In this document: piece by piece, positions 1 through 45,158 of the stretch
Layout of the letters: each line of letters opens with the position of its first letter
Position numbering within the stretch: position 1 is the stretch's first letter
Virus record (IMG/VR): IMGVR_UViG_3300030099_005478
Location: 1 to 45,158 of that record
Direction: 5' to 3' (one strand)
Source: a virus
DNA length: 45,158 bases
Notes under the pieces: generated by a model
The model's input: the letters and a program-made list of their open reading frames with translations, nothing else
The model's database searches: none
What the model was told of the DNA's origin: nothing
Program-made: the position numbers and the translations under genes

Positions 1-1448
1 TTAAAGTTTTAATGAAAACATATATGAATGGTGGTGGTAGTAGAGTAGAATTTGATTACTCAGATATCCGACCAAAAGGAGCAAGATTAATAACATCAGG
101 TGGTAAAGCACCAGGACCTCAACCACTAAAAGAATGTTTAGTTAAAATAGAAGGTCTATTAAATCAAAAAGAAAATGGAGAACAACTTACAACAATTGAA
201 GTACATGACATTGTATGTCATATCGCAGACGCAGTCTTGGCCGGTGGTATTCGTAGAGCAGCTCTTATTAGTTTGTTTAGTGCTGATGACGATGCAATGA
301 TTGGATGTAAATCAGGTAACTGGTGGGAATTAAATCCACAAAGAGGTAGAGCTAATAATTCGGCTTGTCTAATGAGACATAAAATAACTAAAGAATTTTT
401 TATGGACTTATGGAAACGTGTAGAACTTTCAGGAGCTGGAGAACCTGGAATATATTTAAACAATGATAAAGATTGGGGGACCAATCCTTGTTGTGAAATA
501 GCACTAAGACCAAATCAATTCTGTAATCTTTGTGAGGTAAATGTCTCAAATATAGAATCACAAGAAGATTTAAATGAAAGAGTTAAAGCAGCTGCATTTA
601 TCGGAACACTTCAAGCAGGATATACATCTTTTCACTACCTAAGAGAAATATGGCAAGAAACAACTGAAAAAGATGCTCTTATTGGTGTATCAATGACTGG
701 TATTGGTAGTGGTAAAGTACTAAAATATGACATGAAAAAAGCAGCAAGTTTAGTAAAAAGAGAAAATACTAGAGTATCTAAATTAATAGGTATAAACCAA
801 TCAGCTAGATGTACAACAGTTAAGCCTGCAGGAACAACATCATTAACATTAGGAACATCATCAGGTATCCATGCATGGCATAATGATTATTATATTAGAA
901 GAGTAAGGGTTGGTAAAAACGAAGCTATATATACTTATCTAAATATTAATCACCCAGAATTAGTTGAAGATGAATATTTTAGACCACATGATACAGCAGT
1001 TATTAGTATCCCACAAAAAGCACCAAAAGGTTCAATCTTAAGGACAGAATCACCTTTCGACTTACTAGAAAGAGTTAAAAAAGTTGCAACTGAATGGGTT
1101 CGTTCAGGTCATAGAAATGGTTCTAATTCACACAATGTGTCTGCTACAATCTCATTAAAAGAAAATGATTGGGATAAAGCCGGAGAATGGATGTGGGAAA
1201 ATAGAAAATCTTATAATGGTCTATCAGTATTACCTTATGATGGAGGAACATATACTCAAGCACCATTTGAAGATATTACTAAAGAAGAGTACGATAAAAT
1301 GATGGAATCACTTAAAGATGTTGATTTAAGTAAAGTAGTAGAATTAGATGATAATACAAATTTAACTGGTGAATTAGCTTGTGCTGGTGGTTCTTGTGAA
1401 ATAGATGTTGATTTAAAATCTATGGAAAAAGAATTAGATGAAGCATAA
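1..1448 (+). CDS. nrdJ: Class II (adenosylcobalamin-dependent) ribonucleotide reductase, NrdJ type, 3' part
   Basis: Reduces ribonucleotides to deoxyribonucleotides for phage DNA synthesis. The reading frame is open to the left edge (Lys-Val-Leu precede the first Met at 12), so the N-terminal part lies outside the window. Numbering from that Met, C160 of NPCCEIAL fits the thiyl-radical Cys with the usual Glu two residues on, and C171 lies 11 residues later, the spacing of C408/C419 in the Lactobacillus leichmannii enzyme. The C-terminal pair C457/C462 (CAGGSCEID) matches that enzyme's re-reducing C731/C736. The segment GGGSRVEFDYSDIRPKG also fits the monomeric B12-dependent family. About 478 visible residues plus some 260 missing would give the usual length near 740. 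Class is assigned from the Cys spacing; the missing N-terminus should hold the third active-site Cys. The stop overlaps the next gene by 11 bases. Confidence 0.9.
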   Translation, partial: KVLMKTYMNGGGSRVEFDYSDIRPKGARLITSGGKAPGPQPLKECLVKIEGLLNQKENGEQLTTIEVHDIVCHIADAVLAGGIRRAALISLFSADDDAMIGCKSGNWWELNPQRGRANNSACLMRHKITKEFFMDLWKRVELSGAGEPGIYLNNDKDWGTNPCCEIALRPNQFCNLCEVNVSNIESQEDLNERVKAAAFIGTLQAGYTSFHYLREIWQETTEKDALIGVSMTGIGSGKVLKYDMKKAASLVKRENTRVSKLIGINQSARCTTVKPAGTTSLTLGTSSGIHAWHNDYYIRRVRVGKNEAIYTYLNINHPELVEDEYFRPHDTAVISIPQKAPKGSILRTESPFDLLERVKKVATEWVRSGHRNGSNSHNVSATISLKENDWDKAGEWMWENRKSYNGLSVLPYDGGTYTQAPFEDITKEEYDKMMESLKDVDLSKVVELDDNTNLTGELACAGGSCEIDVDLKSMEKELDEA

Positions 1449-1623
1449 AGTTAGTAAAGAAATCTTATATCACTTTAAATGTGGTAAGTGTAATAAATGG
1501 TGGTCAGTTTCTGACTACCATTTATTGTCTTTAAACAACACAAAAGATTTAAATACTAATAAAAAAGTAACATGTCCTCACTGTGAACATAAAGAAAATA
1601 TAATAGATATAAAAGATGAATAG
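1438..1623 (+). CDS. Small zinc-ribbon protein
   Basis: A 61-residue protein with two CxxC knuckles, C15/C18 (CGKC) and C46/C49 (CPHC), which should bind one zinc ion as a zinc ribbon. The rest is polar with a short Trp-Trp segment after the first knuckle. It starts inside the end of the reductase gene (11-base overlap) and its own stop overlaps the start of the next gene by 8 bases, so the three are probably translated together. No family can be named. It could bind nucleic acid or be a small redox or adaptor protein; the sequence does not decide. Confidence 0.7.
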   Translation: MKHKVSKEILYHFKCGKCNKWWSVSDYHLLSLNNTKDLNTNKKVTCPHCEHKENIIDIKDE

Positions 1624-1822
1624 AAAAGACGATTGGATAGCTGAACTACATTATAGAGAATTTTTAAAACCTAAACTACAGGGTAAAGATTTTTATTGGG
1701 AAAATGGAATGATGGTAATGACAGAAGAGTATCATAAAAGACGTGGTAGTTGTTGTGGTAATGGATGTAAACACTGCCCCTATTGGCCACCCCACCAAAA
1801 AACAAATAGACAATTAAAATAA
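1616..1822 (+). CDS. DUF5522-like small Cys-rich protein
   Basis: A 68-residue protein with the sequence DFYWENGMMVMTEEYHKRRG leading into CCGNGCKHCPY (C46, C47, C51, C54). This layout of an aromatic-acidic lead, a Tyr-His pair and then CCGxGCxHCPY is what I recall for DUF5522, a short family of unknown function common in Bacteroidota. The four clustered Cys suggest metal or Fe-S binding, which is inference. It overlaps the zinc-ribbon gene by 8 bases and closes the reductase group. The family match is from memory and unsearched. Confidence 0.75.
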   Translation: MNRKDDWIAELHYREFLKPKLQGKDFYWENGMMVMTEEYHKRRGSCCGNGCKHCPYWPPHQKTNRQLK

Positions 1823-1831
1823 TCTTTGAAG

Positions 1832-1849
1832 TATTTATTATAAAAAAAG
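1832..1849 (+). promoter_or_regulatory. Candidate late promoter before the gp25-like gene
   Basis: TATTTATTATAAAAAAAG lies 19 bases before the ATG at 1851, in the 28-base gap that separates the reductase group from the baseplate genes. The same core (TATTTAT, 2-4 bases, TAAA) recurs before 4229, 18412, 30805 and, on the minus strand, 43105. The function is inferred only from recurrence and position. Confidence 0.4.
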
Positions 1850-1850
1850 A

Positions 1851-2318
1851 ATGCCAAATCAAAGATACGGAATAAAGTTTCCTTTTGAGAATAGTCCACA
1901 AGGATTTTTTTTAGGTTTAAATAAGAGTACAGAGGCAGAAGTTCGTTCTAATTTAATTCATCTTATTTTAACTTTAAAAGGTTCTCGTTATTTTTTACCT
2001 GATTTTGGCACTAATCTTTTAAAATATATTTATGAACCTTTAGATGGTGCAACTAAAACTAATATAGATAAAGAAATAAGAGATGCTGTAAAAAAATTTA
2101 TACCTGGTTTAATAATTAATGAAATCACGGTAAAATCAGCTGAAGATATTAGGGAAGAAGAGGAAAAAGAAAGTGAACCTAATGACCCTAGTTTGGTGGA
2201 CAATAGTTTTGGTTTTGTGGGGGATGCAGAAAGAGAATATACTCTTAGGGTTAGAATAGATTATAATAATGGTGATAATATATTCGCTACAAGAGATTTT
2301 GTAATAATTAATTTATAA
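1851..2318 (+). CDS. Baseplate wedge protein, GPW/gp25 family
   Basis: A 155-residue homologue of T4 gp25 and P2 gpW, a small wedge or sheath-initiating component of contractile tail baseplates. The diagnostic core is at residues 42-63, LKGSRYFLPDFGTNLLKYIY followed by EP, matching the family pattern of a Gly-x-Arg turn, a PDFG motif and a hydrophobic helix ending in EP. An acidic insertion at about 114-135 is longer than in small family members. The following gp6-like gene begins one base after its stop; these two are commonly adjacent in myoviruses. The start chosen follows the candidate promoter and has no Shine-Dalgarno sequence. Confidence 0.88.
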   Translation: MPNQRYGIKFPFENSPQGFFLGLNKSTEAEVRSNLIHLILTLKGSRYFLPDFGTNLLKYIYEPLDGATKTNIDKEIRDAVKKFIPGLIINEITVKSAEDIREEEEKESEPNDPSLVDNSFGFVGDAEREYTLRVRIDYNNGDNIFATRDFVIINL

Positions 2319-2319
2319 T

Positions 2320-4140
2320 ATGGCAGAGAAAAAAATATCATATACAGAAAGAGATTTTTTAGGTATAAGAAACGAACTCCTTAGAATAACAAATACGTAT
2401 TATCCTGATTTAATACAAAACGCAAATGACGCTTCCATATATTCCGTATTTTTAGATTTAAACGCAGCAGTAGCAGATAACCTAAATTTCCAAATAGACA
2501 GAACCTTCCAAGAAACAGTGTTACAATTCGCACAGGAAAGAAGTTCTTTATTTAATATAGCAAAAACATATGGGTTAAAAATACCAGGAAACCGACCATC
2601 TGTTACTGTTTGTGACATTTCTATAACAGTACCTGTTTTTGGTGATAAAGAAGATTTTAGGTATTTAGGTATGTTAAGAAGTGGTTCTCAGTTTAGAGGT
2701 GGTGGACAAGTTTTTGAATTAGTAGATGATTGTGATTTTTCATCACCATATAGTGTAGATGGAGTACCCAATAGAACTAAAATACCAAATTTTGATGCTA
2801 ATGGTATTTTAACTAATTATACCATAACCAAAAGAGAGGTTGTTGTTAATGGTGTCACAAGGATATTTAAAAAAGAAATAACTGACGTAGATAGTAAACC
2901 TTTCTTTCAGTTAGTTTTACCAGAAAAAAATGTGGTGGGTGTAACATCAGTAATACAAAAAGATGGTGTAGGGTATCAAACACTACCAACCAATGACGAG
3001 TTTCTAACTGTAAATGAACAGAGATGGTATGAACTAGATGCTCTAGCTGAAAGTGAAGTTTTTGTTGAAGACCCATCTGCTCCAGCTGATGAAGCTGGTG
3101 TAAAAGTAGGTAGATTTATGCATACAGATAATAGATTTATAACTGAATTTACACCTGAAGGGTTTTTCTTTTTGACTTTTGGTGGTGGAAACCAAACTTC
3201 ACAGGACTCTTTAGATGAATTTGCATCCAAGGGGGTAAAATTAAACATGGCTAGATTTTTAAATAACATATCTTTGGGTAATACAGTTAGAGGTAATACA
3301 ACATTATTTGTTCAGTATAGGGTAGGCGGTGGACAAACATCAAATGTGGGTGCAGGAAGTATAAACACTGTTGGTACAGTTAATTTTAATGTGGTAGGAC
3401 CTAGTCCACAGGTAAGCCAATCTGTAATTAATAGTTTAGCAGTTACTAATGTAACCGCAGCTATAGGTGGTGCCAATCCAATGACACAAGAAGAAATAAG
3501 AAATTATATTTCATTTAACTTTGCGGCACAAAATAGAGCTGTATCTATAAAAGATTATATATCTAAACTCAGAACAATGCCAGCTACTTTTGGTGCAGCT
3601 GCAAAAGTGGGTGTTACAGAAATAGAAAATAAAGTCAATATAAACGTACTATCTTTTACACCAGACGGTCAGTTAACCTCTAATATTTCTCAAACACTTA
3701 AAAATAATATTTCAAATTATTTATCAAATTTTAGGATGTTAAATGATTATGTAATTGTGGGTTCAGCTAAGGTAATAGATTTAGGTTTTGAAGTAGACCT
3801 ACTACTAGAAGCCTCCTTCAATCAAGGAGATATTGTAACTACAGTCATAACAACAATTAGTGAATATTTTGATGTTTCTAAAATGGAGATGGGGTTAGAT
3901 TTAAATATGGGTCAGTTAAAAGGTGATATTATGAGAGTTCCTGGTGTTTTAAATATAATAGATTTAAAAGTTTTTAATAAAGTAGGGGGTAACTATTCAC
4001 AAGCTATCACATCCCAACCGTATATTGATTTATCTACTAGACAAATAGGTTTGATTGATGATACTATATATGCAAAACCTGATGAAATATTGCAAATTAA
4101 ATTTCCTGAAAAAGACATCGCGATTAGGGTTAAGAAATAA
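2320..4140 (+). CDS. Baseplate wedge protein, gp6 / baseplate J-like
   Basis: A 606-residue protein. The N-terminal 90 residues have the family signature: an aromatic DF start (YTERDFLGIRNELL), Asn-Asp-Ala followed by a helix with DLNAAVADNLNFQIDRTFQE, then a run on ageing through a tyrosine-containing GLKIPGNRP turn. This matches T4 gp6 and the baseplate J family, which forms the ring of wedges around the tail tube. The middle (about 340-470) holds VGGGQTSNVGAG and a helical stretch with EEIRNYISFNF and KDYISKLRTMP, typical of the J-like core. Length is close to T4 gp6 (about 660). It is translated directly after the gp25-like gene and followed by an 88-base gap, suggesting the end of a transcription unit. 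Confidence 0.85.
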   Translation: MAEKKISYTERDFLGIRNELLRITNTYYPDLIQNANDASIYSVFLDLNAAVADNLNFQIDRTFQETVLQFAQERSSLFNIAKTYGLKIPGNRPSVTVCDISITVPVFGDKEDFRYLGMLRSGSQFRGGGQVFELVDDCDFSSPYSVDGVPNRTKIPNFDANGILTNYTITKREVVVNGVTRIFKKEITDVDSKPFFQLVLPEKNVVGVTSVIQKDGVGYQTLPTNDEFLTVNEQRWYELDALAESEVFVEDPSAPADEAGVKVGRFMHTDNRFITEFTPEGFFFLTFGGGNQTSQDSLDEFASKGVKLNMARFLNNISLGNTVRGNTTLFVQYRVGGGQTSNVGAGSINTVGTVNFNVVGPSPQVSQSVINSLAVTNVTAAIGGANPMTQEEIRNYISFNFAAQNRAVSIKDYISKLRTMPATFGAAAKVGVTEIENKVNINVLSFTPDGQLTSNISQTLKNNISNYLSNFRMLNDYVIVGSAKVIDLGFEVDLLLEASFNQGDIVTTVITTISEYFDVSKMEMGLDLNMGQLKGDIMRVPGVLNIIDLKVFNKVGGNYSQAITSQPYIDLSTRQIGLIDDTIYAKPDEILQIKFPEKDIAIRVKK

Positions 4141-4181
4141 AAAACTCACTTTTCACACATCTTTACATAAAATAGCTATGA

Positions 4182-4202
4182 GTTATCTTTAGTTTTGATA
4201 AC
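4182..4202 (+). other. Small inverted repeat in the 4141-4228 gap
   Basis: GTTATC and GATAAC flank a 9-base loop in the longest gap of the structural region. Six base pairs without a following T-run is a weak hairpin, so it is not called a terminator. The rest of the gap is AT-rich and contains the candidate promoter next to it. Confidence 0.25.
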
Positions 4203-4223
4203 ATAAATATTTATTTGTTAAAG
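4203..4223 (+). promoter_or_regulatory. Candidate late promoter before the 1172-residue protein
   Basis: The 12-base palindrome ATAAATATTTAT (4203-4214) runs into TTGTTAAAG. The shared core TATTTAT starts at 4208, 21 bases before the ATG at 4229. It is one of five similarly placed copies in the window. Because of the palindrome it could also be read on the other strand. Confidence 0.4.
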
Positions 4224-4228
4224 CCCAT

Positions 4229-7200
4229 ATGTCTAAATCATTTAGAGTAAGAACAGAAGTAGGAAAAGATAAAAGTGTAACTTTTGAATTAAAACAAGAT
4301 TTTGATTTATTAGAGATTTTAAGTTTGTCTTTATCACAACAAGATGTGTACACAAGAATGTGTGCAGATTTTGGTGTTTTATGTGGTAGAGTTATTGTAA
4401 ATGGAGGTTACGGGGTACCAAACGCAAAAGTATCTGTTTTTATACCATTAGATAGTATAGATGAAGAAAATCCTTTAGTTACGGAACTTTATCCTTTTAA
4501 ACACCCTACAGAAAAAGATGCTGATGGAGTAAGATATAATCTATTAAGTAAAGATAAAAATTTTGAGTGTCATGTCCCTGTAGGTACATTTCCCATATTA
4601 GAAGATGTTTTAACACGACAAGAAGTAGAGTATGTATATAAAAAATACTATAAATATACAGTAAAAACCAACCAATCTGGAGATTTTATGATTTATGGTG
4701 CACCAGTAGGTTCCCACGATATAGTCATGGATGTTGATGTTAGTGATATAGGTTGTTTTTCTCTTTTACCACAAGACTTTAAAGAACAAGGATTCGCAGA
4801 CTCAGATTTTGATGGAGCCAGATTTAAAAGAAATGCATCTATAGACTCACTACCTCAAATTATGAATCAAACTAAATCGGTTGACATTAGACCATTTTGG
4901 GGTGATGAAGAATTTTGTAGAGCCGCTATAACGAGGGTTGATTTCGATTTATCAGAAAATGGTTTCAAAATACAACCATCAGCCGTTTTTATGGGTAGTA
5001 CAGCTACTGACACCGATAAAGATTCCGTCAATAAAAGCTGTAGACCAAAAAAACATCAAGGGGATTTATGTAGTTTAGTTTCTGAACCAGGAATTATAGA
5101 TATGATTCGTTATACTCCATTTTTTAAAGATGACCCTACAGCTTATGGTTTTGGTGGTATACCACAGGGTGGTACAGTACCAGTTCTAGAAAGATATTAT
5201 TTTGAAAATAATGGTAGAGTAATAGATAGTAGTGGTTCATTTCTAGTTAATGTCCCAATGAATCTTGACCACGTAACAACTAATGAATTTGGTGAATTAG
5301 TTGAATCCGGTAATCCAGATGTTGGAGTACCTACCAGAGCTAGATGTAGATTTAGGGTTAGACCCGAACAATCCGCTGGAACAGCTAGATTACGTAGAAA
5401 AGCTTCATATCTAGTTCCTAATATCAGAGAATATACAACACAAGGTAGAAGTAGAAGTTATACTTTTAGTATAAATTATTCGGATTATCATCCTCACGCA
5501 CAAACTTATTTAATACCTGCAGCTAAGGACTTCTTTTATGATATGACTTTTAATAGGGTGTATTCTCCAGCACAATTTCACGACCATGTTAAACATAATG
5601 GTAGAAGACAATTTATAGGGATAAAAGAAATATTACCCGAAGAAGACCAACAATGTTCTACAACTGCAGTACACTTCCCTATTAATAGTGCAGTTAGAAA
5701 AGTTACTTTTAATTTAATTTTAGCACAGTTTTTGAATCAATTTATTGGTATGTTGTATTCCATGCTTACAATTTTTGTTTCCATTTTAGCTATGTTATTA
5801 GGTGTAGTTTTTGGTATAGTTATGTTTGCTGTTTGGGTTATATGTCAAATATTAATAGCAATTTGTAGTTTTTTTAATGGTTTTCCTTCTTGGTTAGTTA
5901 AATGTCCTGGGTTTTTACAAGGATTTATTTGTGATTTAGGTTGTGATGATATTTGTATAGGCGCTGGTTGTTTTTCATGTCCAGACCCAGTATCTCAAAC
6001 ACCATGTATGTTTTATGGTCTTACTATGGGATTTGTTTTATTTACATTAAGACAAACTAAGTATCCAGAGTGTGAAAAATGTAAATGTAGGGGTAATATT
6101 GGTGAACTTGCTCAACTACCATCTAGTTGTAGTCCAGGAGTTAGTCCACCAGTCGGTAATAATTCAGGTCCTTGTCCTTCACAATCACCTATAGCTAGTT
6201 TTGCGGACCAACTATATACTTGGGGTGGGAACGATTGTTGTGACCCAAATACTAACAATGTTTGTTGTCCAGATAATTACGGATTTGATTCTGCTGCTAC
6301 TGGTAGTGCTCAAGACGGTTACGCAGCCGGAGGTTGTTATGTAAAAGTTGTTTGTATTAATCCTGCGTGTATAGGTGATAACGCAGACTTAGTTATATTA
6401 AGAGAATGGATAAGAAGACAGGATGTGGCGGATGCATTATGTGCTGGTATCATGAATTATTTTTGGGAAAACGCTTGGGTAACAGGATTTTTATACCATT
6501 TTCAATTTAAAGCAAAACTACAATATGACCAGGTAGCTGAAAGTTATGCGGGTTCGGATTATTGTAGAAGAGTAGTATATATTCACCCAACAGAACATAG
6601 TTTTTACTATAGGTCTACACCTTTTGTGCCAGACCCAGCAACAGGATTAGGTACTTTTGTTGGAGACCCTGATGGGGTAGCATTACCTTGGTGGGGAATA
6701 TTCGGTGGTAGTCCTAACCATGCAGATGGAGACCAAGGAGACCACATTCTTTTCCCAACAACAATAACAGATATGGGTTCAAGAAATCAATGTATCCAAG
6801 ACATATGTTTGGACCCTAGGTATGCAGAAGAGTGTTCAGTCACAGACCAAATAGGGTCTACATCATTCCAAGACATAACTGAGTTAGTGTCAGACATATA
6901 CAATATGAAAGCAAATGAACCTCAGATGTTACTAGCTTCACTATTTAATAGACCAGAAAGAGAAATAGGTGGTGATGTTGCACAATGCCTAGCTCAAAAT
7001 TGTATGGCGGGTATTAATGGTTATGAAACTAATATGAGTGATGTTGATTGTGATTGTAGTGGTGCACCACCAGTAGTTAATAATACACCTGGATTAATAG
7101 AATATCCACCAGCTATCGATACAAATGTGGGTAACCCGAGCTTAGGTATCCCATCTAACACTTACGTACAATATGCGGTGAATGCTTGGAGTGACTATTC

Positions 7201-7747
7201 TATAAGGTGGGAACCATTACTATTTACCGCTTCAACACCAACGATAATGTCTGGACAAGATTTAGTTTATTGTCTAGGTTTTTCTCTTACTGCTAGTACA
7301 CAAGAAGTACCATATTATCCTTGGCGTATTAATGGAGGAGCTTGGGGTGATGTATGGAATGATTGGCAAGGCACTAGAGGAGATTATAGTACAGCAACTA
7401 ATGCGACCACTAGTCCACTTATCCCACTTTCAGTAGCTAACTATAATATTGTAAGTAATGTAGCGGGTACATGGGCCAATGCATCAGGACTTTTTCAAGG
7501 AGGATTTGATGGTCCATTTGGTGTACCACCACTATTAGCTGGACAAGTAGGTACAGCACCTAATTTTCAAGTAGTATGGGGTCCCTCCGCATCAAATAGT
7601 TTTCCGCCGATGTCGGATAATAATACGGGTACATTCCAACTATCTCCACCACTATTTTATTATTTTGGACTAAGACCGGGTGAAACTTCCTATCACACAT
7701 TTATTAGAATGTACGTTGATGAAGAATTAGCAGATAGTGTAATATAA
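4229..7747 (+). CDS. Giant virion protein with carboxypeptidase-regulatory-like domain and internal membrane segment
   Basis: A 1172-residue protein, probably a baseplate or tail component from its place directly after gp25/gp6-like genes. Residues about 50-185 read like a carboxypeptidase regulatory-type beta-sandwich: CGRVIVNGGYGVPNAKVSVF, later TNQSGDFMIYGAPVGSHDIV. Residues about 496-549 form a long hydrophobic stretch without charge (LYSMLTIFVSILAMLLGVVF and on to ICSFF), enough for two transmembrane helices. It is followed by a Cys-rich segment (570-720) with CxxC and CC motifs. The C-terminal third is rich in Trp, Tyr, Asn and Pro, as in receptor-binding proteins. Membrane segments are unusual in a phage tail protein; they could insert into the host membrane or be buried in the assembly. 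No family assigned to the whole protein. It ends one base into the next start codon. Confidence 0.7.
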   Translation: MSKSFRVRTEVGKDKSVTFELKQDFDLLEILSLSLSQQDVYTRMCADFGVLCGRVIVNGGYGVPNAKVSVFIPLDSIDEENPLVTELYPFKHPTEKDADGVRYNLLSKDKNFECHVPVGTFPILEDVLTRQEVEYVYKKYYKYTVKTNQSGDFMIYGAPVGSHDIVMDVDVSDIGCFSLLPQDFKEQGFADSDFDGARFKRNASIDSLPQIMNQTKSVDIRPFWGDEEFCRAAITRVDFDLSENGFKIQPSAVFMGSTATDTDKDSVNKSCRPKKHQGDLCSLVSEPGIIDMIRYTPFFKDDPTAYGFGGIPQGGTVPVLERYYFENNGRVIDSSGSFLVNVPMNLDHVTTNEFGELVESGNPDVGVPTRARCRFRVRPEQSAGTARLRRKASYLVPNIREYTTQGRSRSYTFSINYSDYHPHAQTYLIPAAKDFFYDMTFNRVYSPAQFHDHVKHNGRRQFIGIKEILPEEDQQCSTTAVHFPINSAVRKVTFNLILAQFLNQFIGMLYSMLTIFVSILAMLLGVVFGIVMFAVWVICQILIAICSFFNGFPSWLVKCPGFLQGFICDLGCDDICIGAGCFSCPDPVSQTPCMFYGLTMGFVLFTLRQTKYPECEKCKCRGNIGELAQLPSSCSPGVSPPVGNNSGPCPSQSPIASFADQLYTWGGNDCCDPNTNNVCCPDNYGFDSAATGSAQDGYAAGGCYVKVVCINPACIGDNADLVILREWIRRQDVADALCAGIMNYFWENAWVTGFLYHFQFKAKLQYDQVAESYAGSDYCRRVVYIHPTEHSFYYRSTPFVPDPATGLGTFVGDPDGVALPWWGIFGGSPNHADGDQGDHILFPTTITDMGSRNQCIQDICLDPRYAEECSVTDQIGSTSFQDITELVSDIYNMKANEPQMLLASLFNRPEREIGGDVAQCLAQNCMAGINGYETNMSDVDCDCSGAPPVVNNTPGLIEYPPAIDTNVGNPSLGIPSNTYVQYAVNAWSDYSIRWEPLLFTASTPTIMSGQDLVYCLGFSLTASTQEVPYYPWRINGGAWGDVWNDWQGTRGDYSTATNATTSPLIPLSVANYNIVSNVAGTWANASGLFQGGFDGPFGVPPLLAGQVGTAPNFQVVWGPSASNSFPPMSDNNTGTFQLSPPLFYYFGLRPGETSYHTFIRMYVDEELADSVI

Positions 7748-9552
7748 TGAGTAACGAAAAAAATATAAGAATTGTAAAAGGTAGTGAAAGATTTGCTGGT
7801 TCACAAGATAAAGATATTTCTTTACAACCCCTATTAACATCAGACCAAAAAGAACTTATACAAGGAGATAGAAACTTAGTACTTAATCTAAGAGACCAAT
7901 TTGGATTGGAAAGAGAATATTCACAAAGATATAGAGTTACTGGAAAAATAGATGTGTTATATAAAAATGTAATTAGTGGTGAAACTACAGATACTAATTT
8001 TCTTAAATATATGTATTTTACACCAAAACATTTAGGTTGTCCGGATGCTACTGTATATACTACAGCTCCTAATGCTGGACCCCCTTGTACTGGTAAACCA
8101 CCAGCTATGTTATTTGATTTAATACCTAGATTTAAATTTGGTGCACCAGGTAATCCCTCCCTATTTAATAACTTAAATGCATACCAAGAAAATAAAGTTT
8201 TATATTTGTCTTATGTTTTTTCTTCTACCTGTGAAACTATGAGATATTATGTAAATCCTGGTACTAATGATTTTATGGATTTTAACGCCTGTGATGGGAT
8301 ACCATTTGAAGTAGAAATAGTTACAGTTAATGGTAGAGAAGTAGCTAGGTTTAGAACTAAAGTACCACATGGAGTAAAAGTCGGTGAACATATAGAATTA
8401 CAATCAACCCCAAATGTTTCCGGTGGTGCAAATCTAGTACAAAACTTAACTACGGGAGCACCGAATGTATTAAGTGGTGGTGTACCAGTAATGAATCAAC
8501 CACCAGCAACATTTAATATTTTAAATGTTGATTCTTTAGGTGATGGATTTGCGGGTTCTGAAGAATTTGTTATAAATGTAGACTTAAGAGGTATACAACC
8601 ATTACCAACAAACCCAGTGGGTGTATTAAGAAGAATTATAAATTTAAATAATGTTGGTGAAAGTAGGTCTCAGTATTACGTACACCAACATAAAATAATT
8701 ACTAATCATGATGATTATACTTTAGATAGGACAGGTTTTGAAGAAGGGATATACAATAAAAAAGGTAGAGTTTATACCTCTAGAAAAACTCCAGACCAAA
8801 TATCTAAACAAGTTGTTTTAGAAGATTTTCCTTCTTACGTATTTTGTTTTACAAGAGATGTTAATGTTGAAAATTATTTTGATAACCTTAATAGACCACT
8901 AACTGAACTATATGTAACGGTACTACCCACTAATAGAAATAATATGTGGGATTGGTCAGCAAATTCACCAGCCGGATATGGGTGGTCTTGGAATTTTCAA
9001 AAAATAGGTGTAGTAGACCCTTTTGTGGACAATACAGTGGTACCTATAAATCCGATAAATTTAACACAAACTACTAATGATGGTGTACAAGTTTTACCTA
9101 TAAGTGGTCATACATTTAGAGGCGCTTTTGTGGAATATAATGAATTAGAACTTAAGGAAAGAGTTATTTCAGAAATTAAACACTCTTTAAAATTTAATAC
9201 AAGTGCGATGTATGAAATAGGAACTGCTGGTGACCCAGTAAAATCTATATATGCTTATACGCCACATCATAGAATGCATTTAAGAAAATTCTCAAATACA
9301 ATAGTTGATAACGATACATTTTTTACATCACCACAATACTGTACCTATTCACAAGTATCTAATGAATTTAGATGGAGACCGATTTTACCTATAGAGTTTT
9401 ATGAGGATGATGATAACGGTGTTAGTTACCCATATCTTAATGATGCACATTACTTTAATAAAAATATAGAGTTTACGGTTGAACCTGTATTACACAATTA
9501 CACAGCTCAAACCCTAAATATTGTAAATCCATACGAAGATGACTGTGAATAG
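7747..9552 (+). CDS. Large structural protein, family unknown
   Basis: A 601-residue protein with no signal peptide or membrane helix. It is rich in Asn, Tyr, Phe, Pro and Gly, like virion beta-structure proteins. Around 185-225 it has FRTKVPHGVKVGEHIELQST, a beta-rich segment. A few Cys (CPDAT, PPCTG, CDGIP, ending DDCE) point to the same Cys-containing style as its neighbours. It starts on the last base of the previous stop and its 3' end overlaps the next gene by 14 bases, so it belongs to the same operon. Role inferred from context only: baseplate or tail-appendage component. Confidence 0.6.
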   Translation: MSNEKNIRIVKGSERFAGSQDKDISLQPLLTSDQKELIQGDRNLVLNLRDQFGLEREYSQRYRVTGKIDVLYKNVISGETTDTNFLKYMYFTPKHLGCPDATVYTTAPNAGPPCTGKPPAMLFDLIPRFKFGAPGNPSLFNNLNAYQENKVLYLSYVFSSTCETMRYYVNPGTNDFMDFNACDGIPFEVEIVTVNGREVARFRTKVPHGVKVGEHIELQSTPNVSGGANLVQNLTTGAPNVLSGGVPVMNQPPATFNILNVDSLGDGFAGSEEFVINVDLRGIQPLPTNPVGVLRRIINLNNVGESRSQYYVHQHKIITNHDDYTLDRTGFEEGIYNKKGRVYTSRKTPDQISKQVVLEDFPSYVFCFTRDVNVENYFDNLNRPLTELYVTVLPTNRNNMWDWSANSPAGYGWSWNFQKIGVVDPFVDNTVVPINPINLTQTTNDGVQVLPISGHTFRGAFVEYNELELKERVISEIKHSLKFNTSAMYEIGTAGDPVKSIYAYTPHHRMHLRKFSNTIVDNDTFFTSPQYCTYSQVSNEFRWRPILPIEFYEDDDNGVSYPYLNDAHYFNKNIEFTVEPVLHNYTAQTLNIVNPYEDDCE

Positions 9553-10444
9553 AATACAAATACGAGCTTCACTTAATGATGATAAAGTTGTAATACCTAT
9601 AGGGCAAACTTTTGATGAAGCAGGTAGAGAACAATTAATAGAAACTTACGAACAATCTGAGTTACAAGATAATATAAATGAAATAATTGACTATGAAACA
9701 ACTAGATACTCTCATAGTGGGGTGGTACCAGTTACTAACCCTATAACACATGACTATAATTTATTTTACAATTTTTATTTTGCTGACTCCGGCACATTCC
9801 CAATACCAAACACTTTTGAGTTTCAAGGATTTACTCAAACAGAATTAAATAGGAAACCTAAATCATTTACTAATAGTTTTTTTAAGTTTGATTACTACGA
9901 TTCTCCAGAAAGAAAAAAACAAAAATTAATGTTTTCAGTTATTGTACCAGCGGGACAATGTTTTAGACAATCAGGAGTACCAATACCAATTACTGAATAC
10001 GAATATCAAGTACAGATATCGGAAGGGATAACGAACCCAACCTGGAGTATATACATACCTTCTATGACACTAGGACCTATAAATGATGGTGAAAATTTAT
10101 ATTCTGATGGGTATTATTTACAATGGCTTAAGACTAGAGAAATAATACCTAATGATACATTTTACATGCAATGTAAATTTTTTAATGCAAAAACCGGTAA
10201 AATAGTTAGAATGGTTAATAGAAATCCTATTGACCCACTTACCAATACATTATACACATTTTACGATTACCCAGATTGGTTTTTTTATGAAGTTAAATTA
10301 AAAATAAATTACTCTACAGAAAATCCAAAGTATAATTATACTATAAGGGAGTTTAATAATAATACATTGTTATCTGGTATACCTGGTGGACAAGCGGGTA
10401 CAGCAGGTAACCCAATAAACTTTTATGAATATGTTAACCCATAA
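9539..10444 (+). CDS. Structural protein, family unknown
   Basis: A 301-residue protein, mostly predicted beta from its alternating aromatic and polar residues, with few Cys. It begins within the preceding gene (14-base overlap, TGACTGTGAATAG region) and its stop shares one base with the start of the giant Cys-rich gene, so translation of the three is tightly linked. It ends in FYEYVNP; the giant neighbour ends in SDYLNP, a small similarity that may be chance. The position suggests a connector or base for the giant protein that follows, which is inference. Confidence 0.55.
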   Translation: MTVNRIQIRASLNDDKVVIPIGQTFDEAGREQLIETYEQSELQDNINEIIDYETTRYSHSGVVPVTNPITHDYNLFYNFYFADSGTFPIPNTFEFQGFTQTELNRKPKSFTNSFFKFDYYDSPERKKQKLMFSVIVPAGQCFRQSGVPIPITEYEYQVQISEGITNPTWSIYIPSMTLGPINDGENLYSDGYYLQWLKTREIIPNDTFYMQCKFFNAKTGKIVRMVNRNPIDPLTNTLYTFYDYPDWFFYEVKLKINYSTENPKYNYTIREFNNNTLLSGIPGGQAGTAGNPINFYEYVNP

Positions 10445-13400
10445 TGGAAAGACAAAAATTTAGAATAAAAAGAAAAAATGCAAGATTTTATGGTACAGCA
10501 ACCTGTAGTACTACTGGTACTACCGGATTGTGGCCTTTAAATTTTAGTGTACCATCTGTTAGTGGGGTAACTAACGCTTGTAGTGATATACCTATATATT
10601 CTTCATTAGGTGTTGAAGTTTTTAATGCATTGAATGGAGATATGACTACTTTTCCTGAAGATATAAGAAATTGTAGTATGAGTGAACCGTGTGTTATGTT
10701 ATGGAATACACCTTCACCTACTTTTATAAACCCAGCACAATGTAGAGACAACGATGGAAATGCTTGGGTAAAATTTGAGGGTATACAGTTTTGGAGTGCA
10801 GGAACACCAACATCAGGAACCTATAATGAAATTATGGATATATATGATATCTACAATGCCGACCCGACACTTAATTCAGTAGGACAACTTGGTGGTTTTT
10901 TTACACCTATACTTACCCCATGTTTTTGTGAAAATCCTTTAGAAGGGCAAGATTTAAGTCATGTAAAATTATTTATGAGTCAAGATTTTAATGATATAGG
11001 TCATTATACTGTATTTGATGGTAACATAAGTCAAAAAGATGTATTTTCAAATTTTTTATTTACATCCTTTACTAATTATGATGTTAGGGTTTTTAATACA
11101 ACTGATTTTAGTTACTATAAACATACACTACCTTCTAACTTTACAATAGATTGGGGTGATGGTAGTGCACCTAGTACCCTAATTTATCCAAATTTAAGTG
11201 ATATACACAGTTACCCCAACTTTCCACAAACTTATATGGTAACTATCACACAACAAACACCATGGGGACCTCAAAGTATTAGTAAATCACTTACAGTACC
11301 AAATTTAAATTATATGGATATGTTCGGTCAATCATTTGTACCAACCACTCCAGGTTCACCAGGTTTTGGTCAAGGTGGTTTACAACCAGCACAAAACCAA
11401 ACTATTATAACTGGACCTCCACTTTATAGTGTAAATGGTACTACTTTACAAGTCCAAACCAACGACCCAATTGCTAATATAGGTTCAGCTACTACCTACC
11501 ATACTTATTATGGTAGTGAAGGTAGTGATGATTATTTACCTTTAGATAGTGGTGTTAGTATACTCCAGTATAGTGGTATGAGTCCAACTCCTTGTTTTGA
11601 GGTATCTGGTATAACAGAAAGTAGTTTAGGTTCTTTCCAAACATATAGTACTACTAGTAATGACCCTAATTTAGGTCCTGGATATTTTATAAATATAATG
11701 ACCCCGGTAGGTGGTGATGTTGAAAATCCCTTAACTAATACATTAGAAAATCAGTTAGAAGGTATGATATTTTTAGCAAACACTAATGTTACAGGTTACA
11801 CAATACAATCTTCAACACCAGGTTCACTTAATACACCTATAGATTTTTATGATTTTGCTAATGGAATTACTATTTTTGTAGCTCAAAGCTGTGGTCCTGA
11901 TGCCAGAGTTTTTGGTGGAGAAGATTGTTATAAATGTCCAATAGAGAATTGTTTATATTGTGAAGAAAAAGATGAGTATATAGATAGGGTTACCTTTAAT
12001 CCTACATTGATACAATTTGACCCTATTGTTAATACTAATTATGCAGCACTAGGACAAGCATGGTCTCCAAATATAGATTACCTACCAGGAGATATAGTTT
12101 TTGATGTCACAGCAAATTTATGTTGTTGTTTTATGGTTGTTAAACCTATAAATCAATCTAATCCAGTAACTCAATCACCTTGGGCTTTCACACCACCCGC
12201 TATGACTGCTCAGGGTGTTTGGCAAAACCCTAATATTGGACAAGATGATGAACATATATATGAAGCATGTTGTTATTTTCCTGACTGTGATTGTGCACCT
12301 TGTCCTGATGGTACTCTAGTACCTTGTAATGATTTTACGTTACCAGCACAGTGGGGTGGACCAAACTCAACTAATGGTGGTGTTTATTTAAATGGTACAG
12401 TTTACAATACAGGACAGTTTATCGCTGATACTCATGGAAATTGTTACAAAGCTCTACAAACAGGAGTTTTGGGTTCACCAACAGGTATGAGTAGTACTTT
12501 AGAATGGGAATACACGGGTTGTATAAGTTGGATATGTCCAACAGACCCTCTTAATATTGGAATCTATGGATGTGAACCAATTTCAGGTAGTAGTACTAAT
12601 GTAATTAATAGTTATTTTCCAACACCAGGTATGGTTTTTGTTGGTAATACATTCTACCAAGATTGTTTAGATGATTTTAATAATGGTGTTTGTCCTTATC
12701 CTGAAAGATGGGTTTGTGATGACCAGTATAGTTGTAATAATTGTATACCTATATATCCAGGACAAGTTAGTCCTGGTGGTGTAGCATATAATGACCCATC
12801 CTATCCTTTTGGGCCTTTATTTTCTGCACAATCACAATGTGATGAGTGGTGTAATCCATCTTTATTTTCGTGTACAACACCAACCATCCCTTGTTGTGCC
12901 ACAATTAATTGTAGTACACAAGCTTTATATTTTTCTTTAACTAATATGATACCAAATGGTATGTCTGCTTTAGACGTACTCATCAATTATAGTTTATATC
13001 AAGCTCCAACATATACTTTAGCAGATTGTCAAAGTGGTTCATCTATTGAACCACCATGTTGTGTAGTTACTTATGATTGGGATTGTGAATCTGGGTGTAC
13101 CGCGGTTCCATTGGTTAATACGCCTTCTAATGCTTCAAGTATAAATCCTTCAGTACCAAACAACGTACCACAAACTTTACAATATTGTCAACTATTAAAT
13201 AATGGTGGTTTACCTGGTATACAACAAATACCTCCAGTAGCTTGTGGGTGGTCATGTACAACACCTTATGCTGTTTACAATCCGTACGACCCAGGACCAC
13301 CACCTTATGACCCTTATGGTTTAGGTTATTATTCTAGTCCTTGTACACCATGTTATACTATTGGATGTGCACCATTCCCGGATGAAATATCTTGCGTAAT

Positions 13401-16400
13401 TAATTGTTCAGGTTCAACTACCTGTTTTATTTGTGACTGTAGTCAACCCCAGGGTTGGTATTCTGCAACCCCATGCCCAACCCCCAATAGTTGGGGTAGT
13501 AATGTTTTTGGGCCAAATAATGGTGTAGTAAGTGATGGTACAGGTTTATTAACATATGCTACAGCAAATGATGCTATAGCAGCAGATTGTTGTGATGAGG
13601 GTTGGGATTGTTGGATAATAAATGACCCTAATGACCCTAATAATGGACAACCAACTGGAGATGGGTGTAAATATTATCCTAATGCATCTATGGTACCCTC
13701 TAATTTGACTGCCAGTACAGGTGGACCATACAGTTCATTTACGGAGTGTTGTATAGAAACGGGATGTTGTTATTCAGAATGTGATTGGTTTGCAGCTTCA
13801 CAAACAACATACTCTAACACAGCACAACCAACAGGATTTTATCCTTGTGTTTATTTGTCTGCATTAACTTCTTCCTTCATGAGTTGTCATCCACTAAATC
13901 CAGCACCACCATCTAACGCAAATCCTTTTTGTACAATACAAGATTGTTATTCTTTTACTAACCCAGCTAACCAAACTGAGATTAAATGTCCGGATGACCC
14001 AGGTGAATGTGTATGTTGTTCTGCTTATACATGGAGTAACTATGGTTATAGTGTACCATTAACAGATAGAGGTGTATTCAATTATCCTGGTTTAGGATAT
14101 CAAATGTTTGATACCGTAGAACACCAAGATGCAGACTCACCACTTTGTTGTTATATTTGTATGTGTCCTAGTAATGGTGGTGGGGGTACACCAGTAAATG
14201 GTTTATTAGATTGTGATGGTTTTATACCTGATGATGGTCCTGCACCTACAGGGCAACCTAATTGTTGGGAAAGTTGTACTTACGAACCCACAATATCTTC
14301 ATTCCCAATAGATATTAACTATGATACTACGGGAAATATTATAAACATAACACCTAGTCATTGTCCTTCATGTTTGGACGCATACTCAGCACAAACATAT
14401 GAGTGTACACCTAATGGATGTCAAACATCAAGTTGTGTTATTAATCCAGCATTTTCAATGACATCACAAAATTGCTATGACACACCAAACTGTGTTGGTA
14501 TATCAGGTATACCAGAATGTGTATCTGGATGTTATTGTCAAGAAGGTCCAGGTGGTTCTGGAGCACAACCATGGTCTATCACAGGATGTGTTGTACTACA
14601 AGATTTTTTAAACCAAACTGATAATATATACACTGGAGGGTACCCAACATTTCCGGTTCCAGGTACAATTCCTCCAGCAGGATTCCCAAATAATTTACCT
14701 AACTATCCATTTACTACATTAAATCTGTGTCTGTCATCTATACCTACAGGGTTAGATTGTTGTGATGAACCAAGATATTGGTGTGAAAATATGTGGTTTT
14801 GTGGTCAATTAAGTACAGGACAGGGATGTCTACCAATATATCCAGGTGACCCAAACTATTCAATAGCACCTTTCACTAACTTACAAGATTGTCAAGACTA
14901 CTGTACATGGGAATGTGACCCAGTTGGGTTAGGACAATGTCAATTTGTAGCTAATTCTACTGCGGTTATAACCTTTAGTAGTGGACCTGATTGTGAAATA
15001 GCACATCCTAACTGTGATTGTAAACCAATAATACCAGATGAATGGTATTGTGATGATAGTGGTACAATTGGTATAACACCTAACAGTAGTAATTGTATTA
15101 ATATTCCAGCAGGTCAAACACCACCTAATCCTGGAAATACTTGGGGTATAATACCCGCAACTTTACAACCTTGTGCACATGGAACCCCAGGGTGTTTTGG
15201 TTTTGGACAACAATCACTATGTGAAGCTTATTGTACATTTTGTTGTGATGTTGCTCCACCAGGTAGTTCATTTTGTCAATTAAGTTGGGGTAATCCAGTT
15301 ACTTGTGATTCGTCTTTATACGATTGTGTACAAACTTCTATAACCACATATGGTCAGTATCCTTGTGTACAATCACCAGATACTAGATTTTGTTGTGACC
15401 AAATTAGTGGGTGTCAACCTTACATAGGTGCGGCACCAGCAGGTTGTTTTGGTCAATATTTAAATATGAATGACTGCCAAACAGAATGTAATTTCTTCTG
15501 TGATGATTGTGTACCTACTTGTGAGTGTATATTTACAGGTCCAGTGCCTAATTCTTGTATGGGTGTAGCGATAGCTTATACATCGATGACACAATGTGAA
15601 AATGCAGTATTAGCTAGTGGTACAATAGGTGGTGGTAAAGGATGTTGTGATTGTTGGGAATGTTATGACCAAGGAGGTGTAACATATCAAATATTAAATA
15701 GTTCAAATCTATGGGTAAGTGTTAACCAAACAGTTAATTTTAGTTCTTTACCAGCTTTACCATGGGTTTCAGGTCAAATTTATAGTCCAGGTGATGTAGT
15801 TTTAGCGGGAAGCCAACCAGGTGCAGACCCAACATGTTGTTACGTCTTAGTTTATCCACATTATATTACTACAACAGAACCAGTACAATACTATCAACAA
15901 TATCTAGCTGACCTCGCAAATAACACCCAAACTCAAGCATCATCCGCAATATGGATTCCTTGTGATGTTGATTGTCCAAACCCAGGACCATTAACTGGGT
16001 GGGAATGTGAACCAGGTGCGTATGTAAATGTATGTTTAGGTAAACAAATTAAATTTGGTGATGGCGTACCTTCTTGTTGTGGACATTGTATTGGTGGAGG
16101 TGGTGGTTGGAGTATAACTATCCCAGGTCTAGATGTGGGTAGATGTCATGCGATGGAACCAGTTGATGTTTTAAGACTGGTCAGTGCTTACATTAATAAT
16201 GATGGACAAATACATAGTTGTCCACAATTTGGACCAAACAGTTGGATGGGTGGTGGAACAGCGAATGGCATCGGAGTACAAAGTAGATTCTACGAAATGC
16301 CTAACACAGATGGTACACCTGGTGGTTTTAATAATGTATCTAGTTGTTGTGAAGGTTGTAATCTATTAGACGACCCTAATGATTTTGGTAGTGCAATAGG

Positions 16401-17766
16401 TGGGTGCTTATACGGTATAAATTATTTTAGTGTTGTTGGAAACGTGGACTACATAAACCCTGCCAGTCCAAACTACTGTGTCCAACTAACCCAAAATTTC
16501 ACATTATGGTCAAGTTTTATGGCTGCACTACAACTTTGTAGTATACACCCAGGGGGTATTCCTTGGAATATTAATTCAGGAGTAAATTACAATTGTGAAT
16601 TTGATGATGTAGCTAATTATTTACATACGGACCCATTATGGAACGAAACAGCAATAGATGATTGGTTATATATAAACTGGCAATATTGTCCATGTGTAGA
16701 CCAACCATGTTTTTGTTACCCAGTAACAGGAAGTACTGGTAGTTATCCTAGTCAGTCTGTATGTGAACAAGATTGTTGTCAATATTTTGTTTGTGAACAA
16801 AATTTAACTACACTAGAATGTGAATGTGTAGCTTTACCATTAGGACAAGTAGGTCCTTACCCGACCCTAGCAGATTGTCAAAATGATACAACTACTTGTT
16901 GTGCACCAAAAACTTGTACTGATTGTGCAGGACAAATGTTTCAAATATACCACCAAGATTTTAGTGGAATACCATACCCAAATGCAAGTACTCAAGGTAT
17001 AATTGGTGGACCATTTGGACCAACCTATACCACAAACCAAATATGGTCCGCAGCTGACATATATAATCAAGGTAACATAGTACAAGACCCAAATGATGGA
17101 TGTTGTTACTATCAAGTATATCGAGAACAAATAGATGATAATATTCCTGGGGTATATTTAGCTCCTTATCCACCTAGTGTATGTTATAGTAACTGGTTAC
17201 TAGGTTTAGCTTGTGACGGGTCTTCAATGTCTAACCCAACACAAGTTACAGCAACTCAAGCAGGAGCTCCATCAGGACCATTTCCTCTAGTATTAGCTGG
17301 TGGTTCGGTTTGGTGGCCTTGTAAGGAAGATTGCCCTTCTATAGAACCTAGTGGTTCTGGACATGAACCTTCAGGTGATTGTGAAAAATGTTGTATGGCA
17401 CATGGATTTGTTATGCAACTACCACTAAACGCTAATCCATGTAAATGTCCACAAGGGTATTACGAAGTTCCTTGTGATTTAGAACCATCAGGAAGTGGTG
17501 AGGAACCAGTAGCTAAATGTAAAGACCAACGTTATTTAGAAACATTGATGTTTGATATTACAGCATCATATACATCTACACCAACAATCCACAGATTCTG
17601 TACGGAATGTAATCATCCACCAGGAGATGTTTACGATTTTGCTCAATCATTTTTAGATTTACAAGGTAACCCATATTGTGACTGTTGTGATGATATACCA
17701 TATACCTCAGGTGGGGTATATTCACAACTAGGAACCGCTTGGATTTCTGACTACCTCAACCCATAA
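10444..17766 (+). CDS. Giant Cys-rich multidomain virion protein (PKD-like and carbohydrate-binding-like modules)
   Basis: A 2440-residue protein with about 180 Cys by eye count, very unusual for a phage. Residues about 205-290 resemble a PKD domain (TIDWGDGSAPS at 234-244, then YMVTITQQ). Several segments have the W....Y..GD.V......CCY..V pattern of small CBM5/12-type chitin or cellulose binding modules, near residues 540, 1774 and 2200, with weaker ones near 654 and 1212. A second repeated motif has the form C...GC...Y.sl.dC...C (for example LQDCQDYC, MNDCQTEC, SLCEAYC). Ser-Gly linkers (EPSGSG) occur near the C-terminus. No signal peptide. The Cys probably form disulphides outside the cell or bind metal. 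Likely a fibre or surface-adhesion component; no family name for the whole can be supported. Confidence 0.65.
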   Translation: MERQKFRIKRKNARFYGTATCSTTGTTGLWPLNFSVPSVSGVTNACSDIPIYSSLGVEVFNALNGDMTTFPEDIRNCSMSEPCVMLWNTPSPTFINPAQCRDNDGNAWVKFEGIQFWSAGTPTSGTYNEIMDIYDIYNADPTLNSVGQLGGFFTPILTPCFCENPLEGQDLSHVKLFMSQDFNDIGHYTVFDGNISQKDVFSNFLFTSFTNYDVRVFNTTDFSYYKHTLPSNFTIDWGDGSAPSTLIYPNLSDIHSYPNFPQTYMVTITQQTPWGPQSISKSLTVPNLNYMDMFGQSFVPTTPGSPGFGQGGLQPAQNQTIITGPPLYSVNGTTLQVQTNDPIANIGSATTYHTYYGSEGSDDYLPLDSGVSILQYSGMSPTPCFEVSGITESSLGSFQTYSTTSNDPNLGPGYFINIMTPVGGDVENPLTNTLENQLEGMIFLANTNVTGYTIQSSTPGSLNTPIDFYDFANGITIFVAQSCGPDARVFGGEDCYKCPIENCLYCEEKDEYIDRVTFNPTLIQFDPIVNTNYAALGQAWSPNIDYLPGDIVFDVTANLCCCFMVVKPINQSNPVTQSPWAFTPPAMTAQGVWQNPNIGQDDEHIYEACCYFPDCDCAPCPDGTLVPCNDFTLPAQWGGPNSTNGGVYLNGTVYNTGQFIADTHGNCYKALQTGVLGSPTGMSSTLEWEYTGCISWICPTDPLNIGIYGCEPISGSSTNVINSYFPTPGMVFVGNTFYQDCLDDFNNGVCPYPERWVCDDQYSCNNCIPIYPGQVSPGGVAYNDPSYPFGPLFSAQSQCDEWCNPSLFSCTTPTIPCCATINCSTQALYFSLTNMIPNGMSALDVLINYSLYQAPTYTLADCQSGSSIEPPCCVVTYDWDCESGCTAVPLVNTPSNASSINPSVPNNVPQTLQYCQLLNNGGLPGIQQIPPVACGWSCTTPYAVYNPYDPGPPPYDPYGLGYYSSPCTPCYTIGCAPFPDEISCVINCSGSTTCFICDCSQPQGWYSATPCPTPNSWGSNVFGPNNGVVSDGTGLLTYATANDAIAADCCDEGWDCWIINDPNDPNNGQPTGDGCKYYPNASMVPSNLTASTGGPYSSFTECCIETGCCYSECDWFAASQTTYSNTAQPTGFYPCVYLSALTSSFMSCHPLNPAPPSNANPFCTIQDCYSFTNPANQTEIKCPDDPGECVCCSAYTWSNYGYSVPLTDRGVFNYPGLGYQMFDTVEHQDADSPLCCYICMCPSNGGGGTPVNGLLDCDGFIPDDGPAPTGQPNCWESCTYEPTISSFPIDINYDTTGNIINITPSHCPSCLDAYSAQTYECTPNGCQTSSCVINPAFSMTSQNCYDTPNCVGISGIPECVSGCYCQEGPGGSGAQPWSITGCVVLQDFLNQTDNIYTGGYPTFPVPGTIPPAGFPNNLPNYPFTTLNLCLSSIPTGLDCCDEPRYWCENMWFCGQLSTGQGCLPIYPGDPNYSIAPFTNLQDCQDYCTWECDPVGLGQCQFVANSTAVITFSSGPDCEIAHPNCDCKPIIPDEWYCDDSGTIGITPNSSNCINIPAGQTPPNPGNTWGIIPATLQPCAHGTPGCFGFGQQSLCEAYCTFCCDVAPPGSSFCQLSWGNPVTCDSSLYDCVQTSITTYGQYPCVQSPDTRFCCDQISGCQPYIGAAPAGCFGQYLNMNDCQTECNFFCDDCVPTCECIFTGPVPNSCMGVAIAYTSMTQCENAVLASGTIGGGKGCCDCWECYDQGGVTYQILNSSNLWVSVNQTVNFSSLPALPWVSGQIYSPGDVVLAGSQPGADPTCCYVLVYPHYITTTEPVQYYQQYLADLANNTQTQASSAIWIPCDVDCPNPGPLTGWECEPGAYVNVCLGKQIKFGDGVPSCCGHCIGGGGGWSITIPGLDVGRCHAMEPVDVLRLVSAYINNDGQIHSCPQFGPNSWMGGGTANGIGVQSRFYEMPNTDGTPGGFNNVSSCCEGCNLLDDPNDFGSAIGGCLYGINYFSVVGNVDYINPASPNYCVQLTQNFTLWSSFMAALQLCSIHPGGIPWNINSGVNYNCEFDDVANYLHTDPLWNETAIDDWLYINWQYCPCVDQPCFCYPVTGSTGSYPSQSVCEQDCCQYFVCEQNLTTLECECVALPLGQVGPYPTLADCQNDTTTCCAPKTCTDCAGQMFQIYHQDFSGIPYPNASTQGIIGGPFGPTYTTNQIWSAADIYNQGNIVQDPNDGCCYYQVYREQIDDNIPGVYLAPYPPSVCYSNWLLGLACDGSSMSNPTQVTATQAGAPSGPFPLVLAGGSVWWPCKEDCPSIEPSGSGHEPSGDCEKCCMAHGFVMQLPLNANPCKCPQGYYEVPCDLEPSGSGEEPVAKCKDQRYLETLMFDITASYTSTPTIHRFCTECNHPPGDVYDFAQSFLDLQGNPYCDCCDDIPYTSGGVYSQLGTAWISDYLNP
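15652..15978 (+). repeat. Coding repeat, copy A of a duplicated Cys / carbohydrate-binding-like module
   Basis: Protein-level module: CWEC start, a Gln-Ile segment, then SGQIYSPGDVV, a CCYVLVYPH turn, a variable spacer and the end IWIPCDVDCP. It shares its order and key residues with copy B at 16915-17337. The DNA has diverged, so this is an old duplication or one under diversifying selection. Confidence 0.55.
16915..17337 (+). repeat. Coding repeat, copy B of the duplicated Cys / carbohydrate-binding-like module
   Basis: Protein-level module: CTDC start, a MFQIYHQ segment, then AADIYNQGNIV, CCYYQVYREQ, a longer spacer and the end VWWPCKEDCP. It matches copy A at 15652-15978 in order and key residues, with a longer spacer between the CCY turn and the closing Cys pair. 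Confidence 0.55.
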
Positions 17767-17769
17767 AAT

Positions 17770-18405
17770 ATGAAAGAGTACGGAGTATTTTATAAGTTTG
17801 AAGTTGGTCCTATTCATGTAGAAAAAAAATTATATAGACCTAGTATTAATAGATTTAATAATTGGTATGATAAAATAAAAGAAAGACCTTGGTTTAAAGA
17901 TTTTGAATTTGTAATAGTTGGTGGATTCGCTAATGTTATTAGAAGTGTAAATCCCTGGGCAACTTGGGATGTTGATATGATAATGATGTCTGATTATAAA
18001 GAAGAAGATAATATTAAAATTAAAAACTGTTTAATAGAATGCTCACATACCGCTTTAGTAGAAAATGATTTTTTTTTAGACATTTATTATCATGATAAAA
18101 CCAATTTTAAAAATATAGAAGAAGACTTTAGAAATACATATGAATCTATAAAAAACGGTACACTATACGAAAAAAAATATAAACACGAAATCTTACAATA
18201 TACCCAAAATGTAAAAAGAAACGATAAAATAGTTTCTAGATGGGCAAAAGGAAAACCAGTAATTGAGGGTTTATGGAAAAACTCTTTAACTTTTCCTAGT
18301 CAAAAACAAATAAAAAAGCTAAAGGCTGGAAAAATATATACAAAACCTATTTTATTAAGTGAATATGATAGAATAAGAAATCTAATACCCAATATTTATA
18401 TATAA
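17770..18405 (+). CDS. Nucleotidyltransferase-like protein inside the tail block
   Basis: A 211-residue protein. FVIVGGFANVIRS (48-59) followed by WATWDVDMIM gives the Gly-Gly and Asp-x-Asp (D67, D69) pattern of the polymerase-beta-type nucleotidyltransferase fold, and FFLDIYY supplies a plausible third Asp (D104). All three metal-binding Asp are therefore present, so it may be active in transferring a nucleotide to an RNA, protein or small molecule. The family includes antibiotic adenylyltransferases and AbiEii or MenT type toxins; the sequence does not decide between them. It lies between virion protein genes, 3 bases after the giant Cys-rich gene, and a candidate promoter for the next gene overlaps its last codons. 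Confidence 0.6.
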   Translation: MKEYGVFYKFEVGPIHVEKKLYRPSINRFNNWYDKIKERPWFKDFEFVIVGGFANVIRSVNPWATWDVDMIMMSDYKEEDNIKIKNCLIECSHTALVENDFFLDIYYHDKTNFKNIEEDFRNTYESIKNGTLYEKKYKHEILQYTQNVKRNDKIVSRWAKGKPVIEGLWKNSLTFPSQKQIKKLKAGKIYTKPILLSEYDRIRNLIPNIYI

Positions 18406-18408
18406 AAC
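18393..18408 (+). promoter_or_regulatory. Candidate late promoter overlapping the end of the nucleotidyltransferase gene
   Basis: TATTTATATATAAAAC begins 19 bases before the ATG at 18412 and has the same core and spacing as the copies before 1851, 4229 and 30805. Its first bases encode the last residues of the upstream gene, so the match could be partly coincidental. Confidence 0.35.
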
Positions 18409-18411
18409 AAT

Positions 18412-18633
18412 ATGAGCTTTACAAAAGTATTTACCTCAGGATGTATAGAACCTCTTACAAAAGAAGAGGTTTTGATGAATGTAGTTGAAAGACCGGAGAC
18501 TAGGTCTAATATATTTATTGAGAGGGGTAAAATATCAGTGTTTGAGAAAGTACAAAGATTAGGCCAAACTTTTAATTTAGGACAATTACAATTACATGGT
18601 TATGGTTTTTATAAAATAAATAAACAATTATAA
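18412..18633 (+). CDS. Small protein, family unknown
   Basis: A 73-residue protein with a central stretch ERGKISVFEKVQRLGQTFNL and an aromatic C-terminus (HGYGFYKINKQL). No signal peptide, no membrane helix, one Cys. It is placed 6 bases after the nucleotidyltransferase-like gene and 1 base before the next structural gene, so a small baseplate or tail component is plausible. Coding status is supported by the tight packing and by a candidate promoter just upstream. Confidence 0.6.
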   Translation: MSFTKVFTSGCIEPLTKEEVLMNVVERPETRSNIFIERGKISVFEKVQRLGQTFNLGQLQLHGYGFYKINKQL

Positions 18634-18634
18634 A

Positions 18635-19552
18635 ATGGCATTAGGAGCATACGGAATAAAAAGACCAGCAGACGTTTTACCAGATGATGTACAAATAATT
18701 GTACATTTTACACCTAGTAGAGATGCTACTAATACCTCTATAGTAACTAATGTTCCAGCAAATCAAATACTAAGTCCACATTTCCATGATTCTACAACTG
18801 GTGGTAATAATGGTATAGAAGTTTTAGGTGGATTATACGATTTAAGATTACCTAGTTCTATTTTTGCTAATAAAGGAATATACACGGTTTATCTTAGACC
18901 TATTGAGATTAGAACTAGTATAACAGATTGTGGTATATTATCATCTTTACCTAATGTAAAAGGGTTAGTTTTTGATTTAAATCAGATACCAGCACAGTTT
19001 AGGAGTAGATTTAGACCTCATTCTTTGGTTGGTTATAGGATAGAGTATTTACAAGCCAGTGGAGAAAAGATACACAACTTTTACAGAATTGTAACATCTA
19101 ATTTTTATTGTGAACCTGTACCAGCCAATCTAACCAACCCAAATCAAGTATCACCAAGATATATTTACACTAATACAGAATCCAATTTGGTTTTTTGTAC
19201 ACTAACACCAACAAGTGCACCATCAAATAACCCTAACGCGATACCTTTTATAGGTCAACCAGCACAATCTGTTATAATAACAAATACTTTCTTTAACCCT
19301 TTAGTGTTAGATATTGAAATGGTAGACCATGATTTTGAAACCTTAGCTATTTCACTTTATGGTAATCAAAGTAAATCTATAGAAGATGGTATATATACAC
19401 TTTATGATTTATCTGGACAAAATAATATCTATGCACAATACGACATATATGAAGTTAGAGACCAATTTAATGAACAATTATATGAAGTTAGACAAAATAG
19501 AGGTACAAATATAGACTTTAATAAATCATTTATTGATGTAACAACAAGTTAA
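18635..19552 (+). CDS. Structural protein, family unknown
   Basis: A 305-residue protein without membrane helices. Its composition (Asn, Thr, Tyr, Pro, Ile) and alternating pattern suggest mostly beta structure. Notable segments are YTVYLRPIEIRTSI near 85-98 and SLVGYRIEYLQASGEKIHNF near 131-150. It is preceded by the 73-residue protein with one base between and followed six bases later by the gpI-like baseplate gene. It could be a wedge or hub accessory protein; this comes from context only. Confidence 0.6.
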   Translation: MALGAYGIKRPADVLPDDVQIIVHFTPSRDATNTSIVTNVPANQILSPHFHDSTTGGNNGIEVLGGLYDLRLPSSIFANKGIYTVYLRPIEIRTSITDCGILSSLPNVKGLVFDLNQIPAQFRSRFRPHSLVGYRIEYLQASGEKIHNFYRIVTSNFYCEPVPANLTNPNQVSPRYIYTNTESNLVFCTLTPTSAPSNNPNAIPFIGQPAQSVIITNTFFNPLVLDIEMVDHDFETLAISLYGNQSKSIEDGIYTLYDLSGQNNIYAQYDIYEVRDQFNEQLYEVRQNRGTNIDFNKSFIDVTTS

Positions 19553-19558
19553 CGTATC

Positions 19559-22500
19559 ATGGCTACTAATAAATTTAGATACCCACCAGCTCCAGGACAC
19601 GGGGGAGATACGTTTAGTGATAATTTAGTTGGAAACCAAATTACAAATGGTTCTTCCCAGATGACGATGGGTAATTTTAGTACCCAACCAACCAATTCTA
19701 CTCTACTATCTCAACCAAAACAAGAAACAGCTGTATTTTCTTCACCCATAACCTTAAATAGTTTAAATATTGGTGATTTAGAATTAGCTAAATCCACAGT
19801 AAAAAATAACTTAGAAATTTTTATAAATACAGATACTTCTGAGATAAGTAATTTAGTTTTATATGGTTCTTTAAAAAAGAGATTTAGTGTTGCAACACAA
19901 AATATTATAAATAATTTTCCAGCTGCATTATATATTGACGGTGTAAATGAAAATTTAATACCAGGAAATACAACAGCTTTTAATATATCATATAATCAAA
20001 ATGACGACACGACAACTTTAGACATTAATGTTAATGTAATATCTAATCCATTTAATATTGAATTCACAACTAATGGTGATTTATTAGACACACCAATATC
20101 ACCACAACAAATTTTAAATAATTTAAATAATTTTGGACAAACAGCTAATACAGTAACAGGTATCGCGGAAGGAAAAATTAGTTCGGTTAGAAATTTAACA
20201 AATCAATTCTTGAATTATGCTTTAGTTTTTAGTGGTGAGTTAAATAGTAAAGAATATAAATTAACAGAGTTTGTACCACAATCTGTAAGTACTAATTTTA
20301 TTAGATTAAAAGTTGAAGGTAATCCTTTTGCTGGACTTAGTACCACAAAAACCAAATTTTACATAAAACCAAATAGTATAACAACAGAAAAACAATTTAA
20401 AACATTTTTAGGTGTAGAAAAAACATTACTAAATCGAGATATAACACCTATATATACTAGTGTTTATAAATTAATTAGAGAAACAACTCAAGGGATTTCT
20501 TATATAGATGAAGTTAAAAAGACTTGGCCGTTACAAGATGAAATAAATTTAGACCTAACAACACCAAAATACACAGATTATTTACTTTCATTAGCTGATT
20601 TAGGTGATGAAATGGATAAACAAAAAACTAATTTAGTTTCTAGATTTCTAACTACACCAGCTCTTAAAGAATTTGACACCAATGACCAAAAAGTAGAAAA
20701 AACTTTACAAATATATGGAAGAAGTTTTGATGATATAAAAATATTTGTAGATGGTATAGCTCATATGACTAAATTAAGTTATGACGAAAAAAATAATATA
20801 CCAAATGAACTAATTAAAAACTTTGCACAAACACTAGGATTTTCTACACCTAGTACTTTAAACAATGATACTTTTTTAAATAATATATTAGGGGTTACAG
20901 AACCAATTTATTCTGGTACTTCTATAAGTAAAACACCCGCAGAGTTAGATATTGAACTATATAGAAGAATCTTATTAAATATATCACACCTATTCAAATC
21001 AAAAGGAAGTAGAAAATCAATAGAATTCTTACTGGAATTAGTAGGTGCACCTCCAGCTTTAGTAGAATTTAATGAATATGTTGTTTTAGCAGATAAAAAA
21101 ATAAATATTAATAGATTTGATGAATTTTGGGACCCACTTAAAGACGGTACTTTTAGAACTGGAACGATTAAATACAGTATACCATTCCAAACTTTTTTTA
21201 CCGCAACAGCGAGTACAGCACATCCATTTATTAGAAGTGACTACCCTATAGATTTACATGGATACCCTACAAAACCTAGAATTAATAATAATTATTTTTT
21301 CCAAAGAGGAGCTGGTTGGTTTGAAAGAACGGAAACACACACATCAGATTTAATAATAAATACTGAAACTTCTACAGTAACAGGATGCACACCAACAGTT
21401 AAACTTAAATTTAGAGATTTTACTTGGGGTGGTTTTTGGACACAAGGTAAGTTTTCTAATGAATTTAATGCACCATACTTAGATAGATTTTGGAGATTTC
21501 CATTAATGCCTTTTGGTTTTGGTTTAGAAAGAATCATAGATGATAAAAAATCTTGGGTAAGAGATGAAGAAGAGTATATTTTCTACGAAGATTTTGAGGT
21601 TTATGCTTCAAAAATAACCACACTAGATGCAGATGGTAATCTAACAACCACACAAAATAAATTACAAGCTAATGTTTTTAAAGAAAATAATGCCGCTAAA
21701 ACTTGTGAGGAAATAGAAGACACCAAAATTAAAATAGAAAATAAACTTTTACAACTTACTGTATCAGGAAGTAATCCCCAATGGAGAAAACAACTCAAAT
21801 CAAGAATAGAATACTTAGAACTATTACAAGAAAGAAAATGTTTTAATAAGTCAACAACTAGAAATTTTCAGTTTAAAGAAAGAGGAGCTTATTATGGTGT
21901 TAAAGATGAAAGATTGGTTTTAAATGTTAAAAATGTAGACTTGTCCTTAAATGTAGGACAAGCTTTAGCTTACGATGTATGGCAACAATCAGCCAATTAT
22001 AACTGTTTATTTAGTGGAGCGTCATTACCCTCACCATTTCCAAATAAAAACGGTAGATGGGATGCTACAGACCCAAAAATTAACGCAAAAACATTAAATT
22101 TTAAAAACTTCTATAAAGATTTTTGGAAATTTTTTATAGATACTAAAAATAGAATGACCATAAATGATGGAAAGACAGGAGGGTATCCTACATTACAAAA
22201 AATATATATAGATTATCTAGAAAAAAAATGTGGTGAAAACAATCAGTATACTTACGCCAAAATGTTGGAATATGCACAAACACTAGGAGAATATTGGATT
22301 AGAATAATAGAACAAATGGTTCCAGCTACTACTTTATGGACCAGTGGGTTAAAAGTAGAAAATTCAGTATTTCATAGGGACAAGTTTGTTTATAGGTGTT
22401 ATAATATGAGTGGGGTAACAATGCCTATTATACCACAAAGTATGTTATCTGCATCTACTACCGGTTATACATCTTTTCCGGCACCAAGATTTGGTGTGCA

Positions 22501-23014
22501 ACCAACAACAGTACCACCCCCTAGTAATCCACAACCTGATAGTACTTATTTTAATAATATTTTAAGTGGAAACACACCAAACCCTAATTCAACATATATT
22601 AATAGTTATAATATTAATAATAGAAATGTAGAGGTAGGTAGTACACTCATAAATGAGGAAATGAGAATTCTAAGAAATAGATTCCATTCAAATAAAGATA
22701 AATTTAAATCATTTGACTTATTTACTAAACAGGGTAGTACTAATAATATTTTATGTGTATACGGGTTTAAAGATTTTGGTAATGATGGTTTAGAGTGGGT
22801 AGATAATTACACACTAGGTCGTGGTGGAGTAGTTACCACATCAAGCCCTAGAGGGGGAGGAGCACCTACAACAGGCGGAGGAGGAGGTAGTTCTACTGGT
22901 TCCATAAGTACTAGTTACGGTAGTACAAGTTCGGGAGGTATGAGTACCGGCGGTGGTGGTGGTATGTCCTCTGGTGGTGGTTCTTCCGGTGGTGGAGGAG
23001 GCGGTGGTTATTAA
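19559..23014 (+). CDS. Large baseplate protein with tail protein I-like core and Gly-rich tail
   Basis: An 1151-residue protein. Residues about 395-505 are helical and read like the tail protein I (P2 gpI) type of baseplate wedge protein: LPN-like start, FAQTLGF, then ELYRRILLNISHLFKSKGS and SIEFLLELVGAPP, where the KG[ST] turn after a helix is characteristic of that family. It may stand in for T4 gp7 in the wedge, which is inference. Residues 895-945 form a second helical segment ending in MVPATTLWTSGLKVEN. The last 65 residues (about 1087-1151) are Gly/Ser-rich (GGGGSS and GGMSTGGGGG), probably a flexible tail. The C-terminal DNA also reads openly in another frame, which misled start assignment of the next gene. 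Confidence 0.65.
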   Translation: MATNKFRYPPAPGHGGDTFSDNLVGNQITNGSSQMTMGNFSTQPTNSTLLSQPKQETAVFSSPITLNSLNIGDLELAKSTVKNNLEIFINTDTSEISNLVLYGSLKKRFSVATQNIINNFPAALYIDGVNENLIPGNTTAFNISYNQNDDTTTLDINVNVISNPFNIEFTTNGDLLDTPISPQQILNNLNNFGQTANTVTGIAEGKISSVRNLTNQFLNYALVFSGELNSKEYKLTEFVPQSVSTNFIRLKVEGNPFAGLSTTKTKFYIKPNSITTEKQFKTFLGVEKTLLNRDITPIYTSVYKLIRETTQGISYIDEVKKTWPLQDEINLDLTTPKYTDYLLSLADLGDEMDKQKTNLVSRFLTTPALKEFDTNDQKVEKTLQIYGRSFDDIKIFVDGIAHMTKLSYDEKNNIPNELIKNFAQTLGFSTPSTLNNDTFLNNILGVTEPIYSGTSISKTPAELDIELYRRILLNISHLFKSKGSRKSIEFLLELVGAPPALVEFNEYVVLADKKININRFDEFWDPLKDGTFRTGTIKYSIPFQTFFTATASTAHPFIRSDYPIDLHGYPTKPRINNNYFFQRGAGWFERTETHTSDLIINTETSTVTGCTPTVKLKFRDFTWGGFWTQGKFSNEFNAPYLDRFWRFPLMPFGFGLERIIDDKKSWVRDEEEYIFYEDFEVYASKITTLDADGNLTTTQNKLQANVFKENNAAKTCEEIEDTKIKIENKLLQLTVSGSNPQWRKQLKSRIEYLELLQERKCFNKSTTRNFQFKERGAYYGVKDERLVLNVKNVDLSLNVGQALAYDVWQQSANYNCLFSGASLPSPFPNKNGRWDATDPKINAKTLNFKNFYKDFWKFFIDTKNRMTINDGKTGGYPTLQKIYIDYLEKKCGENNQYTYAKMLEYAQTLGEYWIRIIEQMVPATTLWTSGLKVENSVFHRDKFVYRCYNMSGVTMPIIPQSMLSASTTGYTSFPAPRFGVQPTTVPPPSNPQPDSTYFNNILSGNTPNPNSTYINSYNINNRNVEVGSTLINEEMRILRNRFHSNKDKFKSFDLFTKQGSTNNILCVYGFKDFGNDGLEWVDNYTLGRGGVVTTSSPRGGGAPTTGGGGGSSTGSISTSYGSTSSGGMSTGGGGGMSSGGGSSGGGGGGGY

Positions 23015-23024
23015 TAGACAAATT

Positions 23025-26000
23025 ATGGCACAAAAAAAATATAGAGCAAAAATAGACCTTAGAGTTTTAAGTGAAAAACTAAAATTTTTAGTTTATATTT
23101 CTTCTGAAAATGAAGATAAAAAATTATGCATGGATATTACGTATGATACTAATTATCCTGTAGAATCTGTTTATACTGTAGACGATAATGGGGCAGAAAG
23201 ATTCTTTTTAGTTTTTAAAAATAGTCATTTAAAATTTAAAACTTACGTATCTGCAATTAGTATAAGACGAAGTGATTTAATACTTGAAGTATTTAAAAAT
23301 ATAACTGGTAATTTTGGATTTAACAAATTAGGTGGTGGTAGATATGGTGCATTTTTAAGTAGTCCACAATATTTTAATGTTGGAGGTAGAGGACCACTAG
23401 GTATGTTAGATAGTATGGTAGGGCATAAAATGCATACAATTCAGATGGTCTTGTCAGATAGTGTATTAATGAATAGAAAAAGTAGGGTTATGCCTTCATT
23501 TGATATAGATATTTTAAGTGAAAAATGTAACCAATACACACATAATCTAAGTTTTAAACCTACGGCAGAGGATGTTAAAGTAGAGGGGGATACTTTGGAC
23601 ATTAAACCAGTAAAACAAATTATAAATGAAACAAAGAATGTTAATTTAAAAACAACTTATATTAAGTTAAAACAAAAAGATTTAGCTTCTAGAGAAGTTA
23701 TTTTTGACTACAATAAAGAATTAGCTCATCAAAATTACAATTGGGAAAATTTAACATTAATAGATAGTAGAGTATATGCGATAGAAAATGATTTAAATGT
23801 GGATACAGATTTATCCGAACTAAATCTACCAAACACCAACACAATTCAAATACCCTATAATATATCAAGAGAATATTATAACGATAAAGTAGTACCTAGC
23901 AATAAAATAATTAAAAACGGGAAAGAAATATATCCATTAAATTGGGTAAAAGAATTACAAAATAATGAAATAATTCAGGAGGCAAATAAATGTATTTCTT
24001 TAAAATTTACTAGTAGAGAACAAATTATTTCTTTCGCGGAAAGTCTAAAAAAACAACAAATAGGTAATATAGAGACATACCCAACACTAGTAGGATTTGA
24101 AGACACAGTTAGAACTAAAAGAATATATAGTAAAATATCTCAATGGGTAGAGAGAACAACATTAGATATATTTACAGACGTTAGATTTACTTACGATAGT
24201 GATGGTTACATAGTTAGTATTTTAATATGTCCCGCCAAAAATAGTCAGATAGGGCCAGAAAAAATAGCTACCGCAGAAAATTTATATACTGCTGGTGGTG
24301 AATATATTTTACCTGGTGGTGAAAATTATATAGGTTTTTACCATGTTCATGATACAAAAGGACCAATGGTAGGTGCTCAACATGTAGATGCCCCACATGA
24401 ATCATTAATACCTTTATATACTTACGCACCAATAAGTGGATTTTCTAGTACAGATTTTTGTTTTACAACTTATGACACAAACAATAAAATTGGTACCTAT
24501 AGTGCTTTCACATATTCTATAAAAAGAAACGACACACTAGTACCAACCTACGATTTACATTTAAGTGGTTCATCATTTTCAGGAAAAACAATAATACCAA
24601 TAAGTAATATTGAAAGTAGTAGAAAATTACCTTTAACTGGAGATGATAGTAAAATGTATAGAGCTTACACTTTTCCCCAAGCTTATAGTGAAAATGGAGG
24701 GTATGTAAACATAACTACATCCTCACCAATAAGTTACATGGAGTACACAGCTAAAACTAGTGGTGTTTATAGATTTACATATAATTCTCATCTGAATGTT
24801 TCATATACCGACACAAAATGGTGTGATTATTTAAAAGTAAATTATCCTTCAGGTGCTACAGGTAACTATCCGTCTTCCGATTATGATGTTAAAAGATTAA
24901 TTAATACATCTATAATACAAGAAGGTAAAGGTGAGACTGAAACTGTATTAGTAGATACGAATCTTAAATTTCATCCTGGTTTAAGGTATTGTGATACAGG
25001 TGCTGAAAGAAAATTTTGTAGAAAAGAATTTACTAATACAGGAATTAGTAAATTTAAATTTGAATCTTACATAAGTAAGATAAGTACCGGTGGTACTGAA
25101 ACTATTTTAGCTGAATATTCTGTGGGTAGGAGTAAAAATGATGGTGGTTGTAACGAATATTTAACACTAAATGTTACTGATTTGGATAAATACAGTAGTG
25201 GTTTTACTAGTTGTGTTTTAAATACAACATCAGCATCAACTATATTCAGTAAAAGTATACCAGTAAAAGTAGATACTGGATTAATCACATTAGCAAAAGG
25301 AGATAAAGTAGTTTTAAAATATAATACAGATTGGGAATCAACATCAAAAAGAAGTGGGGTTAGTAACATAGACATCAATCTAGGGCATAAATTAAGTGGT
25401 GACAGTATACCGGTAGAAGCTCCTTATTATAGAGGGGTTAAATTGAGTTCAATAACAAATATAGTAGAAAAAAATCTCTTTTTTGATGCCTCTAGACATT
25501 CATTACCATTTAAGATGGTACAAGGAACTACACCATTTACAGTTAAATTAGACGGTGTCTTATATATATCCGATTCAGAATGTGGGAATCTAAAAACACC
25601 AGTGGTAAATAGAGATACCTTTTCTCAACTAAAATTTGTAGATACCACAGCACCACAAAATAGATTAGTTTGGAATATACAACAAACAACACCAACTAAT
25701 GAATGGCAATATTTTATAGAAAATAATACCATTAAAGACTATACATTAGAGATTGGTGATAAAAAAAGTTTAACACACCTTAAAGACAATGGAGCTTTTT
25801 GTTTCTATATACCAACATATAATGATGAATATGGCGCTACTTGTAATTATACATTCCCTAGTATATCACAATCGTATGTTATACATAATAAATTTAAAAA
25901 TACCGTAGGTACTGATGCTGAACATTTTATAGTTGTAACACCTGAGTGTAAATTTTATAAACCGTGTACAGCAAATAAACCAGGAACTATTTACGATATT

Positions 26001-27140
26001 TTACATAAATCTTTACCGGAAAAAAGAAAATTATTAAACTATAAAAGAAAATTAACTATAAATGGTAAAGAAATAACCATAATTTCTAATAAATCACACT
26101 CCAACCCAGAACCTACTAAGTTACCTTCACAAAATGTATGTAGATATTATTGTAGTTGTGGTCAAGCTTTTACTTCAGCCTTAGATACAATACCATCATC
26201 TATGGGTGGTGATATTATACCTATTGATTCTATTTTTGGTACCACTAATATTATTACTGATTTAACTGTTGGAAATTGTGAAGAGTGTTTGGAGGTAGCA
26301 ACAAATTATTGTTCTAGTTTAATGGCTAATATACCTTCATATTTTGGTAATTTCACAAATTTATGCCAACCATTTATAGTTGGGGATTGTGAATTAACTA
26401 ATCCATCTCCAGAACAAATTGATTTAGTAAGAAAGAAAGGAGAAAGAATAATAGTTACTGTGACTGAAAATAATGAAATTGTTGAAAGTGGACCTGGGGG
26501 TCCTGGTCCTGAGACACCAAGTGGAAAAGGTAATGATGGTACAGGAAGTGATGTTAGTCCATGTCCTGAAGGTCAATATTTTAATGAAGAAACTAGAGAA
26601 TGTGAAGATTTAGTTAGGGAACCTAGAGGCCCATCTGGAAGACCAAGTAATCCTGGTGGACCTGTTAGAGGTAAGGGTGAACCAGATGACCCTATAAGAC
26701 CTACTAGACCACGTGGTCCAGTTAACCCTACAAAACCAAGAGTAAGTGGTTATTATTGTGAAGGAGCTTCTTATGGGTGTCAGTACACAACTAACCCCGC
26801 TTTAATAGTTTTTGTTAGTTTAGATGAATGTAATGCATTTTGTGGTAGAAGAGGTGACGTTTCAATTACAGGGGTAGAAGAAAAACCAAAAGAACCAACA
26901 AATTATGGGGACAACCCAGTTAAATCGGTTGATGAAATTTTGGGTGTTTCTGAAAAAGAGTTAGAAGAAATAAAAGAAAAAGAACCAGAAAAATATGATG
27001 AGTTGGTAAAAGAGGCAACAAGTAGTAGTGCTATCGATAAATATGATTCCGACGCAAGTGAAAAATCTTTATGTAAAGATGGTTTTTATTGGTGTGAATC
27101 CGCTGGAAAGTGCATAAGTATTAAAGAAGCGTGTAAATAA
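23025..27140 (+). CDS. Giant virion protein with Cys/Pro-rich C-terminus
   Basis: A 1371-residue protein. I chose the ATG at 23025 (MAQKKYRAKIDLR) because the longer open frame from 22953 would begin within the Gly tail of the previous gene and encode an implausible Val-rich leader. Residues 437-458 hold a His-rich motif (GFYHVHDTKGPMVG, then H453 and H458). The C-terminal 200 residues change character: CPEGQYFNEETREC (from C1180), a Gly-Pro segment like a collagen linker (PRGPSGRPSNPGGP), a YYCEGASYGC module from 1243 with DECNAFC, a Glu/Lys helix and a final CKDGFYWCESAGKC. These Cys motifs echo those of the 2440-residue protein. Probably a fibre or baseplate appendage; no family assigned. 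Confidence 0.65.
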   Translation: MAQKKYRAKIDLRVLSEKLKFLVYISSENEDKKLCMDITYDTNYPVESVYTVDDNGAERFFLVFKNSHLKFKTYVSAISIRRSDLILEVFKNITGNFGFNKLGGGRYGAFLSSPQYFNVGGRGPLGMLDSMVGHKMHTIQMVLSDSVLMNRKSRVMPSFDIDILSEKCNQYTHNLSFKPTAEDVKVEGDTLDIKPVKQIINETKNVNLKTTYIKLKQKDLASREVIFDYNKELAHQNYNWENLTLIDSRVYAIENDLNVDTDLSELNLPNTNTIQIPYNISREYYNDKVVPSNKIIKNGKEIYPLNWVKELQNNEIIQEANKCISLKFTSREQIISFAESLKKQQIGNIETYPTLVGFEDTVRTKRIYSKISQWVERTTLDIFTDVRFTYDSDGYIVSILICPAKNSQIGPEKIATAENLYTAGGEYILPGGENYIGFYHVHDTKGPMVGAQHVDAPHESLIPLYTYAPISGFSSTDFCFTTYDTNNKIGTYSAFTYSIKRNDTLVPTYDLHLSGSSFSGKTIIPISNIESSRKLPLTGDDSKMYRAYTFPQAYSENGGYVNITTSSPISYMEYTAKTSGVYRFTYNSHLNVSYTDTKWCDYLKVNYPSGATGNYPSSDYDVKRLINTSIIQEGKGETETVLVDTNLKFHPGLRYCDTGAERKFCRKEFTNTGISKFKFESYISKISTGGTETILAEYSVGRSKNDGGCNEYLTLNVTDLDKYSSGFTSCVLNTTSASTIFSKSIPVKVDTGLITLAKGDKVVLKYNTDWESTSKRSGVSNIDINLGHKLSGDSIPVEAPYYRGVKLSSITNIVEKNLFFDASRHSLPFKMVQGTTPFTVKLDGVLYISDSECGNLKTPVVNRDTFSQLKFVDTTAPQNRLVWNIQQTTPTNEWQYFIENNTIKDYTLEIGDKKSLTHLKDNGAFCFYIPTYNDEYGATCNYTFPSISQSYVIHNKFKNTVGTDAEHFIVVTPECKFYKPCTANKPGTIYDILHKSLPEKRKLLNYKRKLTINGKEITIISNKSHSNPEPTKLPSQNVCRYYCSCGQAFTSALDTIPSSMGGDIIPIDSIFGTTNIITDLTVGNCEECLEVATNYCSSLMANIPSYFGNFTNLCQPFIVGDCELTNPSPEQIDLVRKKGERIIVTVTENNEIVESGPGGPGPETPSGKGNDGTGSDVSPCPEGQYFNEETRECEDLVREPRGPSGRPSNPGGPVRGKGEPDDPIRPTRPRGPVNPTKPRVSGYYCEGASYGCQYTTNPALIVFVSLDECNAFCGRRGDVSITGVEEKPKEPTNYGDNPVKSVDEILGVSEKELEEIKEKEPEKYDELVKEATSSSAIDKYDSDASEKSLCKDGFYWCESAGKCISIKEACK

Positions 27141-27154
27141 TAAATGAAATAAAT

Positions 27155-30100
27155 ATGACAACATTTATAGGAAAAATAAAATTTGAAAATTTTACATTGT
27201 CACACTCATTATCCGGTGAGTGTCAAGGTAGTATTGTTAATCCTGAAATTTCAGGAGGTACAGCACCATATATTGTGAGTTGGTCTGGTGTTAATTCATA
27301 TTCAGCAAATACATTTGACGTTAGAAATCTTTGTCCTGGGACCTATAAAGCTACTGTCACCGATATTAGTGGTAATACTGGAACTACAACTTTTGGTATT
27401 AGTGGATTTACAAAACCCACTATAATTGCATCTTTGAGTAATGATGATTGTGTATTAGACCCAACAAAGTTCGGTGAGATAACTGTAAGTTCTTCAAAAA
27501 CAGAAACATCCACCTATAATTATGAATTGTATAAAGATGGTAAAAAAATAAGAACACATTACGGTAGTACAGCGGACACAACACATACATTTGTAAATAT
27601 AGAAAATGGTATGTACACTTTATCAGTTGTCGAAAATAAACCAGGGACGAGCACTACATCACCAACAAAAACTGGATGTACAACTTATGATTTTAACGAT
27701 GGGGGTAATTTTAGTGGTTATTCTTTAGGAAGAATATTTTCTAAATGGGAACCTTGGGTACCTAGAGCTCCTAGAAATTTATCTTTTGCTGTAAATTTAG
27801 GACCTAACACTGCCGCTAATGGATTAGGTGTAGAAACTATATATTTTGCAACTGGATTAGATAGTAATGGGATAATATATACCGATAATCCATATGTTTG
27901 GTTTTATACTGGACTTACTAAAAATAGATTAACAGATAAAAGTACAGACTGGTATTTGGGCTCAAGTGCTTTAACAAATGCTGATGGTACTATGGAAGAA
28001 GGAGATAATGTAGGACCTGATTGGTTAATAACTTCAGCTAATACTGATATGGGTAAATTTTACTACAACACAGTAATAAATAAATTTATCTACTTACAAA
28101 TAGGTGTTCCTGGGAACAGTCCAGATAGTTGGGTAACATATGACCCTAGAAATAATTATGGTCCTGGTGTAACTACTGGTGCGGGTTCTACTCAGAATAA
28201 AACAGGTGGGGGGAATCCAGTATCTACAGATAGGGTAATAAACTCTGATTTTGGTATAAATTTAAGGCCTGTAACCACTAATGATTTTACAGTAAAAGGA
28301 GCTACAAACATAGTAACTAGATTTAGTTCTTTTACTAATTCAACAGAAGCTAAATTCGCTACAGAATCAGGAGCTAATAATAACCAACATACTGGATTAG
28401 TGAGTAGATGTAGTTATAATAACTATACTTGGGCTACTAGTTTTAATTCTACTGGTGGTGATGATGATAACATAGGTTTAATTTTAGCTTCTTTTAGAGA
28501 TATCGAGGCAAAATATGGACCATCTGGAGTAACACATACATTATCTTTAAATTTTAATCAAAATGGAAAGGTTTCTATAAGAGACAATACTGCTAATGGT
28601 GCTTATGGTAACCCTAAATATAATTTTTTAACGTTTAAAGATTGTAACAGAGGTTGTACAGCAGATGATGAAGATGTTATAACAACTAATATATTAAATA
28701 ATGATGGTACTAGAACACCACAATCAGGAAGTGGTAACTGGAATACTCAAGGGTCGATAAGGGTTAAAGTAACCAGAACAGGAACACTAGGTGAATTTTT
28801 TAATATAAAAATGACTGACACTATGGGGGTTGCGTCTTCCGCGACAAAAGCTTCAGGTGCAACCAACCCATTTAATTCAAACTATGAAATAAACTTAAAC
28901 CTTTTAGACCGAACAACTTGGTCAGGTAATTCTCTAAGTGCAGAATCTTGGGTAGAAAATGACTGGTTATGTAAATATCTAGGTTCCAGAAGAATAGGTT
29001 ATTACTCAAGCTCACAACCATCATGTTCTTGGTATCATGTACAGTTTAGTGCAACTCCAGTTAATAGTAAAATAATAGCACCTTCGTGTAGAAATTTAGA
29101 TGGACCTACAACTACAGTGTCTATAACAGCTACTACGGGTACTACAACTAATATTACAACAAATATTCCTTGTAATGCTCATTTTAGTTGTAATAAAGGA
29201 GTTCCTAAAATTAAACCAAACGTTAAAGTCGTAATGCAAACGATGCCATTACCAAAACTTGATATTACCGGTGTCGCAACAGTTGGAACCAAACTTAGTA
29301 GTGAGTTGGGTGGTGAACCATTATTAAAGTCTTACAATATTAATGATGTTGGTGGAAAACAAATGGAATTTACTTTCGCTGGAAATAACACTGATATGAT
29401 TTTTGGAAATGCATACCCTAAATTTAGAATATATCCTTACAACTTCCAACAAGAAGAATTACATCAAACACCAGTTTATGAAGCTATTTTTGATACACTA
29501 CCAACTAGAATTAACGAATCAACACAAGCTTTTATAATGAGTGCTCAGACTTATATACCTTTTTCTACTATAACAACTAATAATAATTGGGAATATATTA
29601 TAAGGCCTAGTTACTTATTTAAGGATAAAAGTTCAGTTAATGAATATTGGGTCGATACAGATAATTACCCAACAAACGCTAGAGTTAATAATAACGACAT
29701 GTACATGGTTTTGGTTAGTAACCCACCACTACCAACACTAAATACAGATAATTTTTTCTATAATACAACACCATACATACTTCAAACAGAAAATTATATT
29801 GTTAGTGGGTTACCAGATTTTACAGCTACGACATTTAGTTCAGCTACTTATTTTATATTATTAAATAATCAAGCTTATGGTTCACCTTTAGTGAGTGTTA
29901 ATGGTGTGGTAGTGATGGATGGTACAAGTGCACAAACTGAATCACTATTACAACCACCAGATTATTTTGGTACCCCTCAAACTATTAAGAATATATCAGA
30001 TAAAAATAGGGGAGATTATAAATTTACACCTGGTATTAATAAAATAGAATTTTTTAAAGATACAGTACAAAATGAGGATGTTATACAAGTTATTTATGAT

Positions 30101-30766
30101 GGTGGTGGGGGTACCTACAGCCAATACCTAACAGTACCTGAAACTGTGAGTACCAATAATAGTCAAACAATATTTGAAAGAAACGGTTATTATTTTATTA
30201 ATTTAGAAAAACAACCTTTAGGGGCTGTATCTTTATTTGTAAACGGACTTAATTTAATAGGTGACCGAGATTATTACAGAGTAGGTGAAACACAAATACA
30301 AGTATTAAATCCAACAACAACAATGAAAAGCGGAGATACCGTAACATTATTTTATAAGACAATATATAACACCATTTCTACTTCTTTAGAAAAAGAACCT
30401 GTAGTACCAGTAATTTACCAAAAACAATTTAGAATTGAAAATGAAGTTACAATACATTTATATAATAATGTAGGTGATTTATTATCAACACAGATGAGTA
30501 AAATTGATGCTGAAGTAGTTGGTGCTGTAGATGAAAGATTTAGATTAAAACCACCAGCACCAGGAAAATATTCGTATGAGGTTATAGTAACTAGACACTA
30601 CCCACTAATTAATGGTGAAACATTAAAAACCTCAGTTAATACGGAAAGAGTACCTTTTGAAATTAGTAGAGATGTGTTCTATACACCTAAAAATTCAACT
30701 AATTCTGTGTATGGTTCAAGACCTGCAGCACAAAGTGGATATAATGTTGGAGCACCAGGGTATTAA
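27155..30766 (+). CDS. Giant tail protein with SprB-like N-terminal repeats
   Basis: A 1203-residue protein. Residues 23-83 match the SprB-type repeat well: C23, GGTAPYIVSWSG, then NLCPGTYKATVTDISGN and a closing beta strand. A second, poorer copy follows at about 90-165 (DDC, FGEITVSSS, YNYELYKDGKKI, VNIENGMYTLSVVE). SprB is the large gliding adhesin of Flavobacteriia and such repeats occur mostly in Bacteroidota surface proteins. The remaining 1000 residues are Asn/Thr/Gly-rich beta-type sequence without recognisable family. The context, between two other large virion genes, suggests a host-binding fibre or spike. It ends in a Gly/Ala-rich tail (PAAQSGYNVGAPGY). Confidence 0.68.
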   Translation: MTTFIGKIKFENFTLSHSLSGECQGSIVNPEISGGTAPYIVSWSGVNSYSANTFDVRNLCPGTYKATVTDISGNTGTTTFGISGFTKPTIIASLSNDDCVLDPTKFGEITVSSSKTETSTYNYELYKDGKKIRTHYGSTADTTHTFVNIENGMYTLSVVENKPGTSTTSPTKTGCTTYDFNDGGNFSGYSLGRIFSKWEPWVPRAPRNLSFAVNLGPNTAANGLGVETIYFATGLDSNGIIYTDNPYVWFYTGLTKNRLTDKSTDWYLGSSALTNADGTMEEGDNVGPDWLITSANTDMGKFYYNTVINKFIYLQIGVPGNSPDSWVTYDPRNNYGPGVTTGAGSTQNKTGGGNPVSTDRVINSDFGINLRPVTTNDFTVKGATNIVTRFSSFTNSTEAKFATESGANNNQHTGLVSRCSYNNYTWATSFNSTGGDDDNIGLILASFRDIEAKYGPSGVTHTLSLNFNQNGKVSIRDNTANGAYGNPKYNFLTFKDCNRGCTADDEDVITTNILNNDGTRTPQSGSGNWNTQGSIRVKVTRTGTLGEFFNIKMTDTMGVASSATKASGATNPFNSNYEINLNLLDRTTWSGNSLSAESWVENDWLCKYLGSRRIGYYSSSQPSCSWYHVQFSATPVNSKIIAPSCRNLDGPTTTVSITATTGTTTNITTNIPCNAHFSCNKGVPKIKPNVKVVMQTMPLPKLDITGVATVGTKLSSELGGEPLLKSYNINDVGGKQMEFTFAGNNTDMIFGNAYPKFRIYPYNFQQEELHQTPVYEAIFDTLPTRINESTQAFIMSAQTYIPFSTITTNNNWEYIIRPSYLFKDKSSVNEYWVDTDNYPTNARVNNNDMYMVLVSNPPLPTLNTDNFFYNTTPYILQTENYIVSGLPDFTATTFSSATYFILLNNQAYGSPLVSVNGVVVMDGTSAQTESLLQPPDYFGTPQTIKNISDKNRGDYKFTPGINKIEFFKDTVQNEDVIQVIYDGGGGTYSQYLTVPETVSTNNSQTIFERNGYYFINLEKQPLGAVSLFVNGLNLIGDRDYYRVGETQIQVLNPTTTMKSGDTVTLFYKTIYNTISTSLEKEPVVPVIYQKQFRIENEVTIHLYNNVGDLLSTQMSKIDAEVVGAVDERFRLKPPAPGKYSYEVIVTRHYPLINGETLKTSVNTERVPFEISRDVFYTPKNSTNSVYGSRPAAQSGYNVGAPGY

Positions 30767-30780
30767 AATAAAATAAAATA

Positions 30781-30796
30781 TATTTATGATAAAAGC
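30781..30796 (+). promoter_or_regulatory. Candidate late promoter before the three-paralogue cluster
   Basis: TATTTATGATAAAAGC sits in the 38-base gap 24 bases before the ATG at 30805 and carries the core shared with the copies before 1851, 4229, 18412 and (minus strand) 43105. Confidence 0.4.
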
Positions 30797-30804
30797 AAAA
30801 AACT

Positions 30805-33288
30805 ATGAGTTATATAATTAAAAACAGCACACAAGGTACTATTGCAGCTAGACTTACCGATGCTGGAAGAAAAAAATTATCCGAAGGTAAACTAAATATC
30901 GGTTTATTTCAATTGGGTGATAGTGAAATGTGTTATGATTGTTATAGCACCAGTCTACAGACTACAAATATGGTAAATGGGTTAAATATTTTACAAGCGG
31001 AACATAACGCACAAAATTTAACTCCTGTACCTGAAAAAAATAAAGGGCATATAAAATATGCTTTACCCGACCAAGGAACAACAGGTAGTACCTTTGGACC
31101 TACAATACCACAACATCAACATGTTGAGGTTTTTAATACTGCTGCAGCGAGAGGGTTTTTTAAAGTACCAACACAAACTACATCTCAAGCTAATACTGGA
31201 ACATATACATATTTTTCATCACAAACTACAGGACAATATGTTCTTTCCTCTAATTGGACCGCTTGTTTTACAGCTTTTACAGGCACCAATCAATTAAATA
31301 TATTTAGTGGGGGTAGTTGTACAGGTAGTCCACATCCTTATACACCACGTATTGGTGATTTAATATCTATTAGATATGAATACACATCAAATTATTGTTC
31401 ACAAATAAATTATAGTGCAGCTTCCCAAACACTATTTTATCAAGTAATTGGGGGTAATACTAATACATCACAAACTAGCACTAACATAACTTTAACCTTA
31501 GATAGAAATCTACCTAACTGGTTTGGAGCATCATCAAGTGGTATAGCACCTAGTATATACTCTGGATTTTCTGGAACTTGTGTTCATGTGGATGTTTATC
31601 CAGCTTTTTCAGCAAATCCTATGATAAACTCTAGTATATATAGTTCTGGTAGTACAATACAATATTGGTGTGATGATACTTTATCATTTAATGGTTGTTG
31701 TAATGTCTCAACAACAGACGCTAAAATATGGAATATGAATATAAACTGGACACACCAAGTTGCTGGTGTAAACAGTACAACATCTGGAGCTTTTGAAGGT
31801 GTTGAACATTACGGTTCTACAGGTTACTGTAGTAGTAAAGAATATTTTGGTTATGAAAGTGATAATGGACAAACATTTAGTGACCAATATATAGATTCTT
31901 ACCACCCTACAGTTCAGGGGGGTTCTTGGTACTACGATTCTTTTTATAATACTAGAGTTGTTTTACCTAGTGAACAAAAATGTATTGGTATTATACATTA
32001 TACAAATAATACCACTACAGATTTTTATGGTGAAAAATTTGCTATGAAAAGAAACAATTACAGTCCTACCTCAACAATAGGAGAGGCTAGAAATTTTAAA
32101 TTACATTTACCTTGGTTAATGTGGCACAAAAAACATCAAAATGGCTCCGGTAATGGTTCTGGTAATGGTGATGAAGGACTTTATGGTCAAACATTTTATG
32201 TTAATCCACCAACGAACAGTATTTTCCAAGAGGACCCACATTATATGTATTCAACACCCAACCTAAATATGAATGATTTAGGTTTAAGGTATTATCACTT
32301 ACAAGATGATAATATTGGTACTGGTACACAACCAAATGTAGTTGGTAAAGTTTATCCTGATTATAAAATGGTAGTTATTGATGATGAAGAATTACTAGCA
32401 GCTATGTCTTATAAATCAAATAGAAGTTACACTTTACCAGCTCCTAAAACAGAAAAAGTACCCGCAGGTACATCTTGTACACCAGTAGGACAACAACCAT
32501 GTGCTAATGGTGTGACCACATCGCCTGGTCAACTATGGATTACTTACATGTTTGCGAATAGTTCTGGTATGACTAGTGGGTTACATTGTAATTATTATGT
32601 ATATGAAGAATATGATGGGGTTGAACCACTTTTTGATGTAGGTATAACTCTAGGTCAAGAATTCCCATATTTAAGACCTTTCGCTACAACACCACCAACA
32701 ACAGACCCATTAGCTGGTACAGGTTGGGAGGCTGATAGATTATATATACTAACACAATTTGTGGCTAACGGAAGTGCATCTATGAATCCAGCACCTCAGT
32801 CATGGAATTACAAAGACGTTACTAGTTTAATACCAAATCATACTTCAGGAAATACAATTACTGCTGATAATTTAATTGGACATACTTTTTACTTAACAGC
32901 TAATGATTTTGATAATACTTGTCCTGGTTTTACAGCACAAACTTCCTATGTTTTAAATAATTTTATAACTGTTGCTCAAAAAACACAACCAGAAAGATTA
33001 CAATTTGGGGATGAATACTTTTTCTATGGAACAATGGAAACTGATATTATGGCAACAATTTATGAAATGAGACATGTTGTACAAATAGGAGCAAATCAGT
33101 ATACTAACTCAACCAATCCAACATGGATAGATTATACAACAACGGTAGGGTATGAAAATCCAAGACTAACAGAAATAGGTTTGTTTGATAATGAAAATGG
33201 TTTCCCTGATTTAATGGCTATTGCGAAATTTCAGTCACCAGTAGAAAGAACGGGGACTCAACAATTCGTAATAACTATTGATTTTTAA
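30805..33288 (+). CDS. Tail/fibre protein, first of three sharing an N-terminal domain
   Basis: An 827-residue protein. Its first 45 residues (MSYIIKNSTQGTIAARL then TDAGRKKLSEG and FQLGDSEMCYD) share the pattern of a ...LTDxGRxxL... FxLxDxxxDY domain with the next two proteins; it probably attaches them to the virion. Near 510-530 it has VGKVYPDYKMVVIDDEEL and the C-terminus reads LTEIGLFDNENGFPDLMAIA followed by a Thr/Ile strand. Both features recur in the 404-residue protein at 36443 and resemble phage tail-collar fibre proteins. The middle holds Cys-containing beta-type sequence and a short NGSGNGSGNGDEG linker. It likely forms a tail fibre or collar. Its stop overlaps the start of the next gene by one base. 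Confidence 0.65.
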   Translation: MSYIIKNSTQGTIAARLTDAGRKKLSEGKLNIGLFQLGDSEMCYDCYSTSLQTTNMVNGLNILQAEHNAQNLTPVPEKNKGHIKYALPDQGTTGSTFGPTIPQHQHVEVFNTAAARGFFKVPTQTTSQANTGTYTYFSSQTTGQYVLSSNWTACFTAFTGTNQLNIFSGGSCTGSPHPYTPRIGDLISIRYEYTSNYCSQINYSAASQTLFYQVIGGNTNTSQTSTNITLTLDRNLPNWFGASSSGIAPSIYSGFSGTCVHVDVYPAFSANPMINSSIYSSGSTIQYWCDDTLSFNGCCNVSTTDAKIWNMNINWTHQVAGVNSTTSGAFEGVEHYGSTGYCSSKEYFGYESDNGQTFSDQYIDSYHPTVQGGSWYYDSFYNTRVVLPSEQKCIGIIHYTNNTTTDFYGEKFAMKRNNYSPTSTIGEARNFKLHLPWLMWHKKHQNGSGNGSGNGDEGLYGQTFYVNPPTNSIFQEDPHYMYSTPNLNMNDLGLRYYHLQDDNIGTGTQPNVVGKVYPDYKMVVIDDEELLAAMSYKSNRSYTLPAPKTEKVPAGTSCTPVGQQPCANGVTTSPGQLWITYMFANSSGMTSGLHCNYYVYEEYDGVEPLFDVGITLGQEFPYLRPFATTPPTTDPLAGTGWEADRLYILTQFVANGSASMNPAPQSWNYKDVTSLIPNHTSGNTITADNLIGHTFYLTANDFDNTCPGFTAQTSYVLNNFITVAQKTQPERLQFGDEYFFYGTMETDIMATIYEMRHVVQIGANQYTNSTNPTWIDYTTTVGYENPRLTEIGLFDNENGFPDLMAIAKFQSPVERTGTQQFVITIDF

Positions 33289-34067
33289 TGGGATATTTAG
33301 ATATACACAATAAAGGACTATCAGGTAACACATGTAGAATTTATCTTTCTGATTATGGTAAATCCGTGTTGGCTAGTTGTAGTGGTTTAGTTGAAAAGAT
33401 AAGTAAATTTGGTCTCTCTGATAATGATATAGATTATAGAAGGTTTGTTGGTGAAGGTTCTTGTGTTGATGGTGACGAGGGTACTGGATTTACTTCCACA
33501 TGTTTTTTTGATTTACCTGACTCTAGGGGTGGTGAACCAATAGTATTTTCAGCTGATTATGGTACAAATGCTAGTGTTTCTATGGGTCCCGCATTTACAT
33601 TAGATAATAGTAGATTTACTTTTTATGAAACATCACTAGGTGTAACACCAATAAACTCTACTATGTGGATGAATTATTATACGCATAAAGTGGATGAAAT
33701 ACCAGAACCACAAAGTGGGTTACACGATAGTTGTTGGGTATTAGGAAATAATGTTGCAAATCTATTTCCTACATGTTGTTATACTTGTGCGGATTTTACC
33801 GGTAATGGTAATGTTAATATGGAAGATTTAAAATTTTTCTTAACACTATTAAATACCACTTCTGAAAGTATAAAAAGTACATTAGTGGGTGATTTTAACG
33901 GAGATGGTATAGTAGACCAAAAAGATTTAGAAATAATGATAAATTGTTTAAGACATAATGGTTTTGTTTTAGATGACCTTTGCCAAGATAAAGAGATATT
34001 TTGTTTAATGTGTGATAAGTTAGGTGAAAACTCTTTTTGTAATGGAGATTGTTTAACGTGTATTTAG
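33288..34067 (+). CDS. Dockerin-containing tail protein, second paralogue
   Basis: A 259-residue protein. Residues 1-51 (MGYLDIHNKGL, IYLSDYGKSVLAS, FGLSDNDIDYR) match the N-terminal domain of the proteins on either side. The C-terminal part has a type I dockerin-like pair of calcium loops: DFTGNGNVNMEDL (D169 to D180) and DFNGDGIVDQKDL (D202 to D213), each followed by a helix, with the usual spacing of some 33 residues. The Asp, Asn and Gly positions of both loops are intact. Dockerins bind cohesin domains in cellulosomes and some surface complexes; here one could join virion parts or grip a host surface protein. Cys pairs (CCYTC, FCLMC, CNGDCLTC) flank the dockerin. Role inferred. Confidence 0.7.
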   Translation: MGYLDIHNKGLSGNTCRIYLSDYGKSVLASCSGLVEKISKFGLSDNDIDYRRFVGEGSCVDGDEGTGFTSTCFFDLPDSRGGEPIVFSADYGTNASVSMGPAFTLDNSRFTFYETSLGVTPINSTMWMNYYTHKVDEIPEPQSGLHDSCWVLGNNVANLFPTCCYTCADFTGNGNVNMEDLKFFLTLLNTTSESIKSTLVGDFNGDGIVDQKDLEIMINCLRHNGFVLDDLCQDKEIFCLMCDKLGENSFCNGDCLTCI

Positions 34068-34113
34068 GATGGAAAATACGTTAGCAGATAATTATATAAT
34101 AAGAAGATAAAAA

Positions 34114-36006
34114 ATGAGCTATATAAAAAGTGGTAATACAACAACGTTAGAACTTATACTCACAGATAGGGGTAGAAGAATGATATTGGAAGGTGCAAAC
34201 CAACTAAACATGTTTCAAAAGTTTAGCTTATCAGATTGTGATATCGATTACAGAAGTAGTAAAAGACACGCTGACACATCAAGTACTGTTAATGATTCCC
34301 CTCAACTAGGATTTATACCTGGAACCACAGGTAATGTATTAAATTTTAGAAAAGCGATAAGTGGTGGATATAATATGAGAAATATACTACACGCAACCCC
34401 AGAAGGTTCTAGAGTAATAGAAAAACCTAAAAGTTATGTGGCTGTAGGAATCAAACAAACTAACAACACCGTAAAATATTATAGAGGAGACGTAGAAATA
34501 GACTGTTACTTACACGATTACTTTACTCTTTGTAAGATATTTGTATCTAAATACATAGAAGATAATAAAGATATATTATCGTTAAATCCAACCACAATAG
34601 AAAACTCCCTAAAAACTTATTTTGAAAGTACTTTAAATATACTATCCAATACAGAGTACCATGAATTTTTAAATTTATTATCTAGTTATGGGGTAGGACA
34701 ATATTTAGACTTTTGGGAAGAAGTAAAAGTATATGATGGTAATAGTTTTACAACTCAAAATATTAAATTAGTTCCAGAAAAAGATTACACATATTATAAT
34801 GGATTAGCTTTGGCTGGAGGAGCTTTTATTAGTAATGGTGGTAGAGGGCAGTTTAAAGGTATAGATTTTAGTGGTACTTTCTTAAAAGGTTTAAAACAAC
34901 CATCACCTTTATCCTTAATGTTTTCACCTAAAACATCTATGGGTAAAATTATAACACATAAAACAGGAGCAGGAAATGCCGGAATTGGATTCCAAGGATA
35001 TGATATGGGTTATTTAAATTGTGGTGGTTTAGGTACGTGGAACGATACAGGGGAAGCATACCCAACTTTTATTATGAATAATAGTAATAATGGGTGGTCT
35101 GATGATAATACAAATTTAACAGATATATTTGTTGGTTTCGTAAGTCCTGTAGAGTTAGAAAGTACTATACCATTAACAGATGCTGGTTTTGGTAATAAAG
35201 GTTATGATAATATACATACCACAATTCCATCTAGTAGGTTAGTTTTAAATTTAAATACAATGGGCTCAGGACCTACTTATTACCCTATAAAACTTAAAAG
35301 GTTAACAAAAGACCAAGGTAGCTTTGTTTCAATAAATAATAATAGAAGTTTAGGTACAAACATAACTTTAACTACCCACCCTACAGATACTTTTGGGTTA
35401 TTAATTTCATCTTTAGAATACGGTTCTAATTGGAATACTACACAAGAAGGTATAGGTGCATCTTCACCTTACTTTAGTATTGTACCAACTAAAGATAATG
35501 GAGAAACAGTAGCAGCAGCACAAGTATCTTCACAACAACAACCTTACTACACCCTAGCAACACGTATGATGAAAATGTGTGATAACATATTTACAAGTGT
35601 TGCTGCTCAGAATAATAAATATTGGTTAACTGATACTTATTCTGGTGGTTATTTAGGGGGGTTAAGTGGTAATAGTATAAATAACTATAATATTTCTATA
35701 CCACTTACGTGGAATGTAGCCTCTACTGAAAATCCAGAAGCAGAACCTTGTAAGGTTACAGTTAGATTTAAATTTAATAAAGGTGCGGTTACTGAATCTA
35801 TTACTTATTCAGCTAAAGCTTCACAAAATTACTATCGTATTTTTGATGATGCGACCTTTAAATTCTATGGTGAAGCTGGTGAAGACCGTTCATCATTCTC
35901 ACAAGACCCTAGAGGTCATAACTACAGTACTGGGGGTAACAATGTTTTTCAAACAAGTGCTGGAAAAGCGTTGTTTAGAAAAGTAATAAAAGGACAAGAA
36001 ATATAA
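34114..36006 (+). CDS. Tail/fibre protein, third paralogue
   Basis: A 630-residue protein. The first 50 residues (MSYIKSGNTTTLELILTDRG, KFSLSDCDIDYRSS) are clearly related to the two preceding proteins. The remainder is different from both: a helical part with DYFTLCKIFVSKYIEDNKD near 140-160, then Gly/Asn-rich beta-type sequence. It follows a 46-base gap (34068-34113) that is AT-rich without a clear motif. No enzyme or membrane signature. Likely a structural component using the shared domain as a virion anchor. Confidence 0.62.
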   Translation: MSYIKSGNTTTLELILTDRGRRMILEGANQLNMFQKFSLSDCDIDYRSSKRHADTSSTVNDSPQLGFIPGTTGNVLNFRKAISGGYNMRNILHATPEGSRVIEKPKSYVAVGIKQTNNTVKYYRGDVEIDCYLHDYFTLCKIFVSKYIEDNKDILSLNPTTIENSLKTYFESTLNILSNTEYHEFLNLLSSYGVGQYLDFWEEVKVYDGNSFTTQNIKLVPEKDYTYYNGLALAGGAFISNGGRGQFKGIDFSGTFLKGLKQPSPLSLMFSPKTSMGKIITHKTGAGNAGIGFQGYDMGYLNCGGLGTWNDTGEAYPTFIMNNSNNGWSDDNTNLTDIFVGFVSPVELESTIPLTDAGFGNKGYDNIHTTIPSSRLVLNLNTMGSGPTYYPIKLKRLTKDQGSFVSINNNRSLGTNITLTTHPTDTFGLLISSLEYGSNWNTTQEGIGASSPYFSIVPTKDNGETVAAAQVSSQQQPYYTLATRMMKMCDNIFTSVAAQNNKYWLTDTYSGGYLGGLSGNSINNYNISIPLTWNVASTENPEAEPCKVTVRFKFNKGAVTESITYSAKASQNYYRIFDDATFKFYGEAGEDRSSFSQDPRGHNYSTGGNNVFQTSAGKALFRKVIKGQEI

Positions 36007-36010
36007 AAAT

Positions 36011-36430
36011 ATGGATAGAGAAGCTTTAAAATGGTTTAGAGAAAATAGTAGTTACACTGAAAATAGTGGTTCAGTTGGTCAAACTCCCATACAATATGTG
36101 GGAGGTAGAAATGCCGGATTTAACTTTCCAGACAGAGCACAAGTAACACCGAATAAATATTTTGGTACACCAGCAGAATTCAACGCAAATTTTCAACCAG
36201 GTAAATTTGTGTCAGTAGAAAGTCCCCCTAATGAAGGTAAAGTATTTTTTGCTGCTTATCCCGCAAATCCTAACGTAACCACAAGAACTGTTTTTCCTGG
36301 AAATGCAAACAATGATAATGGTAAAACAAGTGGAAGTCCTTTACACTTAGTAAAACTTTACTTTGCGGGTAGAACATCCTTAAGTTTAAATACAAACCAA
36401 AGGTCTAATAATTATAAAACATGGTCATAA
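36011..36430 (+). CDS. Small structural protein, family unknown
   Basis: A 139-residue protein with an acidic-aromatic start (MDREALKWFRENSSY) and Asn/Gly/Phe-rich sequence after it. No Cys, no signal peptide, no membrane helix. It lies 4 bases after the third paralogue and 12 bases before the fibre gene. Probably an accessory component or chaperone-like partner of the fibre; only context supports this. Confidence 0.55.
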   Translation: MDREALKWFRENSSYTENSGSVGQTPIQYVGGRNAGFNFPDRAQVTPNKYFGTPAEFNANFQPGKFVSVESPPNEGKVFFAAYPANPNVTTRTVFPGNANNDNGKTSGSPLHLVKLYFAGRTSLSLNTNQRSNNYKTWS

Positions 36431-36442
36431 TAATTTAAAAAA

Positions 36443-37657
36443 ATGGGAAAATTAAAACAAATATCACCAAATCAAAAATCACTAAGAACTGTGTTGGTTC
36501 CATTTAGTGGAAATGGTTGGAACACAGTTACAGGGTCATCATTAACATTTACAGCAGTACAAAGAAATGCTACTAATGGTAGAGCTTTCTCTAATTTATA
36601 CTCTTCATTTAATTTACCCGCTACCTCAGCACAAAGTAGTACTTTTAATTCTACTTTTACAAGAACAGGATTTTCTGGACTAAATCAAGATAATATAATT
36701 GTTGTTGACTTACCTAGAAATAGTTATGGTGAGTTAATAGATGGTAGGACAATAAAATTAGTAATACCTAATAACACAGGGACCACCTATAGTTTATATA
36801 GTTCCTATTATGAACCAGAACCATACTCCTCTGATAACTCACCCCAAGGAGCTTACTTTGGTAACCCAAATGTTCAAGTATTAAACGTAAAAGCAACACC
36901 TAGTTTAAATGCTACGAATATAGCCTTTTTATTTTCTGATAATATTAAAAAACCGCAACTCGCAACATCGAATACAAGTATTAGTACTTGGGCTGATGGT
37001 TGGCAAAAAGACATTACTCCAGTAGGGTACCAAGGTGCATCAGCTGATAATTTTAGATTTATAGATGTAGTAACAAGTTCAAACACACCAAAAGCTTTCG
37101 CACAATCACAAGATAAACCAGTTGGTATATGTTACTTAGATAAAGGTTTTGTTGTAATTACTGACCCAGAAATTGTAAGTAACACAACTAGAGGGTTCCA
37201 ATTTTCAGGAGCTTCATCAGGTGGTACTAATGATGTACCATATGGTGGTAAAACAGCAGCTTCTAATTTAAATACATTATCATCTGCGTATACACAAATA
37301 TTTTTCACTTCTAGTACATCTGCTAGTTGTAGTTATTATTCTTTTGAAAAACAATATGAATTAAGTATAGATGTTACCGCTGAGTCTGGTGAGTTCTATG
37401 TTACTGAAAACCAAACAGCTTCGAGTTCAGATTCACCTTACTATGGTGCTGGAGGTACAGACACTGGTATAGAGTTTAGAACACCTTATGGTGAAATACT
37501 AAAAGTTTGGAATTTAACAGATGTTACTGATGCATTTATTACAGAGGTGGGACTTTATGATAATAATAATAGATTATTAGCGATAGCTAAACCAGACAGA
37601 CCAATTAAAAAACCAAAGAACGAACCAGTAACCTTGACTTTAAAGTTAAAATTCTAA
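36443..37657 (+). CDS. Tail fibre / collar-type protein
   Basis: A 404-residue protein. Its C-terminus (ITEVGLYDNNNRLLAIAKPD then RPIKKP and TLTLKLKF) resembles the phage tail-collar fibre domain and recurs at the end of the 827-residue protein at 30805. A second shared motif is VGICYLDKGFVVITDPEIV near 228-246. The N-terminus differs from the three paralogues (no TDxGR motif). It closes the structural block, with the resolvase gene 10 bases further on. Confidence 0.65.
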   Translation: MGKLKQISPNQKSLRTVLVPFSGNGWNTVTGSSLTFTAVQRNATNGRAFSNLYSSFNLPATSAQSSTFNSTFTRTGFSGLNQDNIIVVDLPRNSYGELIDGRTIKLVIPNNTGTTYSLYSSYYEPEPYSSDNSPQGAYFGNPNVQVLNVKATPSLNATNIAFLFSDNIKKPQLATSNTSISTWADGWQKDITPVGYQGASADNFRFIDVVTSSNTPKAFAQSQDKPVGICYLDKGFVVITDPEIVSNTTRGFQFSGASSGGTNDVPYGGKTAASNLNTLSSAYTQIFFTSSTSASCSYYSFEKQYELSIDVTAESGEFYVTENQTASSSDSPYYGAGGTDTGIEFRTPYGEILKVWNLTDVTDAFITEVGLYDNNNRLLAIAKPDRPIKKPKNEPVTLTLKLKF

Positions 37658-37667
37658 TATTTGTATT

Positions 37668-38261
37668 ATGAATAAAATTGGAAATAGCCCAAAAGTCTTG
37701 GGACTGGACATCTCAACTAAAACAATAGGGTGGGCACTATTTGACATACAAAAAAAAGAATTATTAGAATTAACACATTTTTCACCTAAAATCAAAGGAA
37801 AATATGAGAAGGTAGAAGAAATGTTATTAAAAACTGAACAATTCAAAAAGAAAATACTTGACTATAAAAATTTTGGTATAACAAAAGTTATAATAGAAGA
37901 ACCTCTTTTAAATTCTAATAATATTAGAACAGTATCTACTTTAATGAGGTATAACTCCTTTATAACCAGAGTAATTTACGAAACTCTAGGACTGGTACCA
38001 GAATTTATATCTACATACAACTCAAGAAAATACGCTTTTCCAGAATTATTTACTGAAAACAATAAAGGTAGAAAAGTTTTATTTGGTAAATATGATGTTG
38101 GGTGTGATAAGAAACATATAATATGGAAACATGTTTCTGATAGAGAACCACACTTAACGTGGACCTACACACGTAATAATACATTAAAAAAAGAAAATTA
38201 CGATATGGCAGATGCCTATACGTGTGTTAGAGGTTTAATGAAACAAAAAGAAATCTGGTAA
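37668..38261 (+). CDS. RuvC-like Holliday junction resolvase
   Basis: A 197-residue RNase H-fold nuclease. VLGLDISTKTIGWALFD (first Asp D14), KVIIEEPL (E77/E78) and YDMADAYTCV (D179, D182) supply the four acidic residues of the RuvC active site in the right order, and the length suits the family. It would cut four-way junctions formed during phage recombination and packaging. It is the first gene of the DNA-processing block and is followed by the primase after a 35-base gap. Confidence 0.8.
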   Translation: MNKIGNSPKVLGLDISTKTIGWALFDIQKKELLELTHFSPKIKGKYEKVEEMLLKTEQFKKKILDYKNFGITKVIIEEPLLNSNNIRTVSTLMRYNSFITRVIYETLGLVPEFISTYNSRKYAFPELFTENNKGRKVLFGKYDVGCDKKHIIWKHVSDREPHLTWTYTRNNTLKKENYDMADAYTCVRGLMKQKEIW

Positions 38262-38296
38262 TTGATTAATCCCTTTTTAATCCATATATTTAATTT

Positions 38297-39211
38297 ATGG
38301 AAGATTCCCCATTACTAATAGAATTATTACAAGATGTGTTAGGTGAAATAAATTCACACTACCCTAACAAGGGTCAAATATCTTTTGATTGCCCAGTATG
38401 TTCATACGACATTAAAGGTTTAGATACTGGGGATGGAAAAGGTAATTTTGAAGTAAACTACCATCAAGGGGTTTATAAATGTTGGGCTTGTTCAGAAACA
38501 TTTAACACACATGGTTCGTTAAATAAATTATTTTTAAAATGGGGAAATAAAAGAAATAAATCCACATGGGAACTAATAGGTGGTGATTTTATAAAAAAAT
38601 CAGAAAAAAAATATAAAAAAGTAAGACTACCTAAAGAATATATTTCATTTAATAAAGGAAATAAATTAACTATACCATATAAAGAAGCTTACAATTATCT
38701 AAGAAAGAGAAATATATCGGATAAAATAATCAATAAATACTCAATTGGTTACACAACGGAAGGTGAATATAGAGGTAGAATAATAGTACCTTCTTTTGAC
38801 TCTGAAGAAAACATTAATTATTTTGTGTCTAGGTCATATATTAATCACAAAAATAAATATAAAAATCCTGAGGCTGAAAAAGATAAAATAATATTTAACG
38901 AACATTTAATTAACTGGGATGAAGACATATATTTAGTAGAAGGTGTCTTTGACATGTTTTTTCTGGATAACTCAATACCTATTCTGGGAAAAAATTTAAG
39001 TGATAAACTTTGGAAAACTTTATATGATAAATGTAAAAAAAATATAATTATTTGTTTAGATGGGGATGCTTGGAAAGATGCTGAAAAATTATACAGAAAA
39101 TTAGAGGGTGGGAGACTCACTAATAGAGTAAGACTCATAAAATTACCTAAAGATAAAGATGTAAGTGATTTAGGTGGTATACAAGGACTTGAAAGAATTA
39201 AACTATTATGA
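38297..39211 (+). CDS. DnaG-type primase (zinc ribbon plus TOPRIM)
   Basis: A 304-residue protein. The N-terminal zinc ribbon has C32/C35 (CPVC) and C62/C65 (CWAC) with YHQGVYKCW between, like the DnaG and T7 gp4 primase fingers that read the template. A TOPRIM domain follows: YLVEGVFDMFF with Glu215 and Asp219, then ICLDGDAWKDA with D255/D257 as metal ligands. No helicase motif is present, so this is a stand-alone primase, shorter than bacterial DnaG, as in many phages. It overlaps the nuclease gene by 4 bases. TATTTAAT (38287-38294) directly before the ATG is repeated at the SbcC start. Confidence 0.82.
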   Translation: MEDSPLLIELLQDVLGEINSHYPNKGQISFDCPVCSYDIKGLDTGDGKGNFEVNYHQGVYKCWACSETFNTHGSLNKLFLKWGNKRNKSTWELIGGDFIKKSEKKYKKVRLPKEYISFNKGNKLTIPYKEAYNYLRKRNISDKIINKYSIGYTTEGEYRGRIIVPSFDSEENINYFVSRSYINHKNKYKNPEAEKDKIIFNEHLINWDEDIYLVEGVFDMFFLDNSIPILGKNLSDKLWKTLYDKCKKNIIICLDGDAWKDAEKLYRKLEGGRLTNRVRLIKLPKDKDVSDLGGIQGLERIKLL

Positions 39212-39981
39212 AAATTGTAAAAGAATTAGCGAAATTTAATAATATAAAATTTCATGATAAAGAACATAAATATTATTTAAACGGTAATAGAACCAAATCG
39301 GTAACTTCAGTAATAGGCAAATACAAACACCCATTCGATAAAGATTACTGGTCACAAAAAAAAGCTGATGAAAGAGGTATAACTAAAGAAGAGATAATTA
39401 AAGAGTGGAAATATAAAGCAGATTTTTCTTGTGAAAAAGGTTCGGCTTTCCATGAGTATGTAGAAAATTATTTAACAAACAAATTATTTCCATTTCCAGA
39501 ACATAGAATAACAGAAGCTTTGGGTAGTGAAGAAAATATGTTAGAATGTAAAGAAGTTGTAAAAAAACTTATAAAATTATTTGATAAATTTTATGATGAT
39601 TCTTTCGGTAGATTAATACCTGTTAGAGCTGAGGTAGTTGTTGGTGATGAGGAATGGGGTGTTACAGGTATGATTGACCAATTATTTTATAATGAAAAAT
39701 CACAAAAGTTAGAAATTTGGGATTGGAAAACTAATAAAGAGATTAAAAGAAAAAATAAATGGCAACAATTTAAAGAACCACTATCTCATTTAGATGTATG
39801 TGAACTAAATACTTACTCATTACAATTATCTTTTTATAAACTAATTGTTGAAAGAAACACAGAATTACTACTAGGGGATTCTTATATAGTTTGGTTCAAT
39901 GAAAATAATGAAAAATACGAAATAATAAAATGTTTTGATTTTAGAGAAGAAATATTAAAAATAATGGAAAATGAAAAATAA
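39208..39981 (+). CDS. PD-(D/E)XK nuclease, RecB/Cas4-like
   Basis: A 257-residue protein with the ordered signature of RecB-family nucleases: GSAFHEYVENYL (H82), RAEVVVGDEEWGVTGMIDQL (E142, D157), and EIWDWKTNK (D172, K174). The N-terminus (SVTSVIGKY) matches the start of many phage members. No Cys cluster is seen, so it lacks the Fe-S site of Cas4 proper. It probably resects DNA ends in recombination together with the SbcCD pair downstream. It starts within the primase stop (4-base overlap) and overlaps the ParB-like gene by 11 bases. Confidence 0.8.
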   Translation: MKIVKELAKFNNIKFHDKEHKYYLNGNRTKSVTSVIGKYKHPFDKDYWSQKKADERGITKEEIIKEWKYKADFSCEKGSAFHEYVENYLTNKLFPFPEHRITEALGSEENMLECKEVVKKLIKLFDKFYDDSFGRLIPVRAEVVVGDEEWGVTGMIDQLFYNEKSQKLEIWDWKTNKEIKRKNKWQQFKEPLSHLDVCELNTYSLQLSFYKLIVERNTELLLGDSYIVWFNENNEKYEIIKCFDFREEILKIMENEK

Positions 39982-40846
39982 AATTGTAAAATTAAAACTA
40001 AAAGAATTATACCCATCTATCGAATATAAACATGTAGCTGGTAAAAAACCTGGTTTTTCATGGCCAAAAATAAAACCTATAAATATTTTTTTTAAAGAAA
40101 AAATGGATAACTCGTCCACTCGTAGTAAAAAAGATAAAACTAAAGAAGTAGACATATATGAACACCCTCAATTTAAAGACATAACAAAAAGTATAGAAAA
40201 AACTGGATATGAACCACAAAAACACGGATACATGGATGTAGTATTTTTTAGGGGTGAAAAAAAATACAAAGTACTAGAAGGCAATCATCGTCTTGTTATA
40301 TTAAAAGAATTATACGATGAAAATTATGAAATAGAAGTTATGGTATCTGATTCTATGAAGGAAATTATAGATACCTACGTAAAAGATTTATATACTAAAT
40401 TTACATTTAAAAAAGTACTAAAATGGTTCTATGAAACCATATTAAAGGTACTTGACACACTAGCCACAATACCATTATTCTTTATCCCTTTAATATTTTA
40501 TGTTTTAGGGTGGCAAGTAGCTAATACTTTAATAGGTATATTTTTAATTATATTAGTGACTTTATTCCCTAAAGAAAATATTTTAATGAGGTGGGTTATT
40601 AAAAAAACAGAAAAAAACACCAAACTTAATCTTATTATTTTTAACATATTTAAAAATCTTAAATTTATTTGTTATATAGTTATAGCTCTTTGGTTATCTT
40701 ACAAATTTTTATTTGAAAGTTTTTATGTGTTTTTAATTGTAATATTGATAAGTTACTTTATAAAATTTACATTAGAAAAACTAACCGATGATGACCACGC
40801 AACACTAAAAACTGTTATAGAAAAATATAAATTAAAGAATAAATGA
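39971..40846 (+). CDS. ParB-like domain protein with C-terminal membrane helices
   Basis: A 291-residue protein. The N-terminal half has a partition/ParB-like (Srx fold) motif, YKVLEGNHRLVILKELY (99-115), with DIYEHPQFKDI before it; the EGNHR segment fits the GxxR-type nucleotide-binding motif of ParB/sulfiredoxin folds. The C-terminal half has about four hydrophobic helices near 164-180, 182-199, 232-246 and 250-266, separated by a basic loop (WVIKKTEKNTKLN). A ParB-like domain anchored to a membrane is unusual. It might place phage DNA or a nuclease at the host membrane, or act as a membrane-linked defence or exclusion factor. It overlaps the neighbours on both sides (11 and 4 bases), so it is part of the replication operon. 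Confidence 0.62.
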   Translation: MKNKIVKLKLKELYPSIEYKHVAGKKPGFSWPKIKPINIFFKEKMDNSSTRSKKDKTKEVDIYEHPQFKDITKSIEKTGYEPQKHGYMDVVFFRGEKKYKVLEGNHRLVILKELYDENYEIEVMVSDSMKEIIDTYVKDLYTKFTFKKVLKWFYETILKVLDTLATIPLFFIPLIFYVLGWQVANTLIGIFLIILVTLFPKENILMRWVIKKTEKNTKLNLIIFNIFKNLKFICYIVIALWLSYKFLFESFYVFLIVILISYFIKFTLEKLTDDDHATLKTVIEKYKLKNK

Positions 40847-41631
40847 AAGTGATAAAAAAAATAATACATTATTCTGATTTACATTTAAAACTTTACAAAC
40901 AACATGGAAGGGATAAAAAAGTATTGGAAAAAGCACTTATAGAGTGGAAAAAAATTAAACCGGATAGAATAGTTTTTACCGGGGATTTTGTACATTCTAA
41001 AAATCAAATGACACCAGAATTAATAAATTTAATGTCCTGGTGGTTCCAAGAAACAGCAAAAATATGTAAATGTGTTTACATAATTGGTAATCATGATTTT
41101 TTAGAAAATAATATGGATAGAATGGATGCACTTTCTCCAGTCTTAAATGGTTTGAACAACCCTAATATTGTATATCATAAAGAAATGGGTTGTTATGAAG
41201 ATGATAATATATTATGGTGTGTGTATTCTTTAACTAACCATAATATTAGACCTAACATACCAGAGGAAAGTGAAAAACTTAAAATAGGACTTTTTCATGG
41301 ACCTATTGAGGGTTCCTCTAATGATTTTGGTTTTGTTTTTGATGAAGGGTATAGCATAGACCGTTTTATTGGTTGTGACGTTGTATTTGCGGGTGATATA
41401 CATAAAAGACAAAGATTTAATATACCTGGTGGTGGAAAAATATATATGGTGGGTTCTATGATTATACAAAATTTTGGTGAAAGTATAAAAAATCACGGAT
41501 ACGGTGTTTATAATGTAGAAACCAATAAATATCGTTCACACAATCTTGAAAATTCACAACCTTATCTTAACTTTAAGATTACAGATATAGAAGACATAAA
41601 CAAAGAAAATGAAATTTTAATAAACAAATAA
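40843..41631 (+). CDS. sbcD: SbcD / T4 gp47-like metallophosphoesterase
   Basis: A 262-residue Mre11/SbcD-type nuclease subunit. All calcineurin-like motifs are visible: YSDLHL (D12, H14), FTGDFVHS (D48), IGNHD (N83, H84), LFHGP (H152), and AGDIHKR (D185, H187). It should work with the SbcC ATPase to trim DNA ends and hairpins; in T4 the pair is gp46/gp47. Shorter than bacterial SbcD, about 150 residues missing at the C-terminus relative to it, typical of phage versions. It overlaps the previous gene by 4 bases, but its partner gene is 1.5 kb away across a minus-strand gene. Confidence 0.85.
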   Translation: MKVIKKIIHYSDLHLKLYKQHGRDKKVLEKALIEWKKIKPDRIVFTGDFVHSKNQMTPELINLMSWWFQETAKICKCVYIIGNHDFLENNMDRMDALSPVLNGLNNPNIVYHKEMGCYEDDNILWCVYSLTNHNIRPNIPEESEKLKIGLFHGPIEGSSNDFGFVFDEGYSIDRFIGCDVVFAGDIHKRQRFNIPGGGKIYMVGSMIIQNFGESIKNHGYGVYNVETNKYRSHNLENSQPYLNFKITDIEDINKENEILINK

Positions 41632-41635
41632 AAAT

Positions 41636-42094
41636 ATGAGTATAGTAAAAATAAACTTTAAAGCTAACTTAAAACATGATTTTTATGAGTATTGTAAACT
41701 TAATGAAATTGAGGATTACGAAAAGTTCATTCAAAAATGTGCAAAAGATGGTCTTAGTTTAGATAAGTATGGTATCGCTCCATTCCTACCTAAATCACAA
41801 ATACAAGAAGTTCCAGTAGAAAAAGAGGTGATTAAAGAAGTTATTAAAGAAATTCCAGTAGAAAAAGAGGTAATAGTAGAAAAAATAATTACTAAAGAAA
41901 TTGACAATACTGAATTATTAGATAAATTAGAAGAGTATAAAAAAATTATACAAGAAAAAGAAAATAAAATAGAAGAACAACAAAATAAAATAAAAGAACA
42001 AGAGGACGTATTAGAACACTTTAAAAACGTTACAGTAAACAGAAGAGCAAAATACATGAAATCCTCAAACTTAAACGATACTTATTTAGATTAA
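41636..42094 (+). CDS. Coiled-coil protein with internal VPVEKEV repeats
   Basis: A 152-residue protein. A short N-terminal domain (1-55) is followed by a Val/Glu/Lys repeat, QEVPVEKEVIKEVIKEIPVEKEV at about 57-80, and a coiled coil rich in Glu/Lys/Gln/Ile (about 95-135). The repeat is visible in DNA as two copies of TTCCAGTAGAAAAAGAGGT at 41811-41829 and 41853-41871. The position between the SbcD and SbcC genes suggests a recombination accessory role, but nothing in the sequence proves it. Confidence 0.55.
   Translation: MSIVKINFKANLKHDFYEYCKLNEIEDYEKFIQKCAKDGLSLDKYGIAPFLPKSQIQEVPVEKEVIKEVIKEIPVEKEVIVEKIITKEIDNTELLDKLEEYKKIIQEKENKIEEQQNKIKEQEDVLEHFKNVTVNRRAKYMKSSNLNDTYLD
41811..41871 (+). 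repeat. Short direct repeat encoding VPVEKEV / IPVEKEV
   Basis: Two 19-base copies (41811-41829 and 41853-41871) 42 bases apart, a multiple of three, so slippage between them would keep the frame. They lie in the coiled-coil gene. Confidence 0.7.
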
Positions 42095-42098
42095 AATT

Positions 42099-42413
42099 AT
42101 GGAAATATTAATATGGATTTTAGCAGCTTATGGAATGTCAAACATACTAGTATATGGTAGTATATTTGAAAATTTAAGAGATTGGATAATACTTAAATCA
42201 GAATTTTTTGGTGACCTAATACAATGTATGATGTGTACATCTACATGGGTAGGATTCTTTTTTTCGTTAGCATTTTTTTCTCCTACAGTAGATTTGGTTT
42301 TAATTCCTTATACTCACGTGTTTTTTGATGGTATGTTAGCAAGTGGAGGTGTTTGGGGTTTAAATGCTATCATTGAATGGTTTGAAGAAAATAAACCACC
42401 TAAAGAAGATTAA
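42099..42413 (+). CDS. Small membrane protein, DUF1360-like (tentative)
   Basis: A 104-residue protein with a hydrophobic N-terminus (LIWILAAYGMSNILVYGSIF), a CMMC motif (CMMCTSTWVG) and a second hydrophobic segment (GFFFSLAFF). The pattern YGxSNxLVYGxIF ... CxMCxxxWVG resembles what I recall for DUF1360 membrane proteins, but I have not searched for it. It ends in an acidic tail (EENKPPKED). Its stop codon overlaps that of the convergent peptidase gene. Confidence 0.5.
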   Translation: MEILIWILAAYGMSNILVYGSIFENLRDWIILKSEFFGDLIQCMMCTSTWVGFFFSLAFFSPTVDLVLIPYTHVFFDGMLASGGVWGLNAIIEWFEENKPPKED

Positions 42414-43105
42414 CGATTCATTGTAGATGGTTGTTTAGACCCTTTATCGGAAGGAAATAAATTAGGGTAAGCTATGTGTGGGTTAATAGACTTATTTGGG
42501 TACGGATTCCAAAGAGCATAATGTAAATGAGGACCATCACTCCTACCCGCTTTGTCATATTCAGGACTATCACCTCCACTTACACCTAAAGGAAAACCTT
42601 GAGGTACTTCTTGACCAACAATTGTATTTTTAGGTAGAACAAAATCCATATGACAATATTGTACTTCTGTACCATCCATACAACCCAGTAATATCATACC
42701 ACCACAAGCAGATACCCCATATTCTGACCTTTTAACTTTACCATGACAAGTAGCTACTACGGGTTGATTCTTTACGTCCCCCGTAGTATCTAAATCAACA
42801 CCGTGATGTTTTCTCCCCCATCTATTTTTGTTATAATGACTATTAATAGAACCTTCTTTATCGGTATACATAATAGATGTAGGCAGTGGTGTTATGTTAG
42901 GACTAGAAGAACCATTACCACCCTTAAATGTTCTAAATGCTTTTGTAGCAATAGACACAGTTTCTGGGGTTAACTTTCTTAAAGCTAACCCATCAACTTT
43001 TTCCCAATCTATATTTTTCCAGTATTTAACTAAATCTTTAAAATCTTTAAGACTATACTGTTCTACTAAATTAGTGTATTGATTTTCTGTAATTCTAATT
43101 TTCAC
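42410..43105 (-). CDS. M23-family peptidase (GTG start)
   Basis: A 231-residue protein, the only minus-strand gene in the window. Zinc ligands of the LytM/M23 family are visible: HHGVDLD (H100, D104), YCHMD (H152) and PHLHYALW (H193, H195), with a GKV turn and a GG turn between. M23 enzymes cut peptide cross-bridges of peptidoglycan, so it could be an endolysin or a tail-associated entry enzyme. It starts with GTG at 43105; an ATG four bases upstream is in another frame and stops after two codons. The N-terminus KIRITENQYTNLVE matches a short pattern (IRITExQ...L) I have seen at the start of other phage proteins; residues 17-65 form a separate helical segment. No signal peptide. The 3' end converges on the preceding gene with a 4-base overlap. 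Confidence 0.75.
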   Translation of the reverse strand: MKIRITENQYTNLVEQYSLKDFKDLVKYWKNIDWEKVDGLALRKLTPETVSIATKAFRTFKGGNGSSSPNITPLPTSIMYTDKEGSINSHYNKNRWGRKHHGVDLDTTGDVKNQPVVATCHGKVKRSEYGVSACGGMILLGCMDGTEVQYCHMDFVLPKNTIVGQEVPQGFPLGVSGGDSPEYDKAGRSDGPHLHYALWNPYPNKSINPHIAYPNLFPSDKGSKQPSTMNR

Positions 43106-43115
43106 TTCATGTTGA

Positions 43116-43131
43116 TTTATACTAATAAATA
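43116..43131 (-). promoter_or_regulatory. Candidate late promoter on the minus strand, before the M23 peptidase
   Basis: Read on the minus strand this is TATTTATTAGTATAAA, beginning 26 bases before the GTG start at 43105. It is the only copy of the motif serving a minus-strand gene and so the strongest hint that the motif is functional. The 41-base divergent gap (43106-43146) holds this and TATTTAAT (43137-43144) before the SbcC start. Confidence 0.4.
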
Positions 43132-43146
43132 TACGATATTTAATAC

Positions 43147-45158
43147 ATGGAAATAGAAAAACTAGAGAATCCTTTTATTAAAGTTACTTGGGAAGACATC
43201 CCTGAAAATTTTACACAAGAAAAACTAAAAAGAGTTAGAAGTTATTTTCAAAACAAATACAACTCAAGAAACGTTACAGTTTTAACTAAAGCTGTAGACA
43301 GAAACACTGATAGTGAGTTAGATATAGATATTGAACAAAATGTTATGGATACTAACTATCAAAAAAATCTAATGACTCAATTTGTTGAAAGTAATGATAT
43401 GCAAGTAGATTTAAACCTTCTTAAAAGATTAGATGAAAAGGTTAATACTAAAATGTCAGAAGAAATGACAATAGATACTCACTACAAAAGAGTTTACGTA
43501 AAAAATATAAAATTTTCTAATTTTCTTTCATTTGGTGATAACAATAAATTAGATGTTAATTCTTTAGGGGGTATAACAGTCATTGACTCTAACCCACCTA
43601 ATTTTGGTGGTAAATCTGTATTAGCGGTGGACTTAATATTATTTTTATTTTTTAATACTACAACTAAAACTACAAAAGCAATAGAAATATTTAATAGATT
43701 TAGAGGCGTAAATGAGGTAGTAGTACAAGGAGAAGTTGAAATAGATGGTAGAGATTTTACTATCATTAGAAAAGTAAAAAGAAGAAAAACAAAAAGAGGG
43801 GATTGGTCAGTTAGTACAAGTCTAGAATTTTTAGAGAAAAAAGCAGATGGAAGTCTACAAAATTTTACCGGAGAACAAAGAAGAGAAACAGAAAATTTTA
43901 TAAAAGAATCAATCGGTACAATGAATGATTTTTTATTAACAGTATTAACCACAGCTTCTAACATAGAATCTATAATAGAATCTAAACCTACAGAAAGAGG
44001 TAACGTACTAAGTAGATTTGTGGGGCTAGAAGTTTTAAAAGAAAAAGAAAGTGTGGCTAAAAAAATGTACTCGGAATGGTCTAAGAAACTAATATCAAAT
44101 GTTTATAATGTTGAAGAATTAAAACAGGATATTAAAAATTTAAAAGAAAAAAACTTAATATTAGCTGAAGACAATCAAAAAAATAACAAAAATTTAAAAG
44201 AAACTAAAAATATTCTAGAATCCAAAAATGATTTAAGAGATAAATTAATAAGTAAAAAAATAACAGATATTGATAGTGAAATACAAAATGTTAATCCTAG
44301 ATTAGTAGAAGAAAAATTAAATGAAGAAAAAAATAATTTAATTTTATTAAGTAATAAATTAAAAATTTATGGTGAAAAAGAAATGCCTTTAGAAGTTGAT
44401 TTAAAGATTCTAAATTCAGAAATAGAAAAAAGAAATAAAATTAATATGAGTAAAGTAGAAAATAAAACTACTTTAAAAAACGTAGAAAAAAACTTAAAAA
44501 ATTTAATAGAATCAGAAGTTTGTCCTATGTGTAAACAAAATCTTAAAGATGTTGACCACACTGAAGAAATAAATAATTTAAAAATCCAAAGTAAAAAGTT
44601 ATTAGAAAATATTGAGTTAGAAGAAAAAAAATTAAAAGTTTTAGACACTAATATTGAAGATTTAAATAATAAAAAAATAGTTTTTGATGAATACGAAAAA
44701 GAAATACTAAAAAAAGAAAGATTAGTATTAGAGATAGCACAGAAAGACCTAACAATTAATAAAATAGAAAGTAAACTTAATAAATGGAAAGAAAACAAAG
44801 AAAAACTAGAAAATAATTCCAAAATAGAAAAAGAAATTTTAACTTTAAATTCTAGTATTGATAAACATACAAATCAAAAAGATAATTTAGTTAGAGATAT
44901 AGAATACAATAAAAACACTATAGAAACTAATAAAAATTTTATTATTGAAAAAACAAATAAAATAGAAAAAATAAATAAAGAAAATGATGTAGATAAAATA
45001 TTTCGTGCTTATCTAACGGTGTATGGTAAAAACGGTATAATTAAAACTATAATGAAAAGTATAGTCCCAAAATTAAATAATGAATTAATGAGACTTCTTT
45101 CTGATGTTACAGAATTTTGTGTTGAAATAAGAGTTAATGAAAAAAATGAAGTAGAGTT
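43147..45158 (+). CDS. sbcC: SbcC / T4 gp46-like ATPase, 5' part
   Basis: A Rad50/SbcC-type ATPase, open to the right edge (670 codons visible). The head domain begins only at residue about 116 (VYVKNIKFSNFLSFG), after an extra N-terminal 115 residues not found in the usual SbcC. The Walker A motif (150-157) reads PPNFGGKS, with Pro where the first Gly is normal. The Q-loop region reads LTTASNIESIIESKPTERG. A long coiled coil follows, interrupted by the zinc-hook CPMC (459-462), and a returning coil towards the second half of the head (GIIKTIMKSIVP near 630). It should pair with the SbcD-like protein in DNA end processing. Start is the first ATG of the open frame, directly after TATTTAAT. The C-terminal Walker B and signature lie beyond the window. 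Confidence 0.85.
   Translation, partial: MEIEKLENPFIKVTWEDIPENFTQEKLKRVRSYFQNKYNSRNVTVLTKAVDRNTDSELDIDIEQNVMDTNYQKNLMTQFVESNDMQVDLNLLKRLDEKVNTKMSEEMTIDTHYKRVYVKNIKFSNFLSFGDNNKLDVNSLGGITVIDSNPPNFGGKSVLAVDLILFLFFNTTTKTTKAIEIFNRFRGVNEVVVQGEVEIDGRDFTIIRKVKRRKTKRGDWSVSTSLEFLEKKADGSLQNFTGEQRRETENFIKESIGTMNDFLLTVLTTASNIESIIESKPTERGNVLSRFVGLEVLKEKESVAKKMYSEWSKKLISNVYNVEELKQDIKNLKEKNLILAEDNQKNNKNLKETKNILESKNDLRDKLISKKITDIDSEIQNVNPRLVEEKLNEEKNNLILLSNKLKIYGEKEMPLEVDLKILNSEIEKRNKINMSKVENKTTLKNVEKNLKNLIESEVCPMCKQNLKDVDHTEEINNLKIQSKKLLENIELEEKKLKVLDTNIEDLNNKKIVFDEYEKEILKKERLVLEIAQKDLTINKIESKLNKWKENKEKLENNSKIEKEILTLNSSIDKHTNQKDNLVRDIEYNKNTIETNKNFIIEKTNKIEKINKENDVDKIFRAYLTVYGKNGIIKTIMKSIVPKLNNELMRLLSDVTEFCVEIRVNEKNEVE

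Follow-up and report, generated by a model that had tools for sequence, protein, structure and literature searches.

Restriction-site elimination, as described by Rusinov et al. 2018 (PMC6286503), is called where an observed/expected ratio falls below 0.1 with at least 15 sites expected, and in each of the 46 phages with a host encoding the GATC enzyme, the ratio for GATC was below 1. Staphylococcus phages K and fRuSau02 have a complete lack of GATC sites that their hosts could restrict (PMC5618024). The genome of phiX174 has none of about 20 expected GATC sites, and its mutation rate was eightfold lower once the expected number was restored (PMC5014478). Moraphages, a group of aquatic jumbo phages of 200-307 kbp with mostly predicted Bacteroidota hosts, have been described without the word GATC occurring in the main text of the paper (Perez-Hernandez et al. 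2025, PMC12619734).

The stretch of DNA analyzed here (the window) comprises positions 1 to 45,158 of the IMG/VR virus record IMGVR_UViG_3300030099_005478, and it likewise has no GATC. It resembles the cases of Rusinov et al. 2018 in that a palindromic Type II site with more than 15 occurrences expected is far under the 0.1 limit (0 of 75-131 in the window and 0 of 605-628 in G011, its longest GATC-free relative), where our ratio is a Markov one that need not equal theirs (PMC6286503). It differs in that one record alone has none of 605-628 expected sites and the absence spans whole clades, with a presumed host enzyme. The phiX174 genome, in contrast, has 5,386 bases, and the link studied there was to mismatch repair (PMC5014478). 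In the literature searched, which lay mostly outside subscription journals, we saw GATC loss described nowhere for this phage lineage.

The first-pass annotation had claimed that GATC occurs nowhere in the window. A direct count confirmed this, and the zero is valid for both strands because the word is palindromic. The expected number was 130.7 under independent bases, 75.2 under a dinucleotide Markov model, and 90.1 under a maximal-order Markov model. When called ORFs of at least 100 aa were shuffled 200 times with their proteins and codon usage preserved, the expected count was 89.9 (sd 6.3), with a minimum of 74. The earlier expectation of near 140 corresponds to the independent-base figure, but 75-90 is fairer. 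With the lowest expectation, the Poisson probability of no GATC is 2e-33. Other palindromic tetramers do occur, as had been stated: GCGC 3 times, CGCG 6, GGCC 14, TCGA 16 (including those reported at 1057 and 7116), CCGG 32, CTAG 139, and GTAC 202.

The absence of GATC is carried by synonymous codon choice and is complete in each of the three codon frames. In the window, all 69 Asp codons that precede a codon beginning with C are GAC, as compared with 105 of 676 in other positions. Where the previous codon ends in GA, Ser was never TCN (0 of 18, versus 644 of 1006 elsewhere), and Ile after G was never ATC (0 of 63, versus 46 of 817 otherwise). Two of these habits had been picked out beforehand, namely Asp being usually GAT but GAC before C, and Ser after AGA being AGT rather than TCN; both proved stronger than claimed. 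Pooling 14 records with zero GATC gave GAC before C in 2,226 of 2,226 cases, TCN after a codon ending in GA in 0 of 532, and ATC after G in 0 of 3,961.

The window represents part of a T4-like phage genome, from a lineage that reaches jumbo size. All genes named here are on the plus strand. A ribonucleotide reductase gene (12..1448; phrog_367, E 7.7e-99) has a frame open to the window edge, so its 5' end is probably cut. Two baseplate wedge protein genes follow, one at 1851..2318 matching phrog_261 and phrog_43 (baseplate wedge subunit), whose product we take to be gp25-like, and one at 2320..4140 matching phrog_219 and phrog_6, whose product is presumably gp6-like. The gp6-like gene served as the marker for finding relatives and building a tree. 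Farther along are genes for a RuvC-like Holliday junction resolvase (37668..38261; phrog_159, E 5.4e-9), a DNA primase (38297..39211; phrog_47, E 3.4e-40), an exonuclease-like protein (39208..39981; phrog_298, E 1.4e-23), and an SbcD-like nuclease subunit (40843..41631; phrog_100, E 7.5e-26). An open ORF at 43147..45156, cut at the window end, probably encodes an SbcC-like ATPase, judging from its position behind the SbcD-like gene and from a start that by eye resembles that of a G011 protein.

Of the moraphage core genes, the window has matches to gp6 and gp25. G011 has matches to genes named for moraphages, i.e., gp6, PhoH, Clp ATPase, PolB (weakly), DnaK, DnaJ, and glutamine synthetase (PMC12619734). 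Using Pfam and tblastn, not the VOGs of that paper, we found gp6, PhoH, portal, S77 protease, Clp-type AAA, and weak PolB matches in G011. No moraphage record was among the named phages matched.

Absence of GATC extended well beyond the window. Among 164 loci matched by gp6, 90 had zero GATC, and on the gp6 tree this label required 9 changes as compared to 50.8 in shuffles, with near-copies adding to the clustering. Whole clades were without GATC, and other branches had it at about 0.05-1.4 of expectation. Relatives with a gp6 identity of just about 57-60% shared the zero. The longest such record, G011 (297,623 bp), had a codon-shuffle expectation of 620.8 (z -37.1). Together, 15 zero records totaling 1,567,602 bp had no GATC versus about 3,486 expected under the dinucleotide model, or 3,363 without G010, which is a copy of part of G011. 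Beyond this copy, the 15 records are not independent because some are 80-88% similar across tens of kb. In 2-kb bins of 11 GATC-bearing records, the variance/mean of GATC counts was 0.51-1.20 in 10 and 2.20 in G065, implying that depletion in bearing records is mostly uniform. Alternation of zero segments with normal ones was mostly rejected for these records.

One named relative without GATC is Microcystis phage Mel-JY01 (W01, PP395634.1), which has 0 GATC in 190,001 bp and a gp6 of 26.8% identity. Like the window, it combines gp6 with zero GATC. It differs in its cyanobacterial host, in having lost more words, and in its methylase-family matches (four PF01555 and one PF00145 among 87 proteins scanned). 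That this phage also has zero GATC makes one shared host enzyme unlikely.

A 4-mer was counted as strongly depleted when at least 15 copies were expected under the maximal-order model and the observed count was under 0.25 of that expectation. Across 26 records, 38 strongly depleted entries were palindromic, 15 of which were GATC itself, and 3 were non-palindromic. Depleted palindromes other than GATC differed from branch to branch: CTAG was at 0 of 156 expected in Mel-JY01, CATG at 0 of 222 in G053 and 0 of 187 in G054, GCGC at 3 of 81 in G011, and TCGA at 8 of 126 in G051. Besides CTAG, Mel-JY01 was without GAATTC, GATATC, GGWCC, and more. Among longer words, 36 five-letter and 10 six-letter depleted entries were non-palindromic and 12 six-letter entries were palindromic, which is a mixed picture at six letters. 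Branch-specific depletion of mostly palindromic tetramers is the mark of Type II restriction.

The hosts are probably Bacteroidota, and we infer both the host and the identity of its GATC enzyme. Systems of the MboI, DpnII, Sau3AI, or DpnI type in candidate hosts, which the first-pass annotation had proposed seeking, were searched for in 295 genomes of the probable host class, that of Saprospira grandis (G073). Matches over the cut-off to a GATC-nuclease family were present in 24 genomes (about 8%), 18 with E <1e-25, comprising DpnII in 9, MutH/Sau3AI in 10, and DpnI in 6. Weak matches made up 4 of the 9 for DpnII and 3 of the 10 for MutH, and stops lay inside the match in G206, G208, and G243. 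All five strong DpnII matches adjoin an ORF with a DPPY motif. The seven strong MutH-family matches lie in open frames of 441-514 aa, five with two matched stretches; of six MutH-family matches fetched, four adjoin an ORF with C5-methylase motifs, or five by tblastn. Given their length and C5-methylase-like neighbors, we presume these matches fit Sau3AI-type restriction better than MutH. A nuclease prevalence of only about 8% is hard to reconcile with a complete lack of GATC in phages this divergent, except where their host range is broad or the true hosts carry these enzymes more often.

The GDP-mannose dehydratase of G011, which is not encoded in the window, had its best matches in two Saprospira-type MAGs (71-72%), with a Phycisphaerae MAG third (65%). 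This clue is weak because many phyla follow. No DpnII match was found in three Bacteroidota-labeled MAGs near one G011 gene, and 26 loci contained no tRNA genes that could serve as a host clue. In a sea-ice study, homology searches of bacterial contigs placed GATC with the most prevalent restriction-modification motifs, and according to the same paper none of the known Polaribacter restriction enzymes recognizes GATC (PMC12570018).

We think it quite likely that GATC was purged by restriction nucleases of the host range in many members of a T4-like lineage that extends to jumbo size and probably infects Bacteroidota. Selection against a GATC-specific defense, as originally proposed from the window, is the reading best supported by the absence in all frames, the whole clades without the word, and the branch-specific depletion of palindromes. 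It is also backed by genomes of the probable host class with GATC-nuclease family genes, several of them beside methylase-like ORFs. The best reading is thus extreme restriction-site elimination of a kind known from phage K and phiX174, here unusually complete and deep. Phages K and fRuSau02 belong to another host phylum and have smaller genomes. Under this reading, unmodified phage DNA would be cut at GATC on entry by DpnII/MboI-type or Sau3AI-type enzymes, and DpnI-type enzymes of other cells would attack DNA methylated at GATC. Methylation would then not protect everywhere, while having no GATC would protect in both cell types, which could explain a count of exactly zero for GATC where other palindromes as a rule just become scarcer. 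Once a branch is free of the threat, neutral mutation would bring the word back.

Alternatively, the absence could be self-imposed: a phage-encoded GATC nuclease from an undescribed family would destroy host DNA, a GATC-free genome would confer immunity to it, and branches that lost its gene would have regained GATC. Deep, clade-wide zero GATC against branch-varying other words is the pattern of a constant internal cause. Nuclease-type or related families also occur: the exonuclease-like gene of the window, one PD-(D/E)XK (PF12705) and one SegE-type GIY-YIG protein in Mel-JY01, and two G011 proteins matching the ResIII helicase family. Moreover, 49 sea-ice viral contigs encode a restriction enzyme (PMC12570018). 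However, none of 48 phage records, mostly fragments, had a DpnII-family gene (PF04556) or a MutH/Sau3AI-family gene (PF02976) over the cut-off, with a single sub-threshold MutH match in W03 (E 0.02). DpnII, DpnI, and MutH were likewise missing from the 25 Pfam families listed of 34-45 per batch for G011 (189 of 306 called ORFs) and Mel-JY01 (155 of 249). PADLOC returned helicase-type and DruA-like matches in three G011 batches and no restriction nuclease among the families listed (25 of 70 in the second batch). In comparing gene content between 15 zero and 11 non-zero records, mostly fragments covering different genome parts, no single gene decisively marked the zero records, and among the best-ranked clusters the widest one without a non-zero member was in just 6 of the 15. 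Joint loss of many palindromes, as in Mel-JY01, is better explained by several host enzymes, and we regard a self-imposed absence as unlikely.

A Dam-like methylase had also been suggested as a gene to look for. The search found no D12 (Dam-type, PF02086) methylase in the window or G011 and matches in 4 of the 48 phage records (G017, G050, G065, and W03). Since these include two zero records (G017 and G050), one partial record (G065), and the distant W03, we rejected this methylase as a GATC switch.

It is very unlikely that the phages are avoiding methyl-directed mismatch repair or Dam-dependent regulation, as proposed for phiX174, whose lowered mutation rate upon restoring GATC is the precedent. 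This explanation needs Dam and MutH, yet the MutH-family matches of the class look Sau3AI-like by length and neighbors, and loss of CTAG, CATG, GCGC, and GAATTC in GATC-free relatives would be left unexplained. Mutational loss, for example by GATC methylation followed by deamination, would agree with the elevated one-letter neighbors in the window (CATC 2.04, GACC 1.40, and GATG 1.39 of expectation). We nevertheless consider it highly improbable, as the values for the deamination product GATT were 1.17 (window) and 0.90-1.14 (three other zero records), neighbors were also raised in two GATC-bearing records (CATC 1.29-1.41, GATG 1.28-1.52), and residual sites should remain but 1.57 Mb has none. 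An artifact of assembly or sampling has a negligible chance of being the cause, for although every record outside the named phages is a database contig, and many are short, Mel-JY01 is described as a complete genome and other contigs of the same collection have normal GATC rates.

The probable elimination of GATC under host-range restriction offers a clean extreme case, in which a record near 300 kb is without any of about 600 expected sites and neighboring branches bear them. With zero clades beside GATC-bearing branches, the rate at which avoidance decays becomes open to study. For phages of unknown host, the targets of defense may perhaps be readable from phage sequence alone. If methyl-blocked and methyl-dependent GATC nucleases both act in the host range, elimination would be the only escape effective everywhere, and this idea can be tested.

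The window, an entire virus record of 45,158 bases, contained no GATC, as the first-pass annotation had claimed. Base composition predicts 130.7 sites, dinucleotide frequencies 75.2, and a maximal-order model 90.1. Permuting synonymous codons inside called ORFs of at least 100 aa gave an expectation of 89.9 sites (sd 6.3, minimum 74 over 200 shuffles). The window's family matches comprised ribonucleotide reductase, two baseplate wedge proteins, a RuvC-like resolvase, a primase, an exonuclease-like protein, and an SbcD-like protein. Several very large ORFs were also present, and a cysteine-rich protein of 2,440 aa (10444-17766, + strand) is encoded after the baseplate genes and before the replication block. 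A 259-aa protein (33288-34067, + strand) carries two stretches, DFTGNGNVNMEDL and DFNGDGIVDQKDL, that by eye look like dockerin or calcium-binding repeats.

To place the window among its relatives, we used the gp6-like baseplate wedge protein (gp6; 2320..4140, + strand). Relatives came from two viral-contig scans (the best 80 of 370 and the best 80 of at least 595 confirmed stretches) and from three named phages. Together with the window, the 160 contigs and three phages made a tree of 164 rows and 121 different proteins, with none dropped and a midpoint root that serves the drawing only and carries no direction of GATC change. Zero GATC was found in 90 rows, less than 0.3 of expectation in 7, 0.3-0.75 in 32, and more in 35. 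The window sits in a starred set in which all 15 rows lack GATC. One branch of 60 rows had none at zero, and in another 70 of 82 rows were at zero with GATC-bearing rows dispersed among them. The zero label can be mapped with 9 changes, of which starred branches force at least 4, versus 50.8 in label shuffles; near-copies contribute to this low count. Four sets of identical gp6 proteins spanned more than one GATC class, one of which pairs locus L176 (0 GATC, 39 expected) with L175 (1, 16 expected); lone zeros weigh less in the numerous short loci (from 4.2 kb, with about 9 GATC expected). Sites were bunched in two partly depleted loci, L182 (5 of 6 within 122-710) and L214 (5 of 5 within 7089-8300), which suggests newly acquired DNA or a chimeric contig.

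Fifteen long zero records totaled 0 GATC versus about 3,486 expected over 1,567,602 bp, although not all are independent: some are 80-88% alike across tens of kb, and contig G010 copies part of G011, the longest relative (297,623 bp). Microcystis phage Mel-JY01 (PP395634.1), whose record is described as a complete genome, had 0 across 190,001 bp, and Flavobacterium phage immuto had 510 versus 471 expected. G011 matched Hsp70, DnaJ, glutamine synthetase, a T4-like portal, prohead protease, PhoH, and, weakly, PolB. Its second protein batch contained a DruA-like protein (a Druantia component) and an SNF2/ZorD-like helicase, here in a phage genome. S-adenosylmethionine synthetase is encoded by both G011 (63346-64497) and Mel-JY01 (78787-79989), and its cluster had no member among the 11 GATC-bearing records compared. 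In gene content, G011 and the window resemble moraphages, a group of jumbo phages from aquatic habitats whose predicted hosts are mostly Bacteroidota, according to a 2025 description (PMC12619734).

The absence was carried by codon choice, bearing out the annotated effect on Asp and Ser. The window's Asp codon was GAC in 69/69 cases before a codon starting with C versus 105/676 elsewhere, Ser was TCN in 0/18 cases after a codon ending in GA versus 644/1006, and Ile was ATC in 0/63 cases after G versus 46/817. Summed over 14 zero records (leaving out G010), the corresponding counts were 2,226/2,226, 0/532, and 0/3,961. The contrast was weaker in GATC-bearing records and almost gone in record W02 (GAC 0.27 versus 0.25). 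It remained strong in the GATC-bearing contigs G034 and G038 (0.73 and 0.77 versus 0.22), which may be a relic of earlier avoidance or partial avoidance now.

A 4-mer counted as strongly depleted if at least 15 copies were expected under the maximal-order model and fewer than 0.25 of that number were observed. Across 26 records, 38 strongly depleted 4-mer entries were palindromic (15 being GATC) and 3 were not, even though palindromes make up only 16 of all 256 4-mers. CATG was depleted in contigs G053, G054, and G049, and TCGA and ACGT in G051. The GATC-bearing contig G037 was depleted in GATATC, GTTAAC, ATGCAT, CATG, and ACGT. Mel-JY01 was depleted in CTAG (0 of 156 expected), GAATTC (0 of 95), GATATC (0 of 61), CTGCAG, GCCGGC, and GGWCC (GGACC plus GGTCC, 0 of 109). 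GCGC was nearly eliminated in G011 (3 versus about 81 expected) and low also in G007, G008, G002, G010, G017, G049, G053, and G054; the window's counts (3 versus 10) are too low to judge. Because the depleted palindromes differ between branches, they are what several host enzymes would be expected to leave. Against the restriction reading, 36 five-letter and 10 six-letter non-palindromic entries also passed their limits (versus 12 six-letter palindromes); many of these entries come from Mel-JY01 and contig G059, and some, such as GGACC/GGTCC, are halves of degenerate palindromes.

A much less likely alternative is that the phages themselves encode an undescribed nuclease that lies behind the absence; the records are mostly fragments, and the scan of G011 covered 189 of its 306 ORFs. 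Among 48 phage records, there was no DpnII-family match and no MutH-family match over the cut-off. Mel-JY01 had one PD-(D/E)XK and one GIY-YIG protein. Although poor in restriction-type words, it matched the methylase family PF01555 four times and PF00145 once among 87 proteins scanned. D12 (Dam-type) methylases occurred in G017 and G050 (zero GATC), G065 (43 of 89 expected), and W03. The G017 copy scored below the Dam subfamily cut-off, and its sole solved match was the DpnII methylase (E 0.0057).

The annotation had proposed seeking GATC nucleases in candidate hosts. We surveyed 295 genomes drawn from the class to which the MAG G073 belongs (record title, Saprospira grandis). Hits over the cut-off occurred in 9 genomes for DpnII, 10 for MutH, and 6 for DpnI; with one genome having two kinds, 24 had any of the three (18 at E <1e-25), assuming that the three draws were the same 295 genomes, as parameters and listed handles agree. 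Three hits (in G206, G208, and G243) contained internal stops. All five strong DpnII hits adjoin an ORF with a DPPY motif; four such ORFs begin with a KWAGGKTQLI stretch, and three loci have a second DPPY ORF. Four of six fetched MutH-family hits adjoin an ORF with C5-methylase motifs. A phage D12 query matched one DpnII locus, L393 (tblastn, E 1e-12), and the Mel-JY01 C5 protein matched 5 of 6 MutH-family loci (E 1e-9 to 1e-17). A sea-ice methylation study (PMC12570018) points in both directions: GATC ranks with the commonest motifs assigned to restriction-modification genes by homology, but Polaribacter is not known to have a restriction enzyme that recognises it.

Taken at the level of restriction avoidance, with branch-specific palindrome depletion, the proposed selection against GATC-directed host defence is supported. 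Site elimination is already known (Rusinov et al., PMC6286503), and cases of the same kind include Staphylococcus phages K and fRuSau02 (PMC5618024) and phiX174 (PMC5014478). Our literature search, with most subscription journals outside its reach, returned no report of GATC loss for these phages, which are unusual among known cases in completeness, genome size, and lineage depth. Adenine methylation blocks DpnII/MboI enzymes, does not block Sau3AI, and is needed by DpnI. Hence, no single methylation would protect phages facing all three types of enzyme, whereas removal of the sites would.

Follow-up and report, generated by a model that had tools for sequence, protein, structure and literature searches.

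What function could a phage tail-block protein of 2440 residues serve when 181 of those residues are cysteines? The 45,158-nucleotide viral contig analysed here (the window; all coordinates refer to its plus strand) encodes such a protein in an open reading frame that runs from ATG to TAA at 10444-17766. The cytoplasm in which phage proteins fold is reducing, and the cysteine-rich family to which this giant belongs, whose chains contain as many as 255 cysteines that are nearly invariant, thus raises the questions of how and when the virion is oxidised and whether its redox state gates infection. In this report, we propose, with a probability of roughly 0.6, that the giant is a baseplate-anchored adhesive arm of a contractile-tailed phage that becomes disulphide-stapled after release. 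A sticky arm stapled in this manner would be of a type without an earlier description in phages.

The giant protein and its genomic setting

The product of 10444-17766 has a pI of 4.05 and a mass of 263 kDa. Cysteine makes up 7.42% of the chain and is encoded by TGT in 175 of the 181 cases; only eight cysteines fall within residues 1-480, and the cysteine-rich part begins near residue 483. The background set, 587 non-giant ORFs of at least 300 amino acids from the fetched loci, has a median cysteine content of 0.87%, a 95th percentile of 2.97% and a maximum of 3.5%. The original prediction, that the cysteine content lies far above that of usual phage proteins, is therefore borne out. The same prediction described repeated CC, CxxC and CxxxC clusters. 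In a set of 11 members of the family, enrichment is indeed seen for CC (z 4.6) and for CxxxC (z 6.6), and depletion for C-x4-C (z -3.4), but CxxC is hardly enriched (z 1.9), and the window giant taken alone stays near the expectation from composition (22 CC versus 15.4 +/- 3.6; 19 CxxC versus 15.1). No family covers the protein, as had been foreseen: searched whole and piecewise, it has zero matches in Pfam, PHROGs and PDB sequences, and tblastn against the 50,697 phage records of INPHARED was likewise empty. A scan of GTDB genomes with the conserved A6 region returned zero relatives.

The predicted placement in a phage tail block also holds. Genes for gp25-like and gp6-like baseplate wedge proteins (1851-4140; PHROG matches 4.3e-13 and 3e-17) lie upstream of the giant, both in the window and in those relatives whose loci extend there. 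The giant is thus part of a contractile-phage baseplate operon, the kind of tail cluster in which receptor-binding proteins are encoded. Three co-conserved genes (1172, 601 and 301 aa; 4229-10444) precede it in all relatives with sufficiently long loci. On the other side, an accessory ORF of 211 aa (17770-18405), present in some relatives and absent from others, separates the giant from an ORF of 73 aa (18412-18633), and two further genes (305 and 1151 aa; 18635-23014) are conserved among relatives. The 1151-aa product is weakly similar to the long protein that Flavobacterium phage immuto and others encode in their baseplate block. The 211-aa ORF displays a nucleotidyltransferase-like motif by eye only, with no Pfam match. 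Further putative fibre genes are located at 27155-37657.

A family of giants and a split anchor

The search for homologues that the original prediction called for recovered relatives in IMG/VR phage contigs. Twenty distinct complete giants, including that of the window, occupy the same locus in the same baseplate-gene context; they are 2440-2991 aa long and contain 7.4-8.6% cysteine. In a sister clade, the locus holds a "PKD domain-containing protein" of ~360 aa from uncultured Caudovirales (BFVD A0A6J5L9U6; loci L019-L085), flanked by the same gene neighbours. Unlike the giant, this protein is one chain with 0-4 cysteines and no cysteine-rich arm. It shares with the giant a homologous anchor and PKD core; the homology begins near residue 174, and the anchor region spans residues 174-484 (10963-11895). 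Its C-terminal domain is homologous to the 73-aa ORF, a separate gene in the window with a conserved cysteine at the split point. A junction sequence, NGITIF..SCG..C..C..(D/E)C.(Y/W)C, is conserved. Because the sister protein matches the anchor plus the 73-aa ORF, ~2,000 cysteine-rich residues lie at the split of the ancestral protein. The outcome for homologues without the cysteine pattern, which the original prediction regarded as evidence against it, is mixed: every homologue that has the cysteine-rich region keeps its cysteine frame, whereas the essentially cysteine-free sister protein lacks that region altogether.

In a tree of gp6, the plain and giant forms are one change apart, and the giants all fall on one branch (SH-aLRT 100). 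A homologue of the plain/giant protein is undetectable in the outgroup phages, and the direction of this change (insertion or loss) is therefore unrooted. The locus clearly illustrates a structural protein split around a giant cysteine-rich region, with its last domain surviving as a separate gene. An intron or RNA element at the junction of the giant and the 73-aa ORF was considered and rejected; there is no Rfam match, and the 73-aa ORF begins at an ATG of its own.

Domains and modules

The N-terminal domain (residues 1-165; 10444-10938) is confidently folded from about residue 40 (AF2 pLDDT 74-91 for residues 41-160); it is present in the long giants and absent from the 360-aa sister protein. 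Within the anchor, residues 195-288 (11026-11307) combine the PKD beta-sandwich with a WGDG motif (IDWGDGS). Pfam PKD gives no match in this domain. Its best structural match is SGBP-B (7kv7; VIA Z 8.2, 27% identity), and the PKD domains 6aem and 4l9d are also matched (Z 7.3-7.4); the PKD-like module of the original prediction is hence retained.

The CBM-like modules named in that prediction find a likely counterpart in three CBM5/12-like modules. The first (residues 540-610; 12061-12273) has cysteine insertions and a motif that is conserved across the giants, W..(x)Y..GD.V....CC[YF]...V, and the third (residues 2201-2297; 17044-17334) was likewise recognised by motif. The AF2 model of the second (residues 1770-1844; 15751-15975), a weak one with local pLDDT ~50-80, has structural matches among the domains with which chitinases and chitin deacetylases bind chitin (Z 3.3-4.6; 44-50 residues aligned at an rmsd of 1.2-3.2). 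The W..Y..GD.V core is common to these modules and chitin-binding CBM5/12 modules, but the giant's versions contain an inserted CC ahead of the core Tyr and close with W-x-P/A-C, and they score under the Pfam cut-off: PF02839 has zero matches in the window giant, and its best match among relatives (L123) reaches E 0.016 and 15.7 bits versus a cut-off of 26.2.

A new six-cysteine repeat of ~37 aa is present in 5-13 copies per giant, as judged by a module HMM. Copies in the window giant are found at residues 1451-1489 (14794-14910; iE 2.9e-5), 1488-1524 (14905-15015; iE 8.8e-9), 1684-1735 (15493-15648; iE 0.0011), 2084-2112 (16693-16779; iE 2.5e-4) and 2116-2153 (16789-16902; iE 2.9e-10). The weak model of the copy at 1488-1524, a hairpin and a helix, superposes on the hairpin and C-terminal helix of a Kunitz/BPTI domain (APPI residues 16-57; VIA Z 2.9, rmsd 2.1-2.2, 38 residues), but the module is devoid of the N-terminal part that bears the inhibitory loop. 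There is no Kunitz sequence match for the module in Pfam or PDB, and the likeness is likely convergent. DUF5637 was rejected as its family: isolated modules reach at best E 0.0014, under the cut-off, three whole giants contain none, and control genomes also give matches. Fold matches of the cysteine region are weak (Z 2.9-4.6) because its AF2 model is poor (pLDDT 56), and a family missing from the fold-search results was not counted as absent.

Variation in the distal third

The distal third (residues ~1800-2440; 15841-17763) is hypervariable between close relatives except at its cysteines, a property assigned to the window giant by homology, as no near-identical strain of the window is known. 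Two near-identical phages, L146 and L147, illustrate the pattern: there are zero amino-acid changes in residues 1-1100 of the giant and in the products of the adjacent genes (301 and 73 aa), and ~136 changes from residue 1800 to the end, with 197 of 197 cysteines kept. Among near-identical phages, the distal third is both hypervariable and exchanged, while its flanks and the cysteine frame are fixed. The dN/dS ratio is 0.00-0.15 for residues 1-480 and 0.27-0.84 in the distal part; in the proximal arm, it stays far under 1. Because dS is also raised distally, the variation is at least partly due to recombination rather than to point selection. Diversification by a DGR was rejected; RVT_1 is absent from 10 records (which may be incomplete), and changes at codon position 3 are about as frequent as others over ~800 residues. 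A conserved proximal part with a hypervariable distal one is characteristic of receptor-binding proteins, and hypervariability and exchange under a fixed cysteine frame bear the mark of a host-recognition tip. The hypervariable distal third supports the host-attachment role originally suggested.

Another possibility, which we regard as unlikely, is that the arm serves chiefly as armour or as a mechanical tether that renders the baseplate shear- and protease-proof, recognition being left to downstream fibre-like genes. The disulphide-locked baseplate of the myophage Milano sets a precedent: its disulphides stabilise it mechanically, and contraction requires their prior reduction (PMC10811340, PMC10491603). 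The putative fibre genes further downstream would also accommodate this division of labour. However, a distal third that is swapped between near-identical phages fits recognition better, as do the predicted carbohydrate-binding-type modules.

It is improbable that the giant is a non-virion protein, produced inside the infected cell and then released or displayed, with a role in, e.g., the exclusion of superinfecting phages or in aggregation at lysis. Its cysteine-rich modules are like those of secreted proteins, but there is no hydrophobic signal at its N-terminus (MERQKFRIKRKNARFYGT), its ancestor-like homologue resides in the baseplate operon, and strong purifying selection acts on the anchor. 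Its probable membership in the virion rests on synteny and homology, which point to the baseplate.

Conservation and paired gain and loss of the cysteines

Cysteines of the giant family are conserved at 100% between members of 69% identity and at 93% when identity falls to about 35%, compared with 58% for Trp. They occupy 144 of the 327 alignment columns that are at least 95% conserved and 27 of the 31 near-invariant distal columns. Variable cysteine columns co-vary 2.9 times more within 80 columns than far apart; the controls (W, G, P, Y, D and N) give 1.0-1.4. Conservation far above that of other residues, accompanied by gain and loss in nearby pairs, is what is expected for disulphides in a modular protein. 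The original prediction had allowed for disulphides or metal binding. The former are favoured by the paired gain and loss, the lack of special enrichment in CxxC and the presence of only 23 His in 2440 residues. A metal-rich scaffold with Zn or Fe-S sites would account for the very high number of cysteines, and their paired co-variation would fit such sites too; nevertheless, the dominance of CC and CxxxC, the scarcity of His and a module topology that, in weak models, is like that of disulphide-rich extracellular folds render it quite improbable. We give almost no credence to an expansion under relaxed, nearly neutral evolution that serves no specific function, which the elevated distal dN/dS relative to the anchor might suggest, as it is contradicted by near-total cysteine conservation at 33-35% identity, the low dN/dS of the proximal arm and the maintained length of complete giants.

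A search for phage-encoded Erv1/Alr oxidases gave zero matches, and so did its control. One thioredoxin was noted in a 210-kb record.

A proposed stapled arm and its precedents

In the adhesive-arm model, the giant would be a virion protein attached to the baseplate of a phage with a contractile tail, whose host is probably one of the Bacteroidota. The N-terminal ~480 residues (folded N-domain, PKD and beta domains) would constitute an anchor derived from a compact baseplate protein of ~360 aa, whose C-terminal domain of ~60 aa would have become the separate 73-aa protein. The remaining ~2,000 residues may make up a long arm composed of small modules, i.e. the ~37-aa six-cysteine repeats and the cysteine-stapled, putatively carbohydrate-binding CBM5/12-like modules, with disulphides in place of a large hydrophobic core. 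Reduced during cytoplasmic assembly, the cysteines would be oxidised after lysis to yield a stiff, protease-resistant arm. Its proximal part would be conserved, and its distal third, diversified and swapped by recombination under the fixed cysteine frame, could contact host surface glycans.

More tentatively, and at somewhat less than even odds, we suggest that the giants represent a new class of host-attachment organelle: one chain, anchored at the baseplate, would provide an arm of ~2,000-2,500 residues of cysteine-stapled mini-modules, in which a disulphide frame replaces the ordinary fibre shaft and frees nearly all other residues for host recognition. It would have arisen once, by the splitting open of a compact PKD baseplate protein, the C-terminal domain now acting in trans and perhaps cross-linked through the conserved cysteines on each side of the split.

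Usual phage fibre shafts are trimeric and beta-helical; no trimeric-fibre signature was found in the giant. Like long tail fibres and phage adhesins, it has a conserved proximal anchor and a hypervariable, exchangeable distal end, but it matches no fibre family and is predicted to comprise small modules of the disulphide type. A parallel is offered by the Agrobacterium phages Milano and 7-7-1, which are contractile-tailed and have raised cysteine contents, with disulphides in baseplate and receptor-binding proteins (PMC10811340, PMC12796354). Their cysteine content averages 1.4% (2.1% in structural proteins), far from the 7.4-8.6% reached within one chain here, and few bonds per subunit join ordinary folds, whereas the giants are built of small modules. 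No sequence relation between these phages' proteins and the giant was found.

If our proposal is true, phages own a scaffold comparable to animal disulphide-rich proteins, in which fixed staples and free loops permit fast evolution of specificity. Confirmation in an isolate would provide a new scaffold for the design of glycan binding. It would also reveal, in uncultured phages, a host-range determinant that has so far gone unread.

Host

The Bacteroidota promoter motif is not enriched. A host from the Bacteroidota is plausible in view of translation signals: Shine-Dalgarno sites precede 0 of 24 genes in the window, compared with 1 of 29 in the Flavobacterium phage immuto and 13 of 30 in the cyanophage Mel-JY01.

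The giant protein and its family

The ORF at 10444-17766 (plus strand, ATG to TAA) encodes a giant protein of 2440 amino acids (263 kDa, pI 4.05) with 181 Cys (7.42%; 175 TGT and 6 TGC codons), 23 His and 1.0% Lys. The 45-kb IMG/VR fragment also carries, at 1851-4140, baseplate genes resembling gp25 and gp6; the nearest named relatives of this gp6, all below 30% identity, are those of Flavobacterium phage immuto, Microcystis phage Mel-JY01 and a 484-kb uncultured phage. The Cys-rich giant of the original prediction is confirmed in the tail block, and its Cys content is indeed far above the usual level: among non-giant ORFs of at least 300 residues in the fetched loci, the median is 0.87% and no ORF exceeds 3.5%. 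As had also been claimed, no known family covers it; searches of Pfam, PHROG, PDB sequences and INPHARED returned no match. Of the spacings emphasized earlier, CC and CxxxC are enriched but CxxC is not, and the clusters are partly due to composition.

Relatives were gathered from viral contigs, first via the neighbouring genes and then via the giant's own conserved region. The search for homologues and gene context that had been proposed yielded a coherent family of 20 distinct complete giants, the window's included and one near-duplicate excluded (2440-2991 residues, 181-255 Cys, 7.4-8.6%). Wherever the locus reaches, the gene order is constant: 601 aa, 301 aa, giant, an optional ORF of ~190-245 aa, 73 aa, 305 aa and 1151 aa. 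In a side lineage (loci L120 and L121), two adjacent Cys-rich ORFs of ~1,020-1,040 and ~1,010-1,060 aa replace the single giant. No relatives were found in GTDB bacterial and archaeal genomes. The window's version of the optional gene, a 211-aa ORF at 17770-18405 separating the giant from the 73-aa ORF, has a GGFAN..(x)..TWDVDM motif and looks small-nucleotidyltransferase-like by eye.

Cysteine conservation and co-variation

Between the window and relatives L001/L086 (69% identity), 43/43 aligned Cys are conserved; at 35% identity the figure is 93%, with Trp second at 58%. The 20 giants share 327 core columns with a conservation of at least 95%; 144 of these are Cys, as are 27 of the 31 in the distal part (residues 1850-2440), and such columns contain 134 of the 181 Cys in the window's giant. 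The variable Cys columns co-vary locally, phi reaching at least 0.95 in 16% of pairs at most 80 columns apart and in 5.6% of those more than 300 columns apart. This 2.9-fold ratio compares with 1.0-1.4-fold for W, G, P, Y, D and N. Such paired gain and loss fits what disulphides would predict, and metal sites could also produce it.

Since no hydrophobic signal was found at the N-terminus, the giant is presumably translated in the cytoplasm, and its Cys would be oxidised once lysis occurs. Disulphide networks occur in the contractile virions of Agrobacterium phage Milano, with Cys at 1.4% overall and 2.1% in structural proteins (PMC10811340, PMC10491603), and likewise in its relative 7-7-1 (PMC12796354). 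The giant family differs from both in its several-fold higher Cys content and its organisation. Shine-Dalgarno sites were found in 0/24 window genes, compared with 1/29 in immuto (Flavobacterium host) and 13/30 in Mel-JY01 (cyanobacterial host), which is consistent with, but not proof of, a Bacteroidota host.

Proposed origin from a plain protein

In a sister clade, whose gp6 is mostly 55-60% identical to the window's, a ~360-aa protein with 0-4 Cys stands at the giant's place. It aligns to giant residues 174-484 (the anchor), and at its C-terminal end ~60 residues correspond to the stand-alone 73-aa ORF at 18412-18633 (plus strand). There is a single break point: the plain form reads '...GTTIFFxQSSGLT...PITKDEVLL...', the giant '...GITIFVAQSCG...' and the 73-aa protein 'M...TSGCIEPLTKEEVLM...', with a conserved Cys on each side. 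In L120/L121, the second Cys-rich ORF still carries the C-domain, fused at its end. The gp6 tree places all giants in one branch (SH-aLRT 100), and plain and giant forms are separated by one change. Because no homologue is detectable in outgroup phages, we can only infer the direction of that change; insertion into the plain form is the simplest reading. Homologues lacking the Cys pattern, which had been named as counter-evidence to the original prediction, exist in this Cys-free ~360-aa form for residues 174-484 only.

Modules and predicted folds

The segment structure predictions that had been suggested were run with AF2 on residues 1-620 and 1440-1900. The first model has a mean pLDDT of 63, with the N-domain and PKD region mostly at 70-91. 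In it, residues 195-288 match surface glycan-binding protein B of Bacteroides fluxus (7kv7, Z 8.2) and Vibrio PKD1 domains (Z 7.3-7.4), with FN3 and monobody entries slightly lower. On this model, the region is safely predicted to be of the Ig-like/PKD class, and its WGDG motif points to PKD specifically, bearing out the PKD-like module proposed earlier. Among viral models, the closest is the 'PKD domain-containing protein' of an uncultured phage (364 aa, E 5.5e-15), similar in length to the sister-clade protein.

In the model of residues 1440-1900, which is of poor quality (mean pLDDT 56), the stretch 1770-1844 matches the chitin-binding CBM5/12 domains found in chitinases and chitin deacetylases (Z 3.3-4.6; rmsd mostly 1.2-2.8 over 44-47 residues) and also a 7-7-1 tail-fibre domain. 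CBM_5_12 was the sole Pfam family to respond (one isolated module gave E 0.52, relative L123 gave 0.016), a weak but specific sequence signal for a CBM5/12-like identity. A second module, of ~37 residues (consensus TWDCDDTNTGGCGCVPVPNGTGPYTSLADCQADCNNCC), is new; giants have 5-13 copies at iE <0.01, the window's having five. One copy, in the same poor model, shows a weak superposition (Z 2.9) with the hairpin and helix of Kunitz domains, but we withhold that name because the inhibitory loop is absent.

A 1395-aa protein at 22953-27140 has C-terminal Pro/Gly-rich linkers that contain short Cys motifs (YYCEGASYGCQY..FVSLDECNAFC; CKDGFYWCESAGKCISIKEAC), the latter LDL-receptor-A-like by eye; they are reminiscent of the 37-aa module, whose HMM found nothing significant in this protein.

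Distal hypervariability and proposed function

In host-recognition proteins such as tail fibres, the anchor is usually conserved and the tip exchangeable. The giants of loci L146 and L147, whose 301-aa and 73-aa neighbours are identical at the protein level, have 0 amino-acid changes in residues 1-1100 and ~136 beyond approximately residue 1800, with Cys unchanged at 197/197; dN/dS by section climbs from 0.00 to 0.84 (dN 0.105, dS 0.125). Similar rises occur in L135/L136 (0.05 to 0.67) and L142/L144, and a milder one in L134/L137. Because dS is also raised distally, exchange of diverged segments contributes. Assembly chimeras could imitate this variation in one pair, but they hardly explain several pairs that share the same boundary and whose flanks are near-identical again. 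A diversity-generating retroelement was rejected, since ten records, which may be incomplete, contain no reverse transcriptase and the changes do not avoid codon position 3.

The distal hypervariability and the paired gain and loss of Cys strengthen the earlier interpretation that the giant may serve in host attachment and carry disulphides. We rate it a putative phage adhesin by function, a variant of this known class; there is a real chance that the family deserves a class of its own.

Other proteins encoded in the window

Three genes upstream of the giant, a 1172-aa protein (4229-7747) has a strongly hydrophobic stretch of ~55 residues (approximately 495-550) followed by a Cys cluster at 539-714, unusual among baseplate-block proteins; its sister-clade counterpart is mostly 1,570-1,880 aa with ~1% Cys. 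The tail block also encodes a 259-aa protein (33288-34067) with 15 Cys, in which Pfam recognises a dockerin type I domain (E 7.7e-9). The final ~40 residues of a 404-aa protein (36443-37657) also occur at the C-termini of several fibre-like proteins in immuto, Mel-JY01 and LR756508, and probably represent a C-terminal fibre element or chaperone element that these proteins have in common. An ORF at 42410-43105 (minus strand) resembles an M23-type peptidase by eye.
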